A stretch of DNA of 64,000 bases from Erigeron canadensis. Lineage: Eukaryota > Streptophyta > Magnoliopsida > Asterales > Asteraceae. Position numbers and translations under genes: made by a program. Positions 1 through 64,000 of this stretch are shown in pieces. Location: positions 7,936,649-8,000,648 of the forward strand of contig NC_057763.1 in the NCBI RefSeq assembly GCF_010389155.1, in the 5' to 3' direction. Positions within the stretch are counted from its first letter, which is position 1. Each line of letters starts with the position of its first letter. Under the pieces are notes generated by a model, which had not been told where the DNA came from, made no database searches, and was given only the letters and a program-made list of their open reading frames with translations.

Positions 1-506
1 ACGGTAAGAAGACTGGAAATAAAGCTTTAAAGGTCAGTCCTGGTGCAGTTGCCTCTAGCTCTAATGTCTTGAACATCAAGTGTAAGTTCTTTCGTGCTCA
101 AGGGCACATTCAGAAAGACTGTCCTAAGTTCAAGGAATGGCTAGCTAAGAAAGGTAACGTACTTTATGTAATATTTGATTCTTTTACTACTGATGTTCCT
201 GTTAATACATGGTGGGGTGACTCTGGTTCTATGGTTCATGTGACTAACTCAATGCAGGGATTCCATACAATCTAGAAGCTACGAAAGGGCCAAAGAAAAC
301 TTAGAGTTGGAAGTGGTGATCTTTTAGATGTCGAAGCCATGGGAACTTATATTTTACATATGAGTATTGGAAAATGTATTAGACTATTAGATACCTTATA
401 TGTACCGAGAATTACTTGAAACCTCGTATCTATTTCTAGACTAGACATTGAAGGTTTTGTAATAATTCATGGTTTCGGCAAGATTACTATTACTCTTAAT
501 AATGAA
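1..506 (+). pseudogene. gag: gag zinc knuckle and protease remnant of copia A
   Basis: The frame from 69 shows a CCHC-like knuckle, CKFFRAQGHIQKDC, in which the second cysteine is replaced by Phe. It is followed by a copia protease box, WWGDSGSMVHVTN, where DSG is the catalytic triad. The frame stops at 275. Similar-looking protein continues to about 500 across further stops (for example a tga near 418). In copia elements the knuckle binds genomic RNA and the protease matures Gag-Pol. With the knuckle cysteine lost and the frame interrupted, neither product is likely to be made. Confidence 0.8.
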
Positions 507-1217
507 TTGCTTGGTCGTGGTTTCTTGGATGGATTGTTGTATAAATTAGAACTAGATCATAATTTCTCACAATCTTTGTTATTTTTTGATGTTGATGATA
601 TAACTAAAACAAGGACAAAATCACTTAAGCGACAAGAGAATTCCTCCATGTTGTGGCATAAACGTCTTGGTCACATCTCACGAGATCGCATGACACGACT
701 TGTAAAGGATGGAATCTTACCATCTCTTGACTTCAGTGATTTTGAAACATGTATTCAATGCCTCAAAGGCAAAATGGCTAAAGGGAATAAGAAAGGAACC
801 ACCAGAAGTTCCAACTTGTTGGAAATAATTCATACTGATATAAGTGGCCCCTATCCCGCTTCCATTACAGGACATACTTCATTTATTACATTTATTGATG
901 ATTATTCACGTTATATGCACCTTTATTTGATTAAGGAAAAGTCTGAATCCTTGCAAACTTTTATTGATTTTAAAACTTTGGTTGAAAACCAACTTGAACG
1001 TAAAATAAAAGTTGTAAGATCAGATAGAGGAGGTGAGTATTATGGTAGACATACTGACGTTGGTCAAGCCGCTGGTCCTTTCCATGACTTTTGTAAGGAT
1101 CATGACATAATTAACCAATACATCATGCCTGGTTCTCCTCAACAAAATGGTGTTGCTGAAAGAAGAATTAGAACCCTAATGCTAACTTACCTATTTTCCT
1201 TTGGACTGAGGCCTTAA
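507..1217 (+). pseudogene. pol: copia integrase, truncated frame
   Basis: 236 codons with the pre-integrase HHCC region (HKRLGH followed by CIQC) and the integrase core. The three acidic catalytic residues can be placed: D in HTDISGP, D in VRSDRGGEY and E in NGVAERR. The frame ends at 1217. Sequence after it (to about 1500) still resembles the integrase C-terminal region, with the copia-typical WGCPAKAK segment in another frame, so a frameshift near 1190-1217 separates the core from its C-terminus. It would integrate the element's cDNA if intact. Confidence 0.9.
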
Positions 1218-1513
1218 AAACAACCGTTCATATACTCAATAGAGTTCCTTCTAAATCTGTCCCTAAAACTCCTCATGAGATTTGGATAGGGAAGAAACCG
1301 AGTCTTAGATATATTAAAGTATGGGGCTGTCCTGCCAAAGCTAAATTCTATAACCCTAACTTAAAGAAACTTGATCCTAAGACTATTACATGTTTCTTTG
1401 TCGGTTATCCGGATAACTCAAAAGGTTATCGGTTTTACTGTCCTTCCCACACTACTCGCATCAGTGATACACAACATGCCACGTTCCTAGAGAACTCAGA
1501 GATCAGTGGGAGC

Positions 1514-1855
1514 ATGACAAATCATAACTTCGATTTGCAAGAAGTACAAGAAGCGGGGGGAAACGATTCGTCGGTTATTATTACTCCTCCGATAATTCCT
1601 CTTGTACAGAACGCTGCTCCGAATGTCACTGATCCAACTCCTCCTAATGTTAATCATGAGACCACTAATGCTGAAGGATCTTCCGAAAATCCCGAAAATC
1701 AACTCAGGAGATCATCGAGGTCACGTAGGGCCACTAATTTTGAGACTTCATTACTTATCTCACTGAAGTTGAGGATGTTGGAAAGCTTATTGATCCTACC
1801 TCCTATAAAGAAGCCATTAATAGTGATCAGGCCACTCAGTGGAATGAAGCCATGA
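1514..1855 (+). pseudogene. pol: copia integrase-RT linker segment
   Basis: Low-complexity, Pro/Asn/Ser-rich linker ending in [13 protein letters not shown], the basic stretch commonly found between copia integrase and reverse transcriptase. A one-base slip near 1735 moves the coding frame. The following protein ([18 protein letters not shown]) lies in another frame and joins the reverse transcriptase frame that is open from 1852. Confidence 0.65.
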
Positions 1856-3366
1856 TTGAAGAGCTTAATTCCATGCAGCATAATGACGTTTGGAAATTGG
1901 TTGAACTTCCTGAAGGATCCAAAACTGTTGGTTGCAAATGGGTCTTCAAAACCAAATTAGACCCGAAAGGAAACGTCGAACGCTATAAGGCCAGATTGGT
2001 TGCGAAAGGCTATACTCAGAAGGCTGGAGTCGATTATCAAGAGACATTTTCTCCCGTGTCTCGTAAAGACTCTTTAAGGATCGTTATGGCACTAGTAGCT
2101 CACTTTGATTTTGAGTTACATCAGATGGATGGCAAAACAACTTTCTTAAATGGAGACTTGGAAGAAGACGTATACATGTGGCAACCTGAAGAATTCATTC
2201 CAAAAGGTAAAGAGCACATGGTCTGCAAGTTAAAGAAATCCATATATGGGTTGAAGCAAGCATCGAGACAGTGGTACCTTAAATTTGATGAAGTTATTAA
2301 AGAACAAGACTTCATAAAGAATCAAGTGGATCAATGCACCTATCTCAAGATCAGTGGGAGTAACTTTATAATCCTTGTTTTGTATGTAGACGATATTCTA
2401 CTAGCAAGTAATAACTTGGATATGTTGCATGAGTCGAAGCGGATGCTTTCGCAGAAATTCGACATGAAAGATCTCGGTGATGCCTCTTATGTTATAGGTA
2501 TCGAAATACATCGGGATAGGCATAATGGTATTTTAGGTCTTTCTCAAAGGGCCTATATTGAGCGGATTTTAGAACGCTATAACATGCAACATTGCGCACC
2601 CACTGTAGCTCCAGTAGTTAAAGGAGATGTATTCGGTACTTTCCAAAGTCCGAGCACTAAGATTGAAAAGGAGCAAATGAGGATGATACCTTACTCATCA
2701 GTAGTTGGGAGCATTATGTATGCTCAGGTCTGTACTCGTCCAGATATTGCTTATATTGCCGGTATGCTAGGGCGTTACTTATCTAATCCTGGATTAGCAC
2801 ACTGGAAAGTGGCTAAGAAAGTTCTACGATATCTGCAAGGGACCAAAGACTACAAACTAACGTATAAAAGAAGTGACAATCTAGAAGTAGTAGGCTATTC
2901 CGATTCCGACTTTGCCAAAAGCAAGGAAGATAAGAAATCTACTTCTGGGTATATTTTCATGTTAGCTGGCGGACCTATCTCTTGGCGGAGTCATAAGCAG
3001 AAACTGACTGCAACGTCCACCATGATGGCTGAATACATTGCCGTTTATAATGCTACTTGCCATGGGATGTTAATTAGGAATCTGGTAAGTGGACTCAAAG
3101 TCGTCAACTCCATTTCTAGACCATTGAAGCTTTACTGTGATAACTCAGCTGCCATAACTTTCTCGAACAGTAACAGTTCAACTGGCGCTGGGCTGTATCT
3201 CGATACAAAGTATCTGTTTGTATGCGAATGGGTCGAGGAAAATGTTCTTTGTATTGAGTACATAAGTACAAATGACATGCTAGCGGATCCGATGACCAAA
3301 GGTCTTCCTCCTAATGTCTTCGTAGGACACGTGTTGAAGACGGGACTTACTAAAGACTTAGTTTAA
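1852..3366 (+). CDS. pol: copia reverse transcriptase and RNase H
   Basis: 504 open codons. The N-terminal half is a copia reverse transcriptase: [33 protein letters not shown], the first catalytic Asp in [26 protein letters not shown], and the active-site box [10 protein letters not shown]. The second half is the RNase H domain: [34 protein letters not shown] and [12 protein letters not shown]. The usual AFLNG and SEAEY motifs read TFLNG and TMMAEY, which looks like decay. This fragment has no start of its own; it is the C-terminal part of a Gag-Pol polyprotein. Replication enzyme of the element, active in cytoplasmic particles. Confidence 0.95.
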
Positions 3367-3692
3367 TTTAATAGGATATTGTACTTATTTGGTCATTAGT
3401 ATTATTGTTTAAAAATTTTCCTCCTTATTTAGATTTTTTTTGTCTATTAATTACACTTTGAGTACTCATATTGGTGTATTGACATTATTGTGACAAAATT
3501 TGTCTTAGTCAATTGATCATTGCTTTTTGGTTTTAAATTTGAGTCATAGTTTGACTAGTGGGGGTCCTGAGTTGATGTTCTTCTCTACGATTGTACTTAT
3601 TGGCTATGATTTCGGTTTAAAACAAAATGAGTATTATTCCGGAACTTATTTAAATACTCATAGATAAATGATCGCTGGGTCCAGGGGGAGAA
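3367..3692 (+). other. copia A 3' untranslated region with polypurine tract
   Basis: Non-coding stretch between the pol stop and the 3' LTR. It ends in the purine run CCAGGGGGAGAA (3681-3692), directly abutting the LTR. This is the expected plus-strand primer (polypurine tract). Confidence 0.85.
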
Positions 3693-4175
3693 TGTTGGAA
3701 CCACGTTAGTGTGACCGTCACTGATCATGTATCATTCCTGATATGATAATTGACGATAATGAAATCCCTATGTCTAGGTAAATATATGATGAGCGTATTT
3801 ACTCTTAGAGACGTAGAATAGGGTTTCCCATTAGGTGATTGTAAATAAGAGGACTAATGGTATACACTTTAAACACCAAAGGGGTTGAATGTGTAATTAC
3901 TAAAGGGTGGTAAGTGTAATTACTCTCATTATAAATAGAGGGTAATTAACCCTAAGTTAAGGTTAATCACACACACATAATCCCACACAAATTCGTGTGT
4001 TTACTCCTCTCAAATTCGTGCATAACATCACAGCCGAATTACCCATCTCATCCTAACTCAATCACCTTGTTTTGGGAACCCAAAATCAATGGCAAACATG
4101 TTTAATGCCTTTACAGGTTCCACAGGATCATCTGGTGAGTATTTTCCCTTGAATCAAACCATGTTTATTCCAACA
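3693..4175 (+). repeat. 3' LTR of copia A (483 bp)
   Basis: Begins TGTTGGAA and ends TTCCAACA, a perfect 8-base terminal inverted repeat. A TATA box (TATAAATAG, 3930-3938) lies in the middle, as expected for the U3/R boundary. The five bases after the LTR (gaaaa) would be the target-site duplication, but the 5' end is outside the window, so this is untested. Confidence 0.93.
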
Positions 4176-4313
4176 GAAAATGCCCTCCAACCTTTGCATG
4201 AGATGGGGATCGAATAGCACAAATCAAAGTCGCGCAACGAGCGGCATGATCTACCTACTACTGTATAAAGATAAACATATGAATATATTTAGAGAATGAA
4301 TTAAGAATAATAC
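4176..4313. other. unassigned flank between copia A and the ubiquitin exon
   Basis: Position 4313 downward on the minus strand starts with GTATT, a plausible splice donor, so this is probably ubiquitin intron sequence. I looked for a second ubiquitin exon here. On the minus strand a CAAAGGTTG piece near 4190 faintly recalls QRL, but no convincing continuation is present. Confidence 0.4.
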
Positions 4314-4416
4314 CTTCTTTGTCCTGAATTTTGGTCTTGACGTAGTCAATAGTGTCTCTGCTTTCAACATCAAGGGCTATGGTTTTCCCTGTTAGGGTTT
4401 TCACGAATATCTGCAT
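4314..4416 (-). pseudogene. UBQ: ubiquitin gene, first coding exon only
   Basis: Reading the minus strand from ATG at 4416 gives a 34-residue ubiquitin N-terminus: [19 protein letters not shown] and then [15 protein letters not shown]. This is collinear with ubiquitin residues 1-34, with a few substitutions. After GAA-G the sequence turns into GTATT at 4313, a good splice donor in the glycine codon of KEG. The rest of ubiquitin is not found before the copia LTR at 4175, so the gene is either interrupted by that element, with exon 2 beyond the window, or is a dead fragment. Ubiquitin is the protein tag conjugated to lysines. An intron at this point recalls plant ubiquitin-RUB fusion genes, but that is inference. 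Confidence 0.85.
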
Positions 4417-4513
4417 TCAATCTTCTTTTCTTGGCTAATTGAATTGAACTTCAAAGTTTATGTTATACTCGTATAGTAATTGAGTATTTATATATGATGT
4501 TTTGTTTTTTTTA

Positions 4514-4537
4514 CGTTCAGGGTTTTCGCTTTTTATA
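4514..4537 (-). promoter_or_regulatory. ubiquitin promoter: TATA box and telo-box-like element
   Basis: On the minus strand, TATAAAAA occupies 4537-4530, about 114 bases upstream of the ubiquitin ATG. An AAACCCTGA element (telo-box-like, common in plant growth and translation gene promoters) follows at about 4526-4518. This supports a once-transcribed gene and argues against a retro-copied fragment. Confidence 0.6.
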
Positions 4538-4942
4538 GCCCATTAACAATGTCTCGTTTCTATAATTTTTTGTGCCTAAAAGTTATAATTCTTAGTTTTT
4601 TTGGCATGTTGTTTTCTATTTATTTTTATAGGTGAGTGTATTATTATTATTGTTTTTAGTATTATTATTATTCATCTAAGCTCAACAAAACTTTTAGTGT
4701 CTATTGAATATTATTTTGACAATCTTCTTTCGTTAAGTAGTTAATGGATGTAGTATTCTCCAACATTAGGAGGGTGGCGACGCCTAACGGCATGACAGGG
4801 CAACATCCTATGATGTAGCGGCACTCCGACACCATCCTTTAGGCATGGGTGCGGCATGAATGGCTATGATAATAATTTCTGTTGAGGCATTGTGAGAGAG
4901 ATGGAGAGAAGGAGTTGGCATATATATGAGACACACAGATCA
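4538..4942. other. AT-rich flank, no gene seen
   Basis: AT-rich DNA upstream of the ubiquitin promoter. A GC-richer patch at about 4770-4860 does not match anything I recognise. No credible coding frame. Confidence 0.5.
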
Positions 4943-4962
4943 ATATATATATATATATATAT
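4943..4962. repeat. (AT)n microsatellite at left edge of the pararetrovirus copy
   Basis: Twenty bases of alternating AT directly abut the first recognisable pararetroviral base. A second tract sits at the other end (10126). Confidence 0.95.
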
Positions 4963-4989
4963 CCCTTTTGCCGTACCCTCCCCCCTATC

Positions 4990-5000
4990 TGGTATTAGCA
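4990..5000 (+). promoter_or_regulatory. left copy of tRNA-Met-type primer site
   Basis: TGGTATTAGCA, preceded by a CCCTCCCCCCTATC context. It differs by one base over the first nine from the right copy at 10117. The tRNA-Met-complementary TGGTATCAGAGC is the usual Caulimoviridae minus-strand primer site. Confidence 0.65.
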
Positions 5001-5258
5001 GAGTCCTAACGTCGCTCCTGGTATCCCTTTCTAAGGTTGGTATAGTATGCTTTGCATCTGCAGCCTTAGTTGCTGATCCCTTGCATCATAAAAACAATCT
5101 TACAAGGGTTATATCAGACTGGTCCGATACGATGGATTCTTATTGAGTCGGTAGAAAGCTTGTTGTGTGCGCAGTGAGGCAGGTGGCCGTGGTAAGTCGC
5201 GATTTGGTACGAGCTTGGAAATCTCAATAAGTGTTGCAGCAAGTATCTAAACCCAGTT

Positions 5259-6351
5259 ATGAACCCAGATAACCGCCTATCCCGCTCATCTTCTTTTTCT
5301 AGTTTCCGCCGCTCCTTTTCTCCCAGAATTAATCAGTCGTATGATGTCTCATACTTAGCTGATGATTCAAGAATTCCAATCACAAAAGTCCCAGTAGTTA
5401 ATCCTTACGCCGTTTTCTCTAAACCACATAATAACTTTACAAAAAGAGTTAAAAACATCATTAGCCCATCGGTAACAGGGAGATTATTCACACATCTAAC
5501 TTCTGTTCACACCAACTCCCTGCAACAACCTCCGAACACCTTGTAACCATAGAACTACCCTCAGATCTACCAAGAATCAGTCTTAACCATGGTTACACCC
5601 ACATCCACTTCGGTATAGTAAAACTTGCACTCACCTTTCACGGTAGAAAAGGACTACCAGCATTCTCCCGCATAGCTTTGCTTGATACTAGATTCAAAGA
5701 ATACCAACACGCATGTATTGGTACAATCCAAACAACCTTAAATGCTGGGACAGTCTTCGTGACCTTTTACCCCAACTTCAATATGCCACTTACTTAATGA
5801 CCCATCATTGATGACAACCTTAAAAAGCTCAATTTCAAATTGGTGGAACCCCACAAGTTAATACCTTTCAAGCCACGTTTCATTATCAGATGGCATACAG
5901 AGTCCAAAACCACTGTTTGGATATCATGGTACGTGGCCAAGACAACTCTGGTGATGCATTGCTCATATATGTGGATTCCAACGCCACACCAACATGCACG
6001 TATGTTCCTAAGAAGTTATCCAGGGAAGAGCTCATAAAGCTACTCCCAGAAAAATGGATCACTAATTATGAACAGACCCATCAAGCAACACCGATCCAAA
6101 CTACAAATACTCCAGATTTTGTCCGACATAATGACGGTCTGGTTGAAGTTAAGTTTGCAACTCAAGATCGACAGGATGTATTTCCCTCGATAAATATGAT
6201 CCAACTGGTTGAAATGCCCAGTAATGATACACACTTCTCTTATGATGTGTGTAACTGCAAGGTATGCTTAGATGAGGCAGATCAAGTAAAATACGATGAA
6301 GACATTCCCAAGAGAAAGAAGATCACAAACATCTCTAAAAAAGAGGTATGA
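5259..6351 (+). pseudogene. pararetroviral movement protein, frameshifted
   Basis: Three overlapping pieces in different frames (5259-5546, about 5540-5798, 5840-6351) together resemble one 30K-superfamily movement protein. The N-terminal piece is Ser/Arg-rich. The central piece carries HIHFG, LTFHGRKGLP and the family-typical Asp in LLDTRF. The C-terminal piece runs from 5890 and ends in a charged tail. Such proteins enlarge plasmodesmata for cell-to-cell movement. At least two frameshifts and a stop near 5798 mean no full protein can be made from this copy. The frames are described only and not joined. Confidence 0.72.
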
Positions 6352-6837
6352 AGTTGGAGACCCTACTATTGGTCTTCTTGGTGAACCGTCTGGAAAATTT
6401 GACTTTTTTTTGTCTCATATGAAGACTCACCACCTAAACCTTCATCACCCACAAAACCCGAGATCCAACCGGATTATAATTGGAAAGAATGCTTGGTCAT
6501 TACCCCATCCCCAACATCCTCAGAATACCAAACAGAATTCCCCCCGTTGTCCACCTTTGAAAATCCCCAACAAAAAACCAAACACAGCTGGAAAGTCCAA
6601 ACACCAAATGTTGTTGGTCCTAATGGTGTCACTAATACCATCTCTCCTACTGAAGCCACATTAACTGGCAAAGTGAAAACGTTGTTGCTGATGATCCATG
6701 GAGAGTGTCTACTACCTCATTTGTTAGACCAGCTTTTGATCCACAACTGTTGTCAACATCACTGTTTGCAACACCGTCTCCATCAATGAAACTATGGTCA
6801 AAATAGCAAACCCGGATCAAACAGAGAGCCAGAAAGG
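6352..6837 (+). pseudogene. pararetroviral polyprotein linker, broken frames
   Basis: Pro/Ser/Thr-rich coding-like sequence continuing from the movement protein region in shifting frames (6296-6664 and 6493-6789). No catalytic motif is seen. It probably linked the movement and coat regions in a single polyprotein before decay. Confidence 0.5.
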
Positions 6838-6955
6838 CTTCCCCAACACAAAACCCTCCCAGCTATTTCAACCAGCCATCATCATCAAGTAACATACTTC
6901 CCCAACACAAAACCCTCCCAGCTATTTCAACCAGCCATCATCATCAAGTAACATA
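6838..6955 (+). repeat. perfect 59-bp tandem duplication
   Basis: The block 6838-6896 is repeated without visible difference at 6897-6955 (starting cttccccaac). Because 59 is not a multiple of three, it also breaks the reading frame between the linker and the coat-like ORF. Confidence 0.93.
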
Positions 6956-6964
6956 ACAGAGCAA

Positions 6965-7975
6965 GTGGTTGATGACAACATGATGATAGCCTCTTCCAAG
7001 GCTCCAGTTTCTTTACCTAAAGAAAAAGAGAACCCCATCTTATTTTTCCTTTATAACTTATGCCAGGAAGACCAAAAACCACTGAAAACGGTGGCTCCTG
7101 TCATTGTTCCAGAAACTGATGATGAAACAAACTCCTGCTCTGATGATGGCTCTTATGAAGACTTACCACCAACAACTACTTTCGAACATTGGTTCATGGC
7201 AGAACCAGAAGAAGCCACAGAAAATAACGCTTTTTACTCTGAGGTTGATGATGCTATGTCTGGAGCAACTCAAAATGAAAACACTGAAAACATACACAGG
7301 CATCCGAGCAACGATTCAAAAATACTGTTCACTTTTGATGACATCCCGCCATCAAAATGGAGAGAAAGATGTATTGAAATGTTGACTTGGTTTACAGCTG
7401 AACTCCAGTATTACAACATAGACATAGTCATTAAAAGATTTCTAACCAGATGCCAAGGTAGGCTCAGAGACTGGTATATGAGTCTTGGTGATTATAGAGC
7501 CCATCAGTTGCTTTCTGCACAATCAGCAGAAGTTTTTATGAACTTTATTATATTAGAGTTCATTGGGGACCCAACACAACACACTGTCCGCGCCAGAGAA
7601 GAATTTCTAAAAATGAAGTGTTGTTCGTTCCAACTAAAAGACTTGGAGAAACATTACAATAAGATGTCAGAAAGGTTCTACTGCTTAAACGGCATAGATG
7701 ATGTGAACCTGAAACAAGTTTTTCTAAACTCCTTCCCAGAATCTCTTGCAAATGAAGCGTATAGAGCATTGGAAAACAAAAACAAGACAGTCGCCAATGT
7801 CACCCTGAGCGAACTCTTCCAACTCATAAAGAATGCTTTATCTAAGCTGTGTAACCAAAAGAAATTTTTGGTTGAATTTGAGAAAACTGGAAAGAGTCTT
7901 GGATCTGCTTGTGATGAAAGGCATTTAAAAATCAAATGCAAAGATGAATCATCATGTAGCTGCTCCCGTCCTTAA
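6965..7975 (+). CDS. coat/Gag-like protein of the pararetrovirus copy
   Basis: An open frame of 336 codons. It has an acidic N-terminus (DDETNSCSDDGSYEDLP) followed by a helical capsid-like region with PPSKWRERCIEMLTW, RLRDWYMSL, FIGDPTQHTVRAREEF and LFQLIKNAL. This layout (acidic arm, then a Gag-like helical domain, then a CCHC knuckle) fits caulimovirid coat proteins. The knuckle itself lies just beyond the stop, in another frame (8099-8140), so the coat region is cut short by a frameshift near 7970. The annotated start is simply the first usable codon, because the protein was probably part of a larger polyprotein. Confidence 0.68.
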   Translation: MVDDNMMIASSKAPVSLPKEKENPILFFLYNLCQEDQKPLKTVAPVIVPETDDETNSCSDDGSYEDLPPTTTFEHWFMAEPEEATENNAFYSEVDDAMSGATQNENTENIHRHPSNDSKILFTFDDIPPSKWRERCIEMLTWFTAELQYYNIDIVIKRFLTRCQGRLRDWYMSLGDYRAHQLLSAQSAEVFMNFIILEFIGDPTQHTVRAREEFLKMKCCSFQLKDLEKHYNKMSERFYCLNGIDDVNLKQVFLNSFPESLANEAYRALENKNKTVANVTLSELFQLIKNALSKLCNQKKFLVEFEKTGKSLGSACDERHLKIKCKDESSCSCSRP

Positions 7976-9316
7976 AAAAGGTCCCCTATAATAAAAAAGT
8001 TCAGTAATTACTACTCATCTGAGAGGAAGAATAAAAAAGACAAAAGGGATTGGAAATTCCTTAGCAAAAAAGAATACAGAGGAAGAAACACTGATCAATG
8101 CTATGTCTGTAATAAAAAAGGGCATTTTGCTAGAGATTGCAAAGAAAAGAAGAAGACCCAAGCATTGATTGAAGCAATCAACAAGATTGAGCCAGTTGAT
8201 TTTTCAGATCAAGAGTCCTTGTATTCCTTGGATGATAACCCTAGAGAAAAGACGATCTGCTCAATCCGCTACAACAAAAACGAGTCAGACACAGACGAGT
8301 CAGATACGGACGAGTCAACTGACTCAGAAATAGGTCCCAGGCCTATCTACATGGCACAATTGGAGCTCCTTGAACAAGAAGATCGCCCGCCCTTATCTTT
8401 TCCCCAAGAGACATCACTGTACCTTGACAAGAAGAACGCTAACAGACAAATAAGGGACCCCCCAAACAAGTGGAGAGAATCTGTTAGACGACAACTCACA
8501 AATGAGGTTCTACGAGTCATTGATAATAGACCCCAAGGCATGATTGCACCTGCAAAGATTCCCAATGATGAAAACAGGATAATGCTCAGACAAAATGCCC
8601 ACACTCTCAACATTCCCTTGATTAGACAAAAGATGCCACCCTTCTCAAAGAACCAATGGACATTTACTGTTCAACACAGGTGCATGAATAATCCTAAAAA
8701 TGATAGTTATAAAAGGAAGTACAAAGGCATGAAGCTCCAGCCACAAACTACAATGAGTACTTCTAACCCAAACAAGCCACTTCATCAACAACTAAAAGAA
8801 AATGGCGTCCCAAAAGAAATTATAGAAGCGGTCAAGAAAAACAACATAAATGACCCATCTCTCTTATCCTGGAAAACATTTCTCACCATCACCAGAAAAA
8901 CATGTGGCAGACCTCTATATGGCCTTCATTTCCACCCAGACCACCCATACTTAAGTACTCTACGTATCAAAAGAATGGATGCTTTGCCAGATGAAGCTTT
9001 AAGTTTCCTTTGGTACCTCACTGAAGAGTTCTGCACAACTTTCGCCTTTAACTCCCAGAAACTTGTAACCTACCTGGTGCGTTGCAAATTAGGTGAATTG
9101 ACCAAAAGTGAACTCAACACCTACCGTCTTCTACAGTGGTTTCTCCCGATGGATGAATGGATTTATGCATTACAAAGAGCCCCTAGGAAACATTGTATCC
9201 TTACTCTTTACAAGCCTAAATTCCATAAAACCACCCAACGATGCAGCCTAGGAGTTCCTTCAAGGTTGGATGGATATGACTCCACCAGATTCATTTTACA
9301 AACAAAATCACTATGA
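7976..9316 (+). pseudogene. pararetroviral CCHC knuckle and downstream polyprotein, pol core missing
   Basis: At 8099-8140 a clean CCHC knuckle, CYVCNKKGHFARDC, follows a basic Lys/Arg-rich stretch. The frame then stays open (from 8165) for 383 codons: an acidic repeat (ESDTDESDTDESTDSE), an RPIYMAQLELLEQED segment, and, after about 8700, a segment with HFHPDHPYLSTLRIKRMD and LTEEFCTTFAF. I see neither the aspartic protease triad nor a reverse transcriptase or RNase H active-site box. The likely explanation is an internal deletion near 8650-8700 joining the pre-protease part to the polyprotein C-terminus. Nucleic-acid binding by the knuckle is family knowledge; the later domain is unrecognised. 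Confidence 0.6.
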
Positions 9317-9530
9317 ATCGTGGATAAGAACTCGCATGGTGTTGGCAGAAGCAAACAAGTTTGATGTTGCCGAGAAAGACCCAGAGATTCTAAATGGGAC
9401 AAAAGATATTCATAATCATCCGCAAGTGTGTGAATGGGATCAAGCTTATATAGATTATCTCAATAAGCTTCCAATATTCACCAAAGTGCACTTTTTCCAA
9501 GTCCCAGCTACAACAAGTGATGCAGTTTAA
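9270..9530 (+). pseudogene. C-terminal tail of the pararetroviral polyprotein
   Basis: An 86-codon frame overlapping the previous one by 47 bases in another phase, rich in charged residues (SWIRTRMVLAEANKFDVAEKDPEI). It ends at 9530, just before the non-coding promoter region. It is most simply the shifted end of the same polyprotein. Confidence 0.45.
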
Positions 9531-9844
9531 GGGTCAACAATGGTGGTTCGACGTCAAGATACTTAATCCGCAGAAAGAAGTTTAGTATTGTGTGTCGTTT
9601 TGTTAATATTGTCTAAATAATGTCTTAAGTGTGTCTTAAGTGTTAAGTGCGTATTAAGTGTGTTTAATAATTAAATAAGGTCTTAATCACTCTTAAAGTG
9701 ATTAATGCATATCCTAGGAATATTCCATCTAGATAAGTATATCTAGATTTTTATTTTATTATTATGTTGTCATGGAGTCCTTTCCTTTGCCTATAAAAGG
9801 AAGCCTCCCCCATCATTTGTAAAACATCCAAGAAAAGAAATAAA
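9531..9844 (+). promoter_or_regulatory. pararetrovirus-type promoter and poly(A) signal
   Basis: Non-coding. TATAAAA lies at 9792-9798 in CCTATAAAAGGAAG, and an AATAAA poly(A) signal follows about 40 bases later at 9839-9844. A TATA box placed close upstream of a poly(A) signal, at the end of the coding region and before a leader, is the layout of caulimovirid pregenomic RNA promoters. Confidence 0.7.
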
Positions 9845-10125
9845 AACTTCTTTCTATACTTCTCTCTTGGTTCCTAAGAGCTCCTTTGAGCCTTAGCCTT
9901 GCATAGTTCCTTTCGAGCTACTAAGAACTCCTTCTGAGTCTTAGTGTTTCATAGCTCCCTCTGAGCTAGTGAGCTCCTTCCGAGCTCCTAAGTGCTCCAC
10001 GTGAGCCTTAGTGTAGAAGTTTCGTCTGGGTTAAGATCCTTCGAGATCTTCTAACTCAAAAGAGCTTCGAGTTCTCTTACTGGTCTTATATAGATCAGTC
10101 GTACCCTCCCCCTATCTGGTATCAG
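9845..10125 (+). other. pararetroviral leader with right primer-site copy
   Basis: Non-coding and CT-rich, with several imperfect repeats of a GAGCTCCTT-type unit (9895-9990; variants of 'gagctccttc'). It ends in TGGTATCAG at 10117-10125, the second copy of the primer site, immediately before (TA)n. Confidence 0.65.
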
Positions 10126-10141
10126 ATATATATATATATAA
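10126..10141. repeat. (AT)n microsatellite at right edge of the pararetrovirus copy
   Basis: Sixteen bases of alternating AT directly after the last viral base. Confidence 0.95.
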
Positions 10142-10143
10142 AA

Positions 10144-10255
10144 GAGAATATAAGGCTATCTGACACCTAAGCTTAGGCATGGAACCCCTCACACACTAAT
10201 ATTTTATTATTTCTTGTTTAATAAATAAATGCATGGCCCCCATGATTTTTTGTGA
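10144..10255 (+). repeat. half-copy of MITE family M1
   Basis: GAGAATATAAGGCT followed by ACCTAAGCTTAGGCATGGAACCCC and an AT-rich tail matches, in inverted sense, the right half of the complete copy at 15340-15515. It abuts (AT)n on its left. A more decayed relative is seen at about 13058-13100 (ccacacataagcttagatagccgac). Confidence 0.75.
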
Positions 10256-12239
10256 CATCTGTCACCAAAATCGATAATTTATTATAGTCTCTAACTTGAA
10301 TTCTTAATTTCTCGACTAGTAAATGTGCTTACAGAGTATAACAAACATAGAAATGTTGTGATGAAGCCAGTATGTGATTCCTCTTACTTAAATTTCAATA
10401 GTTTAAGGTTTAGTCACTTTATCTTCCTAAATTTAGACGGTTATAATTATTCCCGTTAATATTTAGACATATATATACCTATCAATCGTATTCATTTCTA
10501 GACATTTATAAAAATCTTTATACATTACTTAGTGGTGGGTTAAAGTTAATAATAATCAAAGTAAATTACAATAATTTTAATTTTAATTATATGTAATACA
10601 TCACAAATGTGAAGAATATCTCTACTGGATAGTAAAGATCGGCCAAAAAGGGATTACCATCCCATCTTAATTTACTTTATGATAATGGAAATAGTAACTT
10701 CATTATAAACTATTAAAATTAGTATTTAATAAACACATTCTTTTAACAATTGTATGTAAGTCAAGTTACGGTCAAGAGTTTCAATCCCATTAGAATTCTT
10801 TGATCATAATAATTTATTTATCTCTACAACCATGGGATAAAAGCATGATTAGTTATCATTAAAAAAAAATAATAATCTAAAACACAATTTCCCTTTTGTT
10901 ACCTTACCTGCCGTTGACAAAACACCACCCCAAACCAAAGTATTATAATCCATATTATGGAAAGCTTAATCCTAAAGATCTCTTGGAATTTCGGTAAGCT
11001 TATATAATTTATACTATGTTTTAAAAATGTTTTCATCATATAAATTATATGGTAGAATTCTCATTAATTATATTTAATTTGTAAAGGTACTTTAAGGAGT
11101 GATAATCAACCTTGGTGGTAAATTCTTATTCCTTATCTTTATATATAAGTATTAAAAGTTCATATGTAATCTATTTGAAGAGTACATGCATATGGCCAAG
11201 TTTCAGAAAATGAAATATGGTTTTTATAAATTACAAGTATAGTCAATAACATTATAAATTCTAGTACAATTGGAGCACAATTATGAATCGTGAGATTATA
11301 CATATAAATAGTAGGTTATATATATAATCATAAAAAAAAACAATTTGGAAGATTCATGTAAATATAAATATAAGTATATAACTAATTTATATAAGTTTTA
11401 TTAAAGCGTGAAAGTCTATATAATTATTTGTGTCATGGAAGCCTTCAAAAGTGTGTTTGGAATTATTTCAGATCTGGACAGATTCAGTTAGTTAACTTTG
11501 AAGAGTTGTATGTTGGTCATGGAAGATGGTTAAGTCACGATTTTGGTGTCTAAAATTAAGTTCGGGAAGTGTACTTTCTGTTGGAAGTGGTTTCGTGTCA
11601 AAATATGAAGTTTAAGTTTGTCAAGCGAATTTTATAACAAAACTGCTCAAAGCTGAGTTTTTAGAACAGATTTAGGTCGACTTCAAATAGTCATATCTTG
11701 GTCAATTTTAAGAACAGGAAGTTGTTGCTTCTCCAGATACATGTTTAAGGTGTTGAAAGTTGATAGCAAAAAGAATGGATTTTTTTGAAGCTTGGAAGGT
11801 TATTAACTTTTATAAAACTTTTCTGTGCCCAAACAATGACTTTTCTAACTAGTCTGTAATTATGGAATTTTTAAAAATATTTAACGTGCGAAATAAATTA
11901 AGTAAAAATTCATGTAAGTTTATAACACTCTAAGGTTACGGTAGTTAAGACTAGAAAACTTGAATTGTTCGTTTCATCCTAATAAAAAATAGATAAAGTT
12001 ACCAAAAATTTCAGTGAATATGAACTTGTAGAAACCAATGGTGCATCATTAAAACAAATACACTATATTAAGTTATGTGACTTGTAACTTAATAATACAT
12101 GACAAAATCAGTTGTGAATATTTTGAAAGTATCCATATATGTATATCATCAAATAGGGGTTACAATGGATGGTTATTGACCATGTTCATAATTGTAACTT
12201 GTTCATATATATATGTTGTGTAGATTCTAGTGATCTTTT
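10256..12239. other. AT-rich intergenic DNA
   Basis: Long AT-rich stretch with no credible coding frame. Many short homopolymer and ATA runs. Part of it may be the body of the LTR whose end is visible at 13029. Confidence 0.5.
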
Positions 12240-13029
12240 TGGACTTTGCACAACTACTTGTTTGTTGAGGTGAGTTTCGTGGCCCCCTTTTATGTTATTT
12301 CTTTTGGGGGAAAATGATGCTCAAAACATTTTTATTTCTTTACCAGCTGTGCGAAAACTAGTTTGCTTTATTGGACATATACGTGTACTTATGAAATGTG
12401 TATGTTAGCTTGTTTGCGTTGATTTCATGATGCAATAGATGTCTGTCGATATCTATTGAAGATAATTTATGGCAATGGATAACAATGATAACAAATAACC
12501 AACTTTATACTCCAGCTGGTAGTTTGTTGGTATAACAATGTGTGATTGAGTTGTTGGCAAGTGATGTGATTGAGTTGTTGGCAAGTAGTGGTGAGTTTAT
12601 GTTGTTGGATAACTATGATGGCAACGATCAGTATTTGGTATGCATACATGCTATTACATGTTTATATTTACACTATTGTCCAAACCTCATATATCATGCA
12701 CAACAAATTCATTTGAATTCCTTTAAACCTACGAACTCACCAACATTTTGTTGACATTTTCGAGCATTCATTTTCAGGTAATAACAATGCTTAAGGAGAG
12801 TGAACATATGGACGTTAGGAAGACAAATAAAGAGATCCTTCATGGACTCCTAGATTGCATTTGAACATTGAATACTATTTGCTATTTGAGGCGTGTTGCC
12901 TAGACTTATCCTGCTTGTGGGAATCACATTTATTTGGATTTCATTTAGTATGACTCTATTATAAAGTCCATGTGCTTTTGCTATATCTTTTCTTCATATC
13001 CTCGATTCCACCTAAGGTGGGGTGTGACA
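12240..13029 (+). repeat. possible 3' part of a Ty3/gypsy LTR
   Basis: A 'gtggcccccttttatg...tttcttttggggg' block resembles the one at 21500-21540 in another LTR-like region, and the block ends GGTGGGGTGTGACA at 13029, a common plant gypsy LTR terminus. A short tandem repeat of TGTGATTGAGTTGTTGGCAAG lies at 12541-12587. No start of the LTR could be fixed. Confidence 0.35.
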
Positions 13030-13111
13030 TTTTTATGGATTAAAAAAATAATATATGAGTATTCCACACATAAGCTTAGATAGCCGACAAATTCCCATCC
13101 CCATATATATA

Positions 13112-14042
13112 TGTGAGTCCACCTACACAAGATGTTAATCAAGTACAAGATATAATACGAATATGATAATAATGACAGTTATATCAAGTAACCCGACTGG
13201 CAAGTGATTCTTATCTAGATAAAGACTAGTTAAGAATCACGATCCAGATGATGGATATGAACAAGTAAGATAATTAAGAACAATTGCTTGAAACTATATA
13301 AATACTAAATATAGTCAAGTATTATGGCAATGAGTCAAGATGTATTTTTCCAAGTATTTTATTTATTTATATAAACAAAATACAAAGGTTGTTGCAGAAC
13401 AAAGATAATCACACTTGTGAAAATATCTAAACAACCTAGAAATACAAATGATCTATCAACGAGGATTTACTCGTAAGAATACTTAGAGTAAATAACACAC
13501 GTTGCAAATGCCAAAGTTCCAAGCACTTTTACAAGTGTGAGAAGTCTTATATTTATAGGCAAACATGTCTTGATGACATGGCAAATGCCGTACAAATATG
13601 GTTGGGTGCATTTATGGATTTGTTGGACAAATCCATAACATGTTTGTTTAAGGTAAAGTATGTAAGTTTCTTTGATGTGACTTGACATACTTTATTCCCA
13701 ACCTTTTGCTAAAACTATCCCAATCTCAGGTATAAAGGTATTAACCGGGTAAAGGTAGTTTGAAGCCTGCAAAAAGACTTCCCCATAATCAGTGTAAAAG
13801 TGTTGTAAATACTTTTACACTGAGCCTCTTCAGTTTTGTCTTCCGATAAGATCTTTTCTGAGCTCTGCTTCTGAAATGATCTTCTTCTTCAGTCTGAACG
13901 TCTTCAGTGTTAGTTGATTCTGAAACTGAAGTGAAGCTTCAGTGAGCTTTATTCTGAATGACTTCAGAATCCTAAGCAAGCTTCATTCACTGAACTTCAA
14001 CTATTTTGAACAAATCATACTTAGTCGATTTTTGACCTAACA
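13112..14042 (-). mobile_element. solo LTR of copia family D/E (element E)
   Basis: On the minus strand it starts TGTTAGGTCAAAA (from 14042) and ends ACTCACA (at 13112). It is 931 bp and collinear with the 927-bp LTR at 60114-61040: both have the 'aaaatacaaggttgttgc' block, a TATA box (CTATAAATA on the minus strand near 13558) and a hairpin 'cagtgtaaaag...cttttacactg' (about 13791-13825). Both flanks are ATATA, so a five-base duplication fits, although the low complexity weakens it. No internal region adjoins, so it is a solo LTR. Confidence 0.8.
13791..14000. repeat. CTTCAG/CTGAA hairpin-word array in solo LTR E
   Basis: Within about 200 bases there are many copies of CTTCAG and of its complement-type CTGAA(G), including the complementary runs CTGAAACTGAAG, GAAGCTTC and TTCTGAATGACTTCAGAA. 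The homologous part of LTR D carries a different word. Confidence 0.75.
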
Positions 14043-14056
14043 ATATATATATATAT
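14043..14056. repeat. (AT)n tract
   Basis: Separates solo LTR E from the next MITE. Confidence 0.9.
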
Positions 14057-14230
14057 AGGTGGGTTACTTATAGTACATGCATTAAAAAAAGTACAAAAAA
14101 CACATGTGTAAGTTAACTTACTTTCTTCTTTTATGTACTTACACATGTACTTTTTGTAATGCGTGTAAGTTAACTAAAACATATACTTTTTGTACTTTTT
14201 TTTAATACATGTACTATAATTATCTTTCCC
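14057..14230. mobile_element. MITE family M2, about 174 bp
   Basis: Left arm: a GGGTTACTTATAGTACATGC segment followed by TTAAAAAAAGTACAAAAA. Right arm: the complement, TTTTTGTACTTTTTTTTAA then TACATGTACTATAATTATC. Imperfect terminal inverted repeats of about 45 bases. No coding capacity. Flanked on both sides by (AT)n. Confidence 0.8.
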
Positions 14231-14240
14231 ATATATATAT

Positions 14241-15310
14241 AAGGTAGAGATCATGGAAGAAGGTGTCTTAAGGAAAAAAGGGATATAAGGTCGTATAGGC
14301 CAATCAGAACGCGACATGTGACAAAATGAAAAAAAATGCGCAGTGGCATTTTGGCAAATAAATCAAACTTTTCTGAAGCTTGGTCAGCCTGGGTTTTGAT
14401 CAGCTTGGGTCTGGGTCAATTTGGGTTCTGATCAGCTTGGTAAGTCAACTTGGTTGGGTCAGCTTAGGTTCTGGATTAGCTTGGTTGGTCAGGCTGGTTT
14501 CTGGGTCAACTTGGTTGGTCAGCATGATCAGTTTGGTCAGCTTAGGGTCTGGGTCAGATTAGGTCAGCTTGGGGATAGGTTGGATCAAGTTGGGTTAGCT
14601 TGGGGTTGAGTCAGCTTAGGGTCAGGCTGGGTCAGCTTCGGGTCAGGTAAGGTCAGGTTGGGGTTTGGGTCAGGTTGGGCTAGCTTGGTTAGCTTGGGTT
14701 AGGTCAACTTGACACAATCTACACAAATGTAGATTATGGGTTTTAGGTCAGCTTGGGGTTGGGTTGGGTCAGCTTGGGGTTGGGTCAGGTTGGGTCAGCT
14801 TGGTTAGCTTGGGTTGGGTCAGCTTGACCCAATTAACACATAATCTACACAAATGTAGATTATGGGTTTTGAGTCAGCTTGGGGTTGGGTTGGGTCAGCT
14901 TGACACAATCTGCTGCACAAATGTAGATTAATCTACACAAATGTAGATTATGGGTTTTGGGTCATCTTGGGGTTGGGTTGGGTCAGCTTGGGGTCTAGGT
15001 CAGGTTGGGTCAGCTTGACCTAGCTAATCAACTAAGCTGATCAGAACCCAAGCTGACCCAGATTCCAGGCTGACTAAGCTGACCCAGAACCCAGGCTCAC
15101 CAAGCTGACCTAACCAAGTTAACCAACCAAGCTGATCAGACCCCAAGCTGACCCAAACCTAAGCTAATCAGAACCCAGGCTGACCAAGCTTGACAAAAGT
15201 TTGAGTTAATTACAAAAATGCCACTGCATTTTTTTTAAAAGCCACATGTCATGTTCTGATTGGTTCATAGGACCTTCTCTCCTTAAGACACCTTCTCATT
15301 TGATCTCTCT
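14241..15310. mobile_element. foldback DNA element with internal minisatellite
   Basis: Long terminal inverted repeats of about 150 bases. The left arm has GAAGGTGTCTTAAGG, CCAATCAGAAC and GCAGTGGCATTTT; the right arm has the complements AAAATGCCACTGC (with a base shift), GTTCTGATTGG and CCTTAAGACACCTTCTC. The interior is a minisatellite of GGTCAGCTTGGGTT-like units on the left that turn into the complementary AAGCTGACCCAA units after about 15010. A longer unit containing ATCTACACAAATGTAGATTATGGG occurs three to four times (about 14715, 14852 and 14920-14950). Flanked by (AT)n. No transposase. Confidence 0.85.
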
Positions 15311-15332
15311 TATATATATATATATATATATA
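15311..15332. repeat. (TA)n tract
   Basis: Separates the foldback element from the M1 MITE. Confidence 0.9.
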
Positions 15333-15339
15333 GGGGGAT

Positions 15340-15515
15340 GAGAATATAAGGCTGTTATGTACTTAAGCTTAGATGTCAAACACTCACATATTAATTTTTT
15401 AAACCATGAAAATCATGGGGGCCCAGACATTTATTCATTAAACAATAAATAATAAAATATTAGTATGTAAGGGGTTCCACACCTAAGGTTAGGTGCCGGA
15501 CAGCCTTATATTCTC
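15340..15515. mobile_element. complete MITE M1, about 176 bp
   Basis: Starts GAGAATATAAGGCTGT and ends with the exact complement ACAGCCTTATATTCTC, a 16-base perfect terminal inverted repeat. The rest is AT-rich and non-coding. Bounded by (TA)n about 8 bases out on each side, so the true ends may be slightly wider. Confidence 0.85.
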
Positions 15516-15540
15516 TTTTACCATATATATATATATAATA

Positions 15541-15673
15541 TGTTTTAGGTAAAATAAAACAACTATTAAAGTAAAACAAATATAACAATAGGTTTTTCTT
15601 TAGTGATAATTATTGTGCATCAAGATTTTGTCTCATTTGTTTTACTTTAATACTTGTTTTACAATACCCAATC
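15541..15673. mobile_element. MITE family M4, about 133 bp
   Basis: Left arm TAAAACAACTATTAAAGTAAAACAAAT pairs with right arm ATTTGTTTTACTTTAATACTTGTTTTA with one mismatch. Sits between (TA)n tracts at 15523-15540 and 15674-15690. Confidence 0.8.
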
Positions 15674-15690
15674 CATATATATATATATAT

Positions 15691-15868
15691 CCAAATGAAT
15701 GCACAAAACAAAAAAGTAATTTTTTTGATTTAGACGAATTAATGTGTTGTTAAATACTTTAATAATGATAATTAGTTTTACAATATATTAGTTTCATGGA
15801 TTTTTTATGCATCAAAATGTACGTGTTCTCATTCTAAGGATATTCTCACTAGAAAACCACCATATATA
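15691..15868. mobile_element. half-copy of MITE family M5
   Basis: Collinear with the right half of the complete copy that follows: CCAAATGAATGCAC..., 'tttaataatgataattagtt' and 'ctcactagaaaaccacca'. Its left end abuts (TA)n. Confidence 0.75.
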
Positions 15869-16255
15869 GGGGGCCAATCAAATGAGAATACCCTTAAAAT
15901 GAGAACACGGTGATAACACTTAAAAGTTTCATTTTTATTTATTAAAAGTCCATAAAATTAGCATAGTGTATAACTAATTATCATTATTTAAGTGTTTAAC
16001 AACACATTAATCTATGAAAATCGAGAAAATCATGTTTTTTTATTTTGTGCATCCATCTTGGATGCATATTCATCAAAATGAATGCACTAAACAAAAAACG
16101 TGATTTTTTTTTATTTTCACGAATCAATGTTTTGTTAAATACTTTAATAATGATAATTAGTTATAAACTATGGTAGTTTCATGGACTTTTAATGCATCAA
16201 AATATTTCTTTTACGTGTTCTCATTTTAAAGGTGTTCTCACTGGAAAACCATCCT
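15869..16255. mobile_element. MITE family M5, about 387 bp, long inverted repeats
   Basis: Left end GAGAATACCCTTAAAATGAGAACACG; right end is its near complement CGTGTTCTCATTTTAAAGGTGTTCTC. The inverted similarity extends inwards nearly to the centre, so the whole element folds back. No coding capacity. Confidence 0.85.
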
Positions 16256-16775
16256 ATATACTCTCTGTTTTTTTTTTCCAAGCATTTTCGAGCTTGTTTT
16301 GTTAAGTGAGTGTTTTTCAGTGGACAAAGTCTCATTTTTCTATTGAAAAACTTTCATTTCCTCTAATAAAGCTTCAAATTCCTGGTCTCGTTTCCTCTAA
16401 GAATTAGAAATAGATTTAGTTCTTTATTCAAATTCAAACATCTTTTGATTGGCAGTTTTCAACAACTATATAAGATAAGAGAAGTAAAAAATGTTCAAAA
16501 GGGACTAATAATAAAAAGTTTAAAATATGTACCAAAATAGCTCCATCAATGGCCTGATGTGCGTTTGTTTTAAGAGTCTTTAAATTTATAGTGTTGTACA
16601 AGTAACTAACTTAAACAAAACCACACATACGGGCAGCAAACCCGGTTGATGTAGTATAGTCTAGTGATAACCTACAGGATCGTTCGCAGGGACGCGTTGC
16701 ACTACCTAATCTAAGCCTATGTGTAATTCTATGGTTGGGGGTTTGTCACGATCTGGTGTGCGGGACGGGTCGGGG
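16256..16775. other. intergenic, no gene seen
   Basis: AT-rich up to about 16620, then retrotransposon-like sequence without a readable frame. Probably the start of the gypsy remnant described next. Confidence 0.45.
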
Positions 16776-16900
16776 AGCGGCGCTGGAGGGTGGGTAGCGG
16801 CGTTAGCTGTGCCCAGTAGCGGCACTGGGTGAGTGGGAGAGGCGCTGGATTGCACAGGTGCAGGTCCAGCGGCGCTGGTCTTCTAGGAACGGCGCTTGTG
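16776..16900. repeat. AGCGGCGCTGG hairpin-word array
   Basis: Five to six variants of AGCGGCGCTGG (agcggcgctgg, agcggcgtta, agcggcactgg, aggcgctgg, ccagcggcgctggt). CCAGCGGCGCTGG folds on itself with one unpaired central base. It is much more GC-rich than its surroundings. The same word recurs at 31769-31843. Confidence 0.75.
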
Positions 16901-17040
16901 ATCCCTGTACGTGTTCTGATGTCTGATTTCTTCAGCGATTTGATGCTTGAACTCCCCTACACTTAGCTTTTGGCTAAATGCATGGTTTCCTTAATTGCAA
17001 TTTGTCACATATTCCTAAAAATGAAAATAAAAATAAAAAT

Positions 17041-17770
17041 ACGGCTTGGGTTGCCTCCCAAAAAGCGCTAAGTTTAACGAGTTTTCAGCAGGACTCGGCC
17101 TAGGAACTAGGGTGAGGAGTGTGGATTAGGCCTAGGACCGGTACCCGTGGGGTTGTATCGAATAAAAATGTCGGACTTATCCTCCAAAAATGACTCGATA
17201 TTCACCCTTTCTCCTTGTCCTTGGCAAAGTTTATGCTCATAGTCAAAACCATAAGGATTATCCTCACTTATGTCCTTCTTACTAAACTTCAGTATGTTTA
17301 TCCCTGACTGTAGAAATAACTCTCCTAATTCTACATTAATGTCAACACATGCGGTTTTTAGAAAAGGTTGACCTAAAATCACATTACTCTTAGTTATCTT
17401 ATTCTCTTTAACCATGAAGAACTCGGTTGAGAATTTCAGTCCACCTATACTAATTACCACATCTTTCACAAATCCACAAATTCTAATCCTGACATCCTTG
17501 AAAATGTAGATCATCTTATCCTCCCATTCTACTTTTCCTAATTCATTACTGGCATATCTGGCATGATAATCTAAGGGATGTATGTTTACCTTAGCTCTAG
17601 CATCCATAAACGGTCCAAATCCTAGGTTTCGTCGAATCACTCCACGAACTTTAAAAATGGTAGGGTCCCCTAGGGCAGAAGTGGACAGATAAGGGTTAAA
17701 CTTGGTTAAAGCTTGTTCCTTGATATCATTCCAGCTTAAATTGTTTAAGAACTTCTTATTCTTAGCCAGT
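17041..17770 (-). pseudogene. Ty3/gypsy retropepsin-like fragment
   Basis: The minus-strand frame 17640-17107 (177 codons) contains VILGQPFLKTACVDINVELGEL, the typical second half of a plant gypsy retropepsin-like domain (consensus LGRPFL-TA-). The similarity begins further upstream, near 17770, in the same frame without a start. Downstream on the minus strand the GGGAGGCAACCC sequence near 17060 matches the block that follows integrase in the Athila-type element at 52329-52350. Here it comes right after the protease, so reverse transcriptase, RNase H and integrase seem deleted. Gag and LTRs are not seen. Probably an Athila/Tat-type remnant. Confidence 0.65.
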
Positions 17771-17893
17771 CTCGGTCTCCTCTAAAATACTTTCTAATTT
17801 CTCACCCCTAGTCTCCCTATGTAACTCACTAAACCCTTTCTCACATCGGACTTTCATGTTCATAGCTTTGTTATACCAACTATGTCCTGAGTG

Positions 17894-20800
17894 TGTAACA
17901 ACCCTCATTTTCCGACTAGGACAACTTACTTACATTCATCTAGGTATTTATCCCTAGAGGTTTAACAAGAGAATTAACCTCCTAGACATTTAGGGCATGG
18001 TGATATTTTCCATTTTAGTTCAATAGAATGCCAAAAAGAATTGAGTTGCCTTAGAAATGCCATAAACAAACAAACAAAAAAAAACTATAGTCATCTAAGA
18101 AAATCTCATACTATAATTAGTTCTAATTGAACTTCATGAAATGTCAACGAACCAAAAAAAAAAAAAAATTTCAAGGAGTTAAATCATAAAAATAACACAT
18201 GATTAGATAACAACCAAAAAAATTCTATTGAATATCCAACAATTCAAACACCAAGTTAATTAAAGTACATTTGAACATAAAATACAATGACCATCTTATA
18301 AATATATTTATAAAACTATGATGTACATAAAAGTGCTTGAACAATAATAAGTATATCTATATAAATAAAAAATATATACAAGTTTATAAACTAAGAACTA
18401 AATAACAAATTGAAACACAAAAGTTATGTATATACATATGGGTTTTGATCATTTGAAAACTAAAATTTTCGTGAAAACTAGAAAACTGCCAAAACACACT
18501 GTAATCTGAATCTAACACAATGTGTTTTTAATAACATATTAAAAACACATTGTGTTAAGTTCATATCACAGTGTGTTTAAACAATTTTCCGATTTACAAC
18601 GCTATCAAAAACACACCGTGATTTAAAACTTAACACAATGTATTTTAGGTTACACAATAAAAACACATTGTGTTTTATAAATATATATTGTGTTAAATTT
18701 AGATCACAGTGTGTTTTGGTCAGTTTTCTAGTTTTCACAAAAAAAATTTGTTTTCCAATGAATATTTCACATATACATATACACATACGCGGTTACATAT
18801 ACATACATATGTATGCAATTATGCCTTAAAAATACTAAATAACTAGTAATAAACCTTCATGGATAAACCTACACTAGATATGGATACACATACACTTAAT
18901 ATACAACAAAATTTGAAAATCCTCTTCCTTTTTCCCTTACAAAAACCGGCTTCCCCTTCCCGATAAGCCTTTACCCAATCAAAAATTAGTTGCATGAATT
19001 ATTCTTACACTTTCAAGGCATTTCATACCCAAAGTTACACTCTAAATCTTTCTTCACACAACTTAATCACTCTAACCCTTCCCAACACACACACAAAGAC
19101 ATTTCTCTCTCATTTTTCTCTCAAAAATCTGCACATTATCATCTTCCTCTCTTCATCATTTTTGGTTCAAAGAAAGCAACAAAAAGGCAAGAAAAATCAA
19201 TCTAAAGTTATAGTAATAATAAGGGTTTTTTAAAGGATTAAGCAAGAGTTGATTCAAGTAAGGCTTAAGGGTTATTTTAAGCTTGGATTAAAGGTTATTA
19301 GGAGCATAAAGGTCACAAAATTTTCTGCATATTTTCGTCTCCAAAACCGAGTTCATCAAGCGTATAAATCTTCACCTCTTTGTTAGATTAATCTTGTTTA
19401 TATTTATATTCAAAGATCTTTATCAAAAGTTTATGTTTTCTTCTTGTTTCTTTGAAAAACACACTTGATGAAGGCAAGTTGATAAAATCTTCTTCATCAT
19501 GCTCATGCATGTCGAAATCTAGAAGAAGATTCAAGGATTCAACCTTGGTAAGACCCGAAAGTGTTGATTTAGTGTAAAAGCTTGGAAAGTTGTGATATGG
19601 GTACTCATAGGTCCGATTTTTACAATTTATTTAGCTATGTTTTCTGTGATATTTCAGCAAGAATGATATTTTCAAAAGTTGGATTAAAGTTTATATGTTG
19701 ATCTTGTTTAAAAGTGTTAGATCTTAACATGCATGCTTAGAATTGCACTGGTTTGAGTTGTTTTTGATATGGATTGGAGATGAATCTTTTGAATAATGAT
19801 TTTGTACTCATTTGAATGTTAAAATATGCAATAATAATCTGGATTTTATAGTTACATTTCAAGAAGTATGGATTTTATAAGAACCAAGGCAAAACTATGC
19901 ACAAAAATCACTAACCGAAATCACAAGAACACAAATATAAATTCATCACTTTCATCAAATGATTTGTCCATAAGATATGAAATAAAATCTGGAGAAAACA
20001 ATAATAAAAGATTAAGAGTTGAATTAGGATGAATGAAATGTATTGGTTTTACCAAAATAAGTGTTGGGTGAAGTCATAAAGTAAAGGCATGCATTAGGTA
20101 AACAAAGTAAGTTGACAAAATCAATCTTCTGTCTTGAAACGGGTAAACTAGACATGTGACGGCTGTTTCAAGCAAAACTTTTGAAATAAACGTTGTAGAG
20201 AAATGCGTTATGTTTAACCTCCAACTAGAATTACTCAAAAATACTTTACCAAACGAAAGATACGATTTTTCTACTAAAACTGGTCAAGGCTGCATTTTTG
20301 TCAGAATATTTTATCAAATTTAATAATTTTTATCTCCTAATCCATAAGGTTCTAGAAGGTCAAACTTGGTGGAAAGTGATTTCAATGTGTCCATAACATA
20401 AAATAAATTTTTGGGATTTTTCTGAAAGTCATATCCCTAAGAACTTATATAAAATATTTCAAGTCGCCAGATTTGTAGCCTTTTTGACCACATTAGTTTA
20501 CGTAATTTTTATGCACAGTAAACCTTATCTAAAAATTCACCAAAAATTCACGAAAATACTATATACATATACGTCACTGTGTAAAAATCATCAAGGTCCA
20601 AATAATTCAGCTTGACTCCAAAACAGTAGCCAACATTTCATAAAAATGTGAAGTAAAAACAGAAAATTATGAAGTGAACTTATAATTAGTGTAATGGGCT
20701 AAGGAATGGACTAAAGACCACAATGGGCTAGGCCGGCCCAGATAATGAACCCATTGAGTAATAAATCAATAGGCCCACCTGGACCAATAACATAAATAGC

Positions 20801-22313
20801 CAAATAACCAATATAACCCATTAAGCACATAATCCGAATAAGGTTATGCCCAATAACTAAATTAAGCCCAAGTTACTTAAAAGCCCATAACACTTAGGCC
20901 CAATTGGTAATGGGCCATAACACTTAAATGAATTTCATAAACCCAAGTAATCATACGGCATATCGAGAAAAATGTGAGTTAAAGGATAAGCGTAAACAAA
21001 GTAACGCAAAATATAACTAAGCGGAATGAACATAAGTAATTACGTTAACCAATCTATAAATTGATATCTCAAATGCTAATTCGTCCTAAAATCGGTTACA
21101 CATCAAATGATGAATAAGGTTAATATAACTTAATATGACATTAGCATATGATAACCTAAGATGCCAAACGAAACCACAAATGAAGACAAGTTACCGAAAT
21201 TCTAACAATTTATAACTACATGTATATTGGAAGTGACCTTTTACACCATGAATCTCTATGATTAAAAAGATGGGAATATTAGCAATACACTTGGATTCCA
21301 TAATTGATGACAACTTAATGAAAGTGGCATTTCTAAGTAATGGCTTAAGATAGGTACTTACGTATGATAGTCCTATTGTAGGGATAGTCTTGGCTTTGAA
21401 ATGTGGATGAGGACCATGATGGAATATATGATCAAGGAAGCAATAGATGGGAAGTACCCATTTTGGATAAGTTTATATAATGCTCTGCATATGAAGGTGA
21501 GTCATAGCCCCCTTTCAAACTCTTTTATGTGTTTTACTTTCGGAGTGAAAAACATGATAAATAAAATTGCTTCTTTATGAAATGATATTTGGAAGAATGA
21601 TTATGGTATGGGAATTATGTTGTATGTTCAATGTGATATATGTTATATGATGAGCTTAAATGCTGTCAAACTGTTTCACCTCGATACACTACTATTAACT
21701 CTGAAAGGGGAGACCTGTAGTTAGAGGGTTGCACAACTAGGATTCATCCTCTCACCCACTAAATAGGTAACGGTGGAATGTTAGTTACCTTCTGGACAAC
21801 TTTCATTTCCAGTCTGACCCGAACGGTGCTCTAATCTACTTTAATATTTAATGGTCGTCTCCATGGCACGACCCAATTATGGTTAAAGCACTTGATTGAC
21901 AGCTTGTGCTATAAAATGAAATATTATGTTGGTTGGGACATGAAATGGTCTTAGTAGTGGCTCAAGCATTTACTCATCAAATTATGCCTTGGCTAAATGG
22001 GAAATTTATGTTATTCATTGATGGATATTATGTTTTGAACATACGGTTTGGGTATTGGACCCTATATGGAATCTTGAAAGTTATTGAAATTGGTGATATC
22101 GAAATATTGAAAACCGAATGATTTTGGTATGATATATGATTAATCGATATATATACTTTTTCTCTCGTGATGATTTGACAAATGAGAACTTTGTAAGTTA
22201 TCATAGATTTTTCCAAGTCTTAAAATGACATTATGGTATTTGGAAAACTTGATATTTGGAGATGAGAGTTTTGCCGGGCATATGGTTTGGGTATGTTAAT
22301 ATCTAATAACATG
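17894..22313 (+). repeat. LTR-like non-coding sequence of a large Ty3/gypsy element, interrupted
   Basis: Begins TGTAACAACCCTCATTTTCCGAC, a typical plant gypsy LTR start, right where the minus-strand gypsy remnant ends. The body is non-coding. It holds a CT-rich leader-like section (18990-19200), an 'agccccctttcaaac...ttttactttcggagtg' block also seen near 12270, and an LTR-like tract at 21640-21900. No terminus is found before copia element C starts at 22314, so C may have inserted into it. The short frames in it look random. Confidence 0.5.
18441..18761. mobile_element. palindrome-rich MITE, about 320 bp
   Basis: Outer arms GTGAAAACTAGAAAACTG and its complement CAGTTTTCTAGTTTTCAC form a terminal inverted repeat. 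The interior repeats the self-complementary-type word AACACAATGTGTT / AACACATTGTGTT several times, plus CACACTGT / ACAGTGTG. No coding capacity; short frames here are by-products of the repeats. Confidence 0.8.
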
Positions 22314-22962
22314 TGTTGAGTCTTGGATTTGCTGATTAGACTTACTCGCTGACATGTATAGTCAGCAAGTCTTCAGCGAGTCTAGTGACTCTCTTCAGCG
22401 GGATGTATGCTGACCAAATGTTCGTCATGGCGGGAAGTATTCAAACCATATGAAGACAAGAGTCACATGGTGGTTCTTCCAACTGTAACATGCCAGACTT
22501 GGTAAAGGTATAGTTTGGGACCAAAACTTGGGTCTTCTCTCTCATACCCATTTTGGTAAAGAAGACAAAGGCTCTTGCTTGGAAGTACAAAGAGCCAATG
22601 GAATGTCACCAACCACCATCTATCACCATCAAAGGAAGGCTGTGTTGCCCTAATTCTTCCCCTATATAAAGCAACACAGCCGCATTGTATCAAGTGTGTT
22701 TGTCACCTTGAAAGTGTGTGTCACTTGTAATTGTTCAAGTTTTTAGTGTGTCTAGATTTAGTAATTACCTTTGTTCTTTTGTATTCTTGTAAGTCAAGTG
22801 TGTAAGATCAACCATGTATTCATCGTTTAATCAATGATACATATGATTATCCTTGCATTGATCTATTACAATTGAACTTGTTATTGTTTTTGTTATTTAT
22901 CTTCTTATTTGCTTTCTTGTCTAATTTAAATATAACATAAGTTGTGCATTCGTGGACCATCA
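22314..22962 (+). repeat. 5' LTR of copia C
   Basis: Starts TGTTGAGTCTTGG. The TATA box TATATAAA is at 22663-22670. The end is placed at ...ACCATCA, two bases before the primer site at 22965. Direct similarity to the 3' LTR stops earlier, at 22942. The first 130 bases hold the CGCTGA/TCAGCG hairpin words. Confidence 0.85.
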
Positions 22963-22964
22963 AG

Positions 22965-22976
22965 TGGTATCGGAGT
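22965..22976 (+). promoter_or_regulatory. primer binding site of copia C
   Basis: TGGTATCGGAGT, matching the tRNA-Met-complementary TGGTATCAGAGC at 10 of 12 positions, just downstream of the 5' LTR. Confidence 0.75.
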
Positions 22977-23081
22977 CACCGTTCCTAAATCATTGGAACA
23001 AGATCTGTTTGCCTCTTTGTATTTACATCTAAAATTTATGTTCTTCAATCTTTCTTGAAACCCTTTTTCTAAAACAAGAAC

Positions 23082-24292
23082 ATGTCTTCTGTTCCCAGCC
23101 TAGTGAACACACGTGACTTTGGCTACGTGTCAACACCTCCTAAATTCGAGCCCAAGGATTTTGGGTCTTGGAAGGAGATGATGCTTCTTCACATCTCTGG
23201 TGTGGAACCCTATTTAATGACCATATTAACTGAGGGTCCATACGTACCGATGTATGTCCAAAGGACTCCAGGAGCTACACCTGAAGCTCCTGAGATAGTC
23301 ACTGACCTGGTTAAACCAGAGGTTCAATGGACAGATGAAGAAAGAGAGCTGGTAAATCTTGATGCTAGGTTGAAAAACATGATTATCGTCACTCATCCCA
23401 CTGAAATCATGAAGCTAGTCATCAAGTATCCCTCTTCAAAGGAAGTATGGGATAGACTGGTCATCACCTATGAAGGATCTGCTGACCTCATCAAAATCAA
23501 GAAAATTGATTTGAAACGAGCTTATGAAAACTTCTTCTCTCTTCCTGATGAAAGTCTTGAGAGCACCTATACTCGCTTTAAAGGGTTGCTCAATGATATG
23601 ACAAATGTTGGCATTACTCATGATAATTTTGAAGTATGTCATAAATTCATCGACTCTCTTCCTCTTAAGTGGCAAAACTTAAGACAAACTCTTCGTATAA
23701 CGAAGAAAATCCAAGATTTTGATCTTGAAGAACTTTTTGGCACTCTTCAATTTGAAGAGAGAGCATTGGCTCAAAACATTCGAGCCTCTGTTGATGCCAA
23801 AAGACATGCTGGCCCCTCTTCTTCTTCTTCCTCTGTCAGCATCTCCTCCCATCCTATTTTTGACCCTATAGCTCTTGTTTCTACTGAGCCCATTGATCTC
23901 TATGATGGTGCCAGTCAAATCTTCCAGCACCTATTCAGACTCTCATTGATGAGCTGGATGATGAAGATAAACAAGATTTGTTTAATGACTTTATGGGCTT
24001 TGCCCTTGTTGCTGGTAGAAAATACTCCAGAAGGTGGAACAATCGCAAAACGGTTGCTCCCCTCAAACCTCCTGTTAATAAATCACAGGAAGAGTGTTGG
24101 AGGTGTGGCAGAGAAGGTCACTACCAGAAGGAGTGCAGAGTCTCTATTCCCACTCCTGCAGCTCCTAAACCTAACCCTTATAAATCTGCTGATGAATACA
24201 GGAACAAATACTATCAGCTAAAGGCTAAGGTGGTTGAAACAAAGGATGCTAAAGTTCCTGCAAAAGGACTTGTTGCTGAAGAACATGATTAG
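23082..24292 (+). pseudogene. gag: copia C Gag, frameshifted
   Basis: ATG at 23082 shortly after the primer site. The first 280 codons form a copia Gag domain: LTEGPYVPM, KEVWDRLVITYEGS, YTRFKGLLNDMTNVG, KFIDSLPLKWQNLRQTL. A base slip near 23930 then moves the frame. The rest (23978-24292) contains a complete CCHC knuckle, CWRCGREGHYQKEC. Gag forms the particle and the knuckle binds RNA. The frameshift would prevent a full Gag. Confidence 0.88.
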
Positions 24293-25138
24293 GCTGACTC
24301 AGATGATTCTTATGACGATTATGTTGATGCCATGTGCCTTATGGCACTTGCTGACAGTGATGCTCTGACAAAGGATCAAGTCTCCTCGAGTCAGTGGGTA
24401 AACGTCACTGTTAAAAAGGTACACTCTCTTCTTTCTTCCTTTTCTGATCATGACAAGACCAAAATTATTGAGTCTTTGTCTTGTGATCTTCAGTTCGTAG
24501 AAAGTCTACGTGCTGAACTTCAATCTAAACTTAACTCTACTGGAGTAGAGTTAAGTGAAAAATCTAAAAAACTTATGAAATTGAAAAATGTTCATATTGA
24601 ACTTCAATCTCATGAGTTAATGACTTAGAAACTCCAACTTGAGAATGAAACTCTCAAGGCTGAAGTTTCTAATCTGAAGAAGATTGCGACCTCCTGGTCA
24701 AAGGCTTCCAAATTTCATCATCAATGCTTGAGTGAGCAAGTCCCTGCTCAAGTACAAGCAGTGATTGGTGGCAATTTTGATGTTGCTGCCTCAATTGCTG
24801 ACTCATTTAATGATGATGTAAAGCCTGAAATCTTTATTCCTCCACCTTCTTCATCTACCATCTCTCCTAAAGAGATGAAAAAGTAGTATTTTGTCAAGGG
24901 ACAAAATGACTACCATGCTGAGATGGATTTTAAGGCTACATCTTCCACCAGTGTGCCCTCTTCTTCTAATGTTAAAAGTACCAGTTCCTCAACCAGTACT
25001 TTTGACATGTTTTCTCATCTTCCCATTGTTGGCATGATGCCCCATGAAGGGAGAATTCAACATTCTCCACCCAGAACCTTTAAAGGGATAATTCAAGTAA
25101 TGGATATGTACCCATTGCTCCTCAGTTACTATCTGTAA
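24293..25138 (+). pseudogene. gag: copia C Gag C-terminal coiled-coil region, broken
   Basis: After an in-frame tag at 24290 the acidic protein continues (ADSDDSYDDYVDAMCLMALADSD). It then enters a helix-rich stretch with heptad-like Leu spacing (24332-24628: LSEKSKKLMKLKNVHIELQSHEL), a second stop (24628) and more of the same. This long coiled-coil Gag tail is typical of several plant copia elements. Further stops at 24886 and 25136 show decay. At about 25150 the sequence jumps straight into reverse transcriptase. Confidence 0.7.
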
Positions 25139-25168
25139 AAGGAGCTAAGCCCTTTAAAAGAAGCACTA

Positions 25169-26091
25169 TTGCTGCTCCCTATGACTATGGTACTCCTCAG
25201 CGAGTTAATCAGGTCGTTCAGCAACACTATGGGTGAGCTGACCTTCTTCCTTGGTCTACAAATTCGCCAACTTCCTGATGGCATTTTTATAAATCAAGAA
25301 AAATACATAAGAGACATGCTGGCTAAATTTGATATGTCTAATATCACTACTAAGCCTACTCCCATGTCTCCTCCAAACAATCTCCATGCTGACCTTGATG
25401 GTAAGCATGTGAACCCCACTTTCTATCGTGGGATGATAGGCTCGCTGATGTATCTCACAGTGAGTCATCCAGACATTATGTTTGCTACTTGTCTTTGTGC
25501 AAGATATCAAGCATCTCCCAGGGAGTCTCACCTTCTCACTGTTAAGCGTATCTTCAAATATCTCAAAGGGACTTCCTCTCTAGGTCTTTGGTATCCCAAA
25601 TATTCTAACTGACTTAATTGCATACTCTGATTCTGACTATGATGGATGCATGTTAGATAGGAAAAGTACCAATGGTGGATGTCAACTGTTGGGGGGGAAG
25701 GCTGACTAGTTGGTCTAGTAAGAAACAGCATACAGTCTCCATCTCCACTGCTGAAGCAGAGTATGTGTCAGCAGCAAGTTGTTGTGCACAAGTCCTTTGG
25801 ATGAAAAACCAACTTGCTAACTATGACTTAGATTTCTCTAAAATCCCAATTATGTGTGATAACACTAGTGCTATTGCCATCACACATAACCCTGTTCAGC
25901 ATTCCAAAACTAAGCATATTGACATTAGGTATCACTTCATTCGTGATCATGTCATGAAGGGGGATGTTGAAATCTACTTCATCCCCACTGATGATCAACT
26001 TGCTGACATCTTCACCAAACCTTTAGATGAAAAGAGATTTAAGGATCTCGTCATCAGGTTGGGAATGCTGAATGGTGAGTCTGCTACTTAA
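25169..26091 (+). pseudogene. pol: copia C reverse transcriptase C-terminus and RNase H
   Basis: From about 25215 the frame reads LTFFLGLQIRQLPDGIFINQ, QEKYIRDMLAKFDM, YRGMIGSLMYLT, the C-terminal part of copia reverse transcriptase. The active-site YVDD part is missing. A frameshift at about 25608-25675 interrupts the beginning of RNase H. The second frame (25672-26091) gives SWSSKKQHTVSISTAEAEYVSA, CDNTSAI, KHIDIRYHFIRDH and DQLADIFTKPLDE, the RNase H and pol C-terminus. Usual integrase sequence is absent upstream, so a large deletion joined Gag to this fragment. Confidence 0.93.
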
Positions 26092-26932
26092 CCTACATAT
26101 CTTTTGCAAGTTAAAATCTCTTGAATTATATCAAGATCCTTAGCAAGTTCAAGTGTGTCTTATTTGCTACAAAACAAGGCAATGAAGAGCCCTAAAGTCT
26201 TCATCTAGTCCAGCAGCAAACGGCTGCTGGTAAAGACATCTAAAATCCGTTGATCCCTGATGCTTTGGGAAAAAGCATAATAAAAGTAATAGGGTGCTGA
26301 AAGTCCCTATCTAGTCCAGCAGCAAACGGCTACTGGTAAAGACTTCTAAAATCTGTTGATGGCTGACAATTTGCCAAAAATTGTTTAATGCTCATCAACA
26401 TCCACCCTTTCTTTCTTTGTGGTGCTGATTAAAACTTGGTGACCATCCCTTTTAATAAAATAAATTCGTCAGTGGATACCTCAATTTATCTGAGTGTATT
26501 CCACTACGTATTTTGTTAATATTTTATTATATATATCTCAAACGGTTACCTCGATTTTCTCCCAAATGGGCAACTTGTACACTGTATGCGCCGTATGAAC
26601 TCGAGTACAGTTGAAATCGTGGTTCATATAGTCACATCATACTTCTCTCATACATACATATATACAGTGTCCTATAATTTAAAAATAATATTTTTATGCC
26701 ACGTATGAAAGAGAGTACATGTGACGACTCACTTTTTGCAGTCATGGGACCCATATCCATGCCATATATATGCAAATCTCTTCCTCTTCACCGTCTTTTA
26801 CGTTCATTTCTTTCTCTCTAAACTTCCAAAATCTCTCATATTCTCTCAAATTTCAAAATTTCTCTCAAATCTTTCAGATTCTCTTAAAACATTTATCCTC
26901 TAATCCTTTTTTCATCTCCACTCTCATCTAAA
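26092..26932 (+). other. spacer between pol and the extra ORF of copia C
   Basis: Non-coding, apart from a random-looking frame. It contains a near-duplicate pair of 'ctagtccagcagcaaacggct(g/a)ctggtaaagac' at about 26208 and 26312, each followed by a similar AAAATC(C/T)GTTGAT block. These are again CAGC/GCTG inverted words. A CT-rich leader (26800-26930) precedes the ATG at 26933. Confidence 0.6.
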
Positions 26933-29900
26933 ATGGCTTCTTCATCTATTCCTGAACAACAAAATCTCTCTTATCTCAACTCTAAAGTATATGATAATGA
27001 AGGCATTAATCCTTCTAATCAAGTATCTTTCCAAGCCTCTAAATTGGTCATCAAGGCCAACAACATCTGGGATCTAAAGAGATCCCATCTAAAACCAAAG
27101 GATACTTCTCTATGCTTGACTTCATCATGGGATGTCCTGCCAGAAAGGCTATCTACTCTGATCCCAAAGAAATTTGTGTCCACCTCTTAAGGGAGTTTTG
27201 GTGAACATGTGATTATAAGGTTGCCCGTAGCACCATCACTGGAACCGTTATGAAAGGAGAACACACTATCTCTATCTCCGTAGACTCATTGAGAGATGCT
27301 CTTCATCTTCCTAAACAATCAGAAGAGCATCTATGTGTGGAGTTGGTCCCTATTGGAGTATGGAAGGAATGGTTGTTAACCATTGGGTATGGAACCAGCA
27401 CAACCTGTGTACAGCAACCCTCAGAAGAAATATCTACCAGGAGTATGGAGGCTGCTGTTCACCCACGTAATCCATTGTCTGGGTGGCAACAGTGGCTCTT
27501 TGGATCAAGCCACTGCTGCACAAATGCAAATGATATATGCGCTGGCAAATGGTCGCAACATTGACTTTGCCAGCGTAATTTTTGAAGACCTGAAAAGGAA
27601 GGTCACAATAAAGAATAGATCAAGCTCAGCGCCCTTTGCACGTTTTCTCTCTTTGATCTTCAGAAGGAAGCTGAAAGACAAGTATCTCCCTGAAGGTGCT
27701 CAATTTATTCTCTCTCCAAGGGTTGCAAGCTCTGTTTATAAAATTTCTGCTTGCGACCCAGAACAATTCGATTCAAAGTATGTTGTGCTCACTCCAGTGA
27801 TGAAGCAGGTACTTTACTCTGTATATCCTGAAATTTATAAACCTAACCCTGCTCGAGCTGGTATGCTGATAATACCCCCAGCAACCTCCAAAGCTCCCAA
27901 GAGAGCCAAAACACTTTCATCTTCCTCCACTTTACCTCCTGCTGTTGTCCCAAAATAGCAGCAGCGAGTACCAAAGGGCAAAACTACTAAGGTTAAGAAG
28001 TCCTCACTGCCCAAGGATAATAGAGACCCAGTCAGCTCATCAGCAGTCTCAAAAAAGGCTGTTGACGAGAAAAAGGGTAACCAAAAGCAGCCACCTCAAA
28101 CTTCTGTAGGCGAGGTTGGTGAAGATCAAGGGCCACCCCAGCCCATTAGAATTGAGTCCACCGAACAAACTATTCCCTTTGCTTCTTCTCAACCCTCTGA
28201 GTCGTTGTCAGCAGCCATATCACAAGTGATGCTAGAGACAACAAAGTCTACGGCTAATGATGCTTTGGTGGTACAACACACTGAAGCTGAGGCACCCAGT
28301 TCCCCTACCCCTTTAAATTTTTCTGTGGAAGAAAGGATAGGTGCTGGTGTTGAAAATCTTGAAGGTGATGGTAGTTTTGAAGGTAATGATGATGATGAGG
28401 AAAGCGATTTTGAGTTGGGTGAGTTTGCTGTTGATGAATTCCAGTTGGATTCCTCCAACCAGGCTGATGAAATTGAAGCAAGTGATATGGAGGTTGATGA
28501 AGAGGCTGCTGCTGATGTAAATGCAGCAGCCATCAATGAAAGAGCTGAAGAAGCTGCTGCTGATGATAATGCAACAACTAATGATAAAGAAACTGAGGTG
28601 CTGACTTTCTCTGTCAGACCTCTAACTCCAGCCATGCAACCAGTGAACACCATGCTCTCCCTTGGCATGCCCTCTTCCTTTCAAGGTGTTCCTGGCTGTT
28701 CTTCTGCTGCCAAGCCTATCATTTCTCATACTGCCAAAGAGTTGGGTATCTCTTACTCTACTAATTCTTCTGACAGGTGGGCAGGGTGAAACACCAATTA
28801 AATGATCTCACCAAGGCTACCAGACTCGCTGTTCAACTTAAAAGTCATGAAGATGACACATTGGTGAAGATCTTGGAGAGCTGGTACAACAAGCAAAATG
28901 AAAACACTGCCAGCATCGAGACACTAAAGGAAAAATCTGTTTCTATGGCTGCTGATCAAGAGAAGCTGCGAACTTATACAAATTTTTCAAAAAGGATCAA
29001 CAGGCCATTCGAGGGTTCTCGCGATCGCTGTGCAAGATTGGAACTGCCGTACGGTTCTCAGCAAAGAAAGCATCCAGCAGCAGCAAATCTGCTGCTGCTA
29101 AAGCAAAGAGGGTTGCTGACCTGGTTTCTCCTCTTCTCTCCCAGGTTGAATGCAACACCAAGGCCATAAATGCCTTGGAGACTCAAGTGGCCAGTCTTCC
29201 TCCTCAAGTCTCTTTCACTAAGGAAGATTGTAAGCGCCAAATGTACTTAGAGCAAGAAGTTGGGGACATTAAGAAGATGTTGTCCCAACTTCTTCAGCAG
29301 CAGGCAGCTCCGACAGCAACTGTGGAGGTAGTTATTAATGACACTACCTCCAAGGGTGAGAAAGTTGATGCTGCCGTGATGGCACTTGTCAGAGAAGCTG
29401 TTAACAAAGCAGTAAACGATATATATGAAGCTTCTGCTGACAAGGTTGCATGTGAATAAAACACTGCTGCAGCCACTGAAAAACAAGATGAACTGGCAAT
29501 AGTGGCTGTTAGTGAGGACAAGGTAAACCCTCCCCCTGCTGATGTTGAGGGGGAGACAAGAATTGATGCTGAAGCTCCCCTTGCTGGTGCTGAAGGGAAG
29601 ATCACTGATGCTCCCCTAGCTGGTGTTGAGGGGGAGACAGTTGAAGGTGCAAGTGCTGAGGGGGAGCAACAATTGATAGTTGCTGAAGCTCCCCGAAATG
29701 AAGAAGAAGAGGAAATGAGTCCTCGTGCAGTCAGAGCAGCTTGGGAAGCCGGATTTGCACAAGAAATGGCTAGGGACAGATCCAAGGAAGTACTTAATAT
29801 TTTCCATCCTCGCTTCCTTGGAAATGCTGAAGTCTCTAAGATAATAGTAGTACAAAGAAAACAGTTGATTGATGCTGGCTTTTTCAAGAGACCCTCGCCT

Positions 29901-30938
29901 CTGGCTGCTCAAAATGTATCCATCACTTCCCCAGCAGGTAATCAATTCCAAGTCATCGACATCTTATCAATTACTGCTAAGGGAAAAACTCAAGAAGAGG
30001 CCCTGGAGGAGCTGGATAGGCTGAAAGCAAATAAAGAAATTGAAAAGAAAAATCTGGAATATATCAAACAGCTGGCCCTATTGGAGAAAGATGAGATGGA
30101 TGGAGAGCAAAGAATGTTGCTGACCACTGGTGGGCCTGAAGCTCTCTACAGACAAAAGCAGGCTGATGTAGAGCAACTACTGAAGGAAAAGAAAGAGAAA
30201 TTTGAAGTAGAGAAGTCCAAGTGGTTGAAGATCATGGAAGATAGGAAGAGGCCTGAGAGGATAACAGCAGTTGAAGCTCATAAAGCTGCCATGGGAACAA
30301 AAACCAATATGAAGTTCCTAGGGGAAGGACATAGTGCTCCAACCAAAATTGAAGATGTAAAGCTGACCAACTTGGGGGCTTCAAAATGGTATGAAGTTTA
30401 TATGATTATCAAAGACAAAAAGCCTGCCAGCTATGAACAACTTCAGGGGATGCTGAAAAACTACTTTGAAAAGGCACTGAAGTTCGAAACTAAGTTCAAG
30501 GCAGACCTACCCATGCTAAGGGCAGTCTTTGGATCTCCAGCAGCTGTTTCTTCTTCAGCAGGCAAGCGTATCCTGAAAAGAAAGCGAACCATGCAACCCT
30601 TGCCTGCTGACCTTCCACCTATCTCAAGTGATGCTGGACTAAATTTGAGGCTTCCTCCTAGGTGTTCTTTTGAAGAAGGAAAACTACTTGAGAACCCTGC
30701 TGGCATATTCTTCCAAAATTTCAGAAATGATCAACTCTTCTTTAGAACGACAGAAATTGAACAAGCATCTATTGGTTTCCTGATCAGCATCAGAAGAAGA
30801 TTTGCAAAGGTGATTAGTGCTAGATCAGTAATCAGCAAGATTGATGAAGAACTGATGAAGCCAGCAAGAAGAGAAGATCCAGTGCTGAGAATTGCCAAGC
30901 AGGAAGACGCTTGGGAGATAGAAGCTGCCAATCTTTAG
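26933..30938 (+). pseudogene. extra 3' ORF of copia C, long coiled-coil protein, frameshifted
   Basis: A 4 kb coding region downstream of RNase H, split into pieces at 26933-27190, 27250-27958, 28205-28789, 28777-29169, 29175-29459 and 29502-30938. Order: an N-terminal globular part with a WRLLFTHVIHCLGGNSGSLDQ region and DFASVIFEDL; a Pro/Ser and acidic middle (DEFQLDSSN, Ala/Asp/Glu repeats); and a long charged C-terminal part (29502-30938, 478 open codons) with an obvious coiled coil (LDRLKANKEIEKKNLEYIKQL). No membrane segment or known catalytic motif is seen. It occupies the place of the env-like gene of SIRE elements but lacks a signal peptide. A homologue lies in element D at 61314-63942. 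Function unknown. Confidence 0.75.
29502..30938 (+). CDS. longest intact part of the extra ORF (coiled-coil domain)
   Basis: 478 open codons; the first 65 residues hold degenerate repeats of a 'PLAGVEGE' type unit (AEAPLAGAEGKITDAPLAGVEGE). Next comes a conserved-looking domain from about residue 90 (RAVRAAWEAGFAQEM), a charged coiled coil around residues 165-250, and a globular C-terminus (KWYEVYMIIKDKKP, EKALKFETKFKADLPML). It ends about 130 bases before the 3' LTR, so it is the last gene of the element. Upstream pieces of the same protein are frameshifted, so the annotated start is not the original one. Confidence 0.7.
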   Translation: MAVSEDKVNPPPADVEGETRIDAEAPLAGAEGKITDAPLAGVEGETVEGASAEGEQQLIVAEAPRNEEEEEMSPRAVRAAWEAGFAQEMARDRSKEVLNIFHPRFLGNAEVSKIIVVQRKQLIDAGFFKRPSPLAAQNVSITSPAGNQFQVIDILSITAKGKTQEEALEELDRLKANKEIEKKNLEYIKQLALLEKDEMDGEQRMLLTTGGPEALYRQKQADVEQLLKEKKEKFEVEKSKWLKIMEDRKRPERITAVEAHKAAMGTKTNMKFLGEGHSAPTKIEDVKLTNLGASKWYEVYMIIKDKKPASYEQLQGMLKNYFEKALKFETKFKADLPMLRAVFGSPAAVSSSAGKRILKRKRTMQPLPADLPPISSDAGLNLRLPPRCSFEEGKLLENPAGIFFQNFRNDQLFFRTTEIEQASIGFLISIRRRFAKVISARSVISKIDEELMKPARREDPVLRIAKQEDAWEIEAANL

Positions 30939-31065
30939 ATGTCTTAATTTGTAAAAGCTTTATGCTTCAGCTTGTAATTCTCTTTGATGATATAAAAGAC
31001 ATCTTTCCTTCATATTACATTCTTCTTACTTACTCAGCAAGTCTCTTCAGCGAATAGGGGGAGAT

Positions 31066-31695
31066 TGTTGAGTCTTGGATTCGCTGATTAGACTTACTCG
31101 CTGACATGTATAGTCAGCAAGTCTTCAGCGAGTCTAGTGACTCTCTTCAGCAGGATGTATGCTAACCAAATGTTCTTCATGGCGGGAAGTATTCAAACCA
31201 TATGAAGACAAGATTCACATGGTGGTTCTTCCAACTGTAACATGCCTTACTTGGTAAAGGTACAGTTTGGGACCAAAACTTGGGTCTTCTCTCTCATACC
31301 CATTTTGGTAAAGAATACAAAGGCTCTTGCTTGGAAGTACAAGGAGCCAATGGAATGTCGACAACCACCATCTATCACCATCAAAGGAAGGCTGTGTTGC
31401 CCTAATTCTTCCCCTATATAAAGCAACACAGCCGCATTGTGTCAAGTGTGTTTGTCACCTTGAAAGTGTGTGTCACTTGTAATTGTTCAAGTTTTTAGTG
31501 TGTCTAGACTTAGAAATTACCTTTGGTCTTTTGTATTCTTGTAAGTCAAGTGTGTAAGATCAACCATGTATTCATCGTTTAGTCAATGATACATATGATT
31601 ATCCTTGCATTGATCTATTACAATTGAACTTGTTATTGTTCTTGTTATTTATCTTCTTATTTGCTTTCTTGTCTAATTTAAATATAACATAAGTT
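31066..31695 (+). repeat. 3' LTR of copia C, altered end
   Basis: Starts TGTTGAGTCTTGG after the polypurine tract, with the TATA box at 31415-31422. Very similar to the 5' LTR up to AACATAAGTT (31695). The last 20 bases of the 5' LTR are replaced here by tandem copies of a 'cttgttatttatcttgttatttgcttt' unit (31696-31762). Confidence 0.85.
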
Positions 31696-31768
31696 CTTGT
31701 TATTTATCTTGTTATTTGCTTTCTTGTTATTTATCTTGTTATTTGCTTTCTTATTTGCTTTACTAGGG

Positions 31769-31843
31769 CCAGCGGCGTAGGTGGTGTACCAGCGGCGCTG
31801 GTGCTTCTTGCTAGCGGCGTTGGCTTGTAGCCAGCGGTGCTAG
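31769..31843. repeat. second AGCGGCGCTGG hairpin-word array
   Basis: Four spaced variants (ccagcggcgtagg, ccagcggcgctgg, ctagcggcgttgg, ccagcggtgctag). It carries the same word as the array at 16776-16900 but in otherwise different sequence, suggesting two copies of one element family on either side of copia C. Confidence 0.7.
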
Positions 31844-32148
31844 TGTCTCCTGCTGCACCTCTGGCATCTTCGTTTAGCTCCGAATCACTTCCTTGTGTCT
31901 TGTAATCTTCATAGGCTTCCTTCTTGAGTCACTTGATGCCATTTACCCTCTCTCGCATCTTCCATGAACCTGCATAAACATACATTTCATTAAGTACCAA
32001 TAGTTCCGAAATATTGACTCATTTAGGCATAGAAATGAAGCCTTTCACTAGGGTTTTTATCACAAACTAGACGCTCATCATGGCCACATTGGCTGGCATA
32101 TCAGGAGAAACTTGAGTAATTGGTGTAATGCAAGTTGTAGCAGGAGTG
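31844..32148 (-). other. retrotransposon-like flank of the Athila-type solo LTR
   Basis: On the minus strand the 80 bases before the solo LTR can be read as protein (TCITPITQVSPDMPANVAMM) ending in a stop. The frame appears to continue on the other side of the solo LTR (33345-33450). No family recognised. Confidence 0.35.
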
Positions 32149-33339
32149 TGATAAACGCCTAAAATGCATAATCTTAATGAATAAAAATGACACTTGTTGT
32201 GCTTGTTAATAGAAAAATAGGGCGTTTTTATGTTTGTTGAGTGATTTCATGCTATAGATATCAAATGGAACTAATGTGAATCAAGAAACGAGTCAAAAGA
32301 GCCATGGATGAAATTCTGGAAATCTTAAGTTACAAAGGGCGTACCTTACGCCAGGTTTGGGCGTAGATTACGCCACACAAAAGTTGAAGGGGCGTAGGTT
32401 ACACCCAGGAGGGCCGTATCTTACGCCAGTTGCTAGACCTAAATTCTGAATTTTATGGTTTTAATTCAAGTTCAGTTTGTATCTTTCAAGGGACGACTTT
32501 TGAAAGTTACAACTCATATTTTCTCAAACCAAGCGCAGTTCCTAACATTCCCAAGACCTCAATTCCATCATCATATCACAATTCCATGGAGATCATAGCC
32601 TTAATTGAAGAATCATTGATGAAGATGATAGGCTAGGTTTTCTTTTGATCATTCTCATGTGAACAATTATGTAAGCCATTTATGTTCAATTTTTCTCATA
32701 CTCATGTTGGATTAGATGTTTAGTTCTTCATTAATCTTTTAAATCTAATGTTGTTTGGATTGTTTGAATGATTATTTGTTTATGACTTGAATGAAATTCA
32801 TCTATCATTTGGTTTTGTTTGGATTGTTTGAATGATTATTTGTTTATGACTTGAATGAAATTCATGTATCATTTGGTTTTAACTTGTTAAGTAATCATTG
32901 ATTATTGAATGAATCTCTCATGAACTTGTAGTTTTACTTCAATGAATTAGAAGTCTAGTTGTGTCAATTACCCAGCTTTCATTATCGTGAATCATCACAA
33001 CCGATTAATCTAATTCTTGAGTTCATTCAATCCAGACATTATAACGAATCATGTCTATGTGATTTCCAACGAGTATAAGTTAGGTTACATATTTGAAAGC
33101 ATAATTGGAAGCATGAGAATGGTCTACTTTTGTTAATTGAATTATTTTGTTAATTCATAATCAACTTTAGTTTTTAATCAAACAATCAATCAATCGGTTT
33201 TACTTTTATGCCTAGTTTAATTAACTTGTCAACTTGTTTAACACTTTCCCATAATTCCCTGTGGAAATGATACTCGAGTTACCCTTGCTAATTGGTGGTA
33301 TTTAGTTTATATTTTTGATCGGTCTAACGACATCAATGA
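32149..33339 (+). mobile_element. Athila/Tat-type solo LTR
   Basis: Starts TGATAAACGCCTAAAATGC and ends around 'ccctgtggaaatgatactcg...ggtctaacgacatca', the 'CCCTGTGGAAACGATACTC' region being characteristic of Athila/Tat-type plant LTR ends. GAGTG occurs on both sides (32144-32148 and 33340-33344), a candidate five-base duplication. With it the right end would be ...CATCAATGA instead of the expected CA, so the exact end is uncertain by four bases. There is a direct duplication of about 60 bases at 32750-32880 ('ttgtttggattgtttgaatgattatttg'). No internal genes, so a solo LTR. Confidence 0.7.
32337..32430. repeat. GGCGTA/TACGCC hairpin-word array in the solo LTR
   Basis: GGGCGTACCTTACGCC, GGGCGTAGATTACGCC, GGGCGTAGGTTACACCC and GGCCGTATCTTACGCC in succession. 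Each pairs GGCGTA with TACGCC (or TTACGCC). Confidence 0.8.
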
Positions 33340-34480
33340 GAGTGGCTTTGAAATCAACAGTAGTATCCAAGTTCACATAACTAGTGGTGTTAGGACGTTT
33401 GGCAGCAGAACGATGAGGGAGATAACGTTTGGAGGAAGTGCTAATTTTTTTTTAGATTAGGATTGGATATCATATTTTCAACCTCATTTATAGTGAATGT
33501 TCCTGAGTCTAATTACGTAAGAAATTAGGAGAATCAAGACTTACTAAGGTAATTTCCACACATAAGATACCATTACAATTACTAGTTTATCATATGGACA
33601 AGAAATACCAATGTTCCGGAGGATCTTGTTTACCCTAAATAATCTTTTTACAGAAATAGAAATCGATTTTAGGCTCTCTGGACTCTCATTAGCTTTTTTC
33701 TAAAGATATTTTAGTGCTCGTTACTTTATTTTGAAAACCCTACTAAGAAAGAAATATTAGCCTTCGGTGTGACGTAAGGTGATTCTCCCTTAAACGGCAA
33801 ATTTATCTTTTAGGAGTCAAGGTACTCTTCCTCAGGATTCATATCTCCTAACTTCTTGAGTGTCTCAGGGTAAGAATCCGTTAATTACTTATATACTTAA
33901 TCATAAGCCTAAAAAATTGTTCATAAAACATACGAAAAGGGAATGAGAGTTTTAGGGTTTCAAAAGGAAACTCAGAAAACATAACCAGGAATTATATTCA
34001 AGATCGGCAGTGACACAAGGATTATAAGCCCTAGACTTAGTATCAAGAGGAAAATATGTTTAATCCTATCAATATCTTCATCGGTGAAAGAACACTTAGT
34101 AGGTTTTATGGTAATGTTTGTAGCGATAATTAAAATGAGTATCTTGTTTTCATTTATATCGATATATATGATGATGAGAGAGACATAATAAGGCTACAAA
34201 AATGTTCAGGGAATATAACAGAAGATTATAAAGATAGAAAACTAACCTTACGGTTTTGGTTCCAGAGAAGTTAAATCAGAAATGCGGAAAAGGGGCGCGA
34301 AAAAATAGTTAGTAAGGTGTAAGTGAGTAGTTGTAAAAGTCTTGTCAACAAAAATTCAACCCCTCAAGTTTAACTCAACTGTCATCCTTGACTACTATTT
34401 AACCGACTTATTATCCTAAAGGAAAACTTCTACTTATAAGTTTCACCATTAGGATCTTGAGTTAATAATCATGTTAGAGC
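33340..34480 (-). other. possible decayed coding remnant, unrecognised
   Basis: Minus-strand stretches read like protein without long open frames: LPHRSAAKRPNTTSYVNLDT near 33400, DSYPETLKKLGDMNPEEEYLDS near 33860 and FPLDTKSRAYNPCVTADLEY near 34050. They may be exons of a dead gene or retroelement. I could not name a family; intron boundaries were not fixed. Confidence 0.3.
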
Positions 34481-34499
34481 TGCATAATCATGTTATGCT

Positions 34500-34840
34500 T
34501 GGCCCAAATACAAAAAGTATTTTTCAATCGATTGTTTTGATTGCTTGTCGAAGATTATGGAAATCAAGAAATGAAAGGTTTCTTTATGGGAACTTCGGCT
34601 ACGGCCAGAGAGATTGTTGAGGACATTCATTCTTTGGGTTTCTTATGGATTAAGAATCGGGTCCCAAGGTTGATTCTCAGGTGGGAGAAATTAAAGACTT
34701 TTTGCTTCGTGTAGATATACAACTCATATATTTGTTCCAATGTAATCATGTAGAAACGTTTACTTTCTCCCCGGGTCTTTTACCCAAGATTTCATAACAA
34801 AATGAAGAGTTTTTATCCGTCAACAAATCTTGGTATCATT
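34500..34840 (+). mobile_element. LINE (L1-type) 3' end fragment
   Basis: LIACRRLWKSRNERFLYGNF, followed after a frameshift by AREIVEDIHSLGFLWIKNR, matches the C-terminal tail that follows the reverse transcriptase and zf-RVT region in plant L1-type elements. The non-coding end (to about 34840) resembles the 3' tail of such elements. No poly(A) or target-site duplication was identified. Confidence 0.6.
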
Positions 34841-35287
34841 TACTTTGTAGTATCTTATTTTTTTTATATTCATCAAGATCACTATAATCGATCTTTGTTT
34901 TTTACATAATCTTTCATAAAATGTATTTATAAGATCTTTTAAATAGCTTTCTCTTCAAATTTATTTATTTTAATTTGTTTTGCATGAATGTTATTGATTT
35001 TAAGATCTTAAAGCTGGTGTCCGCACTTACAAATCTTTGTACATGAAATTATCTCAAGTTTTTGTATACAATTATCTTCAGTAATTTTTGTCCAAAATAG
35101 TAATAACATCAAGTGGTATATGTAACTGATGTAAATAAAATAAAGAAGATATTTTAAAATTAAAAGATTTTAGTATAAGTTAAATCCTTATTTTCTTAAT
35201 AATAGAATACTAACTTCAATTATTTTAAAAATATTGATAAAGGTTAAAAAAATAATCTTAAAGTATTGGTATTGTAGTGATTGAGAA
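34841..35287. other. AT-rich intergenic DNA
   Basis: AT-rich, no gene or clear repeat structure seen. Confidence 0.5.
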
Positions 35288-35723
35288 TAGAGGTGTTCAA
35301 ATCGGATGTCCGAAGTTTCACATCCGAAATTTCGGATAGTGGGTTTTAATATCCGAACACATATCCGAAATTTTGGATATCTGAGATTTTCGGACTATCC
35401 AAGATATTCGAACTTTTAAAAATATATATAATTTTCAGATTCATTCGGACATTCACTATAGATTTCTTGGATATTTTCAGATACTTTAATTTTGGATATT
35501 TTCGAATAACTTCAGATATTTTTAGATATTAAAAAATAAAATATTGAAATATTTATAAAAAAAAAGGTTTTCGGATATCCGAAATATTCAAAAATCACTA
35601 TAAGAATCCGAAACCAAAATTTCGGATACAGGTCATCCGAAATTTCGGATATCTAATTTTTCAGATAAAATCGAATTGAACAAATTTTTGGATAATAAAT
35701 TCAGATAGTTTTAAACACCCCTA
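35288..35723. mobile_element. hAT-type MITE built of ATCCGAAATTTCGGAT palindromes
   Basis: Ends TAGAGGTGTTCAAA and TTTTAAACACCCCTA are near-complementary and match the common plant hAT end (TAGGGGTGTTCAAA). The interior contains repeated versions of the 16-base palindrome ATCCGAAATTTCGGAT and its halves (at about 35321, 35361, 35575, 35620 and 35635). I could not define a convincing 8-base duplication. It lies about 350 bases upstream of the CONSTANS-like ATG, i.e. within or next to its promoter. Confidence 0.75.
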
Positions 35724-36072
35724 ATTTGCGAATACGTTTTCCGTTTTTAGTACATACGTACATTCGACGTTTGACCCAATAATATTCGTAATTTTTATAT
35801 ACTGTCATTGGGACCCTACGTCGGCAATTGGACATTTGACCGCAGCTGAACTTCGGTATGATATCTTTTTATTGGCTAGCATCTCCCCACGTGTCATTGT
35901 TTACACCCACTAGTTACATTCCTAACTCATCTAATAACGTTTAGATATTTGGATAGAAAAAATACATGTATCTTCTAGTCTCATATAACAATTCAAACCA
36001 CACATTAAAAAACACCCAAAAGTCAGAAGTTTCTAGAGTCTCACAAACATTTAAAATTCAAACAACCATACA
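35724..36072 (+). promoter_or_regulatory. promoter and 5' UTR of the CONSTANS-like gene
   Basis: A G-box, CACGTG, lies at 35888-35893, about 180 bases upstream of the ATG. Such boxes bind bHLH/bZIP light and clock factors. 'CTCATATAACA' near 35980 is a weak TATA candidate. The last 70 bases (ACA- and CAA-rich) look like a plant 5' leader. Confidence 0.5.
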
Positions 36073-37996
36073 ATGGTGGATACAGGTGGTGTCAGAGGCA
36101 AGTGTTTTACGGCGGGTAGAAACGCTATAGCAAAACCTTGCGATCTTTGCAAAGATGCTATAGCTTTGCTGTTCTGCCGTAAACATAGCAACTTTTTGTG
36201 TATGTCATGCGACTCCAAGTTACATGACAACACAAAACACGAACGTGAGTGGTTGTGCGAAGTATGTGAGCAAGCGCCGGCCAGTGTCAGCTGTAAAGCT
36301 GACATGGCCGCGCTGTGTATCACATGCGATAAAGACATACACTCGGTGAACCCGCTAGCTAGCCGTCACGAGCGGATTCCCGTGGTCCCGTTTTATGATT
36401 CCGCTGAATCCGTTGTGAATTGTACTACCTCGCTTGCTAGCTTGATAGACCCGGTTTCTTGTTATGGAACAAGTGAATTAACTTCATACGAATTAGCCGA
36501 AGTAGTGAAGCCTATAGATTTGTACACTGCGGATATACCTTTTTTTGATTTCGGTTTTGCGATTCCATCAGATGTCGTCACAACACTTGATACTCATTTA
36601 CATGATCATTCTGTTAGTGATTGTATGGTTCCGATCGAAGCCACGACGACACAAGTCGTGCAACATAAATCGCCATACGAATTCAATCTCACCAAATCAG
36701 TTAGTTCCAATTCTTACAACAAAAGTGGGTCTCAATCGCATAGCCATAGTGTAAGCATCTTAATTTATATTTATAACCTCTAAATTTTGATGTTATTTAT
36801 TTGCGATGGGGATCATGATCCCATTAATATATATACATACAACCAAAAGACATATCTAGCTGTATTTTACATGAGACAAAGTGCATGAGTACGTATTTAT
36901 GCACTAATAGAAGGATGTATTTGACCAGTTTTGAAAAAAGTATGAGGCATGTGTGGTTTGGTTGAAATATTTTTGATCATCAATATACTTTTTGCGTCAA
37001 AAGTTTTTACTTTAGCATGGAGTAAAGCTTTATTTATTTTTATATATATTTTTAATATTTTTACAATAATTGTATTTGAAAATGAGTCAAACGAGATGGT
37101 TGGATATTTTTTCCCGTGAGAGATCAATGGATCGGGATCCTGATACATATATGTGAAAGAATGGTCCACCCAGAGCAATAATCTCCAGAAACATTTAGAA
37201 AATTTCGTTTCTGAATGAATCTATGTGATAAAACGGTATTAGATATTTTTGGAGAATGTTTAATGATTTTAGTTATATTTATGTCTTTTTAGAAGTAAAA
37301 ATACTTCAATAATTAGATTAACAAATAAAATTGTAAAAATTCTTAAGCTATAAATAACATGTATTGTATTTTCCGTAACTTATAATTTCGGATAAAGATT
37401 ATTAATCATTAAAGTTTTATAGTAGTCGTTAACTTATTAAAATTTAATTTTCATAAGAATGAATTACGTTAGCAATTTAATAAGACAATTATATAAATGC
37501 GAAAGTTAGTAATTTTACAAAAATTGTGAATACAAGATTCAATTCGAAAGATATATCATATTATTCTTGATTTTTATACTAGACTAGAGGTCTCATACAT
37601 TTCACGAAATTTCAGGTTTGTACATCTTCAATAGAACCCGGAGTTATACCCGAAGAGAATTCGATGTTAGAGATATCAGCACAACCATTAATTATACCGG
37701 TAAATGTTGGGGGAACAAATATTGTGCCAAAAGCAAGGCAGTTATGTGCAGTTGATAGGGAGGCAAGGGTTTTAAGGTATAGAGAGAAGAGGAAGAATAG
37801 AAAGTTTGAGAAGAAAATTCGATATGCTTCACGAAAGGCGTATGCTGAGAAACGACCAAGGATCAAAGGCCGGTTTGTTAAGCGATCCGAGTTAAGGATG
37901 GAGTTAGATGTTGATAGGTGGTTGTTCAATCCGGAGGCTAATATTAGTAGTTATGGTCCAGGGGTTGATCAATATGGTGTGGTTCCTTCATTTTGA
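36073..37996 (+). CDS. COL: CONSTANS-like B-box/CCT transcription factor (two exons)
   Basis: Exon 1 is 36073-36750 (226 codons), the intron is 36751-37615 (GTAAGC...TTTCAG, phase 0), and exon 2 is 37616-37996; total 352 residues. Two B-box zinc fingers: C23-C26-C35-C43-C46-H51-H56 and C62-C65-C74-C82-C85-H90-H99. The CCT domain (about 273-316, [14 protein letters not shown] ... [18 protein letters not shown]) is complete, and the end is YGVVPSF, the COP1-interacting VP-type tail of the CO/COL1-5 group. One intron before the CCT domain is typical of that group. Such proteins act in the nucleus in photoperiod and light signalling, binding DNA with NF-Y through CCT. Odd points: box 1 has H51-X4-H56 where box 2 has X8, and His38 where the usual Asp is (D77 in box 2). 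Otherwise intact; the only complete host gene in the window. Confidence 0.95.
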
Positions 37997-38350
37997 AGCT
38001 GAAGGATGTTTGTGTTATTTGTATATGTAATTAAGTATATAACAACTTTACAGTCGGTTGGTCATTAGAAGAAGATAATTAAATTTGTTTCAATATTTAT
38101 ATGTTGACGTATATTTTATACTTTGACATTAATTGTTTTAACTTCATGAAACATATGAATTACGAAGACAGTTTATATTTACTTTTTACTCATCTATTAT
38201 GTTTGTTAATTTAATAGCGAAAATGTTTTACTTTATAAAGATATCATATTCTTATCTAACCTTTTGGGTTGTATTTAATATATAAAAAAGCATATAGCTA
38301 AAAGTATTTAAGTCTTTATATTATATACTTTTTATTTGTCCTTATCCCTG
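37997..38350 (+). other. 3' flank of the CONSTANS-like gene
   Basis: AT-rich, with several AATTAA/AATATT-type weak poly(A) signals. The chromovirus starts at 38351, 355 bases after the stop codon, directly after the target-site copy CCCTG (38346-38350). Confidence 0.6.
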
Positions 38351-40106
38351 TGTAACGTTTCAACCCAAATTAAAGCGTAATTATTGAAAACCAATACTTT
38401 AGACTTTATACTTAGAAAAATACGGCCATTTTTCGCGAAAAATCAAAATGTTGCAATTCAAGAAAAGACACTTGTAGTGTTCTTAAATTGATGTAATTAG
38501 ACTACTATATAAGTTTCAGGACCCAAAAAGGTCAAACGAAGGCTCGAAAAAAAAACAAGGTTCGAGGTCAGTGGAGCACGGCCTTTGCACAGGGCAAGAG
38601 CCGTGCTCTGCGACACAGAGGCCGTGCTCACTGTTGTACACCAAAAACACTCTTTTTGACGATTTTCAGCATTTCGACTCAAAATCAAACTTTTCCTTAT
38701 CATTCCCAGATACAAATAAATCATAAACACATCAAATGTACCAAAACTAAGTTTACCAAAGTGACAAGTTACCGAAATGACTTGTATCAAGAGCCATTAA
38801 GTACAATAGGGATATTCTACCCCAAGTTACCCATGTGCCAACCTTTGAGATGGCAAGAACCTTCAACTTGATCTTCACTCTAACGCTTCTTTACCCTTGC
38901 TACTACCAACTCCTATAAAGATTTAAACAACTAAAACATAAGTTACGCTTGGTGAATGTATACACATATAATCATAATCATGTCATTTCAACTTTGTGCA
39001 TCAAGCACCATATAAGCCTAGCAAGCTAGCCTTTTCATACAAATCAAACAACATACATCATTTTCAACATGGCCATGGACATTTTGGCTAGTAGGAACTC
39101 TTGCATACAATATGAATAGTAGGAACTTAACCACCTACTAGCTCTCAAAATAAATCAACAAATGGGTCATAGGAATTTACCTACCTATGACCTCTAATAA
39201 CAAGAACATGATTACATGCATATACACTCACTTCATTTGGCTAGCTGACACAATAAGGGTACATGATCAACAACTCACTTTTCCACACCTATACATGAAT
39301 CAACACACAACATTTATGAGTTCTACAAAACTCACTCTCTGGCAAGTATCTACTTGCATTCATAAATCCCATCACTATGGTGATTGGCTACTCAATAATT
39401 TCAACAAATTCCAAATTCTCCTCATAAAACTTTGTTTCATAAATTACTAGTCAAACACCATAAAGTATGAGATTCTTACTATGAGGGATTTTCATTACCA
39501 ACAAATTCTTTAAATCAAACTAACTATTTCTCAATCAAATTTTATTAGGGTTTTACTTGAAATTCCCAAATAACAAAAACCCCCAAATTCTAAGATTAAG
39601 AACCCTAAATTTTAATAACAAATAGAATTAGGGTTATGGAAATCATTACCTCAAGAATGAGAGACAAAGAATTAGGGTTATCAAATCACAATTCTTCCCC
39701 CTTTTTCTTCCTAGAATTTTCGGTCATCACCACCTCCAAGAAAGCCCCAAATTTCAATTTCTAACACAATAGGAGATGATTGTTGATATAGTTTTAGGAT
39801 TGAAATTATTTAATTTATGATTTAATGATTCAATTGCATGAACTTTGGAAGCATTTGTGAGATGAGTTAGTTAGACGTGAAGTGAAATTTGAAGTGGAAA
39901 AACATGAGTCACAAAGACTATGTGGCTGGCTTTCTTCTTAGATGGCCATGTCCCATACTAATTTTAGTGGGTTTAATACCCGCTAGCCACTAAAGTTCCG
40001 ACTAAATTAACCCCTTAACTCAAAACAAAGTACTAGTAAATTAATTTAGTGTCAAAACTATAAAAACGGTAAATTTTCTATTACCTTAAAATATTGGGGT
40101 GTGACA
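38351..40106 (-). repeat. 3' LTR of chromovirus F
   Basis: TGTAACG...GTGTGACA on the plus strand. Contains the GAGCACGG word array (38571-38636) and two further hairpins: CTAGTAGG/CCTACTAG (39088-39141) and GGTCATAGG/CCTATGACC (39165-39213). Short frames in it are not genes. Confidence 0.95.
38571..38636. repeat. GAGCACGGCC hairpin words, 3' LTR copy
   Basis: GAGCACGGCC, then GAGCCGTGCTC, then GAGGCCGTGCTC. The first can pair with either of the others. The 5' LTR copy (45206-45283) has one more unit. Confidence 0.85.
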
Positions 40107-40122
40107 AATCTCCCCCCCCCCC
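40107..40122 (-). promoter_or_regulatory. polypurine tract of chromovirus F
   Basis: On the minus strand, a run of eleven G followed by AGATT directly precedes the 3' LTR. It should serve as the plus-strand primer. Confidence 0.85.
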
Positions 40123-40710
40123 TCAGAATCGATCACATCCCCGTGATCTATGCCATGTGCAAAGACGGATAGTACACCAACATGTCATCTCCGTTTCCCA
40201 CGTATACTCGGAGTTCTTATGGTGCTTCAATAGTACCTTGAAAGTTCGTACCGTCTTATTGTTTATCTTTCTCAATTCTTTTTCTACAATAGCAACCGGT
40301 TCCTCAACGTAAGTTAACTTCTTGTCTAGTTCAATTTCATTCAATGGAACACACGTTGCATCATCGACAAGACATTTTCGGAGTTGTGATACATGAAAAG
40401 TGTTATGAATACGAGATAACTCTTCAGGTAACTCCAATTGGTAAGCCACTTTGCCAACTCGTGCTAAAATCCGAAACGGGCCAATGAACCGTGGACTCAA
40501 CTTTCCACGTTTGCGAAATCGTAGCAAACCCTTCCATGGAGATACCTTTAACATAACTCGATCACCAACCTCAAACTCAATGGGCCTTCTTCTAATATCG
40601 GCATACGACTTTTGTCTATCTTGAGCCGCCTTAAGTCTTTCACGAATCTCGTCTATCTTTTGCGTAGTTTCAAGAACGACATCGGTTCCTCCTAATTCCC
40701 GTTGGCCCAC
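40123..40710 (-). CDS. pol: integrase C-terminus with GPY/F and chromodomain-like module
   Basis: 195 open codons. It contains RRRPIEFEVGDRVMLKVSPWKG, KLSPRFIGPFRIL (GPY/F module), LPEELSRIHNTFHVSQLRK and a terminal LTYVEEPVAIVEKELRKINN ... SEYTWETE segment, which corresponds to the degenerate chromodomain found at chromoviral integrase ends. That module guides integration to particular chromatin. The frame is separated from the catalytic core by a one-base shift near 40710. Continuation after WETE is random. Confidence 0.9.
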   Translation of the reverse strand: MGQRELGGTDVVLETTQKIDEIRERLKAAQDRQKSYADIRRRPIEFEVGDRVMLKVSPWKGLLRFRKRGKLSPRFIGPFRILARVGKVAYQLELPEELSRIHNTFHVSQLRKCLVDDATCVPLNEIELDKKLTYVEEPVAIVEKELRKINNKTVRTFKVLLKHHKNSEYTWETEMTCWCTIRLCTWHRSRGCDRF

Positions 40711-40713
40711 TTC

Positions 40714-41199
40714 TCACCAACAAATGGGAGTTCGGCATCTTCTACCAAAAAGCATTTCGTACGGTGGCATCTTAATGCTAGAATGGTAGCTATTATTGTA
40801 CAAAAATTCCGCCAAGGGTAAATATGTATCCCATGGTCCTCCAAAATCAATGATGCATGCTCGTAACATGTCTTCCAATGTTTGGATGGTTCTTTCGCTT
40901 TGACCGTCCGTTTGCGGGTGGTATACGGTACTAAAACGTAACTTAGTACCCATGTCTTCATGAAACTTCCTCCAAAAATAGGATGTAAATCGAGTATCTC
41001 TATCCGAAACAATAGATACGGGAATACCATGTCGAGCTACAACTTCCTTCACATATATATCGGCTAGAACTTCGGAAGATGATGACTCCCGGATGGGCAA
41101 AAACAAGGAACTTTTAGTTAATCGATCTACAATCACCCAAATGGAATCAAATTGATGTTTGGGCGTCTTGGGGAGTTTGGTAATAAAGTCCATAGTCAA
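40714..41199 (-). CDS. pol: integrase catalytic core of chromovirus F
   Basis: 161 codons with all three catalytic acids: D in MDFITKLPKT, D in SDRDTRFTSYFW and E in HPQTDGQSERTIQTLEDMLR. The frame continues to EMLFGRRCRTPICW, where the next frame takes over. The N-terminal HHCC zinc part should lie at 41200-41536 but is out of frame with stops. Inserts the cDNA into the chromosome. Confidence 0.95.
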   Translation of the reverse strand: MTMDFITKLPKTPKHQFDSIWVIVDRLTKSSLFLPIRESSSSEVLADIYVKEVVARHGIPVSIVSDRDTRFTSYFWRKFHEDMGTKLRFSTVYHPQTDGQSERTIQTLEDMLRACIIDFGGPWDTYLPLAEFLYNNSYHSSIKMPPYEMLFGRRCRTPICW

Positions 41200-41536
41200 G
41201 TGCTCCCATTTCCATTGTGGTATATCAAATGGTTGAAGCTTCCCATAAGGCTTTTAATGCTCCGCCTTAACTTGTAAACAAGTCAAACACTTTTCCACGT
41301 ACTTGACAATGTCACGTTTCATACCCGATCACCAATAATCGACCTTCAAGTCGTGATACATTTTCGTTGCACTGGGGTGGATAGAATACTTGGACTTATT
41401 TGCTTCATCGAGAAGAGTTTCCTTCAACGTACACGAAAATGGAATCCAAATTCTTCCATAACGAACCATGAGGTCACGAGAGTCCTTGGAGAAATGTTGA
41501 AATTCCCTGTAATTCTCTCTTGTTTGGGGTCACGTT
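41200..41536 (-). pseudogene. pol: RNase H-integrase junction, broken
   Basis: Coding-like on the minus strand but with stops. It should hold the integrase HHCC zinc-binding region; pieces of it remain in changing frames. Confidence 0.6.
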
Positions 41537-42505
41537 TTAAGGCTTCTTCTTGGCTTCCCTTATTCGTTCAAAGAAGTCGTTTGAAAGCATTACCCAAAGA
41601 GGTGCAACACGGATTGTAAAATGAGAGCTTTTTCTACTCAAGGCGTCGGCTACCACATTTGCCTTCCCGGGGTGATACAAAATTTCACAATCATAATCTT
41701 TCAACAAGTCTAACCATCTCCGTTGACGATTATTAAGATCACTTTGCTCAAAGAAATACTTAAAGCTTTTATGATCGGAATAAATGGAGAATTTAACGCC
41801 ATACAAGTAATGGCGCCAAATCTTCAATGCAAAAACAACCGCCGCAAGTTCCAAATCATGGACGGGATAGGACTTCTCATGAGTTTTTAATTGTCTTGAT
41901 GCATAAGCGATAACCCGCCCCTTTTGCATAAGGACACAACCAAGACCATTGAACGAGGCATTACAATACACCGAGAAATCTTCAACTCCATCCGGCAAAG
42001 TTAGAATAGGCGCTTGGCTCAACTTTTCTTTTAGAGTTTGAAATGCACCTTTTTGTTCACTTTTCCAATCAAACTTCTCGTTCTTTTGAGTCAATTTTGT
42101 AAGAGGTGAGGCTAACTTAGAAAAATCTTGTATGAATCGGCGGTAGTAACCCGCCAAGCCAAGAAAACTACGAATTTCCGTTGGGGACTTAGGAGATTCC
42201 CACTTCATGATTGCACTTATTTTCGCCGGATCAACTTTAATTCCATTTTGATTAACAACATGACCGAGAAATTGCACTTCCCGTAACCAAAATTCACATT
42301 TCGAAAATTTAGCATATAACTTCTCTCGGTGAAGGGTTTCAAGGACTTCACGAAGATGTTTCTCATGATCGGATGGACACTTCGAAAAGATCAAAATATC
42401 GTCAATGAAAACGATGACGTATTTATCAAGAAAACGACGACATACACGGTTCATAAGATCCATGAAGGCCGCTGGAGCATTTGTCAATCCAAAAGGCATG
42501 ACCAT
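41537..42505 (-). CDS. pol: reverse transcriptase (C-terminal) and RNase H of chromovirus F
   Basis: 322 codons. The reverse transcriptase part has [17 protein letters not shown], the active-site box [10 protein letters not shown], and [16 protein letters not shown] tether region ([15 protein letters not shown]) and RNase H follow: [42 protein letters not shown] and ADALSRKSS. The usual RNase H Asp (YCDAS) reads YCNAS here, a likely inactivating change of a catalytic residue. The N-terminal part of reverse transcriptase lies upstream in another frame. Confidence 0.95.
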
Positions 42506-42583
42506 GAATTCATAATGGCCATATCGAGTCCTAAAAGCGGTCTTTGGGATGTCTTCTTTACAAATTTTAAGTTGATGGTACCC

Positions 42584-43639
42584 CTATCGCAGACCAATCT
42601 TTGAAAAATAAGAAGCTCCTTGAAGTTGATCAAAAAGATCATCAATACGTGGCAAAGGATACTTGTTTTTGATAGTAACCTTATTGAGTTCACGATAATC
42701 AATGCACATCCATAAACTACCATTTTTCTTCTTAACAAACAAGATGGGAGCACCCCATGGTGAACTACTTGGACGAATAAAACCCTTATCAAGTAGTTCT
42801 TGGAGTTGATCCATCATTTCTCGCATTTCGGTTGGAGCGAGACGATAAGGAACCTTGGTAATAGGTGTAGCACGCGGAATGAGGTCGATTTTTAAATCAA
42901 TTTGCCTATCGGGAGGAAGACGCGGTAGATCATCGGGGAAAACATCTACAAACTCGTTCACAATAGGAATTTCAGACATCGATTTAGATTCCTTATTGGA
43001 ATCAACAACATGAGCTAGAAAAGCTTTGCACCCTCGAGAGATAAGTCGATGGGCTCGAGCAAAAGTGCATAAAGGCATTGAGTCTTGATTTCTTTCACCG
43101 TAAATGACCATATCCCTACCGTTAGGAGCTTTGAGGTGAAATCTTTTATCGGTACAACAAATATTTGCCTTATGTTGGCCAAGCCAATCCATACCCAAAA
43201 TTACATCAAATTCTCCCAAACCCATCGGAATAAGATTAGCTTTGAAATTTTCGAGATTGATGGTTAAACTACAACCTAGATACACATTTTTAATCATGTA
43301 GGTTTGATCACCCGCTACTTCAACCAACAAAGGGGGTTCAAGAAAAGACAATTGTAAAGGAATGCATTTAGTGAACTGGGTAGCAACAAAGGAATGATTT
43401 GCTCCGGAATCAAAAAAAATCTTAGCGGGTTTGTCATGAACTAAAAAGGTACCTGACACGACATCAGTGGACTCTTTAGCTTGAGCTACCGAGATTTGAA
43501 ACAATCTTCCCCTCGGATTCCCTACTTGTTTTGCCAACTTTTTTTCATTAGCCTTTCTTGTTTCGGCTTGCCTTTCCTCCTCCGTCAACAATGGGCAAGC
43601 ACTCTTCATGTGTCCTTCGTTGAAGCATTTTAAACACAC
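42584..43639 (-). CDS. pol: protease and reverse transcriptase N-terminus of chromovirus F
   Basis: 351 codons. It starts with the end of the Gag zinc-knuckle region ([14 protein letters not shown]), then a retropepsin with [10 protein letters not shown] (catalytic DSG) and VILGMDWL. The reverse transcriptase N-terminus follows with [46 protein letters not shown] and [16 protein letters not shown]. The frame is lost near 42590, before the FGL/FIDD part. The processing enzyme and polymerase of the element. Confidence 0.95.
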
Positions 43640-44704
43640 GGTAGGCTTGCTTGGAGAGAACTTACAATCTCGACTAATGTGACCCGGTTGGCCACAATTG
43701 AAACATCCTTTCTTAGATGGTAATAAACAAACTCCGGGATGATGTTTCCCACAATTATTGCAAGTGGGATTTTTTTTTTATTAGAGCTACCCCCCAAACT
43801 TCCACTAGGCCAGAACTTCTTGTTTGGAGAGTTGCTTTGTTCCACCTTCCTTGTCGAGGATTCATCATCCGGCATGCCTAGTTCCACCTCATGCCACCTA
43901 GCCACATCACCCAATTGAGTGAAAGATTCAATTTGAAGTAGGGTAATCTTCTCCCAAATATTTTTGCGGAGCTTTCGATAAAAATGCTCCTTCAACAACC
44001 GGTCATCCTTCAAATATTCCGGACAAAATTGAGCTTTGTCCAGAAATTGTACCCGAAACTCATTAACATTCAAAGTACCTTGCGAGTCATTCATAAACTC
44101 GCTCCTAAGCCTAGTCACATCGGCTTCTGATCGAAACTCTTTAAAGAAGGCTACTTTGAAATCAGCCCATTCCATGCCCACTGTTGCGTTCTCACCCTTC
44201 TTGACAATTTCACCATCCCACCACAACTTAGCCCTATCACATAACAAGCTTGACCCATACAAGGTCTTGTCTTCAGTTGGAGTCTTTGTGATGCGAAAGG
44301 CTCCCTCAACCTCGTTTACCCACCTTGTGAGGGTTAGCAATGGTGAAACTCTTAAGGTCATAAGGCTTCTCATTCTTCGGCTTCGGCCGTTCATCGACAT
44401 CTTGTGCTTCCGGTACTTTTTCCTTTGGAAACCGTTTATCAAATTCCTCTTGTACAGCGGAGGCAACTTCTTCTCTTATCTTAGTAGCGATAGTTTCACT
44501 CATCGCTCCTTCCAGTGTCTCATTTAACTTTTTAACGATAAATAGAGAGAAATTCTCCAAAGCCTTCTTGATTTGCTCACTAATGTAATCATGACTTAGA
44601 TCCTCAAACGACACACTTTTGTTCTTGCCGTGACTCGATCCGTCTTCATCTTGAGATGAAGCCATACTACACAATTCGAGAAGCTTATCAATAACACACT
44701 TCAT
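43630..44704 (-). pseudogene. gag: Gag of chromovirus F, frameshifted
   Basis: The likely start is MASSQDEDG at 44665, inside the frame 44704-44306. A frameshift near 44330 leads into 44466-43630, which carries the gypsy Gag domain: WVNEVEGAFRI, DRAKLWWDGE, WADFKVAFFKEFRS, LNVNEFRVQFLDKA and ENIW-type helices. A second shift near 43770-43790, at a run of T's, puts the first zinc knuckle out of frame. The knuckle remnant [14 protein letters not shown] can be read across it on the minus strand near 43700. Structural protein of the particle. Confidence 0.9.
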
Positions 44705-44964
44705 TCACTATTTGGTCTGTAGTACCCCCCAAACCTCCGTGTCCGATCATTTCCGTATTTAGTAAGTTTAATTTAAAACATAATAGCTTATGACCGATAA
44801 TTGGCCGGCTCTATTATTATTATAAACTATTTCATTTTAAACCAATCTTACGAAACACTTCAACTCTCAAACATAAATCATCCAGACCTAAGGTCAAAGT
44901 CAAATTTTCCTATGGTTCAAGTCTAGGCATCTTAACTAAAAGATCGAAACCTAAATACCTTGAA

Positions 44965-44985
44965 CCATGACTCTGATACAAAAAA
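44965..44985 (-). promoter_or_regulatory. primer binding site of chromovirus F
   Basis: On the minus strand, immediately after the 5' LTR: TTTTTTGTATCAGAGTCATGG. The TATCAGAG core matches tRNA-Met-type sites, with G to T at the second position of TGG. Confidence 0.7.
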
Positions 44986-46781
44986 TGTAACGTCTCAACC
45001 CAAATGAAAGCGTAATTATTGAAAACCAAAACTTTAGACTTTATACTTAGAAAAATACGGCCATTTTTCGTGAAAAATCAAAATATTGCAATTCAAGAGA
45101 AAACACTTCTAGTGTTCTTAAAATGATGTAAATAGACTACTATATAAGTTTCGGGACCCAAAAAGGTCAAACGAAGACTCGAAAAAAAAATAAGGTTCAA
45201 GGTCAGTGGAGCACGACCTTTGCACAGGGCATGACCCGTGCTCTGCGACACAGAGGCCGTGCTCTATGACACAGAGGTCGTGCTCACTGTTGTACACCAA
45301 AAACACTGTTTTTGCCGTTTTTCAGCTTTTCGACTCACAATCAAACTTTTCCTTATCATTCCCAGATACAAATAAATCATAAACAAATCAAATGTACCAA
45401 AACCAAGTTTACCAAAGTGACAAGTTACCGAAAGGACTTGTATCAAGAGCCATTAAGTACAATAGGGATATTCTACCCAAGTTACCCATGTGCCAACCTT
45501 TGAGATGGCAGGAACCTTCAACTTGATCTTCACTCTAACGCTTCTTTACCCTTGCTACTGCCAACTCCTATAAAAGATTTAAACAACTAAAACGTAAGCT
45601 ACGTTTAGTGAATGCATACACATATAATCATAATCATGTCATTTCAACTTTATGCATCGAGCACCATATAAGCCTAGCAAGCTAGCCTTTTCATACAAAT
45701 CAAACAAAATACATTCATTTTCAACATGGCCATGGACAATTTGGCTAGTAGGAATTTACCCACCTACTAGCTCTTGCATACAATATGACTAGTAGGAACT
45801 TAACCACCTACTAGCTCTCAAAATAAATCAACAAATGGGTCATAGGAATTTACCCACCTATGACCTCTAATAACAAGGACATGATTATATGCATATACAC
45901 TCACTTCAAACTTGGCTAGTTGACACAATAAGACTACAAGATCAACAACTCACTCTTCCACACCTATACATGAATCAACACATAACATCTATGAGTTCTA
46001 CAAAACTCATTCTCTTGCAAGTATCTACTTGCATTCATAAATCCCATCACTATGGTGTTTGGCTACTCAATAATTCCAACAAATTACAAATTCTCCTCAT
46101 AAAACTTTGTTTCATAAATTACTAGTCAAACACCATAAAGTATGAGATTCTTACTATGAGGGATTTTCATTACCAACAAACTCTTTAAATCAAACTAACT
46201 ATTTCTCAATCAAATTTTATTAGGGTTTTACTTGAAATTCTCAAATAACAAAAACCCCCAAATTCTAAGATTAAGAACCCTAAATTTTAATAACAAATAG
46301 AATTAGGGTTATTGAAATCATTACCTCAAGAATGAGAGACAAAGAATTAGGGTTATCAAATCACAATTCTTCCCCCTTTTTCTTCCTAGAATTTTCGGTC
46401 ACCACCACCTCCAAGAAAGCCCTAAATTTCAATTTCTAACACAATAGGAGATGATTGTTGATATAGTTTTAGGATTGAAATTCTTTAATTTATGATTTGA
46501 TGATTCAATTGCATGAACTTTGGAAAAATTTAAGAGATGAGTTAGTTAGAAGTGAAGTGGAATTTGAAGTGGAAAAACATGAGTCACAAACACTATGTGG
46601 CTGGCTTTCTTCTTAGATAGCCACGTCCCATACTAATTTTAGTGGGTTTAATACCCGCTAGCCACTAAAGTTCCAACTAAATTAACCCCTTAACTCAAAA
46701 CAAAATATTAGGAAATTAATTTAGTGTCAAAACTATAAAAAAGGCAAATTTTCTATTACCTTAAAATATTGGGGTGTGACA
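44986..46781 (-). repeat. 5' LTR of chromovirus F
   Basis: Collinear with the 3' LTR. Differences include one additional GAGCACGG-type unit (45206-45283) and an additional copy of the CTAGTAGG...CCTACTAG hairpin segment (45745-45815), which together account for most of the 40-base length difference. Confidence 0.95.
45206..45283. repeat. GAGCACG hairpin words, 5' LTR copy with extra unit
   Basis: Units GAGCACGACC, GACCCGTGCTC, GAGGCCGTGCTC and GAGGTCGTGCTC: four against three in the 3' LTR. The unit 'gacacagagg(c/t)cgtgctct' is repeated twice here and once there. Confidence 0.85.
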
Positions 46782-46786
46782 CCCTG

Positions 46787-47525
46787 CCCTGTAATTGACA
46801 AGTTTAGATGATGGTTGTTCCATATATACAGTTCTAATCTTGACATATCGAGCTCAGCCGTATGAGGCGGAAGCTCCACGTACGGTGCCGTCTCTGAAAA
46901 TGTAAAAAGAATTAATGACCCGGCTCAAACATAAAAGATGGGCCCCTAAAATAATAAGTCAAAAAAATAAAATAAAAACATAATACGAGTAAAACGATAA
47001 CAAATGTCATCCTAGTCAAAACAAAGTTTGATTCATAATATCGAACATCAAATTGAAAAAATCAAAGTAATTGAAAAAAATGCTAAACTACATATTCAAG
47101 ATTACTCTGAAGTTGGTTAAATCATTTTATTAGAGGTTCAACTTGTAACTCTGCATAAGTATAAGGGGTTATTGTGACAATTGACTATAAAAATAAAAAG
47201 AATACACAAGGCTTCATCTTATTTATTTGAAAGAATAGATACCTTCATTAAAGCTTTAATTTAGACCTGCATATTTTTTGTTTTCGATTTTTCTAGTGGG
47301 CCCTCTAAGGAAATGGGTCCGACTCGGTTGCACCCTCTGCACCCCTTTAGAGCCGGCCCTGATCGAGCTTATATTAACTGAGTATAAATTGAAAATTCAA
47401 TCATTTATATAATTATGTTTCGGATGTTGAGCTTGAGCATGGAGACAATAAGGGTTAGGTTGATCACTTACGTATGGCTCATTAACAAATACGCGTATTT
47501 AAAGGATTGGAGCGTACCATATATG
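46787..47525. other. intergenic; possible DNA-transposon fragment
   Basis: No gene. The block ending TTTAGAGCCGGCCCTG at 47361, with GGGCCCTCTAAGG before it, matches the end of a common plant non-autonomous DNA transposon type (…AGAGCCGGCCCTG). The opposite end (CAGGGCCGGC) was not found. Confidence 0.35.
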
Positions 47526-47528
47526 TAA

Positions 47529-48419
47529 GACCATCTTTAACCCACCACACTGAAACTTAGTTTATTGATGCCACATTAGCAATACACTGACTCACCACAC
47601 TGAACCAGTTTTAACATTAACCTCCACACTGAATTTTCAGTTTATTAGTACCACATCATAATTTATATTATTATTATTAAAACACATTATACTACTTGGT
47701 CCCATTCTAGCATATTTTAAAATCTTGTTAGTATTGTTTTGTTGTTTTGAGGCTGCTATGCATGAGAGGAAGTTGTATAAGGTTGCTGTGTCTTTGTGTT
47801 ATGTTTTAGTTGCATATGGCGTTGTCTTAGTATGAGTTTTGGGCATGTCCAATTTTCTTTTGATGCTATTGTACATATTTGATGAGCAATACAATTCACA
47901 GTTCTAATTAAAAAAAAAAAAATTAAAACACATTATATTAAATAAAAAACATATTTTAATAAACTAAAAAACACATTTCACTAATTATAATAAAAGATTA
48001 TACTAAAACACAAAAACATTAAAATTAAAAATTAAAACACAAAATAAATAAATAAAAGACATAGATACAACAATAATTCTGGGAGCAAAATAAAAACTGG
48101 ATTAAATATACACTTAAGTTTCAAGTTTCAATGTTTGACTTTTCCTTTCAATCGTCTTCTTCATCACTTCGTCCAACACCTGCAACACCTAAATATATAT
48201 ACTTTATATGTATCTACTATCTATATATACACCTACAAACAATATTTAGATAGTAGCAATAAACAAAAGAAATATATTAAAAACCCAATACGCCTAACCT
48301 TACGAGTGTGTTGGCCAATGCGCCGGATGAATACGCTGGTGACAACACTGGAGCCTTTAACGCAATACGCCGAAACGTCCTCAAATACGCTGGGAAAACG
48401 CCGTGCGTTAAAGATGGTC
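47529..48419. mobile_element. PIF/Harbinger-type non-autonomous element, 891 bp
   Basis: Begins GACCATCTTTAAC and ends with its exact complement GTTAAAGATGGTC, a 13-base perfect inverted repeat, flanked by TAA (47526-47528 and 48420-48422). TAA/TTA three-base duplications are typical of PIF/Harbinger. It contains no transposase. Internally 47700-47930 looks foreign, ending in a run of 13 A's (tandem 'aattaaaaaaaaaaaaaa'), like a retroposed insert. Confidence 0.88.
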
Positions 48420-48422
48420 TAA

Positions 48423-50554
48423 GGTTCAATTCACACTAGAAAGTGACACGGATATATGCATGTTTAGCTAAACGCTCTTTTGTTAATCTCACGTATTTTG
48501 ATTATATCATTTTGGGTTCTCATTGTGGTAATGAAGTTCATGAATTCGTTACATACGCTATTCAGCGTATACACATGCGTGACACAAGTATACTAAGAAG
48601 CCAAGAACGTTGGAAATTTTAAACTATTTGCAAAGGCAAATAATATATCCGAGAAAGTTTGATATGAGCATTAATTTTTTATATTCATTTACAATACATA
48701 AATGAGATTGAGATGTTTTAGAAGCTTTTTTTTTATTAACGGTAAATATTCATACTTCACTTCAGGAAGTCTAGAACTGACCAAGACTTCTGACTATACC
48801 TCAAATGTCCGTGTGTCTGAACACAAAATCTATAAGATTAAGCAAAATATTTAAATATATCTAACAAATGTTTGGGAGCCCATTAACCAGAGAAAAGGCT
48901 TCCAAAAGGGCCCAAACTCTAGCAAGCCAATTTCATATAAAAATAAAAAAGGCTCGCTCTTATTGCTACATATGGGTCATCTCAAGATTAAATCCTAAAA
49001 GGCCCAATAGTAGTTTGTTTAGTTATGGACTTTGCTGTGATGAACTCGTAAATTCATAGCAAAGTTTTGTACATGTTGCTAAGTATATGAAGTTGGGAAA
49101 CTTGAGGGTGTTGAATCCCTTCCCAAACTATATTAGGATTTCTATATTCTATTAACTAGATTATTATTTACGTAATACGCACGAATATATATATATATAT
49201 ATATATTTAATGAAATTTTAAAGTTTTATAATATTATAAGTTAACAAATATTTAATCAGGTAAGAATTAACCACTAAAAAACATGAAGTTACATTAGCGT
49301 TTGTTTAGATTCCGGTTTACAGTGAACAGACAGTTGAAAAATGGATACATCATCTATTAGAATTCTTGGTAAGTAAGGTTTTTGTTTCTTTGAATGTCTT
49401 TCATTTATCCGAATATGTCTGCATTGTCATATTACTTGTATTTTAACGTTTTGATCGAATAATTTAGTTATACACTAAAATTACAAAGCAACGTAATTAT
49501 CAATCTATATATCGCATGTTGTATTAATCTAAGTTAAATTTATGCATAATATCATTGCAAATTTCATACAATTATTTTTCTGATATATAAATGTGATAAC
49601 TTACTATAGACTCTATATTTGTTTTTTAGTCCAAAACATTGATTTAAAAATAATGTTACTCGTATATAATAAAAATCTTATACAAAAATCCTTATAAAAA
49701 AACTTTATTAGTTATATGATAAAAATACTATATAAAAATATAATTTAATAAAAACATTTACATTAAAAAATAACGTTTTATTGTAAATAAAATTAAAAAA
49801 TCAATTTTAAGGATAAAAAATGATGTAAAATATAAAAAGGGCTTAGCTTGGATGCAGTTAACTACATCATTTTTTGATGAAGTTACCATGAAAATCAAGG
49901 GGACATTTTTGTAATATATGAATCATTTATGTGATATATGTGTGTGACTACATCTATGAACTTTGCAGTCAACTGCATATTCGATTTTCCCTTATAAAAA
50001 CATTAGTTTGTATAATTATATCATTAAAGAGAATAATTATTAATTTCTACAAATTTAAATAAGAAAATTTAAATAATTTAAATTTATTAAAATAAAATTA
50101 AATCTAAAAAAGTTAAAAATAAGGTTATGATATCATTATTTGAGCTAATGGCTCTAATTAAAAGTTGGGCTTCATCTAAAGGTCTATATTTCTCCAATTA
50201 TGAATTAATGTTTCTCTTTTATATATATTTAGAGATACTAGTTAGTGATTGTTATGTATTATCTCTGCATGTAACTAAGAGAAGATAGTTCTTTTCCTAG
50301 GTGACACTTCTTTTTTCGTGACACTGCTTTTTGCTTAGGTGACATTTTCTGATAATTTTAATGTTTTTTTTTAAAAAATATGTTGACATTTAAACCTAAA
50401 GATTTTAGTGCTCATATGACACTTCATCATTTGTTTACGTCGACATTTGGTTTTTTCCTTTTTATCAATTTTAAATAGCAAATAAAAAAGCTAAATACAA
50501 GCTTAGAAGGCATGAAATCTAACTTTTAATATTATGTATAACTTAATATTTGTT
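48423..50554. other. AT-rich intergenic DNA
   Basis: Long AT-rich DNA with an (AT)n tract at 49185-49207. No convincing gene. Short frames such as 48868-49059 have no recognisable domain or codon bias. Confidence 0.55.
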
Positions 50555-50562
50555 TAATATTT

Positions 50563-50940
50563 TTGCCGTTTGAGTTGATGTGGGATGCAAGTGACTATGT
50601 TGTTGGAGCCGTGCTTGGGCAAAGGGTTGATAAACATTTCAAGCCTATTTACTATGCTAGTAAAACCTTGAACCCCGCCCAGCAGAATTACACTACTACA
50701 GAGAAGGAGTTGCTTGCAGTAGTATTTGCATTTGATAAGTTTAGGTCATATTTGGTATTAAATAAGACTGTTGTTTTTATCGACCATTCTGCTTTGAAGT
50801 ATTTGTTTTCTAAGCAAGATGCAAAGCCTAGACTTATCCGTTGAATTTTGTTGCTACAAGAGTTTGATATAGAAATCAAGGACAAAAGGGTGTAGAAAAC
50901 TTAGTAGCTGACCATTTGAGCCGATTGGGAGACCCAAACC
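50563..50940 (+). pseudogene. pol: RNase H of Athila G, truncated and with stops
   Basis: ELMWDASDYVVGAVLGQRVD, HFKPIYYASKTLNPAQQNYTTTEKELLAVVFAF and DHSALKYLFSKQDAKPRLIR identify the gypsy RNase H domain; catalytic positions D (WDAS), E (EKELL) and D (IDHSAL) are present. A TGA replaces the Trp expected after LIR, and another stop (tag) lies near 50893 in IKDKRV*K. The upstream polymerase is missing. Confidence 0.92.
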
Positions 50941-51425
50941 GAGAGGAGTTTCAAGATGGGGAGATTAAGGATAACTTCCCCGATGAATATATAAATGTTA
51001 TTTTTAACTCTGATGAAGGTCCTTGGTTTGCTGATATTGCTAATTATTTGGTTTCAGGTGAAATACCGGATGATTTCTCGGGTCAACAAAAGAAGAAACT
51101 CATATCGGATGCTAAGCACTACTTTTGGGATAATCCATATTTGTTTCGCTCTTGTGCAGATGGTGTGGTGAGAAGATGTGTAGCTGGGGCTAATACTTGG
51201 GAGATTCTTGATGCTTGTCACTACGGGCCAACTGGAGGTCAATATGGTCCTTTAGTTACAGGTAAAAAGGTTTTTGATGCAGGTTTCTACTGGCCTACAA
51301 TCTTCAAGGAGGCTCAAACGTTGGGGCATGTAACATTTGTAAAAGACAAGAGAGCATCATTAGATGGGATGAAATGCCACAGCAAGGAATTCAGGTATGC
51401 GAAGTATTTGATATTTGGGGCATAG
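50916..51425 (+). pseudogene. pol: integrase N-terminal region of Athila G
   Basis: 169 codons: a linker (RLGDPNREEFQDGEIKDNFPDE), then the integrase zinc region with YLFRSCADGVVRRCV and ILDACHYGPTGGQYGP, and [13 protein letters not shown]. In Athila/Tat integrases the HHCC motif reads H..H...C..C; here part of the segment after AQTL (the CxxC part) is scrambled by a frameshift at about 51330. Confidence 0.9.
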
Positions 51426-51799
51426 ACTTCATGGGACCATTCCCACCATCTAATAAGTTTCAGTATATTTTGGCTGCTGTTGACTACGTGTCTAAGTGGA
51501 CTGAAGCCAAGGCTTTGCCTATAAACGACGCGAGAGTAGTCATAGATTTTTTAAAACAATTGTTTAGTCGTTTTGGTTGCCCTAGAGCCTTGATTAGTGA
51601 TCGTGGTACACATTTTGCAAATCATCAATTGACTAAGGTTCTTAAAAGATATGGTGTTTATCATTACTTTTCTACCTCTTATCACCCACAGACCAGTGGT
51701 CAAGAGGAGAACACCAACCGGGCATTAAAAAGAATTTTGGAAAAAACACTCGGGGATAACCCCAAGGTTTGGTCAAAGAAGCTAGATGACGGCCTTTAA
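51374..51799 (+). CDS. pol: integrase catalytic core of Athila G
   Basis: 141 codons with D in [11 protein letters not shown] in [12 protein letters not shown] and E within [42 protein letters not shown] is typical of Athila/Tat. The frame closes at 51799 and the C-terminal part overlaps in the next frame (51786). Confidence 0.95.
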
Positions 51800-52289
51800 G
51801 ACACCGATTGGCACCACGCCATACCGATTGCTCTATGGTAAGACTTGTCATTTACCGGTTGAACTAGAGCATAAGGCTTATTGGGCGTTGAGAAACTTGA
51901 ACCTAGATATGATGGAGGCCGGTGAACTTAGGATGTTGCAACTTCATAAGCTCGATGAGCTTAGGTTGGGTGCATATGAGAACTCTAGGATTTATAAAGA
52001 GAAAACTAAAGTTTACCATGACAAAAGGATTCGTAGGAAAGAATTTAAGGTTGGGGAAAAAGTTTTGTTGTTCTTGTCAAAGTTTAAAATTAAACAGCCT
52101 AAGTTAACTTCTAGGTGGATAGGACCTTTTGTGATAAAGCATGTTTATCCGTCCGGCTATGTTGAGCTGTTTAAAAGAAATGGAGACGGTTCGTTCATTG
52201 TTAATGGCCATAGGTTGAAGTTGTATTTGGAAGAAGATCAAGAGGAGGGGATGGTTGAAGAAATCCCCATTTTTGAATCCGAAACTTGA
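51786..52289 (+). CDS. pol: integrase C-terminal domain of Athila G
   Basis: 167 codons: [25 protein letters not shown], then [32 protein letters not shown] and a GPF module [20 protein letters not shown] ending in [10 protein letters not shown]. No chromodomain, which places it outside chromoviruses. It is followed within 45 bases by the 'gcgcttctcgggaggcaaccc' block. Confidence 0.93.
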
Positions 52290-52905
52290 AAGATGGTCAA
52301 GTCTAGCTAATGACTCGTAAATAAATTAAGCGCTTCTCGGGAGGCAACCCGTGTTTAACTTTTATTTTCTTATCATTAGTTAGATATGACTTTGTTTTGT
52401 TAAGTGCGGGTTCAGATTTGATATGAAGCGAATTGAGGTAAGTTCATATAAAAATGAAAAATTTTTTTTTTCTAGAAAAGTCCCCCACTGCGCCGCAGTG
52501 GGGGTGGATGTGGTGACTGCGCTGCATTAAAAAATATCGGCATGGAATTGACAAAAACCCCATTGCGCCACAGTGGGGTGTGACCATGAGACTGCGCCGC
52601 AATCCAAACTCTCGGCATCCAGATGCATATTGACCCACTGCGCCGTAGTGGGTGAGACCAAAGCCCACTGCGCCGCAGTGGGTGGTTTGACCTGTCAATT
52701 GGGGGAGCGAGTATGAGCCATTCAAAATAGGAAAGTGAGTATCTTATCCTCATAATAAAAAAAAACCTCTTTGTCTCCTTTACTTAAAAAAACCGAATGG
52801 CTCATTCAAATACACCCTCAAGGCTCCGATTTTGTCCTTTAATCCGCCATCAATCTTGCACTTTTCTTCTTCTTCTTCTTAGATTAACATCTATCATTCA
52901 TCATC
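52290..52905 (+). other. pol-to-ORF spacer of Athila G with hairpin words
   Basis: Non-coding. It contains the first hairpin array (52482-52690) and a CT-rich leader (52755-52900) before the ATG at 52906. Antisense frames across the array exist only because the repeat is self-complementary. Confidence 0.7.
52482..52690. repeat. CACTGCGCCGCAGTG hairpin array, upstream block
   Basis: Six units in 200 bases: two perfect CCCACTGCGCCGCAGTGGG hairpins (52484-52504, 52663-52683), a near-perfect one with GTAGTG (52632-52650) and three decayed. Each has nine-base arms around one central base. Confidence 0.93.
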
Positions 52906-53556
52906 ATGGGAAGAGGAGTAAGTATTCTTGACTTTTTTCTTTTTAATTTCTTCAATTTTGATTTTTTGATTTTTAGGTTTTAATTACCGAATTGGTTGAT
53001 GGGTTTTGTGGGTAATGTGTTAATTATGCTAATGAGGTGGTTAATTTCACGATTCAAACAATTGTTCATCCGGATTTGAGTTGAAATCAAACCTAGGGTT
53101 TTGAAAAATTAGGGCTTTTTGATAAACAAATGTGGGGGGGAATTAAAGTGTGATTAAGTAGTAATTGTTGCTTAATATACCTGTTGGAATGATTAATTAC
53201 CCCTGTGAGTTTGATTTAACTCATGAAGTAATCTTATGAACTTGCCCAGAAATTTATGCCACTGCGCCGCAATGGTGGTGGGTGTAACCCACTACGCCTC
53301 AGTCGGCTTGCTCCTGACCTGCACATGATTTGAACCTCACTGCGCCGCAGTGAGGGGTTGTTGAGTTCCACTGCGCCGTAGTGGGAAATCTCATCCGAAT
53401 TTGTCCTATGCCTCACTGCGCCGCAGTGAGGTGGTTCTTAAGCCCACTACGCCGCAGTGGGATGACTTTCCTGCTCAATTTTATTTGTTTATCTTGCATG
53501 ATTAAGTTTGTATTCCTTATTTATAGTGTTTGTTTGTTTATGTTTTGTGATTGTAG
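52906..53556 (+). other. predicted first exon (12 bases) and intron of the Athila ORF
   Basis: ATGGGAAGAGGA (52906-52917) is followed by GTAAGTATTCTTGAC, a consensus donor. TTGTGATTGTAG ends at 53556, a consensus acceptor, and the next exon continues in frame (GATGTTGCCGGTG). The 639-base intron is T-rich and holds the second hairpin array. Splicing is inferred from consensus only. Confidence 0.5.
53258..53462. repeat. CACTGCGCCGCAGTG hairpin array, intron block
   Basis: Six units. Two read CCTCACTGCGCCGCAGTGAGG (53336-53356, 53411-53431), i.e. both arms changed together relative to CCCACTG/CAGTGGG, so pairing is kept. Confidence 0.93.
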
Positions 53557-54927
53557 GATGTTGCCGGTGTTGATAAAAGAAAGAACCCCGAAGTGAGTCA
53601 ATCAAGTGGGACTGCAGAGGTTCCCGCTAAAGCTGCGAGACAACAACCGGAACCACCAACTCTTAAGTTTGGTCGGGACAACCCAATGAAAACAATGCTT
53701 GGCTCGAGTTCAAGGGGTCAAGCAACCACATAAGAACACTTATCTTAATAAGCTGTTCGCCATCCATAAACACGTGGTTTGCCCACCCAGGTATCTCCAC
53801 CCTACTGCTGCTCAACATTTTGGTATTCAGGGTGATATAAATAGATGGTTTCGGGTTGAGGCTCAAGTGGGAGACCGGGTTGTTACTAGTAGTTTGTGGC
53901 AAAATGTGTTTAGTAACCGGGAACCGGTGTATAGGGAGTTGTGTTTAGAGTTCTTTTCGACTCTGAAATTGTCGAAGGAACTGCATAAGGTGAAGGACAT
54001 TTTTGAAGAGAGATGTGTTGCATTCTACTGTGGGGGAACTCAAAGAAAAATTTCTATCGCACAGTTCGGGTATTACTGTGGAATGTATTCAAGGGAGAAG
54101 TTAGCTAATCCGGAGTTTAGGGCACTGTTGAGGAAAGGGTTATATGTTAAGCAGGATATTGGTGCTGGTGAGTCCATAGCACAGTATTGGACTCGTATTT
54201 CTGGGGGAGAAGCCTGGCCGTCTGGTGGTACGGTTAGTGTTTCTAAGATTAAGAATGTACGGTTGAGGTTGTTGCACCGCCTGATTGTTACGTTTTTGGT
54301 ACAAAGGTCCACTCACTGGGACAAAGCGTACCAAACAGATTTATGGCTTATTAAACTGTTTTTTGAGCGGGCACCGAGCAGGTTTGCACTAGCCCCTATG
54401 GTTGTTTTGGACAGGATGTGAAATCATAGTGATTCTATGTTGGTGTTGGGACATTTTATTACCCGAATCTATAGGAGGATGGGTATTTTTTAGTCTGAGG
54501 ACTATCAAACTGATCTTTCCCCACCCATTCATCAGGAGAGTTTAGAGGAGAAAGAATTGGTTAAGGCTAAGATTTTGAGGAAGGCGCAGGGGGGTCAACC
54601 TGCGAGATTGTTGGATGATGAGGGAGTGATTGCTGCACCGCCTCCAATTGTGGAGGCAACTGAGGATGTAGAGATGGGGGATGCTCTACAGGAGCCGCCG
54701 AGGAGGAGAGGTCAGGCAGGTATTGATTTGACCCCGTTGGGAGCCCAGCTTCAGCAGATATTTGAGGGACAGCAGGCTAGCTGCCAGGCTTTTGATGCTT
54801 ACCAGCAGCTGATGGACCAGGAGATCACTTGGTTAGGGTCCCAACAGGGGTACACTAACTACACTCATGATTACTATAGGCCGATGTGGCGGGCCCAGTT
54901 CGCGGGGAGGAGTTTGTCAGACCCGAC
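53557..54927 (+). pseudogene. Athila-type downstream ORF, N-terminal part
   Basis: After the predicted splice the frame runs to about 53700, then shifts. 53699-54421 gives 240 codons: NTYLNKLFAIHKHVV, a conserved-looking core VYRELCLEFFSTLKL, AFYCGGTQRKISIAQFGYYCGMYSREK and LLHRLIVTFLVQR, resembling the ATHILA ORF-1 protein family. A TGA at 54421 and a TAG at 54493 interrupt it; 54557-54927 continues with ARLLDDEGVIAAPPPIVE and LGAQLQQIFEGQQ (coiled). The element at 54928 splits it and the rest is at 58572-58961. Function in retrotransposition is unknown; no transmembrane segment is seen. Confidence 0.78.
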
Positions 54928-55192
54928 TGTTAGAACTAAAAATTGTGTTAAAATGTAAATGTTTTAGAGGTTGAAGGGGCATTAGTGAAACTTAGATTTA
55001 TGATAGAAATAGCCCCTTTCCACACATTAATTGTAAGCCTTTTCCCATTTTACACATTAATCGATCCATTTCACTCTAATTATTCTCTCTCCATCTCCAT
55101 CTTCAACCTCCATACACACAAAAACACCTTTTGACACACTAACCTTAATTTCACCATTAGAGCACAAATCGAGCTTAAATTTCTATTTTACA
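54928..55192 (+). repeat. 5' LTR of element H
   Basis: At 55001-55011 it reads GATAGAAATAG where the 3' LTR has GATATAAATAG, so the TATA box has been lost in the copy that would drive transcription. Confidence 0.93.
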
Positions 55193-55194
55193 TT

Positions 55195-55206
55195 TGGCAT
55201 CAGAGC
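55195..55206 (+). promoter_or_regulatory. primer binding site of element H
   Basis: TGGCATCAGAGC, one base different from the tRNA-Met-complementary TGGTATCAGAGC. Confidence 0.88.
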
Positions 55207-55725
55207 ATAACAACTATATGTTGGCAGATCCATATCTCGATTTTGTGCATTTCTCATCAAATTTTCGAGTTTATATTTCGAAAACCGTTTTTGATCAAAC
55301 TGTGGGATTTTTCTACAGTTGATTTTACCTCAAAATTTGTACACCAGTCGATTTGTCTTCTCGATACGATTCCATTGATATAAAATTCATCAAAATCCGT
55401 TGAGAAACGAAGGAGATATCATTGATTTACTTTTTGAAAATTCAAAAACATTTGCTCGAAATTTGGGTTTTGAATTTGTTGTGTTTTGTGTAGAATTTTG
55501 TTCGTAGATGTGTAGTTGAGGTGAAAACGAGCAGTTTGCAAGTGATTTCACGTTCTAACTCCTAGTAATTCAAAAGTTATCGAAGTTTTTAAAGTCGTTA
55601 ATGGAGTTTTTTTGTATAAAACTGCTTGGCTGGTGAAAAAGAAGATCTCAGGAAGATTTTGATAGGATGATCTTGTTTTAGCTCCCAGAACAATCTTGAG
55701 ATAGTCGTATTACATTTTGCACTTA

Positions 55726-56216
55726 GGACGATCTTAGTAAGATCGTTTCACTTCTTGTCCCTAAGACGATCTTGACAAAATTGTCTCACCCAGGACGATC
55801 TTGTTTACTTTATTTGGATATGTGTAATTGAGTTTGTGGCTGTGTGGTTTAGTGTTTTGGTTGGGAACCATACACTCTGGCTAACTAATCCAAACGGATT
55901 GGTTTTGGTCAAAAATATTTTTCCTTCCAAGTCTAAACGAAACTCTGCCCAAAATTTTCCAAAATTTCTATACTTAGAAATTTTTCACACAAAAATTTCC
56001 AAGACGATCTTCCTCAAGATCGTATCATTTTTCTTCCAATACGATCTCCTCAAGATCGTCTCACTCTCAAACATTTAACTTAGCCAAATTTTCAACCATT
56101 TTCTAGGACGATCTCATCAAGATCGTCTCACCCTCTGAGCTTATATTTCAAAACGATCTCACCAAGATCGTTTCATTTTCAAATATTTCTTAGGACGATC
56201 TTCACAAGATCGTTCC
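55726..56216. repeat. GACGATCTT/AAGATCGTC hairpin array in leader of element H
   Basis: Seven hairpins: units such as GGACGATCTTAGTAAGATCGTT, AGACGATCTTCCTCAAGATCGT and GGACGATCTCATCAAGATCGTC, with arms of 7-9 bases, loops of 2-6, and mostly followed by TTCA(C/T) or CTCAC. Two more decayed single arms lie at 55650-55712. Confidence 0.93.
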
Positions 56217-56581
56217 AATTCTAAAAATCCTAAAATAATAATAAAAAAAAGTCTTTTGGCGGGAAAAATAATTTTTGTCCAGGGTCTTAAAAAGGGATAA
56301 TTCATGAAGATTTAAAATTTGATAGCATTAAAAAAATTTTAGGCCAATTTTCATCCGTTATCGACGCAGTTTTGGCGAAAAGTTTTAGAAATGATCAAAT
56401 TTTTCCTATGATCATGATATCCAAAGTTTACATGAAATTTCAAGTTTCTTGAGAACATATTTCGGCGGCAAAAATTTGAAGGGAAACCTGAAGTACAAAA
56501 TTTCCAAATTTCAATTTTAATTCTTTCACTTCAATTTCAATCACAATTACCTTTCATTTCATTCCACCTTTGCTCAACAAA

Positions 56582-57646
56582 ATGTCAAGTCCAAGTATCT
56601 CAAATTCGGTCAAAAATGATTTCATCTTCAATTTGTGGTTAACTTCCTCACCCAAGAAACCTACTTCATCCGAAGTGAAACTTCATAAAGATGGATTGTG
56701 TTCATGTTGTTCGTCGAAGCCTTATCCAAATCCTTGTCAAGTGATGAAGTTATTGATACATACGACCGCAACGGAAAATGTCAAGTTTCAAGAGGAAGTA
56801 GTTAGATTACAAGCCGAGAATGTATAACTGAAAGAACAAATGACCTACTTTCAAGCTGGGAATGTGAGGCTTAGAAATGAGATGAAAGAACTTCAAGTTG
56901 AAATTGGAAAGAAGAATGATGAGTTGATGTCACAAGTTTCATCATTGGAAGCTCGTCTCTTGAAGGAAACAACTCTTGTTTCTCAAATAAAGTCTGAAGT
57001 GTCATCAATTTCCTTGTCTGATTTGAGTTCTTCGATTGAAAAACAACTTGAGAAGATTCAAAGTCGAATTGCATCTTTCAAGTCGAAGTCTCTTGACACA
57101 AAAGTTGAAGCTATTCTGAAACGATCGAGTAGTTCTCCTGTTTCCAAGATTGATGATGTTCCAAAAACCCCCAACCGTAAAGTGTCTTAATTTACCAACT
57201 ATGCCTTGGAAAAGGATAGAAGGTACTCTCAGAAGACAAATATTGATGGAACAAAGACTCTCATTTCATTCTTATCATTTAAAGAAAATACCAAGTTCAT
57301 CTCTCAAGCAAAATCTCAGTTGAAGAAGCTGAAATGTCAACAAGTATACAAACCAAAGACAACTGAGTCAAAGTCATTCAATTATTCTCTTTCGAAGCTG
57401 TTTGACCTTGCACCTTCTCCAGTGCAAAAAGTGAATGAATTTGCTTCTCCACTGCTTCCACGGAAAATTCACTTTTCCTCAACCCAAGTTTTCATCCTCC
57501 GTGGAGTGCAGATTCTATTAGTCGAATCGATGACACTTTCCTTTGGAATGTCAAGACGAAAACCATTGGGCCTACACTCAAATGGGTCCCAAAGGTTGTT
57601 CGTAAGTGATTCGATGAATATGGCTTATACACATGTCAGTGTATAA
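56582..57646 (+). pseudogene. gag: Gag-like protein of element H, frameshifted
   Basis: ATG at 56582. The first 81 codons include CSCCSSKPYPNPCQVMKLL, then a coiled coil (ENVKFQEEVVRLQAENV) interrupted by a TAA at 56825. The coil goes on in the same frame (56840-57190, RLRNEMKELQVEIGKKNDEL), then shifts. The part to 57646 ends near a 'tctacactcaaatgggtcccaaaggttgt' stretch that in another frame reads as the LKWVPK Gag end of some copia elements. No zinc knuckle is seen. Its coiled-coil style resembles the Gag tail of copia C. Confidence 0.65.
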
Positions 57647-58306
57647 CCCAGGCTAAAGATGTTGTTTATTGGACTACTACTTCATAATGGTTGATTCCCC
57701 AGTTTCAACTTCAAAGAGACATGATGAACATGTGGCCACACATTCATCATGAGGGGAAGAAAGAAAACAATGAAGTCGAACAAGTGTGTGTGCTTTCTTG
57801 AAATTTGATGGGGAGAAAGAAGAATTCATCAGTTGAGGGGAAGAAAGATAAATTGTTGACTAAAGTGATCCCCAAATTATTCTTTGAAGATAGTTATCGC
57901 CAACGTGCTAGGTACGCCGCGGGTACACCCTATAGATAAGCGTTGGTGGTACGCAAATATGATTGTTTGATCGAGGGGAAGTTTGCGATGAAAATGATGT
58001 TTGTCCAAATGCTTCAAGAGAAAGATTCATTAATTAAGGGGAAGTGTAACAAAGTTAAGATTGTCAAGAAGAGGCTTTCATGTTCAAACCTAAAGAGCCA
58101 AGATCAAGTTTCCACAATGCTTATACTCTGAGAAGATTCAATACTTAAAGATACATCTTTAAGATAAGTGTGAAGATTAAAGACGTAAAGCCAAGTTTGA
58201 TGGAAGATCTTGAAGACAATGAGAAAGCTTCAAAGACATTCATCAACAAATTCGTATTTAAAGATGATGTCATGCATGTATTACATTTCAACACTAAGAG
58301 GAAGAA
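57647..58306 (+). other. non-coding 3' part of element H
   Basis: Contains four purine-rich GAGGGGAAG-type motifs (57750, 57836, 57974 and 58036), and a final AAGAGGAAGAA directly before the 3' LTR that is the likely polypurine tract. No convincing frame. Confidence 0.65.
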
Positions 58307-58571
58307 TGTTAGAACTAAAAATGGTGTTAAAATGTAAATGTTTTAGAGGTGGAAGGGGCATTAGTGAAACTTAGATTTATGATATAAATAGCCCCCTTTC
58401 ACACATTAATTGTAAGCCTTTTCCCATTTTACACATTAATCATTCCATTTCACTCTAATTATTCTCTCTCCATCTCCATCTTCAACCTCCATACACACAA
58501 AAACACCTTTTCACACACTAACCTTAATTTCACCATTAGAACACAAATCGAGCTTAAATTTCTATTTTACA
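58307..58571 (+). repeat. 3' LTR of element H
   Basis: 265 bp, TGTTAGAAC...TTTTACA, with an intact TATAAATA at 58384-58391. Confidence 0.93.
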
Positions 58572-58961
58572 CCGATTCCTGAATTTAATCCACCACCTAT
58601 CCTTGTTCCACCATATAGACAGGACGACGATTCTTTCTTCTCTACGCCCGCCCAGATGGACATGTTTTCACAGCCCCATGACTTAGGAGAATCTCCTAGA
58701 GGGCCGGTCCAGTTTGGTCGATACACGGGTGGTGATGCTGGTGTTTCATCTTCTATGCCTAGTTTTACTGCAGGTACTGGTTCTGGATTTGCCGATATTG
58801 CTAGCGGCTCAGGAGGATTTGCTGCTGGTGGGTCTGGATATGCAAGAGATCAAGCAGGAGGTGGTTATGGTGGCTCTGGCTCAGCACATGAGGAGGACCG
58901 TAACTGGGTGACCGATCTTTTTGCTCCACCCAATTTTTCGTGGATACCCTGGACAGCATGA
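58572..58961 (+). pseudogene. Athila-type downstream ORF, C-terminal part
   Basis: Immediately after element H the interrupted protein resumes (PIPEFNPPPILVPPYRQDDDSF). It runs through a Gly/Ser-rich tail (FADIASGSGGFAAGGSGY) to a stop at 58959-58961. It confirms that element H inserted into this ORF. Confidence 0.75.
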
Positions 58962-60113
58962 GTGATGATAGTGATGATGATGACTCCCATCCGGTTCCGT
59001 GGGATGGAGTCGTATGTTGATTAATTGTTATTCATATCGGTATCTGGATGACTGTACCTTATACATTGTTTCTTATTTTCTGTCTTTAATGCTGTTGGTA
59101 TCCACCCTACGGGGTGATGAGACATTTTCATTTGTATTTTCATTTTCTTTTCTTCTCTTTAGGTTTTATTTGTTGCATGAAACAGTTATTACTTTGATAA
59201 TCTTGGAAATTTGCTTTAATTTTGATGCAAGTGAAACAGGTTCTTACATTTGATGGCTATAGCGCAACACAAGTGTGGGGGGAACCCCTTGGATTCTCTT
59301 CTCATCTATTTTCTATGGCATGAATGTGTTGATTGTGTGATGGTGTGCGTATGCTGGCAGTAAGTTCAACGCTTTATTGTTGCTTGTATGTTTGATGCAC
59401 ACACAACTCTCGCACTTTCTGTTTTGGTACAAGGTGTTTCTCCCGCCAACCAGAGTGTTCTTCCTATTTTGGAAGCGCAATTTGTAACACGGGGTCGACT
59501 AACTTGTTTCGAAATGGAATGTGTCCTTATTCCGGTATGTGCTCTTATTTTTCTATGTCGCTTACCCCTATGTACTCTTGTTTGACCAAAGATGGACATT
59601 GGGGGCATTGTCCACCTTAAGTGTGGGGGGTGGGGGTGGCAAATAGGTTTAAGCTGCCGGGTTTATCGCTTTTGTTGATTTGCCATTGAGATTTCTACCG
59701 ATTTTGTTGATGTGTCCCTCTCATAGGCCTTTGGATTCTATCTAAGGGTAGGATTCTCCATTTCAAGCTCTTCACTGTGATGTGCATGTTTAAAACTGGT
59801 GCTTTCAATTTGGCGGGATAATAGAAGTTGATATGATTTTTAAACTTGAGTTGAACTTGTCCTTGTGGTAAATTTCTTGTCACTTAATTTTTAACTTAAT
59901 GAGCAATTTTACTACAAATTTTTCCTTGACAAAAAATTTTAATTGGCGAAGTGTGTTCTGAACGGTTATTTGGCTAGTCCTTCGGGATTGATAACATTAC
60001 TTGCATACTCATATATATCCAAAACACCCAATTGTCAGATTTCATCATTTCATATATAGTTGTTGTAAGTCCCAACTATTACTAGATGGGTGCTGAAGAC
60101 ACCTCTATGTCGA
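58962..60113 (+). other. non-coding 3' tail of Athila G and flank
   Basis: Contains two purine-rich blocks (aagtgtggggggaacc at 59268 and aagtgtggggggtgggggtgg at 59618), the second a candidate polypurine tract. The expected 3' LTR start after it is not recognisable. Short frames on both strands (59366-59608) show no domain. Confidence 0.5.
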
Positions 60114-61040
60114 TGGTGAGTGAACTATGCAACACAATCAATTAATCTGGATATGACCAATTTAGATTGATTGTGTATCAGGTTAACTGGAGTAAATGTA
60201 TTAAGGTGACAGAATACGTAAACTAATACAATGCAATAATATAAATGTCAAGTATATAAATTGGTGAGACAATATGTAATTTTCAAGTGTATTTTATTTA
60301 TTGGTTGTTTAAATAAAATACAAGGTTGTTGCGGAACCAAGATAATACATGAATGTAAATATCCTAACAACCCATGAATTACAAGTGATCTAAACTTGGA
60401 AATTCTCCTAAACAATCGAAACACTTAAAGTTGTGAAATGTTCCTTTTTGCGATTGAGAGAATGTTTCACAAGTTCACCAATATTGCAGAATATATGTAT
60501 TTGCAAAGTTGTTGAAAATGCTTGTGCAAAGACCTCTATTTATAGTCGAAGATTGAGCATGGGGATCTCAACTTCGACGTACAAATATGGTTGACAGCAC
60601 ACAAAAGTATTGTTTAAATAATCCTTTGTGTGTGCTAAATAAAGTAAGACAAAAGGTTACTTTATTCAACCACTCTACATCTTTGCACCTTTATCGAGGA
60701 ACAATATCATTGTCCGGTTAAAAGGATGTAGAGTAAAAAGGTCCTCCTCGTAATCAGTGTAAAACTTTGTAAGAGCATTTACACTGGAGGATTCTCCAGT
60801 TGATTGATCTGGTAGATTGTCAACTGGGCTTCGCTGCCATTGCCAATCTCTGTCTTCCATTTGTTGTCTTTGACTTCAACTGGAAGGTCTTCAGATTTTA
60901 GTCTTCAGATCTCAACTGGAGGAAGTCATCAGTTGCTAAACCTGTACAATGCAACTGGACTTTTAATATTTCGGACAATTCTGCATGCTCTCTAGATGTC
61001 GCTGGAGAGCTCCAGTTTACAGTTTAAACTGGACCTAACA
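60114..61040 (-). repeat. 3' LTR of copia element D
   Basis: Starts on the minus strand TGTTAGGTCCAG at 61040, right after the purine tract TAGGGGAATT (61050-61041). TATA (CTATAAATAGAGG) lies near 60545. It is collinear with solo LTR E (931 bp), which places the left end near 60114, where TGGTGAGTG matches TGTGAGTCC of E. The left end is uncertain by a few bases. Confidence 0.82.
60768..61034. repeat. CAACTGG/CCAGTT hairpin-word array in LTR D
   Basis: Within 260 bases: CTCCAGTTG, CAACTGGG, CAACTGGAAGG, CAACTGGAGG, CAACTGGAC, CTCCAGTTTACAG and AAACTGGACC. The homologous segment of LTR E has CTTCAG/CTGAA. Confidence 0.8.
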
Positions 61041-61050
61041 AATTCCCCTA

Positions 61051-61313
61051 ATTGTCCTGAAATATTGCCAAGTATTTTCAAACTTGTTTCTATACAAGTT
61101 TAAGTTTGAAATACTTGAGTTTGATAAAACCTATTAAGTTTCCAAGACATTTTTATAGATCATCAAATGTCTTGGATTTAGTTTTAATTGTTTGTAGATC
61201 TTATCAGATATCTTACTTGTGAGTTACAACCTGGCAATTTGTATATACACAACATTTACAAAGAAGTTCCAAGAAAGTAAACAAAATTACAAGCAGATAG
61301 TTAGAAGGATAAC
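61051..61313 (-). other. spacer between the extra ORF and the LTR of element D
   Basis: AT-rich, non-coding, 263 bases, comparable to the 127-base spacer in element C. Confidence 0.6.
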
Positions 61314-62393
61314 TTAAACAGATGGCCCTTCGCCAGTTTTCCTTCTTTTTACAACTGATGAAATTGGTTGTGTGTCCTCAAGATGAAGGCCTAATCTTTC
61401 TTCAATGTTTTCCTTGAACTTGATCAGATTTTGCAGTACATATTCCCAGCCCTTTTCAACCTTGTTCTTCCTCTGCCTCCCTTCCAGCAGCCTCAACATC
61501 TCTACATGCTCAGAATGACCATATTGATGGACATCCGGGTTCTCAGTCGTTCTCTTAGGTCCACCAAAGTATTGTACCTCAACAACAAAATGCTTAGCAC
61601 CAGGCTTGATCGAAACTTTAATGTCAGTAATCTTACCTCTATTGTACCTTCGACGCTGTACATCAGACAAATATGTGCGAGCCTCAGATTCATTTGTCAG
61701 TTTAATCTTGCTCGTGCTCAGCTTTTGAGTAGCAGCTCGAATATCATCAGTTGTGGGTTCAGATGGTTCTACCCAAGTCCTTAGATTTGCATCCCTTGGC
61801 AAAGCCTTTTGTTTTCTTCCTTTAGACTTGGTTGGATTCAACATTTTGGTGACCGCCTTCTTTACCTGCTCAGTTCTCTTGAGAATCCCTTCAGACCTAA
61901 TCTCTCTGGCCTTTTCCACCGACACATTCAAACACTTGGCATCCAGTTCAGCCTCATCATCCTGATAGTGTTTGTCCAGTTCAACTTCAAGAATCTCCTT
62001 TTGTGCATTGACTATCCTTGGATCTTCTTTGATTTTCTTGTATTCAACAAGTGTCAAGCTAAGGAGTTGAGCATCAGTGACATCAACAAGAGGGGTTGGA
62101 AGATTTTTTCTTGATTCGAATTGGTTTACCTTCATCTGTTTCTTCCTTTCCTTGACCAGGTATCCCACTCTTGTTAACTTCTGACTCTCACTTTCAGTAA
62201 CTGGAGGCAACAAATCAACATTGCCAGTTTCCAACATTGGTGCATCGGTCGCCGGTTCCATAGATTCATCAGCAATGGCCTTTCCCTTATCAACACTCCC
62301 CTTCACCACATCATCAAACACTTCAAACACCTGCTCACCAGCCTCAGTACTGGTAGCAACCACCATCTCCTTCCCTGCACCTGAAGTCTCCAC
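61314..62393 (-). CDS. extra ORF of element D, C-terminal part
   Basis: 359 open codons. Lys/Glu-rich, with likely helices (LVEYKKIKEDPRIVNAQKEILEVELDKHYQDDEAELDA), a basic linker (NPTKSKGRKQKALPRD) and a C-terminus RRKTGEGPSV. It shares the position (last gene before the LTR) and general style with 29502-30938 of element C, though sequence similarity of this part is weak. Its coding strand is rich in the CCAGTT/CAACTG word of the LTR. Function unknown. Confidence 0.7.
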   Translation of the reverse strand: METSGAGKEMVVATSTEAGEQVFEVFDDVVKGSVDKGKAIADESMEPATDAPMLETGNVDLLPPVTESESQKLTRVGYLVKERKKQMKVNQFESRKNLPTPLVDVTDAQLLSLTLVEYKKIKEDPRIVNAQKEILEVELDKHYQDDEAELDAKCLNVSVEKAREIRSEGILKRTEQVKKAVTKMLNPTKSKGRKQKALPRDANLRTWVEPSEPTTDDIRAATQKLSTSKIKLTNESEARTYLSDVQRRRYNRGKITDIKVSIKPGAKHFVVEVQYFGGPKRTTENPDVHQYGHSEHVEMLRLLEGRQRKNKVEKGWEYVLQNLIKFKENIEERLGLHLEDTQPISSVVKRRKTGEGPSV

Positions 62394-63270
62394 AAGAGTG
62401 CGAGGGGCATGAACAGAGTTGGTTGGAGGATTCCACTAACTCGTTCAGTTTGCCAAACACCAAGTCCTCATTGGCAGAGAACTTGTTGATCCCCAGGTCA
62501 ACCACTTTAACATTTTGCATATGATCCTTTTGGTACCTGGAGAGGGACTTGGTGTTTTTATCAAGTGTCTTTTGAATCTCTTCCACCCTCGTGAGAAGGT
62601 TCGAGAGATCGGCTTGGAAAGACACAAATTGGCTTTCCAGTGACGGAGGAGAAGGAGTCACTGGACCAGCCCTGAAAGCTACAGGTGCAACTGGACGAGG
62701 TATGACAATATCTGGTTCTCCAGTTGCAGTAGCGTCAGTTGATAGAAGAGGAGGGGTTGTAGAAATGAAGGGAAGAGATTCAATTTGTCGTTCATGCTGA
62801 GAATGCTCAGGTGTGAACGACGGCAACGGTGGTGTTAGGATGTGTCTATTTCTAGGCACACCCATAGAAGAAAGTAGTTGGCGAGAGGCGAATATAGGAG
62901 GTATATCTAAGCTTTGTACAGTAGTTGGGGAAACTGAAACATGTGGTTCTTGGTGTTGACCAAGGAGAGAAGGGAGCTGATCAAGTACAGTTGCATCAGC
63001 CATCTCCTGGTCAGATTCAGTCTCAGATGAGTTCGAAGACTCAAGCTGAAACTCACCCTCATTTATGCCAAGATCCATAAATGTTGGGGGTGGCTGAACA
63101 AGTTGTTCAGACTCCTGATGACCAGTTTGAGTAGCCTCAATGGTTTCATCAGTTATGGGATCCGTTGCCAAGGCATCTTCTCCCTGGACAGAGGTAACTG
63201 GTGCCTCAACTACAACTGCTCTATCCTCAGTTGCAATATCACTGGCTGCGGCTTCAGATACCACAGTCAC
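62344..63270 (-). CDS. extra ORF of element D, middle part
   Basis: 308 codons. Acidic, Pro/Ser/Thr-rich segment with GEFQLESSNSSETESDQEMAD, which corresponds to DEFQLDSSNQADEIEASDMEVD in element C, and a helical part LTRVEEIQKTLDKNTKSLSRY. It overlaps the next part by 50 bases in another frame, so the two were once joined. Confidence 0.72.
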   Translation of the reverse strand: MTVVSEAAASDIATEDRAVVVEAPVTSVQGEDALATDPITDETIEATQTGHQESEQLVQPPPTFMDLGINEGEFQLESSNSSETESDQEMADATVLDQLPSLLGQHQEPHVSVSPTTVQSLDIPPIFASRQLLSSMGVPRNRHILTPPLPSFTPEHSQHERQIESLPFISTTPPLLSTDATATGEPDIVIPRPVAPVAFRAGPVTPSPPSLESQFVSFQADLSNLLTRVEEIQKTLDKNTKSLSRYQKDHMQNVKVVDLGINKFSANEDLVFGKLNELVESSNQLCSCPSHSCGDFRCREGDGGCYQY

Positions 63271-63351
63271 AGGCTGTGACTGGTCAGATGTAGCAAGTCC
63301 TGATCTGGATCTCCTTCTGCTTTTGGAAGATCTCCTTGCTTTAGGAACCGC

Positions 63352-63942
63352 CTAGACTCCAGCTTCTGCCACAGTCACAACACCGGCAGACGAACTGGTG
63401 GGTCCCTCATTATTTTGAGGCCCGCCCAGTTGCCTTTCTGACTCACCAGATGGTGGTGCATCAGTTCGAGAGAATGCAAAAATTATTCTCGGGGAAATCT
63501 GGACTTCATCAGAAGTAGACACCAGATTGTCCAGATTCCTTAAAAGTTCTGGCATAGAGAACAAGGATTGTGTATTGTTGTACTCTTCTCTGCCCAGAAC
63601 ATGAATGAAACAGAGGGATAAAAATCTTGAGAAGGGGATACAAGGACCCCTGTTGCCTTTCAACTTAAAAACTAGGCTTCTGAACAGGATACCAGCAAAA
63701 TCCACCCTCAGTCCATTCCAAAGGCATTAAGCCATCTCTGCCTGGAAGGAGTTTATCTGGTCCAATCCACCAGAACTCCCTCCCAAACTTTCCACCAAGT
63801 GGACCATAAAGAACTTCCAGGATGGTGAAAGCCCTCTCATAGTAATGGACCCCTTGGTCTTCAAAACATCCCCCTCCACCATCTCCTTATTCCCCATGTC
63901 AAGGAAGACCTGACGAATATTTATATTGGAGGGAATCACCAC
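63352..63942 (-). pseudogene. extra ORF of element D, N-terminal part, interrupted
   Basis: Two frames, 63942-63727 and 63705-63352. The first contains FFMVHLVESLGGSSGGLDQINSFQAEMA (LFTHVIHCLGGNSGSLDQATAAQMQ in C) and ends at a TAA. The second contains DFAGILFRSLVFKLK and PFSRFLSLCF (DFASVIFEDLKRKV and PFARFLSLIF in C). The N-terminus continues beyond 64000, where an in-frame TAG at 63962 is also seen. This shared domain is the best evidence that C and D carry the same extra gene. Confidence 0.75.
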
Positions 63943-64000
63943 TGGACTTTCATCATGTCTCTAATAGTTGAGGTTAAGGGCTTCCCTCATCGTTTCAACG

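Follow-up and report, generated by a model that had tools for sequence, protein, structure and literature searches.

Introduction

Short palindromes repeated many times within a long terminal repeat (LTR) are known from the Sireviruses, which are Ty1/copia retrotransposons, as "RM" boxes (Bousios 2010, PMC2829016). In the accessible parts of that report, an RM box is a short palindrome with a short centre, each element using a single word (Table 3 there, 13 elements) in at least eight repeats; the boxes cluster in the LTR 5' of the TATA box and, where an element bears ENV, also 5' of that gene, they form CpG islands, and they are given as Sirevirus-specific, with a CGG-CCG core in all elements but one. 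Palindrome clusters in the LTR regulatory region of maize Sireviruses are described as small-RNA hot spots (Bousios et al. 2016, as cited in available passages of PMC10760457 and PMC5311732), and the same passages of a maize survey report Ty3/RLG elements without an obvious structure peak (PMC10760457). In einkorn wheat, a motif common to the Gypsy LTR RLG_Quinta and the Copia LTR RLC_Gisela lies near the LTR promoter, and a takeover across lineages, for example by gene conversion, was proposed; the accessible text presents it as a single 162-bp nucleosome-linked segment and does not describe it as a palindrome array (PMC11302176).

Here we analyse a stretch of 64,000 nucleotides from Erigeron canadensis ("the window"), in which an earlier note had seen hairpin arrays belonging to no named feature class. 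To judge from the accessible parts of PMC2829016, the RM boxes are such a class: the design is already known, in Sirevirus LTRs, and what is new is its occurrence in two Ty3/gypsy lineages with a shared word and spacing. Like RM boxes, the present arrays are repeated (12 units, some imperfect, in the two arrays of an Athila-like element) and cluster before an LTR TATA box (52-53 nt before it in Athila-like, 59 nt in chromovirus, 48 nt in locus L101 and 223-237 nt in copia/SIRE-like LTRs), and the two Athila-like arrays stand before and within a gene that is ENV-like by position only. As in maize Sireviruses, they are palindrome clusters in the LTR regulatory region. Unlike RM boxes, the arrays at window position 32337, at locus L100 and with the word ACGATCTT have no TATA placement; the CGG-CCG core is replaced by GCGCCGC, GGCGTA, ACGATCTT and others; the main word is carried by Ty3/gypsy elements (Athila-like and chromovirus), not by Sireviruses; and the units are spaced by 30/45 bp, the predicted ENV intron holds an additional array, and two lineages use one word.

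Results

Palindrome arrays in the window

The arrays and the LTRs of element A are as follows.

13791..14000, minus strand: CTTCAG/CTGAAG array within another SIRE-like LTR, with TATAAATA 233 nt downstream of it
16776..16880, no strand assigned: AGCGGCGCT/AGCGCCGCT boxes, mainly direct repeats with partial dyad symmetry
22314..22943, plus strand: 5' LTR of element A (Ty1/copia), beginning with a weak CGCTGA/TCAGCG array
31066..31695, plus strand: 3' LTR of element A, sharing 97% identity with its 5' counterpart
31769..31837, no strand assigned: second group of AGCGGCG boxes, beyond the element A LTR
32338..32430, plus strand: GGCGTA/TACGCC array
38571..38629, minus strand: GAGCACGG box cluster in a chromovirus 3' LTR, 59 nt before TATATA
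45206..45285, minus strand: CCGTGCTC box cluster in the chromovirus 5' LTR, matching the 3' LTR cluster, 59 nt before TATATA
52483..52683, plus strand: the Athila-like element's array 1, made up of six palindromic units of 21 bp, not all of them perfect
53257..53462, plus strand: array 2 of the same element, again of six units (not all perfect) and built on the main word, in a predicted ENV-like intron
55727..56213, plus strand: ACGATCTT-NNN-AAGATCGT array within a copia-like element's leader
60768..61034, minus strand: CAACTGG/CCAGTT array within a SIRE-like LTR, followed in sense by TATAAATA at 223 nt

The arrays are non-coding in location, as the earlier note had said; the carriers at 13791 and 60768 we take to be SIRE-like by their layout. 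Exact copies of all eight words it named were found 0-80 bases from where it had placed them, forward GAGCACGG having no exact copy at 45206, where its complement alone occurs, from 45236. A further array at 35302-35650 was absent from its list, and a tandem repeat at 14716-14950 also scored as an array. A search of Rfam gave no match.

Perfect hairpins (stem of at least 6, loop of 3-12) number 200 in the window, against 95.7 +- 9.4 (at most 117) over 30 local dinucleotide shuffles; same-word arrays of at least three hairpins number four, against a shuffle mean of 0.03. Eleven 3-kb stretches at fixed coordinates beyond the window held 2.0 hairpins per kb against 3.1 within it; a triple array occurred in one of the 11, its word again being ACGATCTT. 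Over the whole window, then, shuffled and outside DNA are poorer in such words, but four places are not distinguished in this way: when each place was compared with 500 shuffles, words being taken as 5-mers and 6-mers, 16776, 31769, 38571 and 45206 were not significant in the inverted-word test. Places 32337, 52482, 53258 and 55726 lay above all 500 shuffles with 6-mers, and 13791 and 60768 above all 500 with 5-mers, 4 of 500 matching them with 6-mers; 22326 and 31078 were weak, being reached by 15 and 19 of 500 with 5-mers and by 370 and 389 with 6-mers. Five of the eight words proposed as inverted arrays therefore beat shuffles; CGCTGA makes a weak array against shuffled DNA, and neither the AGCGGCG boxes (mainly direct repeats) nor GAGCACGG (a single long stem with direct copies) exceeds shuffles as an inverted array. 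Stem energies, compared with 60 shuffles on both strands, were lower than expected at seven places (z of -4.1 to -9.7 at 13791, 38571, 45206, 52482, 53258, 55726 and 60768) and gave -5.1/-3.6 on the two strands at 22326, -2.7 on both at 32337 and -3.1/-1.6 at 31769; at 16776 they gave -0.7/-0.9.

The arrays are real, but unequal among words. That G+C-rich patches would yield such words anyway agrees with the inverted repeats of 16776 and 31769 and in part with 22326; as a general account it is highly improbable, since shuffles fall short of the observed hairpins and arrays and reversed-letter controls give 0 to 3 copies against 848 to 4,157. The main word, CACTGCGCCGCAGTG, has 4,157 genome copies (2013+2144) and its reversed-letter control 1 (1+0); ACGATCTTNNNAAGATCGT occurs at 848 places and its control at 0; CCAGCGCCGCT has 1245+1217 copies and its control 1+2. 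For the main words, a chance origin is ruled out by these controls and the shuffles. Among the first 100 main words listed, 58 of the 59 distances between neighbours less than 300 bp apart were same-strand, and 45 of the 59 were 29-31, 45-46 or 74-76 bp. A literature search with two 11-mers from within words returned off-subject titles, and the main word was not found in print by it.

The Athila-like element and its ENV-like gene

Arrays 1 and 2 belong to a Ty3/gypsy element that we presume, from its layout, to be of the Athila type, with these further features.

50868..52289, plus strand: integrase end of pol, in overlapping frames
52435..52444, plus strand: splice-donor-like motif GAGGTAAGTT, adjoining array 1 on its 5' side
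52906..53556, plus strand: predicted exon 1 and intron of the ENV-like gene, from ATGGGAAGAGGA/GTAAGT to GATTGTAG/GATG (slash, predicted boundary)
53690..54421, plus strand: ENV-like open frame, 3' of both arrays

The integrase matches rve (PF00665) at 51278-51799 and has relatives in many plants. The open frame at 53690..54421 has no Pfam match, and we call it ENV-like on position only, after the presumed Athila layout. In this family the main word forms 21-bp hairpin units at three sites: six ahead of the ENV-like gene, another six in its predicted intron, and, in LTR pieces of two relatives, 6-7 immediately before the TATA box, the last 52-53 nt before TATATAAA. An array 1 unit has a 9-bp stem and a loop that is mostly GCC, with centres about 30 or 45 bp apart. 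Array 1 hairpins are present in 30 of 30 fetched places (window copy included), although retention is partly by construction because these were retrieved by similarity to array 1 itself. The motif GAGGTAAGTT is exact in 28 of the 30, and exon 1 with its acceptor was matched in 19 (pattern, at most 4 mismatches); the window copy is among the 11 missed, its exon having been found from its own letters.

A recurrent position with changing words

The main word and the spacing of the Athila-like arrays recur in both LTRs of another chromovirus, whose RVT_1, RNase H and rve domains stand in Ty3/gypsy order and whose integrase matches the Athila-like one at 33%; in both lineages units are chiefly 29-31 and 44-48 bp apart. 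In pol this chromovirus is about 81% identical to the one in the window, and the window element uses another word. Since two lineages share a word and related chromoviruses differ in theirs, words are neither private to a family, as had been supposed, nor fixed. Nor is the design bound to one word, as the two SIRE-like LTRs have different words at a similar TATA distance. The position of the array recurs; the words change.

At eight chromovirus-type loci the array lies 4-6 nt before a TATA box in four and 163-252 nt in three (L092, L094, L099), and one has none; the longer distances are hardly above chance, and those beyond 100 nt weigh little because TATAWA occurs by chance in 18% of 120-nt stretches. 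In element A, TATATAAA follows the 5' LTR array by about 237 nt. No TATA box was found within 400 nt 3' of the array at 32337, or beside that of L100; in the relative L101 the GGCGTA/TACGCC array stands about 48 nt before TATATA, in an apparent LTR. The ACGATCTT array belongs to a copia-like element nested in the Athila-like one (268-bp LTRs at 54925-55192 and 58304-58571), whose PBS-like TGGCATCAGAGC at 55195 was the one convincing site in a search with primer-site motifs; the array lies about 530 nt past this site, with no known TATA box after it.

Position before the TATA box in several families, copy number, spacing, the shared word and the different words of two related chromoviruses argue for regulatory boxes. 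Judged from sequence, the arrays are probably promoter-proximal sets of dyad-symmetric boxes, cis-regulatory in the LTR U3 and read as DNA by a host factor, with such boxes also before and inside the ENV-like gene of the Athila-like family. The arrays that lack a TATA box (32337, L100) or follow the primer site (ACGATCTT) stand against a promoter role.

Fold and letters

The earlier note had proposed that the fold persists while letters vary. This holds in the outer stem of Athila-like units, where letters vary and complementarity is kept: pairs 7, 8, 9 and 10 are Watson-Crick in 282, 257, 254 and 186 of 362 hairpins (off-register matches at spacings of 16 and 20-26 bp included), against 192, 166, 165 and 102 expected when partners are shuffled, an excess that is not a probability because the copies are related. 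It does not hold for the 13-bp core, which is conserved by letter (identity over 30 copies 0.91; hairpin columns 0.85, spacers 0.64).

Selection on a folded strand, with letters free, whether the hairpins serve in RNA (for packaging, dimerisation, stability or removal of the ENV-like intron by splicing) or are substrates of Dicer, would account for the compensated outer stems and the sharp end of complementarity at pair 10, the folding z of -4.4 to -6.4 of the window's two Athila-like arrays, the place of array 2 within a predicted intron, the conserved GTAAGT preceding array 1, and the ACGATCTT family, whose flanks likewise vary yet stay complementary. We nevertheless regard it as unlikely. 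The core is kept by letter; most arrays precede the TATA box and would reach RNA only via the 3' LTR; the GCC loop is sense in Athila-like arrays and antisense in the chromovirus of L091, L096 and L097; and G-T pairs are no more frequent than A-C (44 against 45 in array 1, 38 against 41 in array 2; pairs 2-8, 319 of 362 hairpins), which speaks against the suggested packaging or dimerisation role, if weakly, most copies being decayed. Lopsided G-T/A-C counts over pairs 2-10 (68/95, 133/68) became even over pairs 2-8 once 43 poor hairpins were dropped. Opposite loop sense in two lineages and even wobble counts point to DNA rather than to a transcript fold.

Template switching at hairpins during reverse transcription could also perfect and multiply palindromes that have no function and spread with their elements. 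Stems perfected pairwise where letters are otherwise free, the likeness of the arrays to a degenerate 75-bp tandem unit with two palindromes, and the loops of L094 (6 of 6 GGC although its spacers run in the usual direction, by eye) agree with this. Against it, spacers are far more diverged than units (0.64 versus 0.85), the core is kept letter for letter, the place before the TATA box recurs in separate families, and spacings of 29-31 and 44-48 bp dominate in two lineages; we consider it improbable as the main explanation.

For boxes read in double-stranded DNA, the reader would be a host protein, probably a DNA-binding dimer, that binds them and switches the promoter, presumably raising transcription; the variable yet complementary outer stem, which a simple sequence-reading dimer does not need, weighs against this reading. 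Recombination or template switching may carry modules from one lineage to another. More tentatively, the 75-bp, two-palindrome promoter module of fixed word and spacing could be a transferable part that Athila-like and chromovirus lineages have exchanged inside one plant and that has replaced other words at the same LTR position; unrelated elements would thereby have arrived at one and the same host regulator, and the ENV-like gene would have acquired its own copies as promoter and intron boxes. If so, mobile elements would have regulatory parts in common just as they have hosts in common, and the word that an element uses would indicate the host regulator exploited. The spacing, the compensated stems and the arrays of the ENV-like gene make the role of LTR palindromes (DNA binding, RNA folding or small-RNA bait) testable in one plant. 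Many changes in the core are at CG and CTG positions, consistent with methylated DNA, and by analogy with maize Sireviruses small RNAs and methylation may also concentrate on these palindromes.

Hairpin and word arrays above chance in the window

Counting perfect hairpins with a stem of at least 6 and a loop of 3-12, we found 200 in the window vs 95.7 (sd 9.4; highest value 117) in 30 dinucleotide shuffles of 500-base blocks; arrays of at least three hairpins on a single word numbered four vs a mean of 0.03. Two of these four, at 35302-35650 and 14716-14950, were absent from the earlier note. Eleven 3-kb control regions, taken at fixed coordinates, held 2.0 hairpins per kb vs 3.1 in the window; one of the 11 contained an array, and its word was again ACGATCTT, that of the array at 55726. 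Features discussed here, in window coordinates, include:

14716-14950: array, tandem repeat
35302-35650: array, hairpins of ATCCGAA/TTCGGAT type
52483-52683: array 1, between the integrase and ENV-like frame of an Athila-like Ty3/gypsy element
53257-53462: array 2, about 750 bp beyond array 1, in a predicted intron
53690-54421: ENV-like frame of the same element

Athila, chromovirus, SIRE and ENV-like serve here as presumed names; the analysis itself yields Pfam domains only.

The words given in the earlier note have exact copies within 0-80 bases of the coordinates it states; at 45206, however, forward GAGCACGG is not present as an exact match. Its claim of inverted-word arrays was borne out in part: against 500 shuffles per place, the excess is strong at 13791, 32337, 52482, 53258, 55726 and 60768, as also at 35302, weak at 22326 and 31078, and not significant by this measure at 16776, 31769, 38571 and 45206. 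Fold energies are far below those of shuffles at most places, 38571 and 45206 included, but not at 16776. There, and in five fetched copies (L072-L075, L088), the AGCGCCGCT boxes are for the most part direct repeats whose flanks are imperfect; it is therefore the letters that persist, not the fold.

The 35302-35650 array lies about 400 bp ahead of a CONSTANS-like frame (36055-36783), 94% of which matches a protein of Erigeron canadensis at 100% identity (next-ranked match, 49%). On this one protein, the host is most likely E. canadensis, an asteraceous weed. An AT-rich perfect 21-bp stem with a 3-nt loop at 18513-18557, with related copies at 18608-18761, is possibly a small inverted-repeat element. 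Tandem repeats of GGTCAGCTTG type occupy 14380-15185, faced by an inverted copy at about 15048-15321.

Abundance and structure of the repeated unit

Over the 426-Mb genome (356 contigs), in which the window is C3:7936649-8000648, the 15-mer CACTGCGCCGCAGTG totals 2013 forward and 2144 reverse occurrences, and the same letters read backwards 1 and 0; CCAGCGCCGCT has 1245 + 1217 copies vs 1 + 2 for its control, and ACGATCTTNNNAAGATCGT 848 places vs 0. Array 1 was sampled with window 52440-52720 as query, 30 of the 40 places listed being cut out (L009-L038); L009 is the window itself, and the remaining 29 are 74-78% identical to the query. All 30 hold at least two hairpins of at least 7 bp, a retention that is partly by construction because array similarity was the basis on which the places were chosen. 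For the ACGATCTT array, 29 of 30 copies, likewise fetched by array similarity and including the window's, hold one or more hairpins of its own type; the exception, L068, matched over 189 bases only.

MAFFT alignment of the array 1 copies revealed six units in one order. With nine pairs counted per unit, paired cells make up 97, 95, 92 and 97% in units 1, 3, 5 and 6 and 76 and 69% in units 2 and 4, vs 11-77% in a slid control with the 3' side moved 1-4 columns. Across 362 hairpins of arrays 1 and 2, complementarity runs to pair 10 from the centre and then stops, which defines a 21-bp unit with a stem of 9 bp and a loop of 3 nt; the loop is GCC in 285. Pairs 7-10 are variable in letters (C-G, G-C, T-A and A-T all occur), and 282, 257, 254 and 186 of them are Watson-Crick vs 192, 166, 165 and 102 with partners shuffled (sd 6.5-7.7). 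Past pair 10 these hairpins show no such excess, and neither do pairs 2-4, since letters there hardly vary. T-A at position 4 is retained in 358 hairpins; at pairs 2, 3 and 5, many substitutions are C-to-T or G-to-A within CG or CTG sites, and pair 6, outside such sites, also deviates in 46. The pattern of core changes fits, in part, decay of methylated cytosines. Mean pairwise identity between copies is 0.85 in units, 0.91 in the core, 0.64 in spacers and 0.67 in the 3' flank.

The first 100 listed copies of the main word (that of arrays 1 and 2), 39 clusters on contig C1, yielded 59 neighbour distances below 300 bp, 58 on the same strand, with 18 at 29-31 bp, 14 at 45-46 bp and 13 at 74-76 bp; the array is thus nearly a degenerate repeat of 75 bp, each unit holding two palindromes. 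CTCG is present in the long spacers of 27 of 44 distinct sequences in array 1, 20 of 33 in array 2 and 6 of 15 in chromovirus-type arrays, and in none of four in Athila-like LTRs. One chromovirus-type locus, L094 (C1:447100-447900), has GGC in place of GCC in each of its six loops, and the spacers seem to hold the usual direction, as if every hairpin centre had flipped.

Words shared between distant lineages and differing between related ones

The earlier proposal of a private word for each family did not hold: two distant lineages share one word, related chromoviruses differ, and so do SIRE-like LTRs. Two loci, L089 and L090, are 84% identical over 1.3 kb starting at the bases TGATGTGACT, preceded in L089 by a purine tract (by eye), and carry 6-7 units followed by TATATAAA 52-53 nt beyond the array. 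On this sequence evidence we read them as LTRs of Athila-like elements, the pieces coming from different elements and not from one LTR pair. The unit spacing in these two pieces is looser than that on contig C1 (45, 45, 29, 41, 31 and 30, 45, 31, 74, 42, 31 bp).

The main word also occurs in LTRs of chromovirus-type elements, at nine loci (L091-L096, L098-L100) with flanks mostly alike by eye. A single element among these is tied to a pol frame, C1:3863341-3870238; the array is present in both of its LTR pieces, L091 and L096, whose main block aligns at 83%. The RT-integrase frame between them, on the opposite strand, has 81 and 82% protein identity to two parts of the window chromovirus; the words of the two elements differ, and at E 0.001 neither L091 nor L096 has nucleotide similarity to the window chromovirus 5' LTR. 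The Athila-like integrase is 33% identical to this frame, though word and spacing are common to both. Two SIRE-like LTRs are 79% identical over 131 bp around the TATA box and have different words. Word and family are thus uncoupled.

Placement ahead of promoters and possible function

The recurring feature is the place ahead of a promoter. Among 18 arrays tested, TATAWA follows within 60 nt in nine and at 163-252 nt in seven, and is not found in two. The ACGATCTT array departs from this pattern and occupies the leader of a copia-like element whose LTRs are 268 bp long.

Distance from array to nearest TATAWA downstream in sense (chance per 120 nt on one strand, 0.18)
Athila-like LTRs: 52, 53 nt
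Window chromovirus LTRs: 59, 59 nt
L101, a further fetched locus: 48 nt
Copia A LTRs: 237, 237 nt
SIRE-like LTRs: 223, 233 nt
Chromovirus-type loci: L091, 4; L092, 163; L093, 5; L094 (sense taken from L091), 252; L096, 4; L098, 6; L099, 233 nt; L100, not found
Window 32337 array: not found

This placement, together with the uncoupling of word and family, favours a regulatory module that would be read by a host factor. Two results speak against the transcript fold as main target: G-T and A-C counts are even (44/45 and 38/41; 319 of 362 hairpins, after removal of 43 poor ones), a weak test because most sampled copies are decayed, and loop direction is reversed in the chromovirus that carries L091 and L096. 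A dimer reading the sequence does not by itself account for the compensated outer stem; this stem may be perfected when reverse transcription switches templates at hairpins.

Comparable arrays are described, in the accessible text of Bousios et al. 2010 (PMC2829016), as palindromic RM boxes in 13 Sireviruses, each element having a single word, upstream of TATA in the LTR and 5' of ENV; they are said there to be specific to Sireviruses and lacking in classic Ty1/copia elements, a comparison made within Ty1/copia. Excerpts of Martin et al. 2023 (PMC10760457) report a structure peak in maize Copia LTRs with no obvious counterpart in Ty3, as well as one palindrome common to Copia and Helitron elements. 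A literature collection with few subscription papers, including excerpts of PMC6911290, PMC11963269, PMC12477314 and PMC11302176, yielded no report of such arrays in Athila, chromovirus or gypsy lineages.

Arrays around the ENV-like gene

Just ahead of array 1 stands GAGGTAAGTT in 28 of 30 copies, and 31-33 nt after the array a TTTAA(A)GTAAAAA stretch in 18 of 30, a pattern selected after the copies had been inspected. For array 2, 19 of 30 copies have ATGGGAAAGAAT|GTAAGT or a near variant (exon end searched with up to 4 mismatches) together with a TTGTAG|GATG-like acceptor; the frame continues across the join, and the predicted intron is 565-659 nt long. The predicted spliced frame is stop-free over the 212-223 available codons in four of the 19; the other 15 stop after 13-214 residues. 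The window copy has ATGGGAAGAGGA|GTAAGT at the predicted donor and runs for 62 residues to the first stop.

Between array 1 and the ENV-like gene, GGGGGAGCGAG at 52701-52711 resembles a purine tract, with similar stretches in many aligned copies; by analogy it is perhaps an extra purine tract of the kind mentioned for Athila4 and Calypso in the accessible text of PMC2829016. The copia-like element at 54925-58571, with 268-bp LTRs 96% identical, is inserted into the Athila-like ENV-like region. Four scanned pieces of the long frames downstream of pol in two copia elements gave no Pfam match; these frames (27380-30938, 61314-63351) are ENV-like by position.
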